This document shows, one piece after another, positions 1 to 51,241 of a stretch of DNA of 51,241 bases. This DNA comes from Saprospiraceae bacterium (GTDB lineage Bacteria; Bacteroidota; Bacteroidia; Chitinophagales; Saprospiraceae): the NCBI GenBank assembly GCA_020848995.1, contig JADLHA010000012.1, forward strand, positions 1 to 51,241. The letters are read 5' to 3'. The position numbers and the translations under genes are program-made. Numbering within the stretch: position 1 is the first letter of the stretch; the number at the start of each line of letters is the position of its first letter. Under the pieces are notes generated by a model. The model worked only from the letters and a program-made list of their open reading frames with translations, was not told the DNA's origin and ran no database searches.

Positions 1-434
1 CAAACGTCGGATCAAACTCCCCAGCTACTGCTGTATACGTACATACTCCCGTATTCGTATTGCGGCTCTGAGGATTCGAAGGACAGCTGATCGTCGGCAG
101 CTCGATATCGCTCACTACCACGTTGAACGTGCAGCTCGCCATATTTCCGCTCATGTCCGTTACCGTCCATATTACCAGCGTCGTGCCTTTCGCAAATACA
201 TGACCCGCCAGCGTACTGCTCGCATTCAGATTGTTGCTGATCGTTGCCATTGGGCAGTTGTCCGCAAACGTCGGATCGAACTCCCCAGCTACTGCTGTAT
301 ACGTACATACTCCCGTATTCGTATTGCGGCTCTGAGGATTCGAAGGACAGCTGATCGTCGGCAACTCGATATCGCTCACTACCACGTTGAACGTGCAGCT
401 CGCCGTATTGCCGCTCATATCCGTTACCGTCCAG
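1..434 (-). repeat. Tandem 264-bp HYR-module repeat
   Basis: Bases 1-168 recur at 265-432 with about five mismatches, a period of 264 bp (88 codons), inside the giant gene. The unit encodes one HYR domain. Similarity falls away in the next unit (from about 529). The array starts at or beyond the window edge, so its copy number is unknown. Such recent in-frame duplication suggests length variation by recombination. Confidence 0.85.
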
Positions 435-3400
435 ACGACCGTCGTCGTTCCTTTTTGGAAATCGACTCCTGCGAGGGTATTGGTTCCTGAGCCCGTTGTC
501 GCTCCAGACAGTGCATAGGTAAGCACTTCCATCGGACAGTTGTCGTCGTACGAGGTAGGGTCGAATTCCGTACCCACAGCTGTGTAGTCACACTCACCCG
601 AATCGGCATCCCGGGTCTGGTTTCCCGGACAACCCGTGATGGTAGGGTCTTCGTTGTCTTCAACCACAACGGTAAAGATGCAGGTCACCGAGTTTGTAGA
701 GACATCGGTCGCCGTATACGTTAACAGGGTGGATCCTTTGGGGAAAGTCGAACTCGGCGGCAGGTAGGGTACCAAAGTCAGAGAAACTCCAGGACAATTG
801 TCGGATGCCGTGGGTGCTACCCAGGTAGCCGTACCCGTACACAGGCCTGTTGTAGTGTTCACCGTAATGTTGGGGGGGCAGCCCGTGATAACCGGGTCTT
901 CGTCGTCGATTACCGTGACGGTGAAGGAACAGGTAGAACTGTTTCCACACTCATCGGTTGCGGAAAAGGTTTGTGGTGTAGTTCCAACGGGGAAGAAGTC
1001 TCCGGACATATATCCTGACATATCCGTTTTCGCGATGGTTGGCGAAGCGGTACAATTATCGGTTGCTGTAGGAGATGGATAAGTGACCGACCTTCCGCAG
1101 AGGCCAGGAGCCGTGTAAACAGCAATATCTATCGGGCATGTGGTGAACACCGGAGCGGCACCGTCGATGCGCGTTGAATAAATTGCTGTATTTGAATTGC
1201 CACAGGCATCCGTAACCGTAACTGAAATGGTAGCAGAACATGATGTGCCTGTAGTAATTGGCGTTTCGGTGAGTGCCCCCGGGCAATTGTCGGTAGCTGT
1301 TGTTGCGGTCAGTGCTGCTGCCTCGGCAGCCGCAAGGGTAGGATAACAAGTAGCGATGCTGCCGGTGGTCACTGTTGGTCCGGTTACATCTTCTACGGTG
1401 ACGACTTTTGAGCAGCTCGAGCTACAGCCGTCTCCATCGGTAATGACCAGGGTGAGGGTGAAGCTTCCACTGCACGTTGCAGAAGCACTAACGGAGACCG
1501 TGGGATCGCTCGTGCTACCCGGGATGGTTCCACTTCCGGTAATCGACCAGGAATAGGAAGACATTCCGGCAGGCCCAGCATAGGTTTCCGAAGCACTTGG
1601 ACAAAGTGGGCCATCGGCCCCGGTGATCGAACAACTTGGCAGGGCTTCAACGGTTATGGTCTGGTCATCTGATACGGTGCAATCCGGGAAGGTCACCGTA
1701 ACGGTGTATCCCGTGGTGGAAGAAGGGCTGACCGTTATACTGGCCGTCGTTGCGGTCGTACTCCACAGATATCCGGTTGCCCCGGTTGTCGTTGCATCGA
1801 GCGTAACGGAAGCGCCGTTGCAGATGATGCCATCGTCGTCGGCTACCCCACTCGATTCATCGACGAGGATCACCACGGTAGGAGATGTGGCAGTGGGAGA
1901 CCCCCCCAGGTGGGTCGGCTCGTCATTGAGGTATTGGCAGTAATCGACCAGGGTCGTTATGGGTGTGCCGCTACCCGATCCAACTGGCCCGGGGCCATTG
2001 GCTGCGTTCCAGTAATTGAGCGTTGCGTCTATGCTGGTCGCCGATAAGTTTTCTACTCCGTAAGTACTTCCCGCATACCAGTTGTCTGGTCCTGCTGTTA
2101 CGGATCCTCCGGTGGCCGTTTTTTGAACGTCCGTGCCGTTGGGTTCAGCAGCGTCATAAAATTTATTCTTTGTGACGGTGCCATCCCCTCCATTGGTGAA
2201 GCGAACGCCGATGCCGTTGTTATAAATGTGGTTATTCTCGACCGTGGCGGTTGCTGCGTCGACATCGACTCCAATGGAATAACCGTCAATGGATGCGTCG
2301 TTATCTTTGATGGTGGCCGTAGCGGCAGCACCAGATACCAATATCCCCGTGGTGCCGGAAGAAGAGTGGTTGAATTCGCAATCGTCTTTGATGGTGGCCG
2401 TAACCGCAGCATGTAAGGTGCTGGAAGGGCTGTCGAAAATTTTAGCTCCTATCGGACAGTCTGTTGCCACCAGTCCGCTGACGGTTGTATGCGCACCCTC
2501 ACCGGCATCGGAAACGTATCCTTCGTAGTTGTTTACAAATAGACCAATGTCGACGCCGGTAACGGTACCCCCACTGATGATGGCTGGCGCCGTACTCCTC
2601 ACATTCCAAACCTCAAGTCCTTCAGTGGTCCTACCTGCATCCGCTGCAGACCCGTCGATGTCGTTGTTGCTGGTCGTGGAACTTACCCCCTGATGAGATG
2701 CTACCAAAATGCCATCCCAATAGATCTCGCTCGCGTGGGAGACTGCGGTTATGGTGTTGTCGTCGAGGGTGTAAGGTGACGCTGCACTGTAAAACAGGTT
2801 GTGAAAAATACCCCTTCTGCGAACTGACATGGTGTTGTCTTCGATGCGCTGGTACGTGCTTGTTCCAGGGTTTGAACTATAAAAATTACCTGTCTGAACC
2901 CCTATGCGCACGTTGGTCATACAATTGTCGTGAACGTGAGCATACCCGTTGTTATAGAGCAATACCCCACCGCCCCAGAATGAAATTCCGGAACCCGCAT
3001 CATAGGTGCCCAAATCTAAAAATTTATTGTTGGAAATTTCGTGTCCGGAGGAAGCCACGCCTGCAGGGTAGTCGTAGTGCGTTACCCCGAAGAAGGATAA
3101 GTTTTTGATGATGTTGTTTTTCACGACGAGGTTGTCGACACCTGTTTCATAGGTAGCAACGGCCTCGGCGGCATCGATGTCGGCTCCGTTTGTGCTGCTA
3201 AATCCACTCGTCAATAAAGGATTGTCGCCATCCATGGTGAAGCCTTCAATGGTCACGTCATCGGTGTTGGCGGCAATGTAGAACAGGACGGTGGAAGCGA
3301 TGTCTTTCGTTTTGGGAACCACGATGGCTTCCGGAACGCGCATTCCGGAACAAGGATCGATGCTGTGGTTGGGGCCCCGTATGGTCAGTTCTTTGTCGAC

Positions 3401-6400
3401 CAGGACGTCTTCTGCGTAGGTACCGGCGGAGACGTCAAGCGTATGCCCGTCAAGCGTTTCGGCGTCGTCAATGGCATCCTGGATGGTGCAGAAAAATTCT
3501 CCCGTATTGGTATTTGTCACCAGGTTTCCACTCGAACATCCATTGCAAGAGTTCGCCTGTGGCTGGAAGCCTGCTGTACCAAGGTCGTCATCGACTCCCG
3601 AGGTGAGGAACAATTCATAATCTACGGTACCGGACATCAGCGGAGGGACTGAAGAACCCGTTACGCCCCACCAGTTGCACTCTGCATCGATGGACCCCGT
3701 TCCGGCTGCAGAATTAGCTCCTTTTGCCATGGCGTTGCCATTCATCAGGATGCTGTTATCCGAAGCCGCGATGGTGCTGACGGGTGCATTACCGGTAAAC
3801 AAAGCAGTAACCGGATAGGTGCTCGAAGCAGGGTGGGTGATAAAATTGTTGTTTGCCGTTACGCTTGCGCCGTTTCGTGCAATGATGGTAAAACCATCGT
3901 TTCCGCCCGTGCCCCAGGGAGCAGAGCCGTTGCCGGAAAATGTATTCTGCGTAATGGTTGTTGAGACAAAGCCTCGGGAATCCACACCGCGATTGAGGTT
4001 GTCGATGATCGTGTTCTCATCCACCTCGATGGTTTGTACGATGGCCGGCCCAGCGCTGAAATCGCCGATATACACTGCAGCTCCTGCCGGACTTACGGAA
4101 CCCGTTCCGTCTATGGTGCACGCCCTGATGATTGCGTCGATGCTTTCTAAAGGTGTCGTGCTACCTGCTGTATAAGTATAGACGCCTGCGTGGAAATTCA
4201 CCGCTGGCAATCCCGGATGGCTTCCTGAAAAGGAAGTCAGGGAAAGAGAAACGATTTCGATGTCTATGGGTGCAAGTGGTCCCCCCAGCGTGTTTACAAG
4301 GGCGACGCCCTGCATGGCACCCGTCACACTCCCGTTTTCAATGCGGGTAACCGGAGTGGTCACCACGCCATACCCGATATAGCCGTAGAATGCGTCTGAT
4401 ATGTCGTTTCCGTCGACGGTTGCTGCTGCCGTACCGGAAATGCCGGCAAGCAAGATGCCATAGGTCGGTGTTCCGCCGAAAAGTTGTGCCGCAAGATCAA
4501 TGCAGTTGTCTTCGATGGCCCAGGTGCTTCCCGGGCTGGTGGCGGCGGAAGAGACGCTGATGCCAACCCCGTCAACCGCAAATTTGTTGTTCCGGACGGA
4601 TACTCCGGTGTAACCGGAACTGCTGACTCCGGTGGCTCCCCGGATTTCAAATCCGTCGATGACGACTCCGCTGGCCATTATTGAAAAGGCCGTCCCGGCA
4701 GCTCCGTCGACGATGCTCTCCGAGCCCCGGCCTCCGGAACACCCGTCAGTACCGTAATTGGCCCCACGCAAGATAAGCGACTTTGTAATGCTGACGTTTT
4801 CGGTGAAGGTTCCGCTTGTAACGTCTAAAACATGGCCGCCCAATGTGTTGGCGTCGTCAATGGCTTTCTGGAGGGTGCAAAATGTTTCGCCTGTGTTTGT
4901 ATTTACAACAAAACCGGCCCCACCAATAGATCCAACATTACGTGGCTCAGAGTTATCACCATTTCCACTCAGGGTATTCCCGCTAAAAACATTTCCGCAG
5001 GAAAATGGAGCATTTCCCCTACCAAAATAACTATCTGCCAAATCTGATTGATCCCCGTCTCCGGGATAAGGCAAGTGACCTGCCTGCTGCTGCATTCCAA
5101 CGTCATTCCCCGTACACGTATTGCCAGAAACTGAATGATTCGTTCCTTCAACTACAATTCCAAATCCTTCGCTGGTACTGGCGCCATTGTCCTGTACATA
5201 TCCACTTACTGTGTTTCCAGTAACGATAACCCCTGTTGGAACATCCACATTGCCAGCCAATACTCCTCTTCTAAAAACAGCGATTCCCGCAATGTCTCTC
5301 TCTTCCACTGGCCGTAATGCTGCGAAACTACCGGTAATGGTCACCGTGTTGCCACTGATGGTAACATCGGTTCCATCACCATCGGGATTTTTAATTTCGA
5401 TACCAAAGCGCCCGTTGTTATTCAAGGTATTGCTTGAGATGGTATTGGGCCCAATAGATCCCGTAAGGCCAACAGCACTCATACCACTATCTCCATTATC
5501 ATAGACATCGTTGTTGCTCATATCGACATTTGAGCAGGTGCCATCCTGTAGCTCAATGCCGCAACAATTGTTATTGTATACCTCGCAATACTTAATGGTG
5601 ATGTTTTGTTTCAGGCCATTCCAAATTACAATTCCCCGGGCCGCGCCAAATGTTGCCGGGTGGCCGGAAACCGTGAGATACTGCAGATCGACACCACTCA
5701 CGGGACCGTTTGCATAAAAACCGCAACCACCAACATTATCCTTGATGGTGCAGTTCATCACAGTTAAGTCATCGTTGCTCCCAATTGCATAAATACCGGC
5801 ATATGAGTTTGGAGCAGTCCCTGCGTAATTCTTAATGGTAAGCCTTTTGATTGTTACGTCAGTTATTCCGCTGTTTATTTTAATGCCCGAGCCTGGGCCC
5901 ATAAGGCTGGCTCCATCCAGAATGCAAGTAGCTTCCGAGGTTCCCTGTAACGTGAGAGATTTGTCAATTGTTACCCTTTCTGCATAAGTCGCAGGACTGC
6001 ATTCAATGACGTCAGCAGAATTTGCAGCATCGACGGCGTCCTGAATGGTAGAATAATAAAGATCCTGGGTCAGGTTATGCACTGGAAGACAGCTCACGCC
6101 ATTGGGAGTTGGCCCAGGAGCCACCCAGTTGCTGGTGCCACCGGTAAGTGCAAAGCCCGTTAGTGTGCCATCGCGGCTGCTGCCGGCGTCGTCATCCAAA
6201 GAAGTTTCGCCAGGGTTGCTGCCTCCTGCAGTCCCCTGGTTGAAATGGTAATTTGCAAGTAGGTCAGTATAGACAGCGGGAATCTCACAATCCTTAAAGT
6301 AACTTATCTCCGCAGCGCTGCGGGCATCATCCCAGACCCGGAGTTCATCCATCTCCATGTTGGTGTGTCCTCCAAATCCGTCAATTCTGGCAAGCTTGAC

Positions 6401-6982
6401 GTCTCTACCTGAAACATTGTTGATCGAAGTCATCCCAATCGCTGTGGTGGCTTCGAGGGTGCCGTTGACGTAGAGTTTGATGTCCGTGCCTTCCCGTACG
6501 CAGGCGATGTGGTACCAGGTCCCCACGGTCATTGACGTGGTTCCAATGGCCTTGTAAACCGATGTTCCGATCTCTACCCAGAACGTTGGCTTCTCGTCGG
6601 CACCGTCGCTTGTCAGCGACATCAGCCACTCGTTTGTTCCGGGGGATCCTCCTGTATTCCACTTTCCAACTGCCGCCAAATTTGACCAACCCGTTGACCC
6701 GGCTTGCTTCTTGACCCATGCCTCCACGGTAAAGTCTGAAGACCCAAAGTCATTCCAGGTACCGTCGGCGATGGTGACGATGTCGTTGCTTCCGTCAAAA
6801 TCGAGGCACTCTCCGGGTTGTGCCAGTGCCTGGCTCAGCCCCAGTGCCACCCAAATCCACAGGGTAAGCAGGGTCAAAGACCGCGACCGCAGAAAGCCAA
6901 TTAAATTCGCAAAAGTGGCGGGGTTTGTGTTGCCCGATGCAATGGCAACAGGGCATAAGGACGTGTAAGTCTTGGTAAACAT
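1..6982 (-). CDS. Giant secreted LamG / beta-helix / HYR surface protein (3' end outside window)
   Basis: An open frame starts at ATG 6982 and reaches the left edge without a stop (at least 2,327 codons); codon phase agrees at 6982, 3151, 1438 and 4, so I see no frameshift. Order seen: hydrophobic export signal ending in ALAQ near residue 55, with an unusually long N-terminal region; a LamG/concanavalin-like domain (about 58-215); three parallel beta-helix modules, each opened by a pectate-lyase-like 'IQDAIDDA...TLDVSAGTY...LTIRG' segment (near 6050, 4880 and 3490); a Cys-containing Ig/PKD-like stretch (about 1900-1400); and at least five HYR-type domains with 'P.I..CP.N......G.C' and 'VTD.SGN...CTF.V.V' signatures. 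The last HYR units are near-identical. LamG and beta-helix folds commonly bind glycans and HYR units act as spacers, so adhesion or polysaccharide binding is inferred. A T9SS sorting domain probably lies beyond the edge but is not seen. Confidence 0.85.
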   Translation of the reverse strand, partial: MFTKTYTSLCPVAIASGNTNPATFANLIGFLRSRSLTLLTLWIWVALGLSQALAQPGECLDFDGSNDIVTIADGTWNDFGSSDFTVEAWVKKQAGSTGWSNLAAVGKWNTGGSPGTNEWLMSLTSDGADEKPTFWVEIGTSVYKAIGTTSMTVGTWYHIACVREGTDIKLYVNGTLEATTAIGMTSINNVSGRDVKLARIDGFGGHTNMEMDELRVWDDARSAAEISYFKDCEIPAVYTDLLANYHFNQGTAGGSNPGETSLDDDAGSSRDGTLTGFALTGGTSNWVAPGPTPNGVSCLPVHNLTQDLYYSTIQDAVDAANSADVIECSPATYAERVTIDKSLTLQGTSEATCILDGASLMGPGSGIKINSGITDVTIKRLTIKNYAGTAPNSYAGIYAIGSNDDLTVMNCTIKDNVGGCGFYANGPVSGVDLQYLTVSGHPATFGAARGIVIWNGLKQNITIKYCEVYNNNCCGIELQDGTCSNVDMSNNDVYDNGDSGMSAVGLTGSIGPNTISSNTLNNNGRFGIEIKNPDGDGTDVTISGNTVTITGSFAALRPVEERDIAGIAVFRRGVLAGNVDVPTGVIVTGNTVSGYVQDNGASTSEGFGIVVEGTNHSVSGNTCTGNDVGMQQQAGHLPYPGDGDQSDLADSYFGRGNAPFSCGNVFSGNTLSGNGDNSEPRNVGSIGGAGFVVNTNTGETFCTLQKAIDDANTLGGHVLDVTSGTFTENVSITKSLILRGANYGTDGCSGGRGSESIVDGAAGTAFSIMASGVVIDGFEIRGATGVSSSGYTGVSVRNNKFAVDGVGISVSSAATSPGSTWAIEDNCIDLAAQLFGGTPTYGILLAGISGTAAATVDGNDISDAFYGYIGYGVVTTPVTRIENGSVTGAMQGVALVNTLGGPLAPIDIEIVSLSLTSFSGSHPGLPAVNFHAGVYTYTAGSTTPLESIDAIIRACTIDGTGSVSPAGAAVYIGDFSAGPAIVQTIEVDENTIIDNLNRGVDSRGFVSTTITQNTFSGNGSAPWGTGGNDGFTIIARNGASVTANNNFITHPASSTYPVTALFTGNAPVSTIAASDNSILMNGNAMAKGANSAAGTGSIDAECNWWGVTGSSVPPLMSGTVDYELFLTSGVDDDLGTAGFQPQANSCNGCSSGNLVTNTNTGEFFCTIQDAIDDAETLDGHTLDVSAGTYAEDVLVDKELTIRGPNHSIDPCSGMRVPEAIVVPKTKDIASTVLFYIAANTDDVTIEGFTMDGDNPLLTSGFSSTNGADIDAAEAVATYETGVDNLVVKNNIIKNLSFFGVTHYDYPAGVASSGHEISNNKFLDLGTYDAGSGISFWGGGVLLYNNGYAHVHDNCMTNVRIGVQTGNFYSSNPGTSTYQRIEDNTMSVRRRGIFHNLFYSAASPYTLDDNTITAVSHASEIYWDGILVASHQGVSSTTSNNDIDGSAADAGRTTEGLEVWNVRSTAPAIISGGTVTGVDIGLFVNNYEGYVSDAGEGAHTTVSGLVATDCPIGAKIFDSPSSTLHAAVTATIKDDCEFNHSSSGTTGILVSGAAATATIKDNDASIDGYSIGVDVDAATATVENNHIYNNGIGVRFTNGGDGTVTKNKFYDAAEPNGTDVQKTATGGSVTAGPDNWYAGSTYGVENLSATSIDATLNYWNAANGPGPVGSGSGTPITTLVDYCQYLNDEPTHLGGSPTATSPTVVILVDESSGVADDDGIICNGASVTLDATTTGATGYLWSTTATTASITVSPSSTTGYTVTVTFPDCTVSDDQTITVEALPSCSITGADGPLCPSASETYAGPAGMSSYSWSITGSGTIPGSTSDPTVSVSASATCSGSFTLTLVITDGDGCSSSCSKVVTVEDVTGPTVTTGSIATCYPTLAAAEAAALTATTATDNCPGALTETPITTGTSCSATISVTVTDACGNSNTAIYSTRIDGAAPVFTTCPIDIAVYTAPGLCGRSVTYPSPTATDNCTASPTIAKTDMSGYMSGDFFPVGTTPQTFSATDECGNSSTCSFTVTVIDDEDPVITGCPPNITVNTTTGLCTGTATWVAPTASDNCPGVSLTLVPYLPPSSTFPKGSTLLTYTATDVSTNSVTCIFTVVVEDNEDPTITGCPGNQTRDADSGECDYTAVGTEFDPTSYDDNCPMEVLTYALSGATTGSGTNTLAGVDFQKGTTTVVWTVTDMSGNTASCTFNVVVSDIELPTISCPSNPQSRNTNTGVCTYTAVAGEFDPTFADNCPMATISNNLNASSTLAGHVFAKGTTLVIWTVTDMSGNMASCTFNVVVSDIELPTISCPSNPQSRNTNTGVCTYTAVAGEFDPTF

Positions 6983-7076
6983 GAAAAGGGGGATTTAGTA
7001 GTTTTCCGGTTATCGTTTCAGTAAAATTCGTTAATAATCAATCGGTTGCCCGGGGGTCTCGGGACAATCCATCCAG

Positions 7077-7084
7077 CAAATATA
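7077..7084 (-). promoter_or_regulatory. -7 promoter element of the giant surface-protein gene
   Basis: The minus strand reads TATATTTG, an exact match to the Bacteroidota -7 consensus TAnnTTTG. It predicts a leader of about 90 nt before ATG 6982. I see no clear -33 TTG at the usual distance. Confidence 0.5.
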
Positions 7085-7222
7085 GGGCAGTCTGTCGAAA
7101 TTGTGCCAGATTCCCAAATTATTTTTTCGCAAAATCTGCAGATCCGGCTCAAATTTCGAAAATCCGATGGGCGGACCGGGCACTTTTTTTAGGGCCCGGG
7201 GCTGAAATCCGAACCGGATGAT

Positions 7223-7230
7223 TATCTTTG
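7223..7230 (+). promoter_or_regulatory. -7 promoter element of the DNRLRE/CDS-repeat gene
   Basis: TATCTTTG matches TAnnTTTG exactly and predicts a leader of about 80 nt before ATG 7315. It lies 138 bp from the opposing -7 element at 7077-7084, so the two surface-protein genes share one divergent control region. A hairpin (CCGGGC 7176-7181 with GCCCGG 7194-7199) sits between them. No good -33 element is visible. Confidence 0.5.
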
Positions 7231-7314
7231 AGGCCTACCCCGCCATTTTCTGTTTTCTGCCTGGATTACTGCAGTCCCCTGAGGCTGATTCCCTTCATTT
7301 TTTAAACACCCGAT

Positions 7315-9585
7315 ATGAACAACGCAATGCGTACGATTTTCCTTTTGCTGGTCTTTTTGGTCCAGTGCGACGGCCTTTGGGCCCAAGTCATCAGCCACGA
7401 ATACAACCTCCGGCTGTATCCTGAGCAGGATGCCCACTACTACCTGAGCAACCCGGGACGCGGAGCTCGAAGTGCCCTGAAATTCGACATCAGCCGGATC
7501 CCCCGCGATGCCGAAATCCGGTATGTCCACCTCAATGCCTTCGTGCTGTATTCTGAGGTGGCCTGGGACGGAGACGTCGATTTTTTCAACCTCAACCACC
7601 AGGACTGGCTGGAAACCCATGAGGCCGACACCCTGGAGCTGGCCTCGCGCTCCGATTCAATCCGCCAGGACACGGGCTTTGGCATGTTCCAGCTCGGCTG
7701 GCACCGCTCGGTCGATCTGCGCAACATCCTGCTGAGGGACTACGTCGCCAAAAACGCCCATTGCACGGTGTTCATGGTCGATCCCGACGATGGCAACAGC
7801 CAGTTCCAGACGGGGTCACCCCTGATGGACCACGACACCCTGATCTGCGGCGAACTGCTCGACAGCGGGCGCACGGTATTCTATTCTTTTGAAAGCCCGG
7901 ATACGACGATGCGGCCCTACCTGGGCATCCGCTATTGCTTTCATACCGACACCCAGTTGATCCTCACTGCATGCGACAGCATCCACCTCAACGGCGAGAT
8001 TTTCATCACATCCGGCCAATACCAGCAGGTCATTCCCAACGCTACGGGCTGCGACTCGACCATCCACATCGACCTGACCATCCTGCACAGCAGCAGCGAC
8101 ACGTTGTGGCTGGCAGGCTGCGACAGCGTGGTGGTCAACGGCGAAACTTACCGAAACAGCGGACGGCAGGTGCAGCGCTTTATCAATGCAGTCGGCTGCG
8201 ACTCCCTGCTGGTCCTCGAACTGACGGTGCACCCTTCTCATTACCGCATCGTCGATTTGGCGGGCTGCGACAGCGTCGAAGCCGGTGGTAAAAAATTCTT
8301 CCTGACTGGAACCTACTATTTGCTGCTGCACAGCCAATTTGGATGCGACTCGACCGTGGAACTGCGCGTCACCATATACAAAGCCAGCTACGGCACGCTC
8401 TCGCGCACGGGCTGCGACTCCCTGCTGGTCAACGGCGAGTGGTTTACCGCCAGCGGAGTTTACAACCAGGTGCTGACCAACCACCGCGGGTGCGACTCCC
8501 TGCTGACGCTGTTCCTCACGATCAAACAATCGACAACGGGCACGTTGTATGCCGAACTCTGCGACAGCATTTTGGTCAACGGCGTGTGGTATTTCCGCTC
8601 CGGAACCTATTTCCAAAAGCTGACCAACGCTGCGGGCTGCGACTCGCTCCTGACGCTCAATCTCACCGTGTTGAAATCCACTTCCGGGCTGCTTTCGCTC
8701 GATGCCTGCGACAGCGTAACGATCAACGGACAGTACTTTGATTCGAGTGGCACCTACCACCAGGTACTCAAGAATGCGGCCACCTGCGATTCAATTCTGA
8801 CCATCGAGCTTCGCATCCTCCACTCGACGCGGGCGACTCTGCGCGACACGGCCTGTGACAGCCTGGTCGTCAACGGGCAGGCTTATTTCAGCAGCGGAAA
8901 CTACGTCCAGGTCTTGCCAAATTCCGCAGGATGTGACAGCGTACTCAGCCTGGAACTGGAGATCCTGAGTTCCTCCTTCGACTCGTTGGCCCTGACGCTT
9001 TGCGAGCCCACCGAGATCAACGGAGAACTGATCGATTCGTCGGGTACCTGGGTGCAGGTGTTGCAAAATGTTGTGGGTTGCGATTCTGTGCTGGTGCTCG
9101 AAGTGCTGTTGGTCGAAATCGATACGAGCGTGCACTACGAAGGCGGGGCCCTTCGTGCGCTGGACACCCTTGCTGCCTACCAGTGGCTGGATTGCGACCA
9201 GGGCTTTGCGCCCCTACCCGGCGACACCAACGCGGTCTTTATTCCGGTGAAAACCGGAAACTACGCCGTAGCCCTGAAAAAGGATGGCTGCACGGATACG
9301 TCGGCCTGTTCTTTTGTGATGGTGGTGGCAACGGACGATGCGTCGGATACGGGGTCCTTAACGATTTTTCCGAATCCATCTACCGGCCAACTTCAGCTTG
9401 AGATTGCCGGAGCGGAGGGTGCGACGTACCTCAGCCTGCACGCTCCCGGAGGGCAGGAAGTTTTCCGCCGGCACCTGGAGGACGGGCGCGTGAGTTTGAT
9501 GCTGGATTCGTTGCCGCCGGGACTTTACCTCGTCGTGGTGACCGGTCCGCAGGGCTTTCGCAGTACTACCTGGCTGCGGTTGTAA
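7315..9585 (+). CDS. T9SS-sorted surface protein with DNRLRE-like head and eight 'CDS-NG' repeats
   Basis: 756 aa. The signal peptide is residues 1-24 (ends LWAQ); ATG 7327 is a possible alternative start. Residues 25-200 resemble the DNRLRE/TGF-propeptide-like carbohydrate-associated domain ('ALKFDISRIPRDAEI...HLNAFVLY'). From about 218 to 600 there are eight repeats of about 47 aa, each with paired motifs 'CDS..VNG..Y..SG.Y.Q.L.N' and 'GCDS.L.L.LTI'; one Cys pair per repeat suggests disulphide-stabilised beta units. The last 75 residues are a typical Por sorting domain ('IFPNPSTGQLQLEI...LPPGLYLVVV'), so T9SS export and attachment to the cell surface is expected. The seventh and eighth repeats drift (CEP replaces CDS). 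It is divergent from the giant surface gene and ends at a strong hairpin. The ligand is unknown. Confidence 0.9.
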   Translation: MNNAMRTIFLLLVFLVQCDGLWAQVISHEYNLRLYPEQDAHYYLSNPGRGARSALKFDISRIPRDAEIRYVHLNAFVLYSEVAWDGDVDFFNLNHQDWLETHEADTLELASRSDSIRQDTGFGMFQLGWHRSVDLRNILLRDYVAKNAHCTVFMVDPDDGNSQFQTGSPLMDHDTLICGELLDSGRTVFYSFESPDTTMRPYLGIRYCFHTDTQLILTACDSIHLNGEIFITSGQYQQVIPNATGCDSTIHIDLTILHSSSDTLWLAGCDSVVVNGETYRNSGRQVQRFINAVGCDSLLVLELTVHPSHYRIVDLAGCDSVEAGGKKFFLTGTYYLLLHSQFGCDSTVELRVTIYKASYGTLSRTGCDSLLVNGEWFTASGVYNQVLTNHRGCDSLLTLFLTIKQSTTGTLYAELCDSILVNGVWYFRSGTYFQKLTNAAGCDSLLTLNLTVLKSTSGLLSLDACDSVTINGQYFDSSGTYHQVLKNAATCDSILTIELRILHSTRATLRDTACDSLVVNGQAYFSSGNYVQVLPNSAGCDSVLSLELEILSSSFDSLALTLCEPTEINGELIDSSGTWVQVLQNVVGCDSVLVLEVLLVEIDTSVHYEGGALRALDTLAAYQWLDCDQGFAPLPGDTNAVFIPVKTGNYAVALKKDGCTDTSACSFVMVVATDDASDTGSLTIFPNPSTGQLQLEIAGAEGATYLSLHAPGGQEVFRRHLEDGRVSLMLDSLPPGLYLVVVTGPQGFRSTTWLRL

Positions 9586-9610
9586 ACCCGGATCCTTCTC
9601 ATCCAAAATC

Positions 9611-9651
9611 TTACGTACGTTCGTTAGGAAGTTAACGAACGTACGTTTTTT
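9611..9651. terminator. Strong hairpin terminator made of two inverted motif copies
   Basis: A perfect 14-bp stem (9613-9626 with 9633-9646) with a 6-nt loop is followed by a T run on the plus strand. It lies between two converging genes (plus stop 9585, minus stop 9689). The two arms are copies of the ACGTACGTTCGTTAG motif found throughout the window. Confidence 0.8.
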
Positions 9652-9688
9652 ATTTCCGGGATCCTGTTCGGGTTGATGCTGCCGGAAA

Positions 9689-10432
9689 TCAATAGTAGCT
9701 GAAGTGCTGTGTGGCCGACAGATTCAAGTCGATGAAGGTGCGCACCGTGGCGATGCGGCCTCCGGAGTCGTAGTCGTATTCGTAGCGATAGGTGACCGAC
9801 TGGTTGGCGGAGTGGTCGGTACGGACGACCTGAGTGTTGACGTTTGCGGAGGATTTTCCGAGGTAGGCTTGCCCTTGGGCGGCATGTCCAAGGCTGTTGG
9901 GGTGCCCCGTGTCATACGCGTTGGCCTGGCTGTAATCGAGACTTCCGTTGTGGCCGTAGGAATAAGAAGCCACTTCGTTACCGCCGGTGTATGAGTGTAC
10001 ATGCCGGCTCACCAGCGCATTGCCGCCGTCGTATTCGCGCAGCTCCACGCGGTATCCGTCGCCGTCGTAGCTAACGCCGGTCAGCAGTTGGCCGTCGCTG
10101 CGGGCCGAAGAGTCGACGAGGCCGGTCGTGCCGAGGAAGTAGGTCACCTCGGAATACAGGAAGGGGCCGGAGTAACTGCGCTCGATGATCTGACCGCTGA
10201 GGTATTCCAGAGTAATGCTGTCGCCCGAGCTGAACAGGCTGCGCGTCAACCGTCGCTGGCCGTCGTAAAAGTAGTTGACCGTCAGATCCGGCGTTCCGGA
10301 TTGTTCGAAGCCGATGACCTGTGTTTTGACGAGGGCCACGTCGCCGGATGGCGGGTCGGGGTCGTCGTCTTTGGAACAAGAAAGTGCAAGGAGGCAGCTC
10401 CCGGCAAGAAGAAGGTTAAATGCATTTTTCAT
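9689..10432 (-). CDS. Putative lipoprotein with YD/RHS-like strands (DUF4595-like)
   Basis: 247 aa from ATG 10432. The frame is open 56 codons further upstream, but only this start gives a proper lipoprotein signal: 'MKNAFNLLLAGSCLLALSC' followed by SKDDD, with Cys 19 as lipidation site. An acidic stretch after the Cys is typical of lipoproteins sent to the cell surface in Bacteroidota. The rest is rich in Tyr, Gly and Asp with alternating strands ('YFYDGQRRLTRSL', 'YEYDYDSGGRIATV') that resemble YD/RHS units and the Bacteroidota DUF4595 group. It is probably an outer-membrane lipoprotein of unknown role. It appears to be a single-gene unit with its own promoter. Confidence 0.7.
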   Translation of the reverse strand: MKNAFNLLLAGSCLLALSCSKDDDPDPPSGDVALVKTQVIGFEQSGTPDLTVNYFYDGQRRLTRSLFSSGDSITLEYLSGQIIERSYSGPFLYSEVTYFLGTTGLVDSSARSDGQLLTGVSYDGDGYRVELREYDGGNALVSRHVHSYTGGNEVASYSYGHNGSLDYSQANAYDTGHPNSLGHAAQGQAYLGKSSANVNTQVVRTDHSANQSVTYRYEYDYDSGGRIATVRTFIDLNLSATQHFSYY

Positions 10433-10490
10433 TTTGTTTGGTTTTGTATAAAAGGATTGACCCCTGAATCGGTCAGTGGCCCTTCTCCTA

Positions 10491-10520
10491 TAAAGATACT
10501 TCTTTCCAAAGTTCCGGCAA
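10491..10520 (-). promoter_or_regulatory. Promoter of the DUF4595-like lipoprotein
   Basis: On the minus strand, TTG (10520-10518) is followed after 19 nt by TATCTTTA (10498-10491), one base off the TAnnTTTG consensus. The predicted leader is about 50 nt. This is one of only two sites in the window where both the -33 and -7 elements have good spacing. Confidence 0.5.
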
Positions 10521-10682
10521 CACTGCACATGCAATTTAGGCAGGATTTTGAAGCATCCACCCAACGGTTTCAGCAACGGCGATGAATGTTCCCCGGCCAT
10601 TTGCGGGATGTTGCTTTGGATGATTCTATTGATTTACGATACTGCCTTTGAAAGTCGCTGCACTGCGAACCTGAGGTATTCT

Positions 10683-11894
10683 TTACGTTTTGTTTGGCGG
10701 GTCTGGCTTTCCTGTGACCTGTTCCCAGATTCTCCATGCGGTCTTCTTGTCTATTCCGGCTTCTGCAGCGAGCTTGTTGATGTCCGGATCTTTTTTATTG
10801 TTGTAAAATGACGCGGCAAGTTCCATGAAATGGTTCAACTTCCCGGATTCTTCCGATATGCCTTCCCCTTCATTTTCTCTAAATAAGCCCTCATACGGGT
10901 TGAGGGTTATTTTTTTGTTCAAAATTGTTTCTGCCGTCGACAGCATAACCAGCGACACTGCCACGTCGGGTTCCTCGCTGAGATCACAGCCTGCCCTTTT
11001 CAATGCTTTTGTCAGCTCCAAAAATCCCGCTTCGGTTAAAGCGGTCCGACGGAGGTCTCCATTGTGTTGGTTGTAATATGCAATGGCATAGTGCGGAAAT
11101 TCCCCCATTTTCACGTGAGTGAACCGGAAAACATCATTCCTCCTTTTGGACGAAAATTGCTTGTTGAGCTTCTCTGCCGGAAGTTGCTTCACTACATCGG
11201 TCGCCTGCAAGTGAAGGATTAGATGTCCCCTTGAAACGACTGCCGGAGAAACTGCGGCCGACAACAACATAAAGAATGGGTAAGGATTGTGCTCTACCTC
11301 CTTTGTCACTAAGTCTTCGTTTACTGCAAAAGCATTCAGCTCAGAAGCAAAAAAGATGATGTCGTCTGCCGTGAAAACCCTAAATGGTATGATCAGACCG
11401 TAGGTTTGCCAGCATTGTCCATTGAACGAGATCAGGATAAACCACATCCTTGGCTGGAATTCGGCCTCCGTGGCTTTCATACCGGGAGAATAAAGCAGGT
11501 ATCGCTCACCCGTCATTACGTCTTGCATCTCAAAAAACTCATCCTCGGGTTTATGGATGATCTCAGCAAAACTGTAACGCCATGGTTTCAAGGACTGAAC
11601 CTCAAGAAATGCGTATTGATCGCCAGGCAGGTCCCTGATTTCCGGGCGGTTCAAATATTTTGCGATGTACCCGCCCTTTTTAAAAATCCGGTGTGCAATG
11701 TATTCTGCCTTCAAAGACCCGAGATACGACTTTGGCAAGGTCCTGACAACTCTTTTGTATTTCTTCTCCAGGGCATCCGCTTCACGTCCGAGATTTTCCT
11801 TAATGGCGAAGTAATAGAGCAAATTATCGTCAAGTACTTTTCGGCTCAGAGCGCTCATCTCCCCACAGTAGGCTTTGATTTCTGAAAATTTCAT
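10683..11894 (-). CDS. Unrecognised 403-aa protein with C-terminal helix-turn-helix-like segment
   Basis: I do not recognise this family. There is no signal peptide or membrane segment, so it is probably cytoplasmic. Residues 1-80 are Lys/Arg- and Leu-rich and helical; the middle (about 90-280) looks like a mixed alpha/beta domain; the final 30 residues ('DPDINKLAAEAGIDKKTAWRIWEQV') fit a short HTH-like segment. Codon use looks more AT-rich than in neighbours (runs such as TTATTTTTTTGTTC near 10905). It stands alone downstream (in tRNA orientation) of tRNA-Phe, separated by a tandem repeat, which suggests acquired DNA. The start at ATG 11894 is the first in frame. Confidence 0.6.
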   Translation of the reverse strand: MKFSEIKAYCGEMSALSRKVLDDNLLYYFAIKENLGREADALEKKYKRVVRTLPKSYLGSLKAEYIAHRIFKKGGYIAKYLNRPEIRDLPGDQYAFLEVQSLKPWRYSFAEIIHKPEDEFFEMQDVMTGERYLLYSPGMKATEAEFQPRMWFILISFNGQCWQTYGLIIPFRVFTADDIIFFASELNAFAVNEDLVTKEVEHNPYPFFMLLSAAVSPAVVSRGHLILHLQATDVVKQLPAEKLNKQFSSKRRNDVFRFTHVKMGEFPHYAIAYYNQHNGDLRRTALTEAGFLELTKALKRAGCDLSEEPDVAVSLVMLSTAETILNKKITLNPYEGLFRENEGEGISEESGKLNHFMELAASFYNNKKDPDINKLAAEAGIDKKTAWRIWEQVTGKPDPPNKT

Positions 11895-11994
11895 CCTGAT
11901 CCATTTGTAAACAAATGAACGGAAAAAACTTTGATAAACAAAGGTCGGATAGCATTGCCCCAGGAAAAGGTCGGCCTAATAGGGGATTGAAAAT

Positions 11995-12062
11995 GCTGGC
12001 TTCGGCTCCGCTGGCTTCGGCTCCGCTGGCTTCGACTCCGCTGGCTTCGACTCCGCTCAGCC
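11995..12062. repeat. Four copies of a 15-bp tandem repeat
   Basis: GCTGGCTTCGGCTCC occurs twice (11995-12024), then a variant with one G-to-A change twice (12025-12054), plus a partial unit. It lies between the unknown 403-aa gene and tRNA-Phe and is followed by a CA-rich tract (about 12100-12125). No spacers are present, so it is not a CRISPR. No gene is evident over it. Confidence 0.85.
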
Positions 12063-12137
12063 AGCGGTGTAAAATGCCACTTCGTGTGGCTTTCTCCTTA
12101 CACACACACACTCACACTCACACCCATGCCGGATTCG

Positions 12138-12210
<73 letters not shown>

Positions 12211-12465
12211 GGATTTGCTCAGGCGCCATGGTTCAGGCGCCAAAACGGGCAGCAAAGATAGTCGATTGGCTGAAATTCGCAAGCGAGGACCCTTTAAGGG
12301 GGCGGCCGGTGAAGAAAAAAGGCGGGCTCCGGAATCGATCCAAAACGGGGGGCTCTTGTGAGGCAAATAAGCCCACAAAGGGGCCGGGGAAGTGTATTTT
12401 AGGTTGGTGAACGCTCGCTCTCCATGTTAAAGCTCAAAGAACTCCGTCCCCATGCGCCAAAGGGC

Positions 12466-12473
12466 TACCTTTG
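12466..12473 (+). promoter_or_regulatory. -7 element directly before the MtfA-like gene (leaderless)
   Basis: TACCTTTG matches TAnnTTTG and ends three bases before ATG 12477. If active, transcription would start at or next to the start codon, giving a leaderless mRNA. It also argues against the in-frame TTG at 12471 as a start. Confidence 0.5.
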
Positions 12474-12476
12474 GAG

Positions 12477-13280
12477 ATGCCTTCGCGTCGATTGCAAACG
12501 CTTTGCGCGCTGATCTTCCTGCTTTGTCTTTGGCTGACTGACAAACAGGAGGAATCCAGTCTGTGGGTGCTCCTCCCCGCCGGTGCCCTGGTGGTGGCGA
12601 GTTTTATCCTGGGCGATTTGGTCAACGCCTGGTGGTTTAAAAGGCATCCGCCGGAGCTCAGCTCCTACGAGAAAGCCTGGCTGGATCGCTTTGCCCCCTA
12701 TGTTGCCCGGCTTGATCCAGATGCCAGGAAACGGGCGGAGGCTGGTCTTGCGCGCGACCTGATCGAGAAAGAATTTATCCACATGGGGGAGCAGGACATT
12801 CCGGGGGAATGGAAGCTCATGGCCTTGGCACCGGCAGCCTACCTCAGTGTCGGTTTTGACAACCCCAAGGCCCGCCGGTACAGCCGCATCGTTTTTTACA
12901 ACCACCCTTTCCCGAGTCCAAACCAGGACTACCTGCACATTTCGGAAACCGAGCACGACGACGGGGTGATCATCCTGGCGATACCCCAACTAGAAGCTGC
13001 CCACCATCAGGCCTCCGCCCATTTCAACATCGCACTCTACCAGTGGGGGGAGGTCTTTACGCAGATTTACCCGCCGCCGGCAGACTGGTCGCAACAAGAT
13101 TCAGACCTCGTCGCCCGTTGCTGCGAGACCCTGGGCACAACGGAACCCGCACTTTGTAAATATCTCGGCCAGCCAGCGCTGCTCCCCGGTGCTCTCGCCG
13201 TTTACTGCGCGGTGTTGCATCCGGGAGTACTCAAATTTGCCGACCACTATGTTGCCCAATACAAAAAAAACGATCGTTAG
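12477..13280 (+). CDS. MtfA-like (M90-like) membrane protein lacking the HExxH zinc motif
   Basis: 267 aa. Two hydrophobic segments (about 6-20 and 29-48) precede a domain that resembles MtfA/peptidase M90: 'RKRAEAGLARDLIEKEFIHMG', 'WKLMALAPAAYLSVGF' and 'RYSRIVFYNHPF' correspond in order to the family's N-terminal blocks. Where the family has its 'HEFAH' zinc motif this protein reads 'NIALYQWGEVF', so it is predicted not to be a peptidase of that type. E. coli MtfA binds the regulator Mlc; a binding-only role here is inference. The start is ATG 12477 rather than TTG 12471 because the promoter element overlaps the latter. The gene ends in a copy of the CGTTAGTATA palindrome and overlaps the DUF547 gene. 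Confidence 0.6.
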   Translation: MPSRRLQTLCALIFLLCLWLTDKQEESSLWVLLPAGALVVASFILGDLVNAWWFKRHPPELSSYEKAWLDRFAPYVARLDPDARKRAEAGLARDLIEKEFIHMGEQDIPGEWKLMALAPAAYLSVGFDNPKARRYSRIVFYNHPFPSPNQDYLHISETEHDDGVIILAIPQLEAAHHQASAHFNIALYQWGEVFTQIYPPPADWSQQDSDLVARCCETLGTTEPALCKYLGQPALLPGALAVYCAVLHPGVLKFADHYVAQYKKNDR

Positions 13281-14028
13281 TATAAAATTTTCCTCTTTGA
13301 AAACGCAGGCACTGATCCTCCTACTTTCTTTCGCGCTGGAGGCAGTTGCCCAGGTTCCCAAACATGAGAAGTGGGACGTCCTTTTGCGTGAGCATGTCCG
13401 CAACGACGGATGGGTCAACTACGGTGGATTTACCCGCGACAGCACCCGTCTAAAGAATTACCTCGACGGCCTTTCCAGGCAAATACCCCAGACGAATTGG
13501 TCAAAAGAGGATGCCATGGCCTACTGGATCAACGCATACAATGCCTATACGGTACTGCTGATCCTGCGCCATCCGGGAATCCAAAGCATCAAAGACATTG
13601 CCTCCCCTACCGTGAAAACCGGCAGCCCCTGGGACCTGCCATTTATCAGGCTCGAAGGAAGGCCCTACACACTCAATGCACTGGAGCACGACATTTTGAG
13701 AAAGCAATTCCCCGATCCACGGATCCATGCGGTGCTGGTTTGTGCGGCCCGCTCCTGCCCACGTCTGCACAACCGGGCCTACACTGGTGCCCGGCTGGAT
13801 GAACAACTCACGGCGCAAAGCCGCAGTTTTCTTGCAGACCCCTTTCGCAATGTCATCGGCAAACGCAAGGCCCGTCTTTCCAAGATTTTCCAATGGTACG
13901 CTGCAGATTTCGGAGCAGAAAATGGCGTCAAGCTGTTTCTGAAGCACTACGGCCCCGTATCCATCCCTGCAAAGGGGTATTCCATCCGCTATTTGGAATA
14001 CGACTGGTCGCTGAACGGCGATTTTTAA
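13249..14028 (+). CDS. Secreted DUF547-domain protein
   Basis: 259 aa from ATG 13249, which overlaps the previous gene by 32 bp. An in-frame TTG at 13297 would give a cleaner signal peptide ('MKTQALILLLSFALEAVAQ') and no overlap, so the true start is uncertain. The mature part carries the DUF547 signatures 'AYWINAYNAYTVLLIL' and 'DPRIHAVLVCAARSCPRL' followed by 'AYTGARLDEQL'. The family's function is not established; the conserved Cys, His and Arg residues suggest an enzyme-like pocket. Export to the periplasm is predicted. It is probably co-transcribed with the MtfA-like gene. Confidence 0.8.
   Translation: MLPNTKKTIVSIKFSSLKTQALILLLSFALEAVAQVPKHEKWDVLLREHVRNDGWVNYGGFTRDSTRLKNYLDGLSRQIPQTNWSKEDAMAYWINAYNAYTVLLILRHPGIQSIKDIASPTVKTGSPWDLPFIRLEGRPYTLNALEHDILRKQFPDPRIHAVLVCAARSCPRLHNRAYTGARLDEQLTAQSRSFLADPFRNVIGKRKARLSKIFQWYAADFGAENGVKLFLKHYGPVSIPAKGYSIRYLEYDWSLNGDF
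13269..13284. repeat. Dispersed palindrome copy, end of MtfA-like gene
   Basis: AACGATCGTTAGTATA; the first ten bases are a perfect palindrome. It overlaps the stop codon (TAG) of the MtfA-like gene and lies inside the overlap with the next gene. Confidence 0.6.
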
Positions 14029-14046
14029 GGAGAGTATCCTGCCTGC

Positions 14047-14069
14047 TTTTCTTTGCGACAAAGGAAAGT
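14047..14069. terminator. Hairpin between converging genes
   Basis: A TTTTCTTTG arm (from 14047) pairs with CAAAGGAAA across the short loop CGA, with one wobble pair, in the 134-bp gap between the DUF547 gene and the converging FG-GAP gene. There is no long T run; it is a modest terminator candidate. Confidence 0.35.
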
Positions 14070-14162
14070 AACAAGCCAAATTCCATGGAATGAACACGCT
14101 CCAAAGAAAAGATGCTCCTTCAGCGCATAATGCCAAATGAGCTCATGACTTTTCCCCAAGCC

Positions 14163-16628
14163 TCATCGCTTGATCATCGCCTGTTGCAGGTGGTGGTCGC
14201 CATCGGTGATGCGAAGCCAATATTGACCGGGTGGCAAATCTGCAACGTCCACTGACCAGGTGCCCCGTGGGTCGAGATGGTCCTTATGCATTGCCGTCCT
14301 TCCGAATACATCGAATATGAACAACTCCGCATGATTCCAGTCGTTGCGAGTGGTCTCGATCAGCAGTACATCATCAACCGGATTGGGATATATGGCCAGA
14401 TCCGGTCTGTTGTATGATTGATGGCGGCGAATGTCTGAAGTCTGATGCTCCGAACCTGAATAAACTGAAATCGTCCTTCCCTCAGGGTTAATTTGCAAGG
14501 ATTCCGGATCCAGCATGCGCAGTTGGCCGATTTGTTCCCGCCGAAATGACCCTCCCGAAGGCAGCGTGGTAAACCATCCGCTGACCACAGCAGAATGATA
14601 GCTGGCACACCTGCTCTTCACCTGATAATGGCTCAGCGCATTGGCTGCCAATCCATCGAACAGGTGTTCGTTGCCTGGTCCGCTTGCGTTTTCCCAGTTG
14701 CTCCACGGACCCCAGACACCAGGAGAAACTTCCTGTCTTATTCGCAATTGGGAAAGCGTCGCGCATAAGCCCTCGTCCCATCCTGCGCGCGCTGAAATTT
14801 CGGTTACATCATAATGATGAACGCTGGTCGGAGTTCCGCATTCGTAAGGGGCTACCGTCACTTTTTGGGTGCAACTCCGCTTATTGTTGGACAGGTCAGT
14901 AATCGTCCACTTGACGAGGGTGACGCCAACCGGATAAACAGCAGGAGCGTTGTTCGAAGGAGGTCCGTACAGTCCGCAATTGTCGGAAGTTACCGGGTTG
15001 CCAAGGGATAGTTCGTCATTATCCATTTCGCACATGCCCTCTCCTGTCTGAACCGAAATGTTCGGAGGACAGCTCATCGCCGGCTTTTCCAGATCATTTA
15101 CCTGAACGGTAAAATTGCAGTAGACCGTTTCACATGAATTTTCGGCCTTAATACTAACGTTCGTAAGTCCCTTATTCAGGGGTACCTGGCTGCCCGTTCC
15201 TACACCGGAGGCCATGGTCGCTCCGGTAAACAGGTATGACATATCGGGTTGTGGGGTTCCCGTCGCCGAAGCGAGGTAATTGAGGACTCTGCTGCATGTA
15301 CTGGGATCGGTACTCACGGTTGTTGGAGCGGGGCAATCGGTGAAGGCCGGTGGCGCGCAGAGCGGGTTGTTGTACACCCTTGCTTGTCCGGAGTTGGTCC
15401 CTCCTGCATCACTTTCAGGTGCCCCGATGACCATTGTAGTTCCGTCATCCGACATACCGAGCGAAAATCCTGAAGCATCGCCCCAGGCTTCGCCGTCAAT
15501 ATCTGCTCCGACCTGACCCCAGGTGCCTCCTTCCCATTTAAATACCCGGACGTGTCCTGCGCCTATGGCAGAACCATCGTTTTTAGGGGCTCCAATGGCA
15601 ACGCGCGTACCATCGTCGCTGAGGGCAACCGCGTATCCACTTTCGTCGCTAAAGGCTTCACCATCGATGTCACCGCCCATTTGTGTCCAGCTTCCACTTG
15701 CGTATTCGTACACGCGCACATGACCCTTGTATCCCAGGTTGTGGGGGGCTCCAACAGCCAACCGGTTGCCATCTCCGGAAAGAGCAACAGCGCTTCCGAA
15801 CCAATCAGTCTCCGCTTCGCCCTCTATTCCCTGGCCCTTTTGTATCCAATTTCCACCTACCATTGAAAAAACGCGCACTTTGCCCTTCCCATTTGGGCCT
15901 TTATAGGGAGCCCCCGCCGCAAAGGTCAATCCGTCATCCGAGCATGCTACGGATTGTCCAAAGTATTCTGCTGCGCTTTCTCCAGGGACATCCAGTCCCA
16001 ACTGCACCCATGCTCCGTTGCTAAACTGATATGCCCTGACGGCTCCTACACTTGCTCCCCATGAAGCTCCCGGAGCTCCTGCCACAAATGTGCCTCCATC
16101 ATTGGAAATGGCGATCGACCTTCCGAAATAGTCAAATCCGGTTTTACCGTCGATGTTGCTGCCCATCTTTACCCAGTTCCCGTTTACATATTGGAAGACG
16201 CGCACGCGGCCCATCCTGTTTTGGATGGCCGTACAGGATGGGGATCCGATCGCTACGATGTTACCATCGTAGGAGAGGGAAACTGCACCGCCCGAGCCTT
16301 CAATGTCAGAGTCGCCGTCAATGGCGTTGCCATAATTTGTCCAGGCCCCATTCTGCCATTTGTAGATTTTCACTCTTCCCCGTTCAAATCCACCGGCGTG
16401 TTCGCCTGGAATTCCCACAGCAACGACGCTTCCGTCGCCTGAAATAGCACTTGCAATACCGAGTTGTACCCAAGCTGGCGATCCTTCGATATCACCACCC
16501 ATTTGAGTCCACTGTGAAGACACTCTGTCCGTTGTGAGTGCCATCAGTGCCATCAGTGCGATGATCCAATACAAAGCGGACAACAACTGCTTTGCCAACA
16601 TTTTTTGAGTCAACAGATCCTGTAACAT
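14163..16628 (-). CDS. FG-GAP propeller / HYR protein with T9SS sorting domain
   Basis: 821 aa. The N-terminal signal ends near residue 39 (VSSQ); M10 is an alternative start. Seven repeats of about 55 aa follow (about 40-430), each with 'W.QMG.DIDG', 'S.DG..VA.GAP' and 'G.VRV' motifs, as in FG-GAP/integrin-alpha-like beta-propellers. Next come a HYR-type pair (about 445-620; 'CPPNISVQTGEGMC', 'VTLVKWTITDLSNN'), a fibronectin-like stretch ('HYDVTEISARAGWDEGLCATLSQLRIR') and a Por sorting domain in the last 78 residues ('LAIYPNPVDDVLLIE...LPPGQYWLRI'). Outer-surface location through T9SS is expected; a role in adhesion is inference. A copy of the dispersed palindrome (15152-15168) lies within the HYR coding region in frame. 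Confidence 0.9.
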   Translation of the reverse strand: MLQDLLTQKMLAKQLLSALYWIIALMALMALTTDRVSSQWTQMGGDIEGSPAWVQLGIASAISGDGSVVAVGIPGEHAGGFERGRVKIYKWQNGAWTNYGNAIDGDSDIEGSGGAVSLSYDGNIVAIGSPSCTAIQNRMGRVRVFQYVNGNWVKMGSNIDGKTGFDYFGRSIAISNDGGTFVAGAPGASWGASVGAVRAYQFSNGAWVQLGLDVPGESAAEYFGQSVACSDDGLTFAAGAPYKGPNGKGKVRVFSMVGGNWIQKGQGIEGEAETDWFGSAVALSGDGNRLAVGAPHNLGYKGHVRVYEYASGSWTQMGGDIDGEAFSDESGYAVALSDDGTRVAIGAPKNDGSAIGAGHVRVFKWEGGTWGQVGADIDGEAWGDASGFSLGMSDDGTTMVIGAPESDAGGTNSGQARVYNNPLCAPPAFTDCPAPTTVSTDPSTCSRVLNYLASATGTPQPDMSYLFTGATMASGVGTGSQVPLNKGLTNVSIKAENSCETVYCNFTVQVNDLEKPAMSCPPNISVQTGEGMCEMDNDELSLGNPVTSDNCGLYGPPSNNAPAVYPVGVTLVKWTITDLSNNKRSCTQKVTVAPYECGTPTSVHHYDVTEISARAGWDEGLCATLSQLRIRQEVSPGVWGPWSNWENASGPGNEHLFDGLAANALSHYQVKSRCASYHSAVVSGWFTTLPSGGSFRREQIGQLRMLDPESLQINPEGRTISVYSGSEHQTSDIRRHQSYNRPDLAIYPNPVDDVLLIETTRNDWNHAELFIFDVFGRTAMHKDHLDPRGTWSVDVADLPPGQYWLRITDGDHHLQQAMIKR
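15152..15168. repeat. Dispersed palindrome copy in FG-GAP/HYR gene
   Basis: TACTAACGTTCGTAAGT on the plus strand; inside coding sequence, in frame (LTNVSI). Confidence 0.55.
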
Positions 16629-16765
16629 GATTGAATTTTTTTAAATGAATATTTGTCAGAATGTAGGGTGATTCAACAGGAACGCGTGAGTTTGCAAAAA
16701 AGGAAGTGAAACAACGTTTACAAAAAGCGCTGTATTTATATCCGGTGTTTTTCACAAATGCGCAA

Positions 16766-16806
16766 CGGAAAAAGCGGGTGCCCCTTGAAGGCGCACCCGT
16801 CTTTTC
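16766..16806 (-). terminator. Terminator of the BNR-propeller gene
   Basis: On the minus strand, CGGGTGC pairs with GCACCCG (plus-strand positions 16793-16799 and 16775-16781), followed by a run of five Ts. It lies just after the minus-strand stop at 16815. Confidence 0.65.
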
Positions 16807-16814
16807 ATTAAAAC

Positions 16815-19256
16815 CTAATGCACGATAATTGCCAGGCTTTTGCTGCCCGATGCCGAGGCTACCGTCAGATGGTAGTTGCCCGCAGGCAGGTGTTGCGTTT
16901 CAAAAACTTCCTTTGCCATGCTAACGCCGCGCAACAATCTCCGCTCGATGAGTTTTCCCTGTGCGTCGTTCAGCAAAAGGATAAAGTCCTCTGCTTCGGG
17001 TGCACGAAAACTCAGATGGAGCTGCTCATGGACGGGATTGGGCCATGCCTGCACTTCCATTTCAAGCGCTTTTGCCGTCAGGAGTCCGGTGAGCACCGAG
17101 CCCGTGTATTTGAACAGGTAGCTGGGTCCGTTCAATACCTGGGGTTGTCCACCCCAACCCGTGGACGGACTTGAAAATTCCATCCAGCCGACGTTGGTGG
17201 CTTGGTCGATCTCTTTCCAGGTCGTTCCGTCATCCGCGCTGATCCAGGTTCTGAACAGGCCATGGAGGAGGCTGGCATTCGTCGTTGTCATGACGATTAC
17301 ATTTGACCCGGGCACAAACTCGAGGGAATTCATTCTGAAATTGCCTCCTTCCGGAATTCCGTTCAGTTCCGTCCAGGTTTCACCGCGGTCTCTGCTGATG
17401 CGCAGTTCGGTTTTGCTGTTTGAAAAATCGACGTAACTGAAAATGCCGTGGCCGTTGTTGCCGAATTCAAGAGACCCGTCGGGAAGTCCTGTTTCATAAA
17501 CCTGCCAGGATGCACCGGCGTTGTCGGAACGGAAGACCCTCCCCTTGTTGGTGCCAAACCAAATGGTGTTTCCGAGTACGTCGAAATCGTTGTTGTATCC
17601 AAATTCGCCGGGCAGCGGATCGGGGATCTTGTCGCCGGGGACGCGGCTCCAGAATTGTCCACCGTTGCCCGTCAGATAAATCTCAAATTCTGAGTCGCGC
17701 GGGTCTCCCATGGTTACTCCCTTTGCGGGGGACCAGAAATGAACAAAATTTACCCAGCTCACAACGGGGTCCCAGGGTGCAGCCGTCAAATGATTCCAGG
17801 TTTTTCCGCCGTCTTCGGTTTTGAGGATCTTGCTACCGCCGCCGCTTGCGTCAATTCCGGCAACCCATGCGGTCTGTGCATCGATGGCGCACAAGTTGGC
17901 AACGAACGCGGGATTGCCAACGGGAACAAAACCCGTTTGCCAGGTGGCTCCTCCATCGGTTGTGCGGGCCGTTCGAACGAAGCTGTCGACAAAAAAACCA
18001 TACAGGCTGTCGTTCACTGAATAATGTGCATGCAGAGCCCACACCGTTTGCGGGTTGAGGACTTCGATGGCGCTGCAGCCCAGATTGGGCGGGGTATAAC
18101 CGGGATCATAAGCCTGCCAGATGCGAGACGAGGGAGGGACCAGCGCTTGCCCAACGTAGCGAAAGACTTTGGTGGGTTCACCTGGAAGTATGGGACCGAA
18201 TTCGCCAGCCCAGCCGTTTCGTGATGAAGTGAATTCCGGCCAGGCCGCAATCTCTCCTTCGCTGTAAAGGATCCAGTTTGCACCGCGATCGAAGCTAACC
18301 CATGTCTGGTTGACACCGAATAACTGCGGATTGGTGTAGGTCGTGGCGACGATTACGGAACTGTTTTTAAAATAGAAGGGCACACCGTAATAGTGGTAAA
18401 TGGTTCCGACGGGAATGGAGATCTCTGTCCAGTTGCGTCCTCCATCTTCTGTAACGAATGCAAGGGTCTGAACCGAATCGACGATTCCGTAGGTGCCGAC
18501 GATGATTCCATGATCTTCGTCGCTGAAGGAAAGTCCTCCGAGGCCATCGATGGGGGTTTGAATGGCTTCCCAGGAAGATCCCGCATCGGCGGAATGGTAG
18601 AGCCTTCCCTGGTTGGTGCCAAACCAGATGTGGGATCCGCTGTGGTCGCCGCAATTGTTGAATCCGAATTCTCCGGATCGCGGGTCCGGAATCTCTGCTC
18701 CGTCGATTCGCGTCCAGGATGCCCCGGCATCTTTGCTCCTGTAAATTTCAAATTCACCATCCCGCGGATCTCCGATCTGCAGGATGAGAGAATCGGAGAA
18801 AGCGTGAATGTAATCTGGCCACGACACAGTCGGATCCCAGGGCGTTTTGGTATCCACCCAGTTTTTTCCGCCGTCCGTCGATTTCAACGTGACGGCATTT
18901 CCCCAATTCTGTAAAGCCATTACGTACAGGGTGGAATCGCCTGTTATAGCCATGCATGGGGTGTATGGAACACCCGCGATTGGAATGTCCACCACATTAA
19001 AACTGGCACCTCCGTCAACGGTGCCGGCGATTTGTGCGGTGTTCTCCTCCCCAAAGCGGAAACCGAGAAACCACGCAGTCTGGGATCCTTTTGCGATGAT
19101 GTCGTAGATGCCCAGGGTATCCCGGAAGGGAGGTGTAAAGGTTTGCCACGTTTGCGCCTGGCTTGTATTGAATAAAGCGCAGGCAAGCACTGCTGTGGCA
19201 GCAAAGCCCCATCGCATTTGGGACCTTGAAGAAGAAAAGGTAAAATTTTTTATCAT
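16815..19256 (-). CDS. Duplicated BNR/Vps10-like beta-propeller protein with T9SS sorting domain
   Basis: 813 aa from ATG 19256; the frame is open further upstream, but this Met precedes a good signal peptide ending in TSQAQ. The body is two homologous halves. Each has 'TxDGGKxW', 'WDPxVSW...VHxF', 'GDPRDxEFEIY', 'IPDPxxGEFGxNN', 'IWFGTNxGRxxxSxxAGxSW' and 'HGI' in the same order. The 'DGG.TW' Asp-boxes are those of BNR/sortilin-type propellers and of photosystem II assembly-like domains. The last 75 residues form a Por sorting domain ('VQAWPNPVHEQLHLSF...HLPAGNYHLTVAS'). It is predicted to be secreted or surface-bound through T9SS; the ligand or enzyme activity cannot be read from sequence. 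Confidence 0.88.
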   Translation of the reverse strand: MIKNFTFSSSRSQMRWGFAATAVLACALFNTSQAQTWQTFTPPFRDTLGIYDIIAKGSQTAWFLGFRFGEENTAQIAGTVDGGASFNVVDIPIAGVPYTPCMAITGDSTLYVMALQNWGNAVTLKSTDGGKNWVDTKTPWDPTVSWPDYIHAFSDSLILQIGDPRDGEFEIYRSKDAGASWTRIDGAEIPDPRSGEFGFNNCGDHSGSHIWFGTNQGRLYHSADAGSSWEAIQTPIDGLGGLSFSDEDHGIIVGTYGIVDSVQTLAFVTEDGGRNWTEISIPVGTIYHYYGVPFYFKNSSVIVATTYTNPQLFGVNQTWVSFDRGANWILYSEGEIAAWPEFTSSRNGWAGEFGPILPGEPTKVFRYVGQALVPPSSRIWQAYDPGYTPPNLGCSAIEVLNPQTVWALHAHYSVNDSLYGFFVDSFVRTARTTDGGATWQTGFVPVGNPAFVANLCAIDAQTAWVAGIDASGGGSKILKTEDGGKTWNHLTAAPWDPVVSWVNFVHFWSPAKGVTMGDPRDSEFEIYLTGNGGQFWSRVPGDKIPDPLPGEFGYNNDFDVLGNTIWFGTNKGRVFRSDNAGASWQVYETGLPDGSLEFGNNGHGIFSYVDFSNSKTELRISRDRGETWTELNGIPEGGNFRMNSLEFVPGSNVIVMTTTNASLLHGLFRTWISADDGTTWKEIDQATNVGWMEFSSPSTGWGGQPQVLNGPSYLFKYTGSVLTGLLTAKALEMEVQAWPNPVHEQLHLSFRAPEAEDFILLLNDAQGKLIERRLLRGVSMAKEVFETQHLPAGNYHLTVASASGSKSLAIIVH

Positions 19257-19420
19257 AGTTGTTGGTTTTAGCACATTTGTCCAGGCCGTTTCACCTTTAT
19301 AGCAAATCCGGCAAAGGGTTAACCGGATGTACCAAATATTTTCTGCCTGCGTCTTTGTATGGACAAAAGTGCTTTGCGCCAAGAAAGCTCATCTCACCAA
19401 AACAGGTGAGGCGGGGAGGT

Positions 19421-19445
19421 TTTTTTAAGAGGCACTCCTAAAAAA
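19421..19445. terminator. Bidirectional hairpin after the response-regulator gene
   Basis: An 11-bp stem (19421-19431 with 19435-19445, one G-T pair) with a 3-nt loop has T runs on both strands. It sits five bases past the minus-strand stop at 19451. The right arm also resembles (15 of 18 bases) the terminal repeat of the 187-bp element at 44986. Confidence 0.65.
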
Positions 19446-19450
19446 TTGGA

Positions 19451-20173
19451 TCAAATGAGCCGGGCTTCCAGGGCTTTTCGGAGGGCCATGGTGCGCGAAT
19501 GCACTTCCAGCTCTGAATAAATGGCTTTGATGTGGGTATTGACGGTGTTTTCGCTGATGCCGAGGTCCCGGGCGATCTCACGGGTTTGCCTGCCTGTTGC
19601 GATTTGCTTCAGGATGCCGTGTTGTGCGGGCGTAAGGCGGTAGGCAGAAGAGGGCTTTTCGTCGCTGCGCGTTGAAAACCAATCCTGGAAGCGCTGTCGA
19701 ACGCTTTGGATGCGATCCTGAAGCTCATTTTCAGAAAACAAGCTGATGATTTTTCGGGCAATGGAAGGGGTGATGTAGGCTCCTCCTTCGTACAGCGTGC
19801 GGATGGCCTTGCGCAAGGCATCCTGGGGCAGTTGGCGGCTGGTGAAATCGGATTTGAGCATATAGCCATCCGCTCCAAGACAAATGGAATTGAACACTTT
19901 GTCGTCTGTATCGAACATCGTCAGCATGAGGACGCGGATTGCCTGGAAGCGCTTTTTAATGAGGTAGAGGGCCAGGATGCCGTCGTCGTCACCCTGCAAC
20001 TGAATGTCCATTACGACGACGTGTGGTTGCAGTTGGCTCAGTTGTGTCTCGAGTTGGGAAATGTCGGCAAATGCCCCGGCCAGTTCAAACTCGCCGCGCA
20101 GAGCATAGACGAGATTGGTAAGCTGCCGGCGCAGGTCGTCGTCGTCTTCATAGATGAGCAATCGCCGTTGCAT
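19451..20173 (-). CDS. NarL/FixJ-type response regulator
   Basis: 240 aa. Receiver domain about 1-125: acidic pocket Glu9/Asp10/Asp11, phospho-acceptor Asp55 in 'VVVMDIQL', Thr84 in 'MLTMFD' and Lys106 in 'GYMLKSD'. A linker of about 50 residues leads to a LuxR-type HTH (about 175-238; 'LTPAQHGILKQIATGRQTREIARDLGISENTVNTHIKAIYSEL'). It should be phosphorylated by the kinase encoded 15 bp upstream in the same direction and then act on promoters. Targets are unknown; the adjacent secreted-protein genes are plausible candidates by position only. Confidence 0.93.
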   Translation of the reverse strand: MQRRLLIYEDDDDLRRQLTNLVYALRGEFELAGAFADISQLETQLSQLQPHVVVMDIQLQGDDDGILALYLIKKRFQAIRVLMLTMFDTDDKVFNSICLGADGYMLKSDFTSRQLPQDALRKAIRTLYEGGAYITPSIARKIISLFSENELQDRIQSVRQRFQDWFSTRSDEKPSSAYRLTPAQHGILKQIATGRQTREIARDLGISENTVNTHIKAIYSELEVHSRTMALRKALEARLI

Positions 20174-20188
20174 TTGGGAAAGGTAATT

Positions 20189-23100
20189 TCAGAGGTTGCT
20201 CCGTTGGAGAAATCCGCCAAACCTGAACCTCCGACTTAAAGGTACAAATACTTCGATGCGCGTACCCTTGCCAGAATGTGCGTCGATCCGGATGTGACCC
20301 TTGATCCGGGAGATCCTCCTCTCCATATTGCGAAGCCCATATCCCTGATCGCCACTGGGGGCGTGGCGAGGATCTGCCGATTTGAAACCCGAACCATCGT
20401 CTTCGATCACCATTTCGAGTTGCCTTCTGCGGCAAAAAAATTGTACGCGAATGTTGCTGGCACCGGCATATTTGGCGGCGTTGGCGAGGGCCTCGTTGAA
20501 AACGGCGTTGAGCTGGTAGCGGATTTCTCCAGTCAACGCGAGCTCATCCCGGCATTCCGGTGCAGACAGTTCAAACCTTAGGGATTCGGGTAACAACTGG
20601 GTAGCATCGGCGCGGAGTTTTTCTGTAAAAGACGAAAAGCGATCACATTCCGGGTCCATGGCCCAGATCAGCCTCCGCATGTTGGCTACAATCCCTTTAG
20701 CTGTCCCGGCGAGCTGGTCCAGTTTTTCTGCAGTTGCCTGTCCGCGCTGGCACATTTCCTGTGCGGCGATGGCGATGGCGGTCAGCCGTGCACCCAGGTC
20801 GTCGTGCAGGTTTTCGTACAGGCGCAAGCGGACCGTTTGCAGGGCAAATTTGCGCGAGAGTGCGAGGTACACAAACGAGGCGACGATCAGTACGGCGGTG
20901 ATGAAGGTGAGGGCCATGAACCACAGCGTTTTCCAGAAGGGGGGGCGAATGTGGAAATCTATGGCGCGCCATTGAGCACCCAGCACTCCGTCGGAATTGC
21001 GTGCCATCCATTCCAGGCGGTAAGTTCCCGGCTGGAGGGCGGGATAGCGCAACAGACTTCCCGCCTGAGCTTCGAGCCAGGCGTCGTCGATGCCAATCAA
21101 GCGGTAGCGAACCCCCGTCGAAGGCGGATGGCTGTACTCCAGTGAGCCGAGGCTCATGGAAATGGTATTTTCGCGGTAGCTCAGGTTCAACGACTCCAGG
21201 TTTTCGAGGCTGATGCAAGCCTGGGGCAGTGTTGCCGGCCGGTCGTTGATGAGCAGGCTGGCAAGTTGGGGTTTGGCCTGCACGTCGAGGTCCCGGATGT
21301 TGTTGGGATGAAAGCGGACGATGGCATTCCGGGTTCCCAACCACAGGCTGCCGTCGTGCAGACGTGCAGCGGCCCCGTCCATAAATTCATAGGAGGGCAA
21401 TCCGTCGGCGAGGCCATACACCCGGCAGTTTCCTGAGTGCGGATCAAAGGAGGCAAGTTCGTTGCCGGCCGCGACCCACAGCTTGCCGGCGGCATCGGCT
21501 ACCATGGCCGACGCACCTCTTCCCACCCATTTTACAGGCGCGGGCTCCAGGGTTTCCGGATCAAAACCCCGTAACCCTGAATGCGATGCCACCCATATTA
21601 ACGAACGTTCGTTAGCTTGGTAAATGCCATTTACGAGCCCCTGTGCGTAGAGCGTATCTAAGATCATTAGGGTTGCGGTGTCGACGACGAACCACCGGCG
21701 GGTCTCCTCGTTGCACCAAAGCCTTCCCCGGGCGTCGAGAAAAAGGGGTAAGTATTCTGATCCTGCAGGCAATGCGGAAATGGGCCGATGTGTCCATCCC
21801 CCGGCTGGCGACCTGGAAAAAAGGTAAACGCCACCTCCGCGACGGCTGCACGCAAGCCTGCCATCTGCAAAACAGGCTGCGCTCAGGACGACGAAACCTT
21901 CAGGGGTGACCTGCTCTGGTGGGCTCAATCCCGGGCCAGCCCGGAAAAGGCCCTTCCAGGTCATCACCCAGATCGATCCCGCCAGGTCAACCTGGATTCC
22001 GATGCAGGCCCGGGGAATGAATCTGCGCATTTCGTCGAAGCGGGGATGATCTGTTGCCAGTCTTCCATCTGGGTGAAAAAGGTAGACGCCACCGGATGAC
22101 GTGGTGACCCATACCGTACCATCGGCCGCCTCGACCATACCGTTGGGGGAGAAGTCCGGGTTGGGCAATCCCTGGGGTGCTGTGGGCATGACCAGGTCAA
22201 ACTTCCTCTTGCGGGGATGGCCATAACTCAGCAAATAGCCGTCGGCGTTAGCCCACAGCGTTCCGTCGCTGTCCATCGACATCGACTGAATGTTGCCATG
22301 GTGCAAGCGGTGAGGCTGTGTGGGGTCAGGCCATTGCGGGTTGAATCGGTGGCCAGAGCGTTTATGCATTTCCCATATCCCGCTGTCGGCAATGGCAACC
22401 AGCAGGGTGGAGTCCGAATAATCGACCAGGTCGTAAGCGTTGCAGGGGAATTTGCCCACGGGCGTTCCCGGTACAGATGCAAAGGCATACAGCGCATTTC
22501 GGGTGGCAATCCAGACCCGGTTCGTGCGGTCGCTGATCACCGAACGTGGTTCTCCAAGCGCATTGCCGTTTTCGTCTGTTAACGAACAAACGTTTGTTCG
22601 TTTTTTCTGATGGTAGCCAATGCACTGCACGCCGGGGGCGTCCATGCGGTAGCACAACAGGACTCCATCGGTGGGTGACCCGCGAACCCGGTGTGCGAAC
22701 TGGGTGCCGGTAGGAACGGGTGTCAGGCTGTCGAAAATTCCCGTGCCCAGGTTGAGGGCAAAAAGCTGCTGGTCTCCTGCAAGGACCCACAGCCGGGAAT
22801 CCTCCAGGTGGATGGCCCTGTAGCCTTTCACCGGTGTTCCGGCGCTGTCGGCCAACACGTGGTTGCGAAAACTTCCGCATCGCCAGTCGTAGACGTTGAC
22901 GGCGTCGAAAGTAGTAAACCAGATGTTGCCTGCGGAATCTTCGAAAAACGTACTTTGGACGTTTTCCCCTGCGAGGCCATCCGGCTTTTCAGGATCGGGG
23001 AGAAAGACCTCCACCCTTTGCCCATCGAAGCGGTTCAGCCCGTTGACCGAGCTGATCCACACGAAGCCCCGGCGGTCTTTGTAGACGTACCAGTTGGATG

Positions 23101-23212
23101 CCTGCGACAAACCCTGCCGGACCCCGAGGTGATTCCAGATCAGGGGCCCCTCTTGCGCACCTGCGGCGCCTGCCAACAAAAAGATCGTCCACAGGACCGC
23201 AAGGCGTTTCAT
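20189..23212 (-). CDS. Propeller-sensor histidine kinase (Reg_prop / Y_Y_Y / HisKA_3)
   Basis: 1,007 aa. Signal peptide 1-19 (ends AGAQ). Residues 20 to about 650 are a periplasmic two-component propeller ('IWISSVNGLNRFDG', 'LWVAAGNELASFD', 'LWLGTRNAIVRF'). A Y_Y_Y-type domain follows ('LEYSHPPSTGVRYRLIGID...YPALQPGTYRLEWMARNSDG'), then one membrane helix (about 770-790), a HisKA_3-like dimerisation segment with phospho-acceptor His about 803 in 'NLHDDLGARLTAIA', and HATPase_c (about 900-1000: 'NEALANAAKYA', 'DDGSGF', 'GYGLRNMERRI'). This is the layout of Bacteroidota polymer-sensing kinases, but here the regulator is a separate NarL-type protein. The stimulus is unknown. Two perfect palindromes of the dispersed family lie in its coding sequence (21599-21614, 22581-22602). 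Confidence 0.92.
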   Translation of the reverse strand: MKRLAVLWTIFLLAGAAGAQEGPLIWNHLGVRQGLSQASNWYVYKDRRGFVWISSVNGLNRFDGQRVEVFLPDPEKPDGLAGENVQSTFFEDSAGNIWFTTFDAVNVYDWRCGSFRNHVLADSAGTPVKGYRAIHLEDSRLWVLAGDQQLFALNLGTGIFDSLTPVPTGTQFAHRVRGSPTDGVLLCYRMDAPGVQCIGYHQKKRTNVCSLTDENGNALGEPRSVISDRTNRVWIATRNALYAFASVPGTPVGKFPCNAYDLVDYSDSTLLVAIADSGIWEMHKRSGHRFNPQWPDPTQPHRLHHGNIQSMSMDSDGTLWANADGYLLSYGHPRKRKFDLVMPTAPQGLPNPDFSPNGMVEAADGTVWVTTSSGGVYLFHPDGRLATDHPRFDEMRRFIPRACIGIQVDLAGSIWVMTWKGLFRAGPGLSPPEQVTPEGFVVLSAACFADGRLACSRRGGGVYLFSRSPAGGWTHRPISALPAGSEYLPLFLDARGRLWCNEETRRWFVVDTATLMILDTLYAQGLVNGIYQANERSLIWVASHSGLRGFDPETLEPAPVKWVGRGASAMVADAAGKLWVAAGNELASFDPHSGNCRVYGLADGLPSYEFMDGAAARLHDGSLWLGTRNAIVRFHPNNIRDLDVQAKPQLASLLINDRPATLPQACISLENLESLNLSYRENTISMSLGSLEYSHPPSTGVRYRLIGIDDAWLEAQAGSLLRYPALQPGTYRLEWMARNSDGVLGAQWRAIDFHIRPPFWKTLWFMALTFITAVLIVASFVYLALSRKFALQTVRLRLYENLHDDLGARLTAIAIAAQEMCQRGQATAEKLDQLAGTAKGIVANMRRLIWAMDPECDRFSSFTEKLRADATQLLPESLRFELSAPECRDELALTGEIRYQLNAVFNEALANAAKYAGASNIRVQFFCRRRQLEMVIEDDGSGFKSADPRHAPSGDQGYGLRNMERRISRIKGHIRIDAHSGKGTRIEVFVPLSRRFRFGGFLQRSNL
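21598..21615. repeat. Dispersed palindrome copy in sensor-kinase gene (site 1)
   Basis: TAACGAACGTTCGTTA (21599-21614) is a perfect 16-bp palindrome inside kinase coding sequence (ANERSL). Confidence 0.7.
22581..22602. repeat. Dispersed palindrome copy in sensor-kinase gene (site 2)
   Basis: A perfect 22-bp palindrome: AACGAACAAAC followed by its exact reverse complement. It is the longest in the window and encodes RTNVCSL within the propeller. Confidence 0.7.
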
Positions 23213-23230
23213 GGTTCGGAGGAAAATGGT

Positions 23231-23533
23231 TTAGATAATCCGGGGAAAATAATAATATATCCCGTTAAAAGTAATCCCTTCACCCCCGCAAATGGGCGGA
23301 CAGGGCAGCATGACCGGGGTAGCTGGATCCAAAGGATTGCAATTGCTTTCGATCAGTCCCGTCACTTCTAAATACATGCAGGAAGTCCCGTCACCTGAGG
23401 TCAGGGTTACAATTACGTTGACCGGAGTGTAGGTCTTCGCCGGATCCCAATCGGGGTAGTTGGACTGTGTCAGAGGATCGGGATTATTGATTCCGCTGCC
23501 TCCTAAGGTCAGCGAGGACATTGGAAGTACCAT
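23231..23533 (-). CDS. Small unknown protein leading the kinase-regulator operon
   Basis: 100 aa from ATG 23533 (23521 also possible). I do not recognise it. It has no signal peptide or membrane helix. It contains five Cys, two of them in 'PCPPICGGEG', and a Pro/Thr-rich N-terminal half. Its stop is 18 bp before the kinase start and it has a well-spaced promoter just upstream, so a three-gene operon (small protein, kinase, regulator) is likely. Codon structure looks real but no homology supports it. Confidence 0.5.
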   Translation of the reverse strand: MVLPMSSLTLGGSGINNPDPLTQSNYPDWDPAKTYTPVNVIVTLTSGDGTSCMYLEVTGLIESNCNPLDPATPVMLPCPPICGGEGITFNGIYYYFPRII

Positions 23534-23580
23534 AATGGAAAAAGTTGATGGACGTAAATGAAAAAATTTCTTGTCGCTGA

Positions 23581-23611
23581 CAAACCTACGATGTTTCCGG
23601 CAAAAAAGCAA
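23581..23611 (-). promoter_or_regulatory. Promoter of the small protein-kinase-regulator operon
   Basis: On the minus strand, TTG (23611-23609), a 20-nt spacer, then TAGGTTTG (23588-23581), which fits TTG-N19/20-TAnnTTTG. The predicted leader is about 40 nt to ATG 23533. Confidence 0.55.
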
Positions 23612-23665
23612 GGCATATTTGCCGTCGCCGTCACCCTTCCGGGTACCGCAGCGAAGGAGGAACGC

Positions 23666-23677
23666 ACTAACGTTAGT
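23666..23677. repeat. Dispersed palindrome copy before the anti-sigma stop
   Basis: ACTAACGTTAGT, a perfect 12-bp palindrome in the 148-bp spacer just past the stop (23682) of the TPR-tailed membrane protein. Confidence 0.6.
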
Positions 23678-23681
23678 TAGT

Positions 23682-24599
23682 TCATTTCGGTTCGCTCCCG
23701 GCAGCCGTTTTTGGGATGTGGCTACGCAGGGAGCGGAGCAGTTGAGGAGCCTGAGGAAACTGGGTGCTGTCGAGTTGCATAAGTGCCTGGGACGCTTGTT
23801 GGGTTTGCCCCATCGCAAGGCGGGTCAAAGCATGGTACCAACGCGCGGGAACGAGGTATCTCGATTGCCCCCGGCTGAGGATGCCTTCCAGCAGCTTGTG
23901 GGCTTCGTCATATCTCGAAAGGGCCATCAAGGCATTGGCGCGTACAAAAAGGCAATTGTCGTTTTGCCGGAGATTGAGCTCCATGGAATCATAGGTGATC
24001 ATTGCCTCGCGATACGCGCCCTTGCGGTAGTGCTGCAACATGCGGTCGTACACTTCGAGCGACGAGCGGCCGCGCAGGTTGAGTTCCATGGTGTGGTCGG
24101 TATAAGGCACGAAATGTGCTGCAAACAACTCGCTTTCCGGCCGTGTACTCTTTCCGGACTTCAGTTTATGGGGCTTTTCCGGTTTCTGGGTTTTTGAGCT
24201 ATCGCGTGGAAGCAGTTCTGTTTCCGGCAATGCCGAAGTGTCTTGCGTTGGAGCTGGCGGTGCCGGAATCCTCGATTCCGGAAGAACCTTTGTTGGGGCA
24301 CCGGGCCTGTAAGCCAACCAGGCAAGGAGTCCGCAAATCGCAACAAGGACGAGAAGCATCCACCCATAGCGCCCATACGGGAGGGGATTCCGGTCATCCC
24401 CGGAATCCAGCGCACGCAGTCGCTCCCGCAACTCCTGGGCGCCAAGTTTGCCTGCCAGTTCGGTAGCTTTCCGGTAGCGGCCCAGCTCAGCGCTCAGTTC
24501 TGCATCCGCCTTGAGTTCGCGTTCAAATGCTTGCCGTTCCACCGGATCCATTTGATCCAGGAGGTAGCGCTCGATCCGTGCCATGGCCTGCTCGTTCAT
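23682..24599 (-). CDS. Putative anti-sigma-type membrane protein with TPR-like C-terminal part
   Basis: 305 aa from ATG 24599, which overlaps the sigma-factor stop by 4 bp (ATGA). The frame is open further upstream, but only this start fits the overlap. Residues 1-75 ('MARIERYLLDQMDPVERQAFERELKADAELSAELGRYR') resemble the cytoplasmic end of anti-sigma proteins but lack the HxxxCxxC zinc motif. One membrane helix (about 80-97) follows, then a Pro/Lys-rich linker and an exported part with two or three tetratricopeptide-like units ('YDRMLQHYRKGAYREAMITYDSMEL', 'LFVRANALMALSRYDEAHKLLEGIL'). The design suggests that the outer part senses or recruits a partner and the inner part holds the sigma factor; that is inference from gene order and topology. 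Confidence 0.65.
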   Translation of the reverse strand: MNEQAMARIERYLLDQMDPVERQAFERELKADAELSAELGRYRKATELAGKLGAQELRERLRALDSGDDRNPLPYGRYGWMLLVLVAICGLLAWLAYRPGAPTKVLPESRIPAPPAPTQDTSALPETELLPRDSSKTQKPEKPHKLKSGKSTRPESELFAAHFVPYTDHTMELNLRGRSSLEVYDRMLQHYRKGAYREAMITYDSMELNLRQNDNCLFVRANALMALSRYDEAHKLLEGILSRGQSRYLVPARWYHALTRLAMGQTQQASQALMQLDSTQFPQAPQLLRSLRSHIPKTAAGSEPK

Positions 24600-25180
24600 T
24601 GATCTTTCCGGTTGTGCTGAAAAATGAGATCCTTCAGCCGTCTGAGGCATCGGGACAACGAAGCCGTAACCACGTTGGCAGAATGGTACTTTTTGTGCGC
24701 CTGTATTTCTGTTACCGACATACCCCTTTCGTATTTCAACCGCAACAACTCCCTGCATTGTTCACCCAACAGCGGAAAAACCCGCTCGAGCAACATTTTT
24801 TCCTCCTGCCAAGGATCGTCCCATGCCTCCCCTGCGAGTTGATTTTCTAAGGCATCCTCCGGCAGCAAGCCGTGCGATTCCGTTTTAGCGGACTGACGGA
24901 GCATGCCGATCAGGTAACGCCTTGCCAGCAGGAAAGCATAGGTCTTCGGTGCGCAGGTCAGCTCGCGCAACTTTCCCGAGCAAACCTGCTCGTAAATGGC
25001 AACGACGGCTTCCTGCCAGGCTTCGGCAAATTGAGCAGCATCGCAATTGGGAAAGTTCCTACCCGCCCAGGCAAAAAACGCCTTCCGGTAGGTGGTATAA
25101 AAGACTTCGAGCGCCCGTTGGTTGCCATCGCGGATTTCGCGGATCAGTTGATTGTTGTCATCCCGGTTGGCCTCCTTCAT
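24596..25180 (-). CDS. ECF-like sigma-70 family RNA polymerase sigma factor
   Basis: 194 aa from ATG 25180 (ORF open 17 codons further up). A region 2-like segment ('IREIRDGNQRALEVFYTTYRKAFFAWAGRNF...FAEAWQEAVVAIYEQV...APKTYAFLLARRYLIGMLR') and a region 4-like HTH ('LGEQCRELLRLKYERGMSVTEIQAHKKYHSANVVTASLSRCLRRLKDLI') are both present. Sequence identity to standard ECF groups looks low, but size and order fit. Translational coupling to the next gene suggests the pair forms one regulatory switch. A near-consensus -7 (TATTTTTA, minus, 25208-25201) lies upstream. Confidence 0.78.
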   Translation of the reverse strand: MKEANRDDNNQLIREIRDGNQRALEVFYTTYRKAFFAWAGRNFPNCDAAQFAEAWQEAVVAIYEQVCSGKLRELTCAPKTYAFLLARRYLIGMLRQSAKTESHGLLPEDALENQLAGEAWDDPWQEEKMLLERVFPLLGEQCRELLRLKYERGMSVTEIQAHKKYHSANVVTASLSRCLRRLKDLIFQHNRKDQ

Positions 25181-25592
25181 CTGCGCTGTGACAATTGGCC
25201 GTAAAAATAAGCCAATTGCCGGGTCTGTCACCCGCTATTTGGCGTAACCAAAATGTGTCCGCAAATCCGTTTCCGCATACCTGTCATTACTTCATAGCAA
25301 ACTTTGAGCTTTTATTAACTAACGAGGCATCGCTTCTGGTTTCCGGATGTCGTCCGGACCGCTTATTCACGAGTCCTGTCCGATCATTTTTTGAAGAAGA
25401 TAGCTCAGGGAAGCCACCAAAAATTGGCTCTGTGCAATTCTGCAGGAAGGGCAGGAGGGGAAAGTTTCCCGCAAATGGCATAGAGAGGCATCGGCTGCAG
25501 GCCATGCTTAAACTGCTCGTGCGCTCCATCCGGAGGCCGGCCATTGTGCGCATTGAGGTCATTTTGCCTACCTTCGCCGGGAGGAAGCGATC
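25181..25592. other. 412-bp divergent spacer between sigma factor and purD
   Basis: It holds upstream sequence for both genes. A weak copy of the dispersed motif (TTAACTAACGAGG) is near 25313. For purD, TTG at 25544-25546 and TACCTTCG (25569-25576, one base off TAnnTTTG) could form a promoter. A plus-strand frame crosses the spacer (25195-25596), but its residues look like random translation, so I do not call a gene. Confidence 0.5.
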
Positions 25593-26903
25593 ATGAAGAA
25601 AAACGTACTTGTGCTTGGTTCGGGAGGGCGGGAGCACGCCCTTGCACACCAACTCGCTCAAAGTCCGCTCCTGGGTCAATTGTTTGTGATGCCCGGAAAC
25701 CCTGGTACGGGGAGCCTGGCACTCAACCTTGCCGGTTCTCCGGAAAGTGCGTCGGACGTGATCCGCGCCGTTGAGCAATTCGATATCGGGGTGGTCGTTT
25801 GTGGTCCCGAGGCCCCGCTGGCTGCCGGCGTGATGGATGCCCTCGCCGAGGCGCCTTTTGACCTGCCTCCCATTTGCATTGGTCCGGGAGCCCGTGGGGC
25901 CCGTCTCGAAAGCAGCAAGGCCTTTGCCAAGGAATTTATGGAGCGGCACGGAATTCCCACAGCAGCCTACCGCAGTTTTTCTAAGGACCAGCTTGAAGAA
26001 GCCCTGCAATACGTCGAGCAGCGCCACCCTCCCATCGTACTCAAAGCTTCCGGGCTGGCGGCTGGCAAAGGCGTAGTGATCTGCCAGGACCATCCCTCGG
26101 CTGCTCAGGAGCTGATGGCGATGTTCGCCGGAAAATTTGGAGCAGCCTCCGATACGGTGGTCGTTGAAGATTTCCTCGAAGGGGTGGAGCTTTCTGTTTT
26201 CATTTTAACCGACGGAAGGGACTACGTGTTGCTACCCGAAGCGCGCGACTACAAGCGCGTAGGCGAAGGCGACACGGGGCCCAACACCGGGGGCATGGGG
26301 GCCATTTCTCCGGTGCCCTACGCGACGCCGGAGATGCTGCAGCGCATTCGCGCCGAGGTAATCGAGCCCACACTGGAGGGTCTGCGCAGGGATGGCATCG
26401 ATTACCGGGGTTTTATATTTTTCGGACTGATGCTCTGTAGTCATGGCCCGTACGTCATCGAATACAATTGCCGGCTGGGCGATCCGGAAACGGAGGTCGT
26501 TTTGCCGCGGATGCAGTCCGACCTGCTCTCGTGCTTTATTGCTCTGGGGGAAGGCAGGCTCCGCGAAGTCCAAGCGGTGACAGACCCGCGTGCAGCAGCT
26601 ACCGTTGTGCTGGTCAGCGGAGGCTACCCCGGGGACTTTGAGCGAGGACTTGAAATTGGTCTTCCTGAGCAAGTCCCTTCAGGGAGTATGATCTTTCACT
26701 CCGGAACCCGTCTGGAATACGGCACCCTGCTCACGAGCGGGGGGCGCGTTTTGGCTTTGACCTCGCTTGCGTCGGATGCCGCCGGGGCGCTTGAGGCCAG
26801 CCTGGCGCTTGCCGAATCCGTTGAATTCAGCGGCAAGACCTACCGCCGCGACATTGGTCGGGACTTGCTTTCCGGGAGTGCATCCGCCTCCGACCCTTCC
26901 TGA
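25593..26903 (+). CDS. purD: Phosphoribosylamine-glycine ligase (GARS)
   Basis: 436 aa, normal family length. It makes 5-phosphoribosylglycinamide from phosphoribosylamine, glycine and ATP, the second step of purine synthesis, in the cytoplasm. Seen: N-terminal 'NVLVLGSGGREHALAHQL' (PurD signature), ATP-grasp residues 'VLKASGLAAGKGVVIC', 'VVVEDFLEGVELSVFIL', the strongly conserved 'PNTGGMGAISPVPY' and 'EYNCRLGDPETEVVLPRM', and a C-terminal barrel domain. A GGAGG stretch precedes the ATG by 7 bases, unusual for this phylum. It is 5 bp upstream of murF-alr and probably co-transcribed with it. Confidence 0.97.
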   Translation: MKKNVLVLGSGGREHALAHQLAQSPLLGQLFVMPGNPGTGSLALNLAGSPESASDVIRAVEQFDIGVVVCGPEAPLAAGVMDALAEAPFDLPPICIGPGARGARLESSKAFAKEFMERHGIPTAAYRSFSKDQLEEALQYVEQRHPPIVLKASGLAAGKGVVICQDHPSAAQELMAMFAGKFGAASDTVVVEDFLEGVELSVFILTDGRDYVLLPEARDYKRVGEGDTGPNTGGMGAISPVPYATPEMLQRIRAEVIEPTLEGLRRDGIDYRGFIFFGLMLCSHGPYVIEYNCRLGDPETEVVLPRMQSDLLSCFIALGEGRLREVQAVTDPRAAATVVLVSGGYPGDFERGLEIGLPEQVPSGSMIFHSGTRLEYGTLLTSGGRVLALTSLASDAAGALEASLALAESVEFSGKTYRRDIGRDLLSGSASASDPS

Positions 26904-26908
26904 ACACC

Positions 26909-29362
26909 ATGCGATATACCGTTGCCGAACTCGGTACCCTCTTTTCCTGCGATACTTACGAACGTTCGTTCGCTTCCTACACCGTAGAGCATGCAGAGAC
27001 AGACAGTCGTTCGGTGTTGCATCCTGCAACGACGGTTTTTTTTGCCTTGCGCGGAAGGCGTTTCAACGGGGAGGACTTCATTCCCCAGCTTGCCGGGGAA
27101 GGGGTGCGGGTGTTTGTCGTCGATTCACAATGTGCGCTGAACCTCCCCGACGCATGCCTGCTGCGGGTACCCTCGGTGCTCGACGCGCTGCAAGACCTGG
27201 CCATACACCATCGCAAACAATACCAGATTCCCGTAGTGGGCATCACCGGCAGCAACGGAAAAACCATCGTCAAGGAATGGCTGTACACCCTGCTGCGCGA
27301 GCGTTACAGGGTGTGCAAAAATCCAAAGTCCTACAACTCCCAGCTTGGGGTGGCCATTTCGGTGCTCGAACTCGATCACAGCCATGACATCGCCCTGTTT
27401 GAGGCAGGGATCAGCCAGACCGGAGAAATGGATCGTCTCCGCGAGATGATACAGCCAACCCACGGGTTGATCACCAACCTGGGGGATGCACACCAGGCAG
27501 GATTCTCCAGCCCCGATGCCAAAGCCCAGGAGAAAATGCAGCTTTTCCGGGATGCCGCCAACTTTATTTACCGAAAAGATTACGCGTCCATTGACGCCAT
27601 GGCCACGCTGCATGGCGGCGGAATCAGCTGGTCTCAAAAGCTGGATGCCGGTTACACCATTGACCGTCTGCACAAAAAGCCGCATGGCCTTTCCGTTTGG
27701 TTGCGCCGCGGCAACGCAATTCATTCTTTTGACTTCCCCTTTGAAGACGAGGCCTCCCTGGAAAATGGAATGCATTGTATTGTTGCATCGCTTGAACTGG
27801 GCCTGAGCGCGGAAGAAATACAACGGGGCCTGAGGCAACTGCACGCCCTGCGCATGCGCCTCGAGCAGAAAGAGGGCCTCCGCGGTTGTCTGCTCATCAA
27901 CGACAGCTACAGCCTTGACCTCAAGTCGCTCCAGCTCGCCCTGCAGTTTGTCGACCAGCAAAACCAGTCAATGCCGCGCACCCTGGTGGTCAGCGATTTT
28001 GCCGGACAGCAGGCTGACGACGGATTGCCGGAGGGCGTGGCACAACTCGCCGTGAAATATCAGGTGCAAAAACTCATCGCAGTCGGCCCCCTGATGGCGC
28101 AATTGAGAAAAGTACTCGACCCAAAAATTGCATTTCGCCATTTTCCCGATCCGGAAGCGTTGCTGGCCCACGCCGATGCTTTGGGCCTGCACGACGAACT
28201 CGTCCTGATCAAAGGGGCCCGACATTTCCGGCTCGAGCGCTTCTTTGATGCCCTCAGCCTTTCGCAGCATGACACCACGCTCGAAATTGACCTCAAAGCG
28301 GTTGCACACAACCTGGCATGTTACCGTTCGCTGGCCGGGCATGGGGTAAAGTGCATGGCCGTGGTCAAGGCTGCTGCATATGGCAGTGGACATTACGAGA
28401 TCGCCCGTCTGCTCGAATTTCATGGCGTCGATTACCTGGCGGTAGCTTATCCGGACGAAGGCATAGCTCTCCGGCAAAAGGGAATCCGGCTACCCATTCT
28501 CGTGCTGAATCCCGGTGGGGTCGATTTCAACCGGATGGCAGAATACCGTCTCGAGCCCGAGGTATATTCGATTCGCCAGTTGCTGCGGCTGCTGGAGGAG
28601 ACCGGAGGTGATGGCATCGCCGGGATCCACATCAAATTCGATACCGGCATGCACCGCCTTGGTTTTGGCGAGGGCGACCTGGCGGAGCTGGCCTCCCTGC
28701 TTTCGCAGAACCCCCGGCTGGAAGTTCGGTCCCTATTTTCCCATCTGGCTGCATCTGACCGGTCCGAACACGACGCATTCACCCACCGGCAGGCAAGCGC
28801 CTTTGAAGCGATGTCGTCGACAATACAAGACGTTCTTCCCCGACCAGCGCTGCGACACCTGCTCAACAGCGGTGGCCTGGCGAGGCACCCCCAGTATGCT
28901 TACGATATGGTCCGGCTGGGGATCGGCCTCTACGGGTTCGATGCGGATCCCGGTGTGGCGCGACGCCTGGAGAAGGTGCACAGCCTGAAAACCCGCATCG
29001 CGCAGGTTAAAAGCATCGATGCCGGTGAAACGGTGAGCTACAACCGCTCTGGTAAATTGGCGGCAGCGGGCAAGATCGGCGTACTGAGCATCGGTTACGC
29101 CGACGGGTTGCCGCGACAGGCCGGGGAAGCAGCCTGGCCGGTCTGGATCAACCGGCGGCGCGCTCCCCTGGTGGGAAATGTCTGTATGGACCTGTGCATG
29201 GTCGATCTGAGTGGGATCGAACACTGTACAGAAGGTATGGAAGTCGAAGTATTTGGCAAAAATGCTCCGCTCGAGATGCTGGCTGAGGCTACCGGTACCA
29301 TCCCCTATGAAATTTTATGCCGCATCTCCGGTCGGGTGAAGCGCATTTTCCTGCAGGACTGA
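26909..29362 (+). CDS. murF-alr: Bifunctional MurF / alanine racemase fusion
   Basis: 817 aa. The N-terminal half (1 to about 445) is a MurF-type ligase that adds D-Ala-D-Ala to the UDP-MurNAc-tripeptide: P-loop 'GITGSNGKT', 'NPKSYNSQLGV' and 'INDSYSLDLKSLQLAL'. The C-terminal half (about 450-817) is a PLP alanine racemase: 'LEIDLKAVAHNL', PLP-lysine segment 'VKAAAYGSGHYEIARLL', 'HIKFDTGMHRLGF', 'RLGIGLYG', catalytic-Tyr region 'VSYNRSGKL' and 'LSIGYADGLPR'. The fusion is known in Bacteroidota; it couples D-Ala supply to its use in wall precursor synthesis. A 12-bp palindrome of the dispersed family lies in codons 17-21 (26958-26969). Confidence 0.95.
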   Translation: MRYTVAELGTLFSCDTYERSFASYTVEHAETDSRSVLHPATTVFFALRGRRFNGEDFIPQLAGEGVRVFVVDSQCALNLPDACLLRVPSVLDALQDLAIHHRKQYQIPVVGITGSNGKTIVKEWLYTLLRERYRVCKNPKSYNSQLGVAISVLELDHSHDIALFEAGISQTGEMDRLREMIQPTHGLITNLGDAHQAGFSSPDAKAQEKMQLFRDAANFIYRKDYASIDAMATLHGGGISWSQKLDAGYTIDRLHKKPHGLSVWLRRGNAIHSFDFPFEDEASLENGMHCIVASLELGLSAEEIQRGLRQLHALRMRLEQKEGLRGCLLINDSYSLDLKSLQLALQFVDQQNQSMPRTLVVSDFAGQQADDGLPEGVAQLAVKYQVQKLIAVGPLMAQLRKVLDPKIAFRHFPDPEALLAHADALGLHDELVLIKGARHFRLERFFDALSLSQHDTTLEIDLKAVAHNLACYRSLAGHGVKCMAVVKAAAYGSGHYEIARLLEFHGVDYLAVAYPDEGIALRQKGIRLPILVLNPGGVDFNRMAEYRLEPEVYSIRQLLRLLEETGGDGIAGIHIKFDTGMHRLGFGEGDLAELASLLSQNPRLEVRSLFSHLAASDRSEHDAFTHRQASAFEAMSSTIQDVLPRPALRHLLNSGGLARHPQYAYDMVRLGIGLYGFDADPGVARRLEKVHSLKTRIAQVKSIDAGETVSYNRSGKLAAAGKIGVLSIGYADGLPRQAGEAAWPVWINRRRAPLVGNVCMDLCMVDLSGIEHCTEGMEVEVFGKNAPLEMLAEATGTIPYEILCRISGRVKRIFLQD
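26956..26970. repeat. Dispersed palindrome copy in murF-alr
   Basis: TTACGAACGTTCGTT; ACGAACGTTCGT (26958-26969) is a perfect palindrome in codons 17-21 (YERSF). Confidence 0.65.
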
Positions 29363-29461
29363 GCCGGGGCCCAAGGGTCATGGGTCATACGAATTGCTTA
29401 AACAAGACGTTAATACAGCGGTTTGGCCAATACAAGGTGGCCCCAACACGTTCCAAGTTAT

Positions 29462-29469
29462 TAATTTTG
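29462..29469 (+). promoter_or_regulatory. -7 element of the peptidyl-prolyl isomerase operon
   Basis: TAATTTTG matches TAnnTTTG and predicts a short leader of about 20 nt before ATG 29494. It also supports ATG 29494 as the true start, because the longer frame from 29317 would include the promoter. Confidence 0.45.
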
Positions 29470-29493
29470 ACCGGCTTAACAAAAACCCTGTCC

Positions 29494-31458
29494 ATGAAGC
29501 GAATCGTTTACCCTCTGCTGTTCGTCCTTTGCGGAACCGGGCTCCGCGCCCAGAATGCGGATCCCATTCTTTTCACTGTAGCCGGGAAGCCGGTGCAGCT
29601 TTCCGAATTTGAGTACATCTACAAAAAGAATAACGGCAAAGACGCCGATTACAGCCGCAAGTCGCTCGAAGACTATCTCAACCTGTACACGAAGTTCAAG
29701 CTCAAGGTGCAGGCGGCCCGCGACATGAAAGTCGATACGATTCCTGCCCTGATCAAGGAACTCGAGGGCTATCGCCAGCAACTCACGACGAGTTACCTCA
29801 ACGACAAAGAAGTGACTGACAAGCTCGCGCGGGAAGTGTACGAGCGCCAGAAAAAAGACCTGCTCATCAGCCATATTCTCTTCAGCCTCAGTCCGAATGC
29901 GGCCGGTCCGGATACGACAAAAACTTACAATATGGCAGCCAATGCGATCCGGATGATTGCTGCGGGGATGAAATGGGAGGATGCCGCGAAAAACAGCAAC
30001 GACCTGAATTCATCCCAGAAAGGTGGTCGCCTGGGTTGGTTTACCTCTATGTTTCCCGATGGCTTTTACGCACTTGAAAATGCCGCGTATTCGCTACAGC
30101 CGGGAAAGGTTTATCCCGTTCCCGTCCGCACGCGTTTGGGATACCACGTACTGAAACTCGACGCGGAGCGCCCTGCATACCGAAGGATGGAGCTTGCTCA
30201 TGTATTTGTTCGAAAGGCCTCCAGGGGGAGCGCTGATCCCGCCGCAAAGATGCGGGTTGACAGCCTTTACGCCCTTATCCGGGCAGGACATCCTTTTGAG
30301 GACCTTGCGCGCATGGCCAGCGACGATAAAAACAGCGCAGAGCAGGGAGGTGTCATTGGTTACGTTGGCATCAATCAATTTGAACCCGCCTTTGAAGACG
30401 CGGCTTTTGCCATTGCTGCCGACGGCGAAGTCTCCGCGCCCGTGGAATCCGCCATCGGGTGGCACATTCTCAAGCGTTTGAGAAAGGACGACGAATTGCC
30501 CTACGAGCGCGCCAAGCGCAAGATCCAGGCCGACATTCAGCGCGACGAGCGGTTTACCATTGCACAGGCCGCCCTGGTGCAACGCATCAAGGGGGAGGCG
30601 GGCTACCTGGAGAACGCAGCAACCCTGCAGTACTTTTCTTCTACGATCGACACGTTGTTTTACACCTACAAATGGCGCCCTGCTGAAAATTTGCGCGACG
30701 ACGTTCTATTTTCCCTGGGTGACCGGGAATTCAGGTTAAACGAATTTGCCGAGTTTGTCAAAACCAATACGCGCTTGCGCATGCAGGGTGGAGAAAACAA
30801 AGAATTGGTCAATACCCTGCGCAACATGCTCGGAGAATTCTCCAATCAGAAATGCCTTCAGCTGGAAGAGGGCAAACTGGAGGACAAGTACGCGGATTTC
30901 AAAGCGCTGATGCGCGAATACCGCGAGGGCATCCTGTTGTTTGAGGCCACCAAGTACATGGTCTGGGACCGGGCATCTGAAGACACGGCGGGCTTACGCG
31001 CTTTTCACGAAAAGAACCGGGGCAAATACCGTTGGGACGAGCGCGCGACCATCCTCACGATTCACATCGACACCACAGACAAAGTTATGGCGGATGCCAT
31101 CTTCAAGCATCTGCGCAAGCATACCATCGAGAGTGCGTTTGAAAAATTCGACAAAGACAAAAAGTTTCTTTCTTTCCAGCGCACGGTTGTAGAAAAAAAG
31201 AACCCCGATGCTTATAAGGGCCTCTCGTTTGCAAAAGGGGCTACTACGGACGTGGCGCTGACGCAGGATCTGGCCGGATATAATTTCCGCAAGGTTGAAT
31301 CCACTCAACCGGCGGGTTTGAAAACGCTTGATGAAGCAAGGGGCTACATCATAGCCGATTACCAAGATCACCTGGAAGCGATGTGGGTAGATGAATTGCG
31401 CCGTAAGTACGCGGTAAACCTCAACGAACAGGTGTTTACTTCCCTGATCCGGGGATAA
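29494..31458 (+). CDS. Periplasmic parvulin-type peptidyl-prolyl isomerase (two PpiC domains)
   Basis: 654 aa. Signal peptide 1-20 ('MKRIVYPLLFVLCGTGLRAQ'). The frame is open 59 codons upstream, but the signal peptide and -7 element fix this start. A SurA-N-like helical part (about 25-120, 'LFTVAGKPVQLSEFEYIYKKN') precedes two parvulin domains: about 122-228 ('LISHILFSL', 'SSQKGGRLGWF') and about 232-330 ('ELAHVFVRK', 'EQGGVIGYVG', 'GWHILKRL'). The remaining 320 residues are helical and unassigned. Known relatives are periplasmic chaperones and prolyl isomerases for outer-membrane proteins. It is the first gene of a three-gene folding-factor operon. Confidence 0.9.
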   Translation: MKRIVYPLLFVLCGTGLRAQNADPILFTVAGKPVQLSEFEYIYKKNNGKDADYSRKSLEDYLNLYTKFKLKVQAARDMKVDTIPALIKELEGYRQQLTTSYLNDKEVTDKLAREVYERQKKDLLISHILFSLSPNAAGPDTTKTYNMAANAIRMIAAGMKWEDAAKNSNDLNSSQKGGRLGWFTSMFPDGFYALENAAYSLQPGKVYPVPVRTRLGYHVLKLDAERPAYRRMELAHVFVRKASRGSADPAAKMRVDSLYALIRAGHPFEDLARMASDDKNSAEQGGVIGYVGINQFEPAFEDAAFAIAADGEVSAPVESAIGWHILKRLRKDDELPYERAKRKIQADIQRDERFTIAQAALVQRIKGEAGYLENAATLQYFSSTIDTLFYTYKWRPAENLRDDVLFSLGDREFRLNEFAEFVKTNTRLRMQGGENKELVNTLRNMLGEFSNQKCLQLEEGKLEDKYADFKALMREYREGILLFEATKYMVWDRASEDTAGLRAFHEKNRGKYRWDERATILTIHIDTTDKVMADAIFKHLRKHTIESAFEKFDKDKKFLSFQRTVVEKKNPDAYKGLSFAKGATTDVALTQDLAGYNFRKVESTQPAGLKTLDEARGYIIADYQDHLEAMWVDELRRKYAVNLNEQVFTSLIRG

Positions 31459-31464
31459 GTTTTC

Positions 31465-32349
31465 GTGGTGCTCCGCTTCAATGGTATCCCTCTGTCGGTT
31501 TTTTATGTAAGCTGCCTGGCACTTTTTGCAGCTTGTGGGCGCAAGGAGTCTCCGGCCGGTGATGCCTTTTCAGACAATCCTCTTCTTGCCCAATACGAAG
31601 GCCGCAAACTGCATTACCAGGAAATAGCCAACGATCTTCCTGCGGGTCTCCAGGGCAAAGACAGTGCACAATTTTTCAACAGCTATGTAGACCGCTGGCT
31701 GAAGGATCAGGTTCTGCTTGCCGATGCCGTGTCCCGCCTCGCAGAGAAAAGGGAAATTGAAGTTCTGGTCGACCAATACCGCGACGAATTGATGCTGATG
31801 CGTTACGAGGACCAGCTCTTGAAAGAGAAACTTGACACGGCAATAAGCCGGGAAGAACTGGAAAAGTATTACCAAAGCAACAAATCAAATTACAAGTTGG
31901 AAAGCACCATTTTCCGCTTCGTCATGGTCAAGGCAACTAAGCCGGTTGCGGATTCCCGCAAGCTGGACCAGTTGTGGGCTTCCGGGTATAAGACTGCTGA
32001 TCTGCAGGGGTTACGGCGCTATTGTGACAACAATGCCGAAATATGCTTTCTCAATCCCGGGAGGTGGTATAAATGGGAAGAAATAGGCCGGTACATTCCT
32101 TCGCGCTTTTTGAGTGAGCGGAACATTTCAGGAGGAATGAAACGCGACTTTGCCGATTTCAACTACAGCTATAAGATCCATTTTCTCGAAGTGGTACACC
32201 CCCACGAAGATCCGCCGCTGTCGTTTGTCGCCGACCAGGCGAAGCGAGCCATATTACACGAGCGCAAACGCAAACTGCTCGAGCAGCATAAAACCGAACG
32301 TTACGAAAATGAGTTGCGAAACAAACGCATAACGATTTACAGCCGATGA
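31465..32349 (+). CDS. SurA-N-like lipoprotein of the folding-factor operon
   Basis: 294 aa starting at GTG 31465 (or GTG 31468), six bases after the previous stop. The lipobox is 'LFAAC' with Cys24. The rest resembles the helical N-terminal chaperone part of SurA/PpiD proteins ('LAQYEGRKLHYQEIANDLP', 'FNSYVDRWLKDQVLLADAV', 'EELEKYYQSNKSNYKLE'), but I find no parvulin signature. It is therefore likely a membrane-anchored periplasmic chaperone without isomerase activity. Its stop overlaps the next start by 4 bp (ATGA), so translation of the two is coupled. Confidence 0.75.
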   Translation: MVLRFNGIPLSVFYVSCLALFAACGRKESPAGDAFSDNPLLAQYEGRKLHYQEIANDLPAGLQGKDSAQFFNSYVDRWLKDQVLLADAVSRLAEKREIEVLVDQYRDELMLMRYEDQLLKEKLDTAISREELEKYYQSNKSNYKLESTIFRFVMVKATKPVADSRKLDQLWASGYKTADLQGLRRYCDNNAEICFLNPGRWYKWEEIGRYIPSRFLSERNISGGMKRDFADFNYSYKIHFLEVVHPHEDPPLSFVADQAKRAILHERKRKLLEQHKTERYENELRNKRITIYSR

Positions 32350-33704
32350 AAAAGAGCATGCAGCTATTCGCAATGATCCTGATAGCCGGATCTTACCCCC
32401 TGCAGGGCCAAACCATTGACAAGATCATTGCCAAGGTGGGGACCGAGATCATCTTGTATTCCGATTGGCAGGAACAGATCCAGTTTATCCGGTCCAGACA
32501 GAGCAGTCCGCTCGAAACCTCCAACGAGTGTTCCATTCTGGAAGGGCTTCTCATTCAGAAATTTTTAGTAAACCGTGCCAAGGTAGACAGCGTTGAGGTC
32601 AAGGATGAGGAGGTAGAGCAACAACTCAACGCGCGCATTGAGCAGATCCTTGCCTATTTTAACAATGACCACGAAAAATTCCGCGAATACTACGGCCAGT
32701 CGGTTGCCGATACGCGTGAGCGCTTTCGCGATGATCTAAAAAACAAATTGCTCACTGAGCGGTTGCAGAACAAGATCATTGGAGAAGTGAGGATCTCGCC
32801 GGAAGAGACGCGTCAGTTTTTTGAGCAGATTCCAAAAGACAGCATTCCCTACCTCAATGCCGAAGTAGAATTGTCAGAAATCGTCTATTACCCCCGCCTG
32901 GAAGAAGACCAGAAGGTCATGGCGAAGGAGCGTCTTGAGAAAATTCTGATGCGCATCCGTGAAGGAGAAGACTTTTCCAAGATTGCATCCGTACAATCAG
33001 ACGATGCCACATCTGCACGCAACGGTGGGTTGTTGGGCTGGGCCAAGCGGGGAACTTTCGTCCCTACTTTTGAGGCCGTTGCCTTCAGCCTGGAAAAAGA
33101 TTCCATTAGCGGAATTTTCGAGACGGAATACGGATATCACATCGTGCAGTTGCTTGAGCGCCGCGGAAACTCGGTTCTCTGCAAACACATACTCATCAAG
33201 CCACGTTACTCAGAAGACAACTACAAGCAGGCTCAGCGTCATTTGGATTCGATCCGCGAAGTCATCGTACGCGACTCCATCCCCTTTGAGCTTGCGGTGA
33301 GGCAATATTCTGACAAACGAGCTGAATCCTTTAACAACGGCGGGCAGCTTCTGAATCCAAAAACCGGAACGGCTGATTTTGAAACAGCTGACCTGGACCC
33401 GGATGTTTTCTTTGCAATCGATCAGCTCGATGCAGGGCAGGTGAGCAAAGCGTTTTCCAGCACCCAGCCCGACGGCAACAAAATATTCAAGATCGTACGC
33501 GTAAACTCAAAGAAAGCTCCACACCGTGCAAATCTCAAGGACGATTACGCAAAGATCCAGCAGGCAGCACAAGAGAACAAGAAATCCCAAAAATTCCAGG
33601 AATGGCTGGCGGCAAATGTTCCCAAGGCCTATATTTCACTGGATCCTTCCTTACAGGTGCGCTGCCCCGATGTGGCAGGCTGGGCTGGGGAAAACGCCCG
33701 GTAA
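32346..33704 (+). CDS. surA: SurA-like periplasmic chaperone / peptidyl-prolyl isomerase
   Basis: 452 aa. Signal peptide 1-22. The SurA N-terminal domain (about 23-170: 'TIDKIIAKVGTEIILYSDWQEQI', 'LLIQKFLVNRAKVDSVEV') is followed by two parvulin domains: about 175-273 ('ELSEIVYYPR', 'ARNGGLLGWAKRGTFVPTFEAVAF', 'GYHIVQLLER') and about 277-388 ('CKHILIKPR', 'NNGGQLLNPKTG'). This matches the SurA layout: it escorts beta-barrel proteins to the outer-membrane assembly machinery. It is the last gene of the folding-factor operon; a beta-barrel and LPS gene follow on the other strand. Confidence 0.9.
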   Translation: MKKSMQLFAMILIAGSYPLQGQTIDKIIAKVGTEIILYSDWQEQIQFIRSRQSSPLETSNECSILEGLLIQKFLVNRAKVDSVEVKDEEVEQQLNARIEQILAYFNNDHEKFREYYGQSVADTRERFRDDLKNKLLTERLQNKIIGEVRISPEETRQFFEQIPKDSIPYLNAEVELSEIVYYPRLEEDQKVMAKERLEKILMRIREGEDFSKIASVQSDDATSARNGGLLGWAKRGTFVPTFEAVAFSLEKDSISGIFETEYGYHIVQLLERRGNSVLCKHILIKPRYSEDNYKQAQRHLDSIREVIVRDSIPFELAVRQYSDKRAESFNNGGQLLNPKTGTADFETADLDPDVFFAIDQLDAGQVSKAFSSTQPDGNKIFKIVRVNSKKAPHRANLKDDYAKIQQAAQENKKSQKFQEWLAANVPKAYISLDPSLQVRCPDVAGWAGENAR

Positions 33705-33739
33705 CCTTCTGAAGGAGCAGCACCCCCATCTGCATCGAT

Positions 33740-33762
33740 ACTTACGTACGTTTGTTAGTATA
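33740..33762. repeat. Dispersed palindrome copy between surA and lpxK
   Basis: ACTTACGTACG then TTTGTTAGTATA in the 77-bp gap between converging genes; the only hairpin-capable sequence there, so it may serve as their terminator. Confidence 0.6.
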
Positions 33763-33781
33763 ATCTTCTTATTGGTAAAAA

Positions 33782-34837
33782 TCAGACCCGGAACTCGAGC
33801 AGAAACGAGCGAATGTAATCATCAAATGCACCGGGATCATAAAAATATACTTCTACCGGCAAGACGTATATTTCTGCTCCCCGCTGCCCGAGAAAATTCC
33901 GGTGAATGCGCAAACGCGTTGCATCCTTTTCCGTCGTGAGGATCATTTTGTTGGTATTGGTCACGGCGCGATGCCGAGCCAGCAGTCCGTCGAGTTCCGT
34001 TTCCGTAAAATAGTGGTGGTCTTCAAAATGAAAACTCTGAAGGGAGCCAACCTTAGGTTCGAGGTAGTCGACGAGGTATTCCGCCTGGGCAATTGCACTG
34101 ATGACAGTAAGGTGTACCGAGGGATTGAGCAGGAAGTGCCGGCCGGGTTCAAAGAGGTGATAGGGCTCTCCGTACCGCAACCCTGAAAAGAACAGTTGCT
34201 GTTCCCGTTTCAGGCGCAGTTTGCTGCGCATCAGCTCGCGTTGGGCCCGTTGGAGGCCTTCGGGACACTTGGTGACGATCACTGCATTTGCCCGCGTGGC
34301 CCCGTAAGGCCATTCGCGCAATCGCCCGCTGGGCAACAGAAAATCACGCGTATAGGGTCTGGCATATTCGGTGAGCACTATTTGCAGTCCCGCCTGAATG
34401 GGAAAGTGCTGGTAGCCGTCGTCGAGCACGATGAGCTGCAATTCCGGCCGCTCGCGCAGCATGCGTGGAATGGCGAGTGCCCGGTTTTCCGCAACGGCAA
34501 AGGCAAGTCCGGGAAATTTGTCTGCGATCTGCCGGGGTTCATCCCCCACCTGGCTTGCATCGTGATGCGGTTCGACAAAGAGAAAACCCTGAGAACGTCG
34601 TTTGTAGCCGCGGCTGAGGACCCCCAGTTCGATGTAGGGTCTCAACAGGCGAATGAGGTATTCTACATGAGGCGTTTTTCCCGTGCCCCCAACGGTAAGG
34701 TTACCAATCGACATTACGGGAAAACTGAATCGAACGGATTTCAGAATGCCGGTCTGGTAGAGTGATTGGTAGATGCTCACGCCGATGCCGTACATAACGG
34801 AAAGCGGGAGCAAAATCGCGGCGAGTACTCTGTGCAA
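33782..34837 (-). CDS. lpxK: Tetraacyldisaccharide 4'-kinase
   Basis: 351 aa if the TTG at 34837 is used. It phosphorylates the 4' position of the lipid A precursor at the inner membrane. Seen: N-terminal membrane-associated helix 'ILLPLSVMYGIGV', Walker A 'SIGNLTVGGTGKTPHVEYL', 'GVLSRGYKRRSQG', 'GDEPRQIA', 'VLDDGYQH' and 'LTTEKDATRL', all typical of LpxK. The in-frame ATG at 34954 would place 36 codons inside the upstream gene and add a low-complexity, Arg-rich leader unlike the family; the TTG sits 10 bp after the upstream stop. It is the last gene of the shape/envelope cluster. Confidence 0.9.
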   Translation of the reverse strand: MHRVLAAILLPLSVMYGIGVSIYQSLYQTGILKSVRFSFPVMSIGNLTVGGTGKTPHVEYLIRLLRPYIELGVLSRGYKRRSQGFLFVEPHHDASQVGDEPRQIADKFPGLAFAVAENRALAIPRMLRERPELQLIVLDDGYQHFPIQAGLQIVLTEYARPYTRDFLLPSGRLREWPYGATRANAVIVTKCPEGLQRAQRELMRSKLRLKREQQLFFSGLRYGEPYHLFEPGRHFLLNPSVHLTVISAIAQAEYLVDYLEPKVGSLQSFHFEDHHYFTETELDGLLARHRAVTNTNKMILTTEKDATRLRIHRNFLGQRGAEIYVLPVEVYFYDPGAFDDYIRSFLLEFRV

Positions 34838-34847
34838 ATGCTGCGGG

Positions 34848-35531
34848 TTAGAAGTCGTAAAGATAAGCCACCATGGGCAGGGCGATTGCCGCATTGGATG
34901 CCACCGATCTGAGCGCTGGTTTCTTCTCCGTCTGCTCAATGTCGTTGAGCGCATATTCGGCCCTCACGATAAGCCGCAGCAGGTGTGGGCCAGTTGCATA
35001 TTCGACGCCACATCCCAGCACGCCCTCGACGACGGCGTTGCTATAATATGATTTCACATCCTTAAAGGCAGCGCTGTAGTACACGAACACATCTTCCCGG
35101 GAGCTTTTGGCTGAAGACAGCAAAGCCAGTTGAAACCCTCCCTGAAAAATAATGTGCAGCGGTTTTTCCGTGAGGGTCGCGTATTCGATGAGGAGTGGCA
35201 CTTTGTAATAACTCAGTTCTGTTCTGTAGAGCGCATTGGGTATGTTGGCCGTCGAATACCTCTGCCCCTGCAAGGAGTAGCGCAAGCCCGTCAGCAATCG
35301 CCACGACGGACGGTAGCGATAGGCCAGGTCAATGCCAAACGCTGAACGGTAAGTCGCTTCATAATCGAGCAATGGCCCTTCGTCGGCATCGGTGCCCGAA
35401 ACGATCCAGGTATTTTGGAGGGCCAGGTGGGCTCCCGCTAAAAAACGGTTGTCCTGCGCCTGTGCGCCCGGTATCCATCCTGCAGCCATAAGCCATGCGA
35501 ATATCCAGCTTCTCATCATGGAAGTATTCAT
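34848..35531 (-). CDS. Outer-membrane beta-barrel protein (PorT-like)
   Basis: 227 aa. Signal peptide about 1-25 ('MNTSMMRSWIFAWLMAAGWIPGAQAQ'). The mature part alternates amphipathic strands ('FGIDLAYRYRPSWRLLTGLRYSLQGQRY', 'YYKVPLLIEYATL', 'HIIFQGGFQLALL', 'HLLRLIVRAEYAL') and ends in Phe, the usual end of an outer-membrane barrel. It resembles the OMP_b-brl_2/PorT-like group; an 8-strand barrel fits its size. It overlaps the upstream DUF2851 gene by 4 bp. The role is unknown. Confidence 0.8.
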   Translation of the reverse strand: MNTSMMRSWIFAWLMAAGWIPGAQAQDNRFLAGAHLALQNTWIVSGTDADEGPLLDYEATYRSAFGIDLAYRYRPSWRLLTGLRYSLQGQRYSTANIPNALYRTELSYYKVPLLIEYATLTEKPLHIIFQGGFQLALLSSAKSSREDVFVYYSAAFKDVKSYYSNAVVEGVLGCGVEYATGPHLLRLIVRAEYALNDIEQTEKKPALRSVASNAAIALPMVAYLYDF

Positions 35532-36841
35532 TTTGGGTTAACAAAAGCCTGATTCTGGAATGTTCCGATGGTTTTCTTCAAAAGAAAATCACCGATCATG
35601 CATCGGGTACACTTCTTGTCAACGCAGTACTTCCGGTAAAGTTGCAATCCCGCCTGACTGTGTCCGGCATTTTCAAGCACAAAGTTATGGCTTTTCCACA
35701 AACGGCTGCAGGTATTGTACTCCGGTGGTACCGACTGGAGCAACTCGCGGGCGCGTTCGCAGTATATGTTCAGGGATTGCATGCTGCCATAAGCAAACAT
35801 AACCGGGCAAATTGCATTGATGAGCAACACGTCGGCAGCTGCTTTGCCGATGGCTTTTCGGCGGTAGCGGGAGGCTGGTGCGCCCAGATGGGAATGCGTT
35901 GCCCAATATTCGGATGGGGTCACGTCGAAAAATGCGTGGCTTTCTCGCGGTTTTGTCAGCTCCAGGATGTCCCCCAACCAATTGTGGCGTTGGAAGAGCA
36001 GTGCGGCCAGTTGGGCAAGCCGGAGGTCGGGAAATTGAGCCGGCCGCATGCGAAGAAACTTCCATTGAGCAGGGCCGAGTGCTTCGAATCCGAGCTTGCG
36101 CTGCAGGAAGTCGTATTCGCGTTGAAGGTCTTTTACATAGGGATCTGCTGCTGCGTTTCCCAGCATGCCTGCGGTGCCGAGCAGGGCCGCCTCAAGTGCC
36201 AAAGGGTCGTGGCGTAATTTGCGCAGTGCTTGCAGGGGCAATCGCGCGCACAGCATGGTCATGGCCTCTCCGTTGACAGGAGCAACCAGGTAGCGCGCAA
36301 CCCTGCGAAAGAACATGGCTTCCCAGTCTGAATCACACGAAATCCATTCTTCCCTGACTTCCTCGCACTTTTGCTGAAACCGTTCGACCATCAGGCGTTC
36401 GAACCAAATTGCTTTGCGTTCCCCAGGTACGCCTGCTACCAAAGCATGACATGGCAGGCGATTTGCTGCATGCATAAGGCCTTCATACCTTTTCATCAGT
36501 GCTTCCGGTACCACTGGACCGAGTTCCAGACAGGGAAGGAGCGTCCCTTCGCAGTACACTTCGGCATCTGCATTCCAGACCACATGCAGGATGACGTTTT
36601 TGTAATGTGGGTCAGCGCCATGTCCATGCGCAGCCCAATCTGAGGCATTTACGTGCAGTTCGACGTGTCCTGCCCAACTCAGTCCTCCGATGAGCAGGCG
36701 CGAGAACAGGAAGTCCGGACCCTGGTTGGCATTCCGCGTACCAGGATGAACGATCTCCAGCGATTGCCCGCAGGTCGTTTGGAGCTTGCGGGTTCCCGCA
36801 ATTCTGATTTCCCAGAGGTAATGGAGCAGGTCTTCTTGCAT
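35528..36841 (-). CDS. DUF2851 family protein
   Basis: 437 aa, normal length for this Bacteroidota family. Typical blocks: 'HYLWEIRIAGTRKLQTTCGQSLEIVHPGTRNANQGPDF' split across the start, 'GHVELHVNASDWAAHGH...YKNVILHVVW', 'ERFQQKCEEVREE', and near the end 'Y.KYCVDKKCTRCMIGDFLL' with a conserved Cys cluster (CxxC plus an additional Cys). No export signal. The Glu, Asp and His residues in the first block suggest a nuclease-like active site, but the function is not established. It sits 32 bp after folA and overlaps the barrel gene. Confidence 0.85.
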   Translation of the reverse strand: MQEDLLHYLWEIRIAGTRKLQTTCGQSLEIVHPGTRNANQGPDFLFSRLLIGGLSWAGHVELHVNASDWAAHGHGADPHYKNVILHVVWNADAEVYCEGTLLPCLELGPVVPEALMKRYEGLMHAANRLPCHALVAGVPGERKAIWFERLMVERFQQKCEEVREEWISCDSDWEAMFFRRVARYLVAPVNGEAMTMLCARLPLQALRKLRHDPLALEAALLGTAGMLGNAAADPYVKDLQREYDFLQRKLGFEALGPAQWKFLRMRPAQFPDLRLAQLAALLFQRHNWLGDILELTKPRESHAFFDVTPSEYWATHSHLGAPASRYRRKAIGKAAADVLLINAICPVMFAYGSMQSLNIYCERARELLQSVPPEYNTCSRLWKSHNFVLENAGHSQAGLQLYRKYCVDKKCTRCMIGDFLLKKTIGTFQNQAFVNPK

Positions 36842-36873
36842 TGGGCGTCATTGGACCTGTCTGGATGCACGGA

Positions 36874-37380
36874 TCAGCCGGGGCGCGCGGTTTTTTTGGT
36901 ATAAATCCGGAAAGAATGTGGAAGTGCGTTCTTTCCATCGGGTTCGCGATCCTCCCGGAAATCGAGTGTCCAGTGGTCGAGGGAAAGTTCCGGAAAATAG
37001 GTATCGCAGGGACCACGATACCCCACCAAAGTGAGGTACAATTTATTCCACAGGGCTTTTGACTGATTGTAGATCTGTCCGCCACCGATGATAAAGAGTT
37101 CTTGCTCCCCCCGTTCGCGGGCAAGCAGGATGCCCTCGCCAATTGAACCGGCGACCAGGCAATCGCTTGCGCCGAATTCCGTGTTTCGCGTAACGACGAT
37201 GTTGGTCCTTCCCGGCAGGGCGCGGCCAATGCTGTCAAAGCATTTGCGGCCCATGAGGAGGTGATGGCCCATCGTGTATTTTTTGAAGAACAGCAGGTCT
37301 GCCGGCAGATGCCAGGGAAGTGCATTGTTCAGGCCAATGCACCCGCCCTCGTTCATGGCTACGATGCAGGAGATGGTCAT
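36874..37380 (-). CDS. folA: Dihydrofolate reductase
   Basis: 168 aa from ATG 37380; the frame is open further upstream but that part lies inside mrdA. It reduces dihydrofolate to tetrahydrofolate with NADPH. Seen: 'CIVAMNEGGCIGLNNALPWHLPADLLFFKKYT' blocks (Met20-loop Trp, catalytic Asp in 'LPADL'), NADPH motif 'HLLMGRKCFDSIGRALPGRTNIVVTR', 'ELFIIGGGQIYNQ' and 'LYLTLV...DTYFPEL'. The ATG overlaps the mrdA stop by 4 bp, so a folate gene is translationally coupled to a cell-wall synthase. Confidence 0.96.
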   Translation of the reverse strand: MTISCIVAMNEGGCIGLNNALPWHLPADLLFFKKYTMGHHLLMGRKCFDSIGRALPGRTNIVVTRNTEFGASDCLVAGSIGEGILLARERGEQELFIIGGGQIYNQSKALWNKLYLTLVGYRGPCDTYFPELSLDHWTLDFREDREPDGKNALPHSFRIYTKKTARPG

Positions 37381-39230
37381 GTTTTGTTTTTCTTGACTCC
37401 GATAAGATCCTTTTCGATCATGCGCTTGTGCAGATCGCGGCGAATTACTTTCCCGTTCAGGTGCTTTTCGATCATCAGTGAGGCAATGGGTGCGGCAACC
37501 TCCCCTCCCCATCCGGCATTCTCGACATAGACCGCAATGGCAATTTTCGGATTTGTTTTCGGGGCAAAGGCAAAGAATACGGAATGGTCTTCGCCATGGG
37601 GATTTTGCGAAGTACCCGTTTTTCCGCAAATAGCAACATCGGGAAGGTATGCATTGTATGCCGTTCCGGCGCGAACCGCGAGTTCCATGCCCTCGATCAC
37701 GGATTCAAAATGCTTCCGGTCGATGGCGATCTGGTTTTTAAGGCGGAACCGTTCGGGTATCGCCATGCCGTCCCCGTCAAAAGCCCGGGCAAGGTGCGGT
37801 ATGTAGTAATGGCCCCGGTTTGCGATGATCGCAGCCAGGTTGGCCATTTGCAGGGTTGTCATTTCCAGTTCTCCCTGTCCGATCCCCACCGATGCAAAAT
37901 AAGTCGACCTCCACTGATCGGTTTTGTAGAGCCGGGTATAAAACTCAGAAGTGGGGATAAATCCTCGCGATTCCGTCACCACGTCGCTGTAGAGCGGTCG
38001 ACCCAGTCCAAAGGCAACCAGGTATTTGCCAAGCAGGTCGAGCCCAATGGAAGGCTTTGAAAATCCCTCCTTCTCGATGAGGTCGCGGAAGACCTGGATG
38101 AAATAGGCGTTGCAGGAATGCTGTAACGCCACGGACAGTTTTCCTGGAGACGGGTGATTGTGGCAACCAAAGCGGATGTTTTTATAAAAATAAGCCCCGG
38201 AGCATGGGTGTGAAGTATTTTCGAAGAGCTCCTTTTCCTGGAGCGCGACCAAGGCCAAAATGGGTTTAAAAATCGAACCGGGCGGATATTTCGCATTGGA
38301 TGACCGGTCGAAAAGCGGTTTCAGTGAATCCTGCAGCAGGTAGGCATAGGCATATCCGCGATTGTTATGGACGGACATGAGGTTGGGATTAAATGTAGGA
38401 GCCGTAACCTGGCATAGGATTTCACCAGTAGCCGGTTCGATGGCAACAATTGCGCCCACCTTGTTTTGCATGAGGCTGTCGCCATATCGCTGCAGTTCGA
38501 GGTCAATTCCGAGCTGGATGTCTTTGCCGGAAATGGCCTTCCGGTCCAGACGGCCGTTCTCGTAAGGGCCGACGTTGCGACCGAGGTTGTCTTTGAGAAC
38601 GAACTCCACGCCGTTAACACCGCGCATTTCCTGTTCGTAGTATTTTTCGAGCCCTGCACATCCAATGTAATCGCCGGGCCGGTATGCGTTTTCTGACTGC
38701 TGTATTTCTTCCGGTGTAACTTCGCTGATGTATCCCAGAAAATTGGCGCCATAGGGTTCGGGATAACCCCGGATGGAGCGCAACTCGCTGCTGAATCCCG
38801 GAAAGCGAAACTGGTTTTCAGCAAAGGTCAGGAATACCTCGGGGGGAATGCTCTTCATAAAAATGAAGGGAACTGATTTGCTGTACTTTCCCGATTTCCA
38901 ATCCTTGCGCAATGCATGTTCGAAGCGCTCGCGGTCAATGTGCAGCAGATTGCAAAAAAGGGCAGTGTCCATTTCCGGAGATACTGCGTTGTAGGTTACG
39001 TACAGATCGTAAGTTGGGTAATTGATCACCAGCAACTTTCCCTGACGGTCGTAGAGCAAACCCCGTGACGGGTATATCAAATTTTGATTGAGGGTGATGG
39101 AACTTGCCCGGGTTGAATACTTTGGGTTGAACAACTGCACTTTGGCGAGCGCGATGACGAGCATCGCCGCCGCAAGAATGACCATACCCCGGATGAGCTG
39201 ATAGCGCAATATGTACCTGTCGCGAAGCAT
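37377..39230 (-). CDS. mrdA: Penicillin-binding protein 2, rod-shape transpeptidase
   Basis: 617 aa from ATG 39230; an upstream extension overlaps mreD and is not real. One N-terminal membrane helix (about 15-35), a PBP dimerisation domain, then the transpeptidase with all three motifs: 'PPGSIFKPI' (SxxK, acylated Ser), 'SCN' in 'LQHSCNAYFIQ' and 'KTGT' in 'ICGKTGTSQNPHGEDHSVF'. Family block 'SRGLLYDRQGKLLVIN' is present. It cross-links peptidoglycan during elongation together with MreBCD and RodA; rodA is not in the window. It sits 8 bp after mreD. Confidence 0.96.
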   Translation of the reverse strand: MLRDRYILRYQLIRGMVILAAAMLVIALAKVQLFNPKYSTRASSITLNQNLIYPSRGLLYDRQGKLLVINYPTYDLYVTYNAVSPEMDTALFCNLLHIDRERFEHALRKDWKSGKYSKSVPFIFMKSIPPEVFLTFAENQFRFPGFSSELRSIRGYPEPYGANFLGYISEVTPEEIQQSENAYRPGDYIGCAGLEKYYEQEMRGVNGVEFVLKDNLGRNVGPYENGRLDRKAISGKDIQLGIDLELQRYGDSLMQNKVGAIVAIEPATGEILCQVTAPTFNPNLMSVHNNRGYAYAYLLQDSLKPLFDRSSNAKYPPGSIFKPILALVALQEKELFENTSHPCSGAYFYKNIRFGCHNHPSPGKLSVALQHSCNAYFIQVFRDLIEKEGFSKPSIGLDLLGKYLVAFGLGRPLYSDVVTESRGFIPTSEFYTRLYKTDQWRSTYFASVGIGQGELEMTTLQMANLAAIIANRGHYYIPHLARAFDGDGMAIPERFRLKNQIAIDRKHFESVIEGMELAVRAGTAYNAYLPDVAICGKTGTSQNPHGEDHSVFFAFAPKTNPKIAIAVYVENAGWGGEVAAPIASLMIEKHLNGKVIRRDLHKRMIEKDLIGVKKNKT

Positions 39231-39238
39231 ATTCCGGT

Positions 39239-39760
39239 TCAGGATCTGAAGCTGAAAAACAACTGGAGCAGAAAGATAATGATCCCTGAAACAAAAAGGC
39301 TCAGAATCGCCCCCAGGAGGATCTGCCCGATGTACACGAAAGTAAAAACTTTGAGGATAAAGTAACTGAGAAAAAAGACGACCAGAAGCATTCCTGCATA
39401 TTGCGAAAACCAGACGACTCCCAGGTCGCTGATGGTCGGTGCGGCATCTGTGGGATAGCCGTTTTTGGGTTCGAGGAGGCGAAGCGCCAATGGCCGGAAC
39501 AGCATCATCCACAAACAGGCTCCCGCGTGAACGCCCGGGGAGAGGTAGAACAAATCGACCAGGCTTCCAATACAAAAAGAGAGGAGCAGGATGAAAAACT
39601 GGGGGATCTGCAAAGGAAGCGTGAGCAGAACAACCGGATAGACGAGGATGGCCACGCCTGGCATTTCACCAGTCCCCAGATGAATTTCCTTGAGAACGAT
39701 GACCTGCATCAGCAGGTAGAGCAGCGTGCGGATGATCAAACCCAGCCACTGTTTACTCAT
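39239..39760 (-). CDS. mreD: Rod shape-determining protein MreD
   Basis: 173 aa, almost entirely hydrophobic with five or six membrane helices, the usual MreD topology. Segments such as 'LLYLLMQVIVLKEIHLG' and 'FFILLLSFCIGSLVDLFYLSPGVHAGACL' match the Bacteroidota form. It overlaps mreC by 8 bp and precedes mrdA. It links the cytoplasmic MreB filament to wall synthesis. Confidence 0.92.
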   Translation of the reverse strand: MSKQWLGLIIRTLLYLLMQVIVLKEIHLGTGEMPGVAILVYPVVLLTLPLQIPQFFILLLSFCIGSLVDLFYLSPGVHAGACLWMMLFRPLALRLLEPKNGYPTDAAPTISDLGVVWFSQYAGMLLVVFFLSYFILKVFTFVYIGQILLGAILSLFVSGIIIFLLQLFFSFRS

Positions 39761-40586
39761 AACGGGAGAATTTGCTTTCCAGTTCCAGTTTTTCCTCTTT
39801 TTGTTCGTTGATGATCACGTAAACCTGGTCGAGTTTTGTCATGGGCTGGCTGAGCCGCACGTCAATATCGTATGTAAACGAACCAGGGCTTACGCGGTGC
39901 ATGGATACGGTACCAATTGTGAGGTTTTTGGGAAAAACAACGGAGTAGCCGCTAGTAACGACCGTATCCCCCATGCGCACGTCCGCATATTTCTGGATGG
40001 CCTTCAGGCGCAAGATGGCTGGATCGTGTCCTTCCCAAACCAGCGGGCCAAAAAAACCGCTGCGACTCAGTCTCGCACTGATTGCCGTGTTGCTGTGCAG
40101 CAAAGACATGACGAGGCTATAGCGTTGGCTGGTGTCGGTCACGATGCCCACGATGCCAGAAGCAGTAATCACACCCATGCCTGGGGCAATGCCGTCCTGG
40201 CCCCCCCGGTCAAGTGTGATCATATTGTTTCGGCGGTCGAGCGCATTGTTGATGACCCGTGCAGACAATACTTTGTAAGGGCCAGGCAAAACAGGTAAGT
40301 GAAGGCTATCTTCATTTATGTTTTCCCGTTCCATCCCATTCATGATTTTTTCGAGCAGGCGGGCGTTCTCCTCTGCAAGGCTGTCGTTCTTTTCCCGAAG
40401 GGATATGTAATCGAGACTGCGCTGGACCTTTGATTGCAGGGAACTCGCCATCAGTTGGTAGGAATACAGGTAGATCTTTTGTTGGGGCTGGTTGTATTTT
40501 ACCACCCAGATCAGGCAAAGCGCCTGCAACAAAACAAAGAGGACTAGCGAACCATGTTGAACGATGACGCGGGCGAACTTCCACAT
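39753..40586 (-). CDS. mreC: Rod shape-determining protein MreC
   Basis: 277 aa. One membrane helix (about 10-30, 'HGSLVLFVLLQALCLIWVV') precedes a coiled coil (about 55-90, 'YISLREKNDSLAEENARLLEKIM') and a periplasmic beta-barrel domain with the family block 'ITLDRGGQDGIAPGMGVITASGIVGIV' and 'ISARLSRSGFFGPLVWEG'. It forms a periplasmic scaffold that activates PBP2. It lies 51 bp after mreB. Confidence 0.95.
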   Translation of the reverse strand: MWKFARVIVQHGSLVLFVLLQALCLIWVVKYNQPQQKIYLYSYQLMASSLQSKVQRSLDYISLREKNDSLAEENARLLEKIMNGMERENINEDSLHLPVLPGPYKVLSARVINNALDRRNNMITLDRGGQDGIAPGMGVITASGIVGIVTDTSQRYSLVMSLLHSNTAISARLSRSGFFGPLVWEGHDPAILRLKAIQKYADVRMGDTVVTSGYSVVFPKNLTIGTVSMHRVSPGSFTYDIDVRLSQPMTKLDQVYVIINEQKEEKLELESKFSRYE

Positions 40587-40637
40587 GGGTCTTCCGGAAT
40601 TTTACCTAACTATGTGCAAGGGCCTGCCCACAGCACA

Positions 40638-41669
40638 TCAAATGCTTTTGCGATCCATCAGGAAGGAATACCGGTCCGTATTTTTGAGGGCGAGGCCCGT
40701 TCCGCGCACCACTGCCCGCAAGGGGTCATCGGCGACAATGACCGGCAGTTTGGTTTTGGCAGAAAGGCGCTTGTCGAGTCCTTTGAGCAGTGCGCCGCCC
40801 CCCGTCAGGTAAAGCCCGGTCCGGTAGATGTCTGCACTCAATTCGGGTGGGGTCAATTCAAGTGCCTTGAGTACCGCTTCTTCGATTTTCATAATGGATT
40901 TATCGAGGGCTTCGGCGGTTTCTTCGTAGCGTACGACGATCTGGCGAGGAATGCCCGTCATCAGGTCACGGCCATTGATGGGATATGGATCTGGTGGGTT
41001 GTCGAGCTTTTTCAAGGTAGACCCGATGTGGATCTTCATCTGCTCGGCTGTGCGCTCTCCGACGAGCATGTTGTGCTCCCGGCGCATGTAGTCGATGATG
41101 TCATTGGTGAATTCGTCGCCGGCAACGCGTATAGACTGGTCGCATACGATGCCGGACAAAGCGATGACGGCGATTTCCGTGGTGCCGCCCCCGATGTCGA
41201 TGACCATATTGCCCACGGGTTCCTCCACGTCGAGCCCGATCCCAAGCGCAGCCGCCATGGGTTCGTGAATGAGGTAGGTTTCTTTGGAATCGACGTGGTC
41301 AGCCGAATCGAAAACGGCGCGTTTTTCTACCTCTGTGATGCCCGACGGTATGCAGATCACCATCCGCAAATGGGTAAAAAAACGGCGTTTGTTGCCGATC
41401 ATGTTGATCAGCCCCTGGATCATGGCCTCTGCTGCCTGAAAATCTGCAATGACCCCGTCCTTGAGCGGGCGGATGGTCTCGATGTTTTTGTGGGTCTTTT
41501 CGTGCATTTGCATGGCCCGGTTACCCACAGCGATGACCTCCCCCGATTTTTTATCGATCGCAACAATGGAAGGCTCGTCCACAACGACCTGACCATCCTG
41601 GATGATGAGGGTGTTTGCCGTGCCCAGGTCCACTGCTAGTTCCTGTATAAATAGGTTGAAGAACTTCAT
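40638..41669 (-). CDS. mreB: Rod shape-determining actin homologue MreB
   Basis: 343 aa, full length. Actin-fold nucleotide motifs: phosphate 1 'AVDLGTANTLI', connect 1 'CIPSGITEVEKRAV', phosphate 2 'VIDIGGGTTEIAVI' and the adenosine segment 'LTGGGALLKGLDKRL'. It forms membrane-bound filaments that guide wall elongation. It is the first gene of the mreBCD-mrdA-folA cluster and has a -7 element about 95 bp upstream. Confidence 0.97.
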   Translation of the reverse strand: MKFFNLFIQELAVDLGTANTLIIQDGQVVVDEPSIVAIDKKSGEVIAVGNRAMQMHEKTHKNIETIRPLKDGVIADFQAAEAMIQGLINMIGNKRRFFTHLRMVICIPSGITEVEKRAVFDSADHVDSKETYLIHEPMAAALGIGLDVEEPVGNMVIDIGGGTTEIAVIALSGIVCDQSIRVAGDEFTNDIIDYMRREHNMLVGERTAEQMKIHIGSTLKKLDNPPDPYPINGRDLMTGIPRQIVVRYEETAEALDKSIMKIEEAVLKALELTPPELSADIYRTGLYLTGGGALLKGLDKRLSAKTKLPVIVADDPLRAVVRGTGLALKNTDRYSFLMDRKSI

Positions 41670-41763
41670 AGATGTTATGCGTTATAAACTGATGTACCTC
41701 GTTGGTTGTGCATTCAAAAACTAATGTGTTGTGACTCCGGATGTCTGTGGCGGGAAGGGATTG

Positions 41764-41771
41764 CAAAAGTA
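41764..41771 (-). promoter_or_regulatory. -7 element of the mreB operon
   Basis: The minus strand reads TACTTTTG, an exact TAnnTTTG match, 17 bp past the M16 gene stop, predicting a leader of about 90 nt to mreB. A clear -33 element is not visible. It would let the shape operon be expressed apart from the upstream M16 gene. Confidence 0.5.
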
Positions 41772-41787
41772 TGAAAAAAATTGCGGA

Positions 41788-43068
41788 TCAGGCCCCGGCG
41801 GTAACCAGGATCATTTTTTCCGGATCCAGCCATTTGGAAGCGAGTTCCCTAAGCCGCTCCGGACCTGTGCTCAGCACCTCCTCCTTGAGCTGGTCGAAAG
41901 CGGCGGGAGATCCGTACTCGTTGACCAGGGTTTTCAGGAAAGACACGGTCTGAAAAGGTCCGTCAAGCAGCCTGAGCATGCTTCCGCACAGGTAATTTCT
42001 CACCATCAACCGCTCGGCTTCGGGGATGAGCTCCTCCCTGATAAGACCGAGCTCGGCGCGAATGAGCCTAAGCGCCGACTCCAGTTCTTTGGGATTGAGC
42101 TCTGCGCTGATGTAAAAGCACCCATCGTGAACCTGGCAGTCGAGTGCTGAGTGGATATCGTAGGTCAGGCCCTTATCTTCGCGGATGTTCTTCATCAGAC
42201 GCGAGCCAAAGTAATCCCCCAGGACCGTGTTGAGCAGGTACATGCCGAAGAAATCCGGATGCTGCCTTGGGAAGGTGCGCAGTCCAAATTTCAGGCTGGT
42301 CTGCCGGCTGTGTTTCATGGGGTGATGCGAGCGGGCGACTGCAGGGGCCGCCGTGGGCACCTTTTGCGCCGCAGGTTCGGCCAAGCTTCTTTGAGGAAAA
42401 CGAATGAGTTGCCGTTCCAGGTGTCCAAACGTGCTTTCGTCCATTTCGCCACAGTAGAAAGCCGACAGGTAATTTCCGCAGTAGTTGGCGTCGTGATAAC
42501 TCCTCAAATCTTCAACGCAAAGAGCGTCGAGCAGCCCCGGAGTGGTATTGTACCCATAAGCGGTATCGACCCCGTAGATCAACGAAGTAAATTCCCGGTA
42601 AGAAACGTAATCGGGTTCGGAAAGCTGATGCTTCAACTGAGAGTGCAAAAAACGCCGGTTCCGGTCGAGGTCTTCCTGGCGGTAAGCGGGGTCCAGTGCC
42701 AGATTGCACAGAAACTCCAACAAAGCGCCAAAGTGCTTTTGGAGGCAGCTCAGCGAAATAAAGGTGAAGTCGAGGTCGGCCTGAACAGCGAGGTGTGCGC
42801 CGTGAAAGTCGATGAAATCGGCAACCGCATCGGCCTTGACCCCAGAGGTTCCTTCCATGATGAGCTGGGCTGACAGCCGGGCGCTGAGTTTGGTCGTCTC
42901 CGTCCACCTGCCGTTGCTGAAGACAAGCTCCAAAAAGCAAAGGCCGGGCTTGTTGGTCTGCATGGCGTATAGCTGGCAGCCATTGGACAAGGCGTGGGAT
43001 TTAAAAGCCGGCAATTGCATGCGGCTCCAGTCCTCTTCGACCCGTTCATATAGCAATGTGTTGAGCAT
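41788..43068 (-). CDS. M16-family protein without the HxxEH zinc motif
   Basis: 426 aa in one M16B-like unit (N-terminal and C-terminal halves). No signal peptide. Where active members carry 'HxxEH' after the first strand, this reads 'TKLSARLSAQLIMEGTSG', so metal binding is lost. The C-terminal half keeps the substrate-binding Arg/Tyr block ('YFGSRLMKNIREDKGLTYDIHSAL'), as in the non-catalytic partner of two-subunit M16B proteases. The usual catalytic partner gene is not in the window. It is either a chaperone-like subunit or works with a partner encoded elsewhere. It is divergent from dnaN. Confidence 0.85.
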   Translation of the reverse strand: MLNTLLYERVEEDWSRMQLPAFKSHALSNGCQLYAMQTNKPGLCFLELVFSNGRWTETTKLSARLSAQLIMEGTSGVKADAVADFIDFHGAHLAVQADLDFTFISLSCLQKHFGALLEFLCNLALDPAYRQEDLDRNRRFLHSQLKHQLSEPDYVSYREFTSLIYGVDTAYGYNTTPGLLDALCVEDLRSYHDANYCGNYLSAFYCGEMDESTFGHLERQLIRFPQRSLAEPAAQKVPTAAPAVARSHHPMKHSRQTSLKFGLRTFPRQHPDFFGMYLLNTVLGDYFGSRLMKNIREDKGLTYDIHSALDCQVHDGCFYISAELNPKELESALRLIRAELGLIREELIPEAERLMVRNYLCGSMLRLLDGPFQTVSFLKTLVNEYGSPAAFDQLKEEVLSTGPERLRELASKWLDPEKMILVTAGA

Positions 43069-43102
43069 TCAGGCTATGAAACGCCAAACCCGCAGAAAGA
43101 TG

Positions 43103-43110
43103 TATTTTTG
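43103..43110 (+). promoter_or_regulatory. -7 element of dnaN-nadD
   Basis: TATTTTTG matches TAnnTTTG in the 118-bp divergent gap and predicts a leader of about 70 nt to ATG 43187. No -33 TTG at the usual distance. Confidence 0.45.
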
Positions 43111-43186
43111 TGCCGCATTGGGGCGTAAACTTATGCATTAGCAGGCTTTCCGACCCCATCCATTCGACCATAAACCTCCAATATCT

Positions 43187-44302
43187 ATGAAATTCACCGT
43201 TTCCTCCGGCGGCTTCCTCGAAAAACTCAACATCGCTGCTCAGGCCCTGGCATCGAACCCTGTAATTCCGATCCTCGAAGACTTTCTGCTGCGCGCCCAG
43301 GACGGTAAACTCCACATAACCGCCTCGACCCTTGAGCTGACGGTCTCAACGAGCCTGGATGCGGTGATCCGCGAGGGTGGCGAAATCGCCATTCCCGGAA
43401 AAACCCTACTCGAGACCCTCAAGGCCATGCCGGAACAACCGCTGAGCGTTGAAATCTCCGAGGAAACCTGCAGCATTACCCTCACTTCCCAGTCCGGAGT
43501 GTATAAGCTGGTGGGAGAAAAGGCCGCCGACTTTCCCGAAATGCCCAAGCCTGCTCAGGAGGCCCGCATCGCGATGTCCAACGACAAACTGCAGTACGCC
43601 ATCGAGTGCACCGCTTTTGCAACGAGCAACGACGAAATGCGCCCGGCTATGAAAGGCATCTGCCTGAACATTGAATTTAACCAGGTCACCTTTGCAGCAA
43701 CCGATGCGCACCGGTTGGTGAAATACAGCCTGCAAAACGTGCCTGCTGACAACAGCGCCTCGGTAATCCTCACCAAAAAATCCATGCTGGCCCTGCGTTC
43801 CATACTGCCAAAAGGTGGTGACTGCGAAATCCTTTATGGACGTGAGCGGGCGTTCTTTGTATTCGACGACACCGAAGTGGCGACTCGCCTCATCGATGCC
43901 AAATACCCCGATTACAACGCCGTCATTCCGGTCAACAATCCTTTTGTTGTCCAGGTGAACCGCTACGAGCTCTTGTCGGCCTTGCGACGCATCATCGTTT
44001 ACGCAAACAAGTCGAGCAACCAGGTCGTATTCAACATCCAAGACAAAAGCCTTACCATTTCATCGCAGGATGTCGACCTTTCGAACGAAGCCACCGAACA
44101 ACTCAATTGCACCTACCAGGGAGAGCCCATGACCATTGGCTTTAACGGCAAACATTTCATTGAAATGCTCTCCGCCATGAACGGCGATACCCTACACCTC
44201 GAATTGTCGGGACCGAGTCGTCCGGGCATCTTCTTCTCTGCTGACCAGGATGCAGGAGAGTCCCTGCTGATGCTGATCATGCCGGTGATGACCAATTACT
44301 GA
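43187..44302 (+). CDS. dnaN: DNA polymerase III beta sliding clamp
   Basis: 371 aa, normal length. It forms the ring that holds the replicative polymerase on DNA. Three clamp domains of about 120 aa: opening 'MKFTVSSGGFLEKLNIAAQALASNPVIPILEDFLL' (start ATG 43187), 'GEIAIPGKTLLETLKAMPE', central 'FAATDAHRLVKYSL' and the C-terminal 'LIMPVMTNY', which matches the family's end. No dnaA is nearby, so this is not evidence of the chromosome origin. It is followed after 5 bp by nadD. Confidence 0.97.
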   Translation: MKFTVSSGGFLEKLNIAAQALASNPVIPILEDFLLRAQDGKLHITASTLELTVSTSLDAVIREGGEIAIPGKTLLETLKAMPEQPLSVEISEETCSITLTSQSGVYKLVGEKAADFPEMPKPAQEARIAMSNDKLQYAIECTAFATSNDEMRPAMKGICLNIEFNQVTFAATDAHRLVKYSLQNVPADNSASVILTKKSMLALRSILPKGGDCEILYGRERAFFVFDDTEVATRLIDAKYPDYNAVIPVNNPFVVQVNRYELLSALRRIIVYANKSSNQVVFNIQDKSLTISSQDVDLSNEATEQLNCTYQGEPMTIGFNGKHFIEMLSAMNGDTLHLELSGPSRPGIFFSADQDAGESLLMLIMPVMTNY

Positions 44303-44307
44303 TCTTC

Positions 44308-44886
44308 ATGAAGGTCGGCTTGTTCTTCGGGTCATTCAACCCGGTGCACACGGGACACCTCATCATTGCTGAACACGTTGCCGGTCTGGAGGGCGTTGAC
44401 CAGGTATGGTTCGTCGTCAGTCCCCACAACCCCTTTAAGGAAAAAGCAAGCCTGGCCAAAGACTACGACCGCCTGCACCTCGTCCACCTGGCCATCGACG
44501 ATAACCCCCGTCTCCGGGCAAGTTCGGTGGAATTTCACCTGCCGCAGCCCAGTTACACGGTCGATACCCTCACCCACCTCAAAGAAAAACACCCCAACCA
44601 CGAATTTTTCCTCATCCTTGGCAGCGACGCACTGTCTACCTTTCACAAATGGAAAAATGCGGAATTTCTGCTGGACAATTGCCGCTTCTGCATTTACCGC
44701 CGGCCCGGGGCCGAAGACCCGGGACCCTATGCCGAACATCCTGCATTTCGCTGGTGCAAGGCGCCTTTGCTGGACATCAGCGCAAGCTACATCCGCGATT
44801 GCATCCGTCACGGGCGTTCCATACGCTACCTCGTTCCCGATAAAGTATTTAACTTCCTCGAAGAGACAACAATGTATAAAACCTAG
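44308..44886 (+). CDS. nadD: Nicotinate-nucleotide adenylyltransferase
   Basis: 192 aa. It adenylates nicotinate mononucleotide in NAD synthesis. Seen: nucleotidyl-transferase motif 'GLFFGSFNPVHTGHLIIAEH', 'VWFVVSPHNPFKEK', 'FFLILGSDALSTFHKWKN' and 'LDISASYIRDCIRHGRSIRYLVPDKV' (the ISxxxIR motif). The start is ATG 44308, five bases after the dnaN stop; the two are probably one operon. Confidence 0.96.
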   Translation: MKVGLFFGSFNPVHTGHLIIAEHVAGLEGVDQVWFVVSPHNPFKEKASLAKDYDRLHLVHLAIDDNPRLRASSVEFHLPQPSYTVDTLTHLKEKHPNHEFFLILGSDALSTFHKWKNAEFLLDNCRFCIYRRPGAEDPGPYAEHPAFRWCKAPLLDISASYIRDCIRHGRSIRYLVPDKVFNFLEETTMYKT

Positions 44887-44985
44887 CGGCTTCTCCCGCT
44901 GCATGGTTCCCATGTCCGATGGTAACCAATGTTGCATAAAGCCTGTCCCCTTGAACCATTCACCTGAAATCCCCGTTTATCTTAA

Positions 44986-45172
44986 AGGGCACTTCTAAAA
45001 ACCCCCTGCTGCGCCAGCCAGCCCGCTTAGGCCCACGCGCTCAATGAATTTAGCTTTACAATACTTCGTTGCAGCTCAGTCAGTTATAGTTCCACATAGC
45101 TTTCTTCGCTGCGCCTCGTCTTGTTTTGCTAAATCCATTCTGGCATCAAAATGGAGTTTTTAGAAGTGCCCT
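44986..45172. mobile_element. 187-bp element with 17-bp terminal inverted repeats (MITE-like)
   Basis: AGGGCACTTCTAAAAAC (44986-45002) is perfectly inverted at 45156-45172. The 150 bp between hold no ORF. It fills most of the 332-bp gap between nadD and dps. Flanking target duplication is at most a few bases (TAA/TAA-like) and unclear. It could be a non-autonomous remnant of an insertion sequence or a large imperfect terminator. A similar arm occurs at 19428-19445. Confidence 0.6.
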
Positions 45173-45218
45173 AAAGCATCGTTTTTCAAAACAAACAATC
45201 CATTAAATCTACACGAAA

Positions 45219-45695
45219 ATGAACCCATTGAACGAAATCGGACTTGATAGCAAAAAATCTGCAGCCCTTGCTCAAAAACTCAACGAGCTGCTGGCCAATT
45301 ATTCCATTTTCTATCAGAATGCCCGGGGCTACCACTGGAACATCAAAGGCGAAAAATTTTTCGAGCTTCACCTCAAATTTGAAGAATTGTACACAGATCT
45401 CCTGGTAAAAATAGACGAAGTGGCCGAACGCATCCTCACCCTGGGCCATACGCCGCAACACAATTATTCCGAATATAAAAAACTCTCCACGGTACCGGAA
45501 AGTGCTCAGGTTTCGGATGGAAAAAAAGCCGTGGGCGAAATTCTCAACGCTTTCCGCAACGTCATCGGACTCCAGCGCGAGATCCTCTCCAATGCAGCAG
45601 ACCTCGGCGATGAGGGCACCAATGCCCTGATGAGCGATTACATCCGTGCCCAGGAGAAAATGGTATGGATGTATTCGGCTTACCTCAAATCCTGA
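45219..45695 (+). CDS. dps: Dps family DNA-binding ferritin-like protein
   Basis: 158 aa, typical. It forms a 12-mer that oxidises and stores iron and protects DNA in starvation or oxidative stress. Ferroxidase-site residues are seen in 'YHWNIKGEKFFELHLKFEELYTDLLVKIDEVAERI' blocks (His at the start, His/Asp/Glu further on). The N-terminal tail is short and not strongly basic, so DNA binding may be weak. Single gene; no clear TAnnTTTG upstream. Confidence 0.94.
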   Translation: MNPLNEIGLDSKKSAALAQKLNELLANYSIFYQNARGYHWNIKGEKFFELHLKFEELYTDLLVKIDEVAERILTLGHTPQHNYSEYKKLSTVPESAQVSDGKKAVGEILNAFRNVIGLQREILSNAADLGDEGTNALMSDYIRAQEKMVWMYSAYLKS

Positions 45696-46197
45696 TCGTT
45701 TGCGCACCGCAGAATACCAGATCTTCGCTGAAAGAAAACGGGAAACGCTGACAAAGAGCTTAGTTGCTTGTGATATTAACGTTTGTTAGTATAGGGTGTT
45801 GATTGAGGGGCATTCCTGAATAAGGACTTCACACAGGCTTCCTTCAGTAAACATTAAAGGGATACCCAAGAATGACCCAGGTTTTTAAGATTGGGGGGCA
45901 GTTTGCACATCACCTCTTTTACTCTGCACATGAAGGTGGTGTGTAAATTCGTGAAGCTCCCTTCCTTTTAGAATTTCGGGCTTTCGACGGGAGGGTTCAT
46001 AAAAACCCAACAATATGTAATCTAACAATGCATGCTGTGCATGTTATAAGCGAGTGCATGTTTGTATCCCTTCGCCAACCAGGTGTTCATCCAAAGAGCT
46101 GGTAGGATTGAATGGATTTGCTGCCAGGGTATGGTTCATGTATGCCAACTTGACGTACATTCGCAACATGCGTTTCACAAAGTAATCCATACTCATT
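45696..46197. other. 502-bp spacer between dps and the Gfo/Idh/MocA gene
   Basis: No convincing ORF. It contains a copy of the dispersed motif (45775-45793), a small hairpin-like ATGCA...TGCAT stretch near 46028-46042 with repeated TGCATGTT words, and TACATTCG (46156-46163), one base off the -7 consensus, about 35 bp before ATG 46198. Confidence 0.5.
45775..45793. repeat. Dispersed palindrome copy after dps
   Basis: ATTAACGTTTGTTAGTATA, about 80 bp past the dps stop. Confidence 0.55.
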
Positions 46198-47580
46198 ATG
46201 GCAAAATCCATTAGCCGCAGGCGTGCGCTACAAACATTGGGACTGGCTGCTGGGGCCTCCGCACTTCATTTAAAAGCCTCCTCTCTGGCAGATCAGGCGG
46301 CCATCCAACCAAACGCCTATCGTCCGGAGAGGGTGGTAACTGCCATCACGCTGGGTGCTGGCGCCCGCGGAAATGTTTATGGCAACTATGCGCTGAACCA
46401 TTCCGATCAGTTGCGCATTGTTGGAGTGGCTGAGCCCATCCCCATTCGCAACGAGCGCTATGCGCAAAAGCATCAGATCCCCGCGGAGAACCGCTTCGTC
46501 ACCTGGGAACACGTATTTGAGCGGGCGCGGTTCGCCGATGCCATCCTCATCACCACTCCGGATCACCTGCACTATGGCCCTTGTCTGAAGGCCCTCGAAC
46601 TGGGTTATGACATCCTGCTTGAAAAGCCCATGGCACAGACGGAGCGCGAATGCCGCGACATGCTCGCAAAAATCCAAAAGACGAAGCGCATCGTGGGACT
46701 TTGCCATGTGCTCCGGTACGCCCCCTATTTCATTACCCTCCGCAAGCTCATCCGCAACGGTTCCATAGGAAAACTCGTCAGCCTGCAGCACTTTGAACCC
46801 ATCCAGCATGTCCACATGGCCCATTCTTTCGTTCGCGGAAACTGGCACAACAGCCGCAAGAGCAATCCCATCATCCTGGCCAAGTCCTGCCACGACCTCG
46901 ACATCCTTCGATGGCTGACCGACAAGCCCTGCAAGTCGCTCTCTGCTTATGGAGACCTGTCGTGGTTCACAAAGAAAAATGCACCCGAGGGCAGCACGGT
47001 AAGGTGTATAGAGGGCTGTGCGGTGGAGACCAGCTGCCCGTATTCTGCATTGCGCATCTATCTTCGGGAGCGCAGTTACCTATACGTATTCGACCTTCCG
47101 GAGCGGACCGAGCTCGTGCCGGACGCCATAGCCAATTACCTTCGCACAACCGACTACGGCCGTTGCGTTTACCGGATGGACAACGACCAGTGCGATCACT
47201 ACACCATGAACCTGGAATTTGAGGGGGGCATCACCGCAACGTTCAATATGGAAGCTTTCACGTCATACCACGGACGCCGGACCCGGGTTATGGGCAGCAT
47301 GGGCGACCTCGTCGGAGACATGGAGAAGCTGGTGCACACCGATTTCCGCACTGGGAAACAGACGAGTTATGATGCCGCAAATTTCGACGAGGGGATTTAC
47401 GCAAAACACGGCCACGGGGGCGGCGACTACCGGTTGATGGCAAATTGGGTCGAGGCGGTGGCACGCCAGGATGCCTCCTTGCTGAGTTCAACCATCGAGG
47501 CCTCTATTGAAAGCCACCTCATGTGTTTTGCCGCGGAGCGCAGCCGCAAATCCCGCAAGACCGTTGCTGTCCGCCTGTGA
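46198..47580 (+). CDS. Tat-exported Gfo/Idh/MocA family oxidoreductase
   Basis: 460 aa. Twin-arginine signal 'SISRRRALQTLGLAAGASAL'. The Rossmann part ('ITLGAGARGNVYGNYA', a GxGxRG-type NAD(P) loop) and 'DAILITTPDHLHYGPCLKALELGYDILLEKPMAQTERE' carry the family's EKP motif; then the alpha/beta substrate domain with 'CHDLDILRWL'. Relatives act on sugars or inositols, and some (GH109) are NAD-dependent glycosidases. Export of a folded, cofactor-bound protein fits the Tat signal. Cys-rich insert 'RCIEGCAVETSCPYSA' is seen in a subset of the family. Substrate unknown. Confidence 0.9.
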   Translation: MAKSISRRRALQTLGLAAGASALHLKASSLADQAAIQPNAYRPERVVTAITLGAGARGNVYGNYALNHSDQLRIVGVAEPIPIRNERYAQKHQIPAENRFVTWEHVFERARFADAILITTPDHLHYGPCLKALELGYDILLEKPMAQTERECRDMLAKIQKTKRIVGLCHVLRYAPYFITLRKLIRNGSIGKLVSLQHFEPIQHVHMAHSFVRGNWHNSRKSNPIILAKSCHDLDILRWLTDKPCKSLSAYGDLSWFTKKNAPEGSTVRCIEGCAVETSCPYSALRIYLRERSYLYVFDLPERTELVPDAIANYLRTTDYGRCVYRMDNDQCDHYTMNLEFEGGITATFNMEAFTSYHGRRTRVMGSMGDLVGDMEKLVHTDFRTGKQTSYDAANFDEGIYAKHGHGGGDYRLMANWVEAVARQDASLLSSTIEASIESHLMCFAAERSRKSRKTVAVRL

Positions 47581-47592
47581 GCACAAACGCCG

Positions 47593-47600
47593 TATCTTTG
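47593..47600 (+). promoter_or_regulatory. -7 element directly before the TPR lipoprotein gene (leaderless)
   Basis: TATCTTTG is an exact TAnnTTTG match ending four bases before ATG 47605, which predicts a leaderless mRNA. It begins 12 bp after the preceding stop. Confidence 0.5.
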
Positions 47601-47604
47601 CAGG

Positions 47605-48621
47605 ATGTCTTTATCCACGAAATTGCGCGGTTGCCGGATACATCCCTTGCTGATTCCCGGATTACTAACGTTCGTTAGTATCCTTTTGGGTTGTGGGGGA
47701 GGCGGCAGCTCCGAAGCTCCGCAGACCCACCTGCAGCAGGTAGAAGCAGCCATTGCCGCCAAGCCAAATGACGATTCGTTGTACCATGCCTACGCCGTTC
47801 TGCTCAGTGAAGCCGGCCGTCACGACGAAGCCGGAGAAGCCCTGCTGAGGGCTCTTGCCATCGATTCGACCCGCAATCCCGAATACCACATTGCACTGTC
47901 GCAGGCCTACCTGATGCAGGCGGAATCGCGAAAAGCACTGGACGCCATTGACGCAGCGCTTCGCCTGTTCCCCAATCACATTCCTTCGCTGCTCGAGGCC
48001 GCCCGTCTCCGCCTCATCCTGCAGCAACACATCCCTGCCATGGCCCTGCTCGACAAGGTTTTTCTCCGCGACCCGATGCAGCCTGATGCCTGGTACCTCG
48101 CGGGCCACCTCTTTTTGGAAATGGGCGATACGGCCCGCGCCGTGAATGCCTATCAAAAGGCTGTCGACTCCAATCCGGAAATGCGCAATGCCTGGAAGCA
48201 GCTGGGAGATGTGCTCACTGCCCTGCAGATCGAACGCGCGATATCCTATTACGATAACGCCCTGCGTCTCGACAGCACAGAACCCGAACTCTACCACAAC
48301 AAAGCCTACGCCTTAAACCGCTTTGGCCGAAAGACCGACGCCATCGAGCTTTTCCGCCAGCTGTGCAGCCGGTTTCCGTCTTATGAACCTGGGTTTTACC
48401 ATCTGGCCCTGCTGCTGGCTGAGAGCGATTCTACGGAGGCCGCAATTGAACATTTTGGAATTGCCATCCGCCTGAACCCTTCTGAAGCCGGCAGCTACCT
48501 CCAGCGCGCCAAGGCCCTTCAAAAGATCGGAGATCGCCCCGGCGCCGTGGCAGATCTCGAAACGGCCCTCCGACTCGACCCCGGTCTCGAAGAGGCCCGG
48601 GCACTGTTAAAGTCCCGGTAA
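47605..48621 (+). CDS. TPR-repeat lipoprotein
   Basis: 338 aa. Lipobox 'SILLGC' with Cys at about residue 30, then a Gly/Ser linker and seven or so tetratricopeptide repeats (about 45-335; 'DDSLYHAYAVLLSEAGRHDEAGEALLRALAID', 'PDAWYLAGHLFLEMGDTARAVNAYQKAVD', 'AEAGSYLQRAKALQKIGDRPGAVADLETALRL'-like units). It should be a membrane-anchored protein-binding scaffold; in this phylum such proteins may serve gliding/T9SS or outer-membrane assembly, but no partner is shown. A palindrome of the dispersed family (47662-47680) falls in frame inside the signal peptide codons. Confidence 0.88.
   Translation: MSLSTKLRGCRIHPLLIPGLLTFVSILLGCGGGGSSEAPQTHLQQVEAAIAAKPNDDSLYHAYAVLLSEAGRHDEAGEALLRALAIDSTRNPEYHIALSQAYLMQAESRKALDAIDAALRLFPNHIPSLLEAARLRLILQQHIPAMALLDKVFLRDPMQPDAWYLAGHLFLEMGDTARAVNAYQKAVDSNPEMRNAWKQLGDVLTALQIERAISYYDNALRLDSTEPELYHNKAYALNRFGRKTDAIELFRQLCSRFPSYEPGFYHLALLLAESDSTEAAIEHFGIAIRLNPSEAGSYLQRAKALQKIGDRPGAVADLETALRLDPGLEEARALLKSR
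47662..47680. repeat. Dispersed palindrome copy in TPR lipoprotein signal peptide
   Basis: TTACTAACGTTCGTTAGTA: TACTAACG and CGTTAGTA form an 8-bp inverted repeat around TT; encodes LTFVSI in the hydrophobic core of the signal peptide. Confidence 0.65.
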
Positions 48622-48705
48622 GTGCGCGCCGGAGATTTTATGGTCCGGTTTACCGGTGAACCGAAAACTTAATTCCGCTTTTCCGGGTTAGTATTAGAAG
48701 TTATC

Positions 48706-48939
48706 ATGAAATCCACTGAAAAAAAATCAACCACCATGAGCGTACTGAAAGTCATTGAAATCATGTCTTCCTCCAAAAAATCCTGGGAGGATGCTGCCGA
48801 ATCCGGTGTGGCCAAAGCATCGATGACCTTAAAAAACATCCGTTCGGCCTGGGTTCAGGACCAGTCGGTTACCGTTGAAAAAGGCAAGATCAAGGAATAC
48901 CGCGTTACCCTGAAGTTGTCCTTCGAACTCGAAAAGTAA
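48706..48939 (+). CDS. Dodecin (flavin-binding storage protein)
   Basis: 77 aa from ATG 48706, or 67 aa from ATG 48736, which fits the family start 'MSVLKVIEIMSSSKKSWEDAA' (shown in two pieces: MSVLKVIEIM, SSSKKSWEDAA). The conserved 'SWEDA', 'A..TL.NIRSAWV..Q' (flavin-stacking Trp) and 'EYRVTLKLSFELE' follow. Dodecins form hollow 12-mers that bind flavin and protect from light or redox damage. Upstream (48688-48697) is a half-copy, GTTAGTATTA, of the dispersed motif. Confidence 0.93.
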   Translation: MKSTEKKSTTMSVLKVIEIMSSSKKSWEDAAESGVAKASMTLKNIRSAWVQDQSVTVEKGKIKEYRVTLKLSFELEK

Positions 48940-49017
48940 GCCGGGCCCATATCCTTTATCGATTTGCATACCCACATCTGGTATAAGCCGGATGTAAGGC
49001 TTGTTTTTTCAAATCAC

Positions 49018-49025
49018 TACCTTTG
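49018..49025 (+). promoter_or_regulatory. -7 element directly before thrS (leaderless)
   Basis: TACCTTTG matches TAnnTTTG and ends five bases before ATG 49031. It predicts a leaderless mRNA and argues against the upstream in-frame TTG at 49001 as start. Confidence 0.5.
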
Positions 49026-49030
49026 CCCCT

Positions 49031-50959
49031 ATGGATAGCATTCAAATCAGCTTTCCCGACGGCAGAAAGCAGGACTTTCCCAAAGGCGTTTCGGCGCTGG
49101 AAGTCGCTAAAACGATCAGCGAGGGTCTTGCCCGCAATGTCCTCGCCGCCAAAATCAACGGGGAGGTCGTCGATGCGTTCCGTCCGATCCAAAATGATGC
49201 CGCCCTGCAGTTGCTCACCTGGAATGACCCGGAGGGGAAGTCAACTTTCTGGCACAGCTCGGCACACCTGATGGCCGAAGCGCTTGAGAGCCTGTACCCA
49301 GGTATCAAATTTGGCATTGGCCCTCCCATCGAAAGCGGTTTTTATTACGACGTCGATACCGGCGACCGCGTGCTCACTGCAGCAGACCTGTCTGTCATCG
49401 AACAGAAAATGATGGAACTGGCCCGGCTCAACAAGGCGTATATGCGCCGGGAAGTAAGTAAAGCCGACGCCCTGCATTATTTTTCAGAAAAGGGGGACGA
49501 ATACAAAGTAGAGCTCATTGGGGAGCTCGAGGATGGCTCCATCACGTTTTACGAGCAGGGCAATTTCACGGACCTCTGCAAGGGGCCCCACATACCAGAA
49601 ACGGGCCACATTAAAGCCGTCAAGCTGACCTCTCTGGCCGGAGCCTACTGGCGAGGCGATGAGAAGCGAAAACAGCTCACGCGCATCTACGGCATTACCT
49701 TTCCCAAAGCCAAAGAACTCGAAGAACACCTTCGGCTGCTCGAGGAGGCGCGCAAGCGAGACCACCGGAAGCTCGGTCAGGAATTGGAGCTCTTCATGTT
49801 CAGCGAAAAAGTCGGTGCAGGCTTGCCGATATGGCTTCCAAGAGGAACGGCCCTGCGTCAGCGCCTCGAAGATTTTCTCAAGGCCGAGCAGATCCGTAGG
49901 GGATACACGCCCGTTATCACACCGCACATCGCCCACACCCATCTCTACAAAACCAGCGGCCACCTCGAAAAATATGGTGAGGATTCCTTTCAGCCGATCT
50001 CGACGCCCCGCGAGGGCGAGGAGTTTTTCCTCAAACCAATGAATTGCCCGCACCACTGCGAGATTTACGCACACAAACCGAGGTCCTACAGGGACCTGCC
50101 CGTGCGCATTGCCGAATTTGGCACCGTTTACCGCTACGAACAAAGCGGGGAGTTGCACGGACTAACGCGCGTTCGTTCGTTTACACAGGACGATGCGCAC
50201 ATTTTCTGTACCCCCGATCAGGTCAAAGGAGAATTCCTCAACGCCCTTGATTTGACCATGATGGTCATTCACAAACTGGGGTTTGATCATTTTACCGCGC
50301 AGATCTCTTTGCGGGATCCCGCTCATGCAGAGAAGTACATCGGATCTGAAGAAAACTGGATCAAGGCAGAGCAGGCGATCATCGATGCGGTGCAAGAGGC
50401 CGGACTCGAAACGACAACCGTTTTGGGCGAAGCGGCCTTTTATGGACCCAAGCTCGATTTCATGGTGCGCGATGCGCTGGGTCGCTCCTGGCAACTCGGA
50501 ACCATCCAGGTTGATTACAATCTACCTGAGCGCTTTCAACTCGACTACATTGGTGCGGACAATTCCCGCCACCGGCCGGTTATGATACATCGGGCGCCTT
50601 TTGGTTCGATGGAGCGCTTTATTGGTGTGCTCACCGAGCATTGTGCCGGAAAATTTCCTCTCTGGCTGGCTCCCGAACAATACGCCATCTTGCCGGTCAG
50701 CGACAAATTTCTCGATTATGCTGAATCCCTTTTTAAGCAACTTGATAAAGCCGCCCTACGCGGCAACATAGACCGTCGTGTAGAATCCATTGGCAAAAAA
50801 ATCAGGGACGCCGAACTGAAAAAGGTCCCGTTCATGCTCATTGTCGGAGAAAAGGAACGCGATCAGAACACGGTTTCTGTCCGGCGTCAGGGCGAGGGTG
50901 ACCAGGGCAGCATGACTGCGGAAGCATTCATAAACCTGATCCGGGAAGGCTCCAACTGA
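49031..50959 (+). CDS. thrS: Threonine-tRNA ligase
   Basis: 642 aa from ATG 49031 (the frame is open from TTG 49001, which overlaps the promoter). It charges tRNA-Thr. Domains: TGS (about 1-60, '[23 protein letters not shown]'-type), editing SAD domain with the HxxxH pair in '[11 protein letters not shown]', class II core with motif-1 region, '[10 protein letters not shown]' (Cys ligand of the active-site zinc), motif 2 'FRYEQ'-equivalent '[26 protein letters not shown]', motif 3 '[13 protein letters not shown]', and the anticodon-binding domain ('[21 protein letters not shown]'). All catalytic blocks are intact. A degenerate palindrome (50161-50180) sits in the motif 2 region. Confidence 0.97.
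50161..50180. repeat. Degenerate dispersed palindrome copy in thrS
   Basis: ACTAACGCGCGTTCGTTCGT encodes the conserved LTRVRSF segment, so this copy may be chance codon choice. Confidence 0.35.
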
Positions 50960-51135
50960 GGCCAGCTCCACTTTCCCTCAAGTTCTTGTCGTTAGAATGT
51001 ACCCGTCCAACCCACCGCGCCTATACCAAAACCATTTCCACGTTTGCAGAAACAGTTGACTTGCTCCAATTCTGAGGTAGCAGTTCAGCGATTCGATTGA
51101 TTGGATGATTTTTGATTGTAGATTCCTGACCATGT
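50960..51135. other. Spacer after thrS
   Basis: No ORF, RNA or clear hairpin terminator is visible. A weak TCGTTAGAATGTAC near 50989 recalls the dispersed motif. Confidence 0.4.
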
Positions 51136-51241
51136 TGACCCATCATTCCTGTTTAAGGTGACCCACCATTCCTGTATGTTGACCCGACCCTTTGGAGGTC
51201 TCAGCAGGGGTATTCCCTGGAGATTCTTGGATGCTGACCCA
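51136..51241. repeat. Direct repeats resembling an insertion-sequence end (cut by window edge)
   Basis: TGACCCATCATTCCTGT (51136-51152) recurs as TGACCCACCATTCCTGT (51159-51175), 23 bp apart with one mismatch; truncated TGACCC units follow at 51180 and 51234. Several short internal direct repeats at the end of an element are typical of IS21-family ends, where the transposase binds. The transposase genes would lie beyond the right edge, so this is a prediction. Confidence 0.45.

Follow-up and report, generated by a model that had tools for sequence, protein, structure and literature searches.

Introduction

It is an open question how transcription factors with a local role turn into proteins that act on the whole chromosome, and SlmA and RefZ are examples of such a change for which the ancestral state is remote. 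The sites of RefZ are few and close to the origin. Dispersed palindromes are also known from REP/BIME elements, which lie at the 3' ends of genes, and DNA-uptake sequences reach about 1 copy per kb. SlmA is a TetR nucleoid-occlusion factor with 24-52 palindromic sites in E. coli, and Noc is a nucleoid-occlusion factor of the ParB family with about 70 sites that consist of a 14-bp palindrome (both according to passages of PMC4726725). In B. subtilis, RefZ, a member of the TetR family, fine-tunes where the septum is placed (PMC6657595). The PaaR regulator of T. thermophilus (TTHA0973), a TetR repressor acting on the genes for phenylacetate degradation, has the selected consensus AACnAACGTTnGTT and the two-promoter consensus CNAACGNNCGTTNG (PMC6651687). 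Here, a family of palindromes in the genome of a Saprospiraceae bacterium (G000) is compared with these systems, starting from a window of 51,241 nt, by which the whole stretch of the preliminary description is meant.

A family of dispersed palindromes

It is clear that the window holds a repeated palindrome, given that TAACGAACGTTCGTTA occurs 7 times with up to three mismatches versus 0.10 expected, and ACGTTCGTTA occurs 5 times with up to three mismatches versus 0.03 expected. With a 22-bp matrix, 12 sites are found:

9608..9629, no strand: matrix site, 21.7 bits, convergent gap, first member of a pair spaced by 22 bp
9630..9651, no strand: matrix site, 20.7 bits, second member of that pair
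13261..13282, no strand: matrix site, 15.8 bits (26.2 bits in the sister species G006), 3' end of ORF 12492-13280(+)
15148..15169, no strand: matrix site, 20.3 bits, within the HYR/FG-GAP gene 14163-16601(-)
21596..21617, no strand: site, 29.6 bits, perfect 16-bp palindrome, within the histidine-kinase gene 20189-23212(-)
22581..22602, no strand: matrix site, 27.4 bits, within the histidine-kinase gene 20189-23212(-)
23661..23682, no strand: matrix site, 22.5 bits, 10 bp past the stop of gene 23682-24599(-)
26953..26974, no strand: matrix site, 28.6 bits, near the start of the murF-alr gene 26909-29362(+)
33739..33760, no strand: matrix site, 26.0 bits, convergent gap
45770..45791, no strand: matrix site, 16.2 bits, 85 bp past the stop of 45219-45695(+)
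47659..47680, no strand: site, 24.7 bits, with an ACTAAC-N4-GTTAGT unit inside, first codons of 47647-48621(+)
50160..50181, no strand: matrix match, 20.5 bits, coding for the conserved ThrS peptide GLTRVRSF

The repeated dispersed palindromes of the preliminary description are therefore real, as the 12 sites cover 11 of its 13 positions, and they lie, as it had stated, both between genes, as in convergent gaps, and inside unrelated ones (the kinase gene twice, murF-alr, and the HYR gene). Its position 9611 is a site but actually a pair, at 9608 and 9630, and its weaker positions 25313 and 48688 are not sites by the matrix. The third weaker position, 50161, does match the matrix, but the match may be coincidental, judging from the presence of the same peptide in G007. 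The TATA that was said to often follow the core is no separate feature, since AGTA is the end of the palindrome proper, and it is followed by TA in 4 of 28 cases.

The excess extends to the whole genome, where matches with up to two mismatches number 106 versus 1 for a reversed-pattern control. The genome-wide count against a Markov model that had been proposed gives 131 matrix sites in 1,024,268 sampled bases, far over the expectation set by third-order Markov controls (2, 2 and 2); 38 of these sites lie within the 258,522 bases used to build the matrix, and the remaining 765,746 bases, which played no part in building it, contain 93. The presence of a perfect site was the reason for including segment L242 and contigs C6 and C40, and two such contigs belong to the matrix-building set. 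A first matrix run drifted toward AT-rich matches, and the later 22-bp matrix was used instead. The density is about 1 site per 8 kb, and by extrapolation the genome holds approximately 400.

The core of the matrix is WACnAACGTTnGTW and the basic unit of the sites is ACKAAC-N4-GTTMGT, each site consisting of one such unit or of two units offset by 4 bp, in which case it would hold two dimers. Double units make up 53 of the 131 sites versus 5 of 37, an excess to which the seeding of the matrix with the symmetric form contributes some bias. Non-coding sites are often 14-23 bp apart, in arrays, and 20 of the 56 strong ones have a neighbour at 14-24 bp, where 0.5 would be expected (segment edges included).

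Conservation and spread

Among 396 genomes sampled from the order, enrichment is found only in G000 and G006. Palindrome scans of 34-60 kb each of G001-G005 and G007 revealed no comparable family, and the idea that each congener has its own dialect of the palindrome was dropped on this ground; the scan of G008 gave CGTAGGC repeats clustered next to a RAYT gene. Spread on viruses was also rejected, as viral contigs gave 0 exact matches to 20-mers.

The comparison with G006 (5 of 38 sites have no aligned sequence there) allowed a neutral test on the 26 aligned sites above 16 bits. Intergenic sites are kept in 11 of 12 cases versus 4.0 under neutrality, and coding sites in 12 of 14 versus 7.1. 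Within coding-site cores, synonymous changes are rarer than in the flanks (8/61 versus 310/1080, p 0.004), and so are amino-acid changes (3/65 versus 180/1289), with the ThrS site counted among the coding sites; protein constraint may add to the conservation of these. Selection maintains the site family against neutral drift. In the window, 20 of 22 bases of site 9608..9629 are identical in G006 with flanks 70% identical, and all 22 are identical for 15148..15169 (flanks 90%) and for 26953..26974. At site 22581..22602, G006 carries a symmetric two-base change that preserves the palindrome, and the region around 21596..21617 is unaligned. The counterpart of 23661..23682 reaches 2.6 bits in register and 12.0 at best nearby, through ungapped substitutions.

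The palindromes could have been a mobile or structural repeat, be it REP-like, a tiny palindromic element, or an RNA hairpin or terminator. Their symmetry and 3'-end positions recall REP sequences, and the sites at 9608 and 9630 form an inverted repeat followed by T6, so that 9608-9651 is likely one terminator built from two sites. Nonetheless, the insertion-versus-substitution check suggested in the preliminary description gave substitutions, as all 3 of the 26 sites unshared with G006 differ by ungapped changes, and the MurF-Alr site, in a variable protein segment, is ungapped against the proteins of G004, G007, and G008; the tiny mobile element put forward there is thereby disfavoured. Its REP option fares no better, given that the main RAYT of G000 (C27:18109) is flanked by a different palindrome, GGCGCAAGTT/AACTTGCGCC, in a 3.2-kb locus without matrix match above 9 bits, and the main RAYT locus of G006 also has another palindrome; this comparison rests on C27:18109, with a second, weak PF01797 match at C4:48621. 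In the arms of 64 distinct sites, pairing counts are close to the independent expectation, with a slight excess at positions 0, 3, and 7 (28 versus 20.6, 31 versus 25.4, and 31 versus 26.6), and an RNA hairpin was rejected for lack of clear covariation. Given that the sites are kept, change by ungapped substitution and have arms that vary independently, they are sites for a protein rather than hairpins or mobile elements, and a mobile or structural repeat is extremely improbable. No positive evidence was found for a HIP1-like or a methylation target, the sequence matching a TetR operator instead.

Link to PaaR-type regulators and the candidate protein T2

The matrix core equals AACnAACGTTnGTT and overlaps CNAACGNNCGTTNG. 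At loci of T2-like TetR genes in other Saprospiraceae (2.5-3.9 kb fetched per locus), a site above the threshold of 12 bits is present in 16 of 18 loci of a first batch (0.6 expected) and 15 of 20 of a second (1.15 expected), giving 31 of 38 loci, which share descent and are not independent events. The top dyad found de novo in these loci is ACGAA-N6-TTCGT, in 19 of them versus 0.17 expected, and the 8 neighbouring genes scanned at 7 loci comprise five paaE-like, two PaaA_PaaC, and one AMP-binding gene. No site above 12 bits occurs in 11 other TetR loci; this control originally had 12, one of which (L245) turned out to be a probable T2 orthologue, also without a site, and it excludes the T1 loci L243 and L244, both of which do have a site nearby. 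Congener segments not picked for the motif exceed 12 bits in 5 of 72 cases and 18 bits in 0 of 72; among the original 82 segments, with 8 and 2, were two stretches of G004 that had been picked because they match the motif. The site sequence is thus linked to PaaR-type regulators. T2-like TetRs are common in Saprospiraceae without dispersal of the site.

The candidate regulator in G000 lies outside the window:

C32:53346-53903 of G000, minus strand: T2, TetR gene (locus L252)

T2 matches PF00440 (TetR_N, 55.5 bits) and PF17932 (TetR_C_24, 47.1 bits), both over the cut-off, and its homologues suggest that TetR_C_24 would be the domain that defines PaaR. It keeps R25, S37, Y39, H41, and K45, which are identical in the 38 homologues, and departs from them at seven positions (11, 17, 21, 27, 31, 38, and 47) that are well conserved in the DNA-binding head. 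It also carries W103N, R118L, and Y121L, at effector-domain residues that are invariant in 38 of 38 homologues and replaced in both sister species, and that presumably serve effector binding. With 44 synonymous and 9 nonsynonymous codon changes, T2 is under purifying selection. Next to it lie a glycosyltransferase gene and putative rpsT, atpI, and bactofilin genes, and the paa genes of G000 are elsewhere, with two PaaA_PaaC genes at C40:86652-88607. T1, another TetR of G000, has sites close by as well.

The genus members among the matches listed in the T2-like family search are G000, G006, and G002; congeners beyond these were judged by the TetR search and a PaaR profile, against which L247 of G007 also scores (58.8 bits). 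In the congener G004, L245 is a T2-like gene with 36.8% identity, a similar neighbourhood, clade support of 100/99 and R118 kept, and is probably the orthologue of T2, to judge from these features. Its locus (3.1 kb) has no matrix match above 7 bits, and G004 lacks dispersed sites, with 1 match in 420 kb versus 1-5 in controls, so the gradual build-up of sites predicted from its orthologue was not found. Possession of a T2 gene is therefore not enough for dispersal.

Position of the sites relative to genes

With genes called by a simple ORF caller, the density per 10 kb is 14.8 sites in convergent gaps, 4.7 in tandem gaps, 0.8 in coding sequence, and 0 in divergent gaps, where 37 kb in 107 gaps of at least 30 bp hold 0 sites although the intergenic average would give approximately 18. 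The sites avoid divergent promoters and form arrays. Counted per 20 kb, the sites scatter almost at random (p 0.08); the genome consists of 52 unordered contigs.

This distribution bears on an ordinary global regulator, for which the sites would be the operators of a large regulon. PaaR-type proteins are repressors, and in 7 of 24 tandem cases a site cluster has a start codon within 60 bp; this number is, however, no more than chance (9.8), and together with the empty divergent gaps it makes such a regulon improbable.

Site clusters are found near stop codons, within 60 bp in 19 of 21 convergent cases (15.0 expected, p 0.005) and 14 of 24 tandem ones (9.8 expected, p 0.03). These positions, the high density in convergent gaps and the hairpin followed by T6 at 9608/9630 are what would be seen if T2 clusters just past stop codons marked transcription boundaries, as roadblocks to read-through chiefly between convergent genes. 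But gaps with a site are not poorer in intrinsic terminators (2 of 17 versus 9 of 53 without, p 1.0), T-runs next to intergenic sites occur at the background rate (12 of 54 versus 19%), 70 of the 131 sites lie within genes, and of the 70 convergent gaps that measure 30-400 bp just 17 contain one. A roadblock role is thus unlikely, and a terminator role for the sites was rejected, with no excess of T-runs and no depletion of terminators in site-bearing gaps.

The motif might also pile up wherever it is tolerated, without function per site, by molecular drive as for DNA-uptake sequences. The avoidance of divergent gaps, the poverty of coding DNA in sites, the variable segment that holds the MurF-Alr site and the restriction to two sister species agree with this reading, which is nevertheless highly improbable in view of the match to a known TetR operator, the sites beside T2 homologues, the defined spacing in arrays and a density under that of uptake sequences.

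Proposed role and comparison with known systems

The option of a nucleoid or segregation protein site, one of those in the preliminary description, has the best support from the data. The palindromes would be operators of a PaaR-type TetR dimer, and from sequence T2 itself probably binds them. Having lost effector-domain residues, T2 would therefore bind without the usual metabolic signal, and it is somewhat likely to be ligand-independent. An architectural or nucleoid-related role for T2 has about an even chance, and we consider it equally balanced whether the dispersed palindromes are operators bound by T2 as a chromosome-wide architectural protein. With approximately 400 sites that stay off divergent promoters and, where they lie in gaps, for the most part sit close to gene ends, T2 would form spaced nucleoprotein clusters, which would organise the nucleoid or signal its position to machinery such as that of cell division. 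A catabolic repressor would have been co-opted in the manner of SlmA or RefZ. We tentatively propose, at somewhat less than even odds, that in a Saprospiraceae clade a chromosome-organising or nucleoid-occlusion protein evolved from a catabolic TetR repressor, its approximately 400 operators arising by point substitution after the split from G004.

Within one family there are PaaR-like regulators whose sites accompany paa genes, a congener that has a probable T2 orthologue and no dispersed sites, and two sisters with an estimated 400 sites. These three states make the steps testable, namely the change of the protein, the origin of sites by substitution, their doubling, the growth of arrays, and the exclusion from promoters. 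If the proposal is true, this would be a nucleoid-position system in Bacteroidota for which the states before and after are preserved for both protein and sites. Among the open-access papers listed for a Bacteroidetes nucleoid-occlusion factor, Bacteroidetes PaaR, and Saprospiraceae palindromes, titles and abstract openings mention nothing of such a kind. The arrays, the connection to PaaR and the absence of sites from divergent promoters go beyond what the preliminary description foresaw.

Compared with the described systems, T2 resembles SlmA in belonging to the TetR family, in its many dispersed palindromic sites and in the possible pairing of dimers, but it scores under the cut-off of the NCBIfam SlmA model NF007015 (23.4 versus 120 bits) and G000 has more sites. 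It is likewise below the cut-off of the NCBIfam RefZ model (63.9 versus 180 bits), and its sites, in contrast to those of RefZ, are spread over the sampled contigs. Noc shares the dispersed palindromes and the large nucleoprotein complexes, the latter proposed for T2, although the protein family is unrelated. REP/BIME elements with RAYT differ from the G000 sites, for which neither insertion nor arm covariation is seen and the main RAYT has a palindrome of its own. With PaaR (TTHA0973), the dispersed sites share the operator consensus, and T2 has in common with its PaaR-like homologues the TetR_N and TetR_C_24 domains and the main DNA-reading residues. Nonetheless, PaaR sits at few promoters and the 38 homologues of T2 keep W103, R118, and Y121, whereas the sites attributed to T2 are dispersed, with approximately 400 by extrapolation, and T2 has these residues replaced and does not lie beside paa genes.

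Palindromic sites in the genome

The dispersed palindromes are real. Near-matches number 7 in the window against 0.10 expected, and 106 in the whole assembly (52 contigs, 3.14 Mb in total; the window is contig 12) against 1 for a reversed-pattern control, which bears out the family proposed in the preliminary description. The comparison with a Markov model also went in its favour, given that a symmetric 22-bp matrix (approximately TACTWACGAACGTTCGTWAGTA) with a threshold of 13.5 bits found 131 sites in 1,024,268 sampled bases of the genome versus 2, 2 and 2 in Markov controls. Out of sample, 93 of the 131 lie outside the contigs used to train the matrix, and extrapolation from the sampled bases gives a genome total of about 400. 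Among the 13 positions listed in the preliminary description, 11 carry a site, including 50161, which falls within a conserved ThrS peptide and may be a coincidental match; 25313 and 48688 have none.

All 131 sites fit best to the unit ACKAAC-N4-GTTMGT when it is placed 2 bp off the matrix centre, on one side or the other, and in 53 both placements are occupied, i.e., two units 4 bp apart. Direct scoring of this unit (at least 11 of 12 positions) gave 128 matches versus 2 in the control. A neighbour above 6 bits at 14-24 bp accompanies 20 of the 56 strong non-coding sites, segment edges included (0.5 expected), and 3 of 53 coding sites. Spacing between sites peaks at 14, 18-19 and 22-23 bp, and arrays have a maximum of four members. 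The two arms of the palindrome vary nearly independently of each other, which fits recognition of two half-sites by a dimer but not the pairing of an RNA hairpin.

A sample of 396 genomes from the order shows enrichment only in the genome of the window (106) and its sister species G006 (126); each of the other 394 has at most 5 matches, with 0-13 for reversed-pattern controls. Seven more congeners have 0-3 matches each. The two enriched genomes are 82-91% identical in long aligned blocks of the window. Their GC content in sampled stretches is 53%, versus 34-48% in congeners assigned to the same genus.

Conservation of the sites

In 258 kb, 33 of 38 sites could be aligned to G006. The aligned intergenic sites above 16 bits (n = 12) average 23.5 bits; their G006 counterparts average 23.9, and a neutral simulation gives 9.3. 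Of these 12 sites, 11 are retained versus 4.0 expected under that simulation. Of the coding sites, 12 of 14 are retained (7.1 expected), and synonymous changes are rarer in their cores than in the flanks (8/61 versus 310/1080, p 0.004). Amino-acid changes are likewise rarer (3/65 versus 180/1289), and protein constraint may therefore add to their conservation. The two species share 23 of the 26 sites that exceed 18 bits in either, and the remaining three differ by ungapped substitutions. The site in murF-alr lies in a variable protein segment and aligns without gaps to three congeners (G004, G007 and G008). These comparisons indicate selection on the sites and disfavour an origin by insertion.

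Placement and proposed role

Site density per 10 kb is 14.8 in convergent gaps (28 sites), 4.7 in tandem gaps (26 sites) and 0.79 in coding DNA (70 sites), and 7 of the 131 sites are at segment edges. Divergent gaps hold none in 37,051 bases, where the mean intergenic rate predicts about 18, or fewer with each array counted once. Out-of-sample sites agree (20 convergent, 19 tandem, 47 coding, 0 divergent). The emptiness of divergent gaps makes it unlikely that the sites are operators of a regulon.

Of the 26 tandem-gap sites, 20 are in the half of the gap nearer the end of the upstream gene (p 0.006), and clusters near stop codons number 19 of 21 in convergent gaps (15.0 expected) and 14 of 24 in tandem gaps (9.8 expected). 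Position within the gene has no clear effect for coding sites. A transcription roadblock at gene ends is the main rival to the role that we consider most likely, in which T2, a TetR-family protein of both species coded outside the window, would occupy sites and arrays free of effector control, and the resulting spaced nucleoprotein clusters would organise the nucleoid or mark it. Such clusters would silence promoters, which is proposed as the reason why promoters are avoided. SlmA and RefZ (PMC4726725, PMC3573117 and PMC6657595) are precedents for TetR proteins in nucleoid work.

Other repeats

Several other repeated elements were observed.

Window 44985-45175: repeat, length about 190 bp; G006 has some 70 more matches, often tandem, period near 148 bp
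Window 11995-12057 and 12138-12210: 15-bp tandem repeat GCTGGCTTCGACTCC, 4.2 copies, by a minus-strand tRNA gene
Window 12035-12070: short repeats that match this stretch recur many times in G006
Contig 6 of the same genome (G000:C6), about 10,700-11,400 (L147): CRISPR-like array, repeat about 32 bp or more, period about 75 bp
L185 1152-1204, L186 2030-2089 and L173 305-1360: RAYT-type transposase loci (PF01797) with their own flanking palindromes

The RAYT-flanking palindrome is GGCGCAAGTT-TGT-AACTTGCGCC in the two enriched genomes and CGTAGGC-N3-GCCTACG in the congener G008; with their palindromes, the RAYT genes of the genus resemble REP-RAYT systems whose dialects change.

T2-like loci and the PaaR operator

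Each enriched genome has four TetR proteins that pass the limit of the family search, and congeners have 0-2; T2, one of the four, has a TetR_C_24 domain. For T1, a BetI-like TetR of both species (L243, L244), the matrix also finds a site, at the 3' end of the next gene. Of 199 genomes from the family, 150 encode T2-like proteins (E 1e-6 or better), some of which match in the DNA-binding half only. The best-ranked 38 loci outside the two species were studied, in two batches; a site above 12 bits lies near the gene at 16 of 18 (0.6 expected) and 15 of 20 (1.15 expected), loci that are related by descent and not independent events. Such a site is found at 0 of 11 other TetR loci and in 5 of 72 congener segments. 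A matrix-free search of the 38 gave ACGAA-N6-TTCGT as top dyad, in 19 versus 0.17 expected. The eight neighbour genes scanned, at seven loci, are five paaE-like, two PaaA_PaaC and one AMP-binding, and at several loci the site is directly upstream of a paa-type gene or at its start, the placement expected of an operator.

PaaR (TTHA0973) of T. thermophilus is a TetR repressor of phenylacetate genes for which PMC6651687 gives both a selected consensus, AACnAACGTTnGTT, and an older operator consensus, CNAACGNNCGTTNG. The site core WACnAACGTTnGTW is the same as the former and a single ACKAAC-N4-GTTMGT unit agrees with the latter. Judged from sequence, the two published consensuses resemble a doubled and a single version of the same unit.
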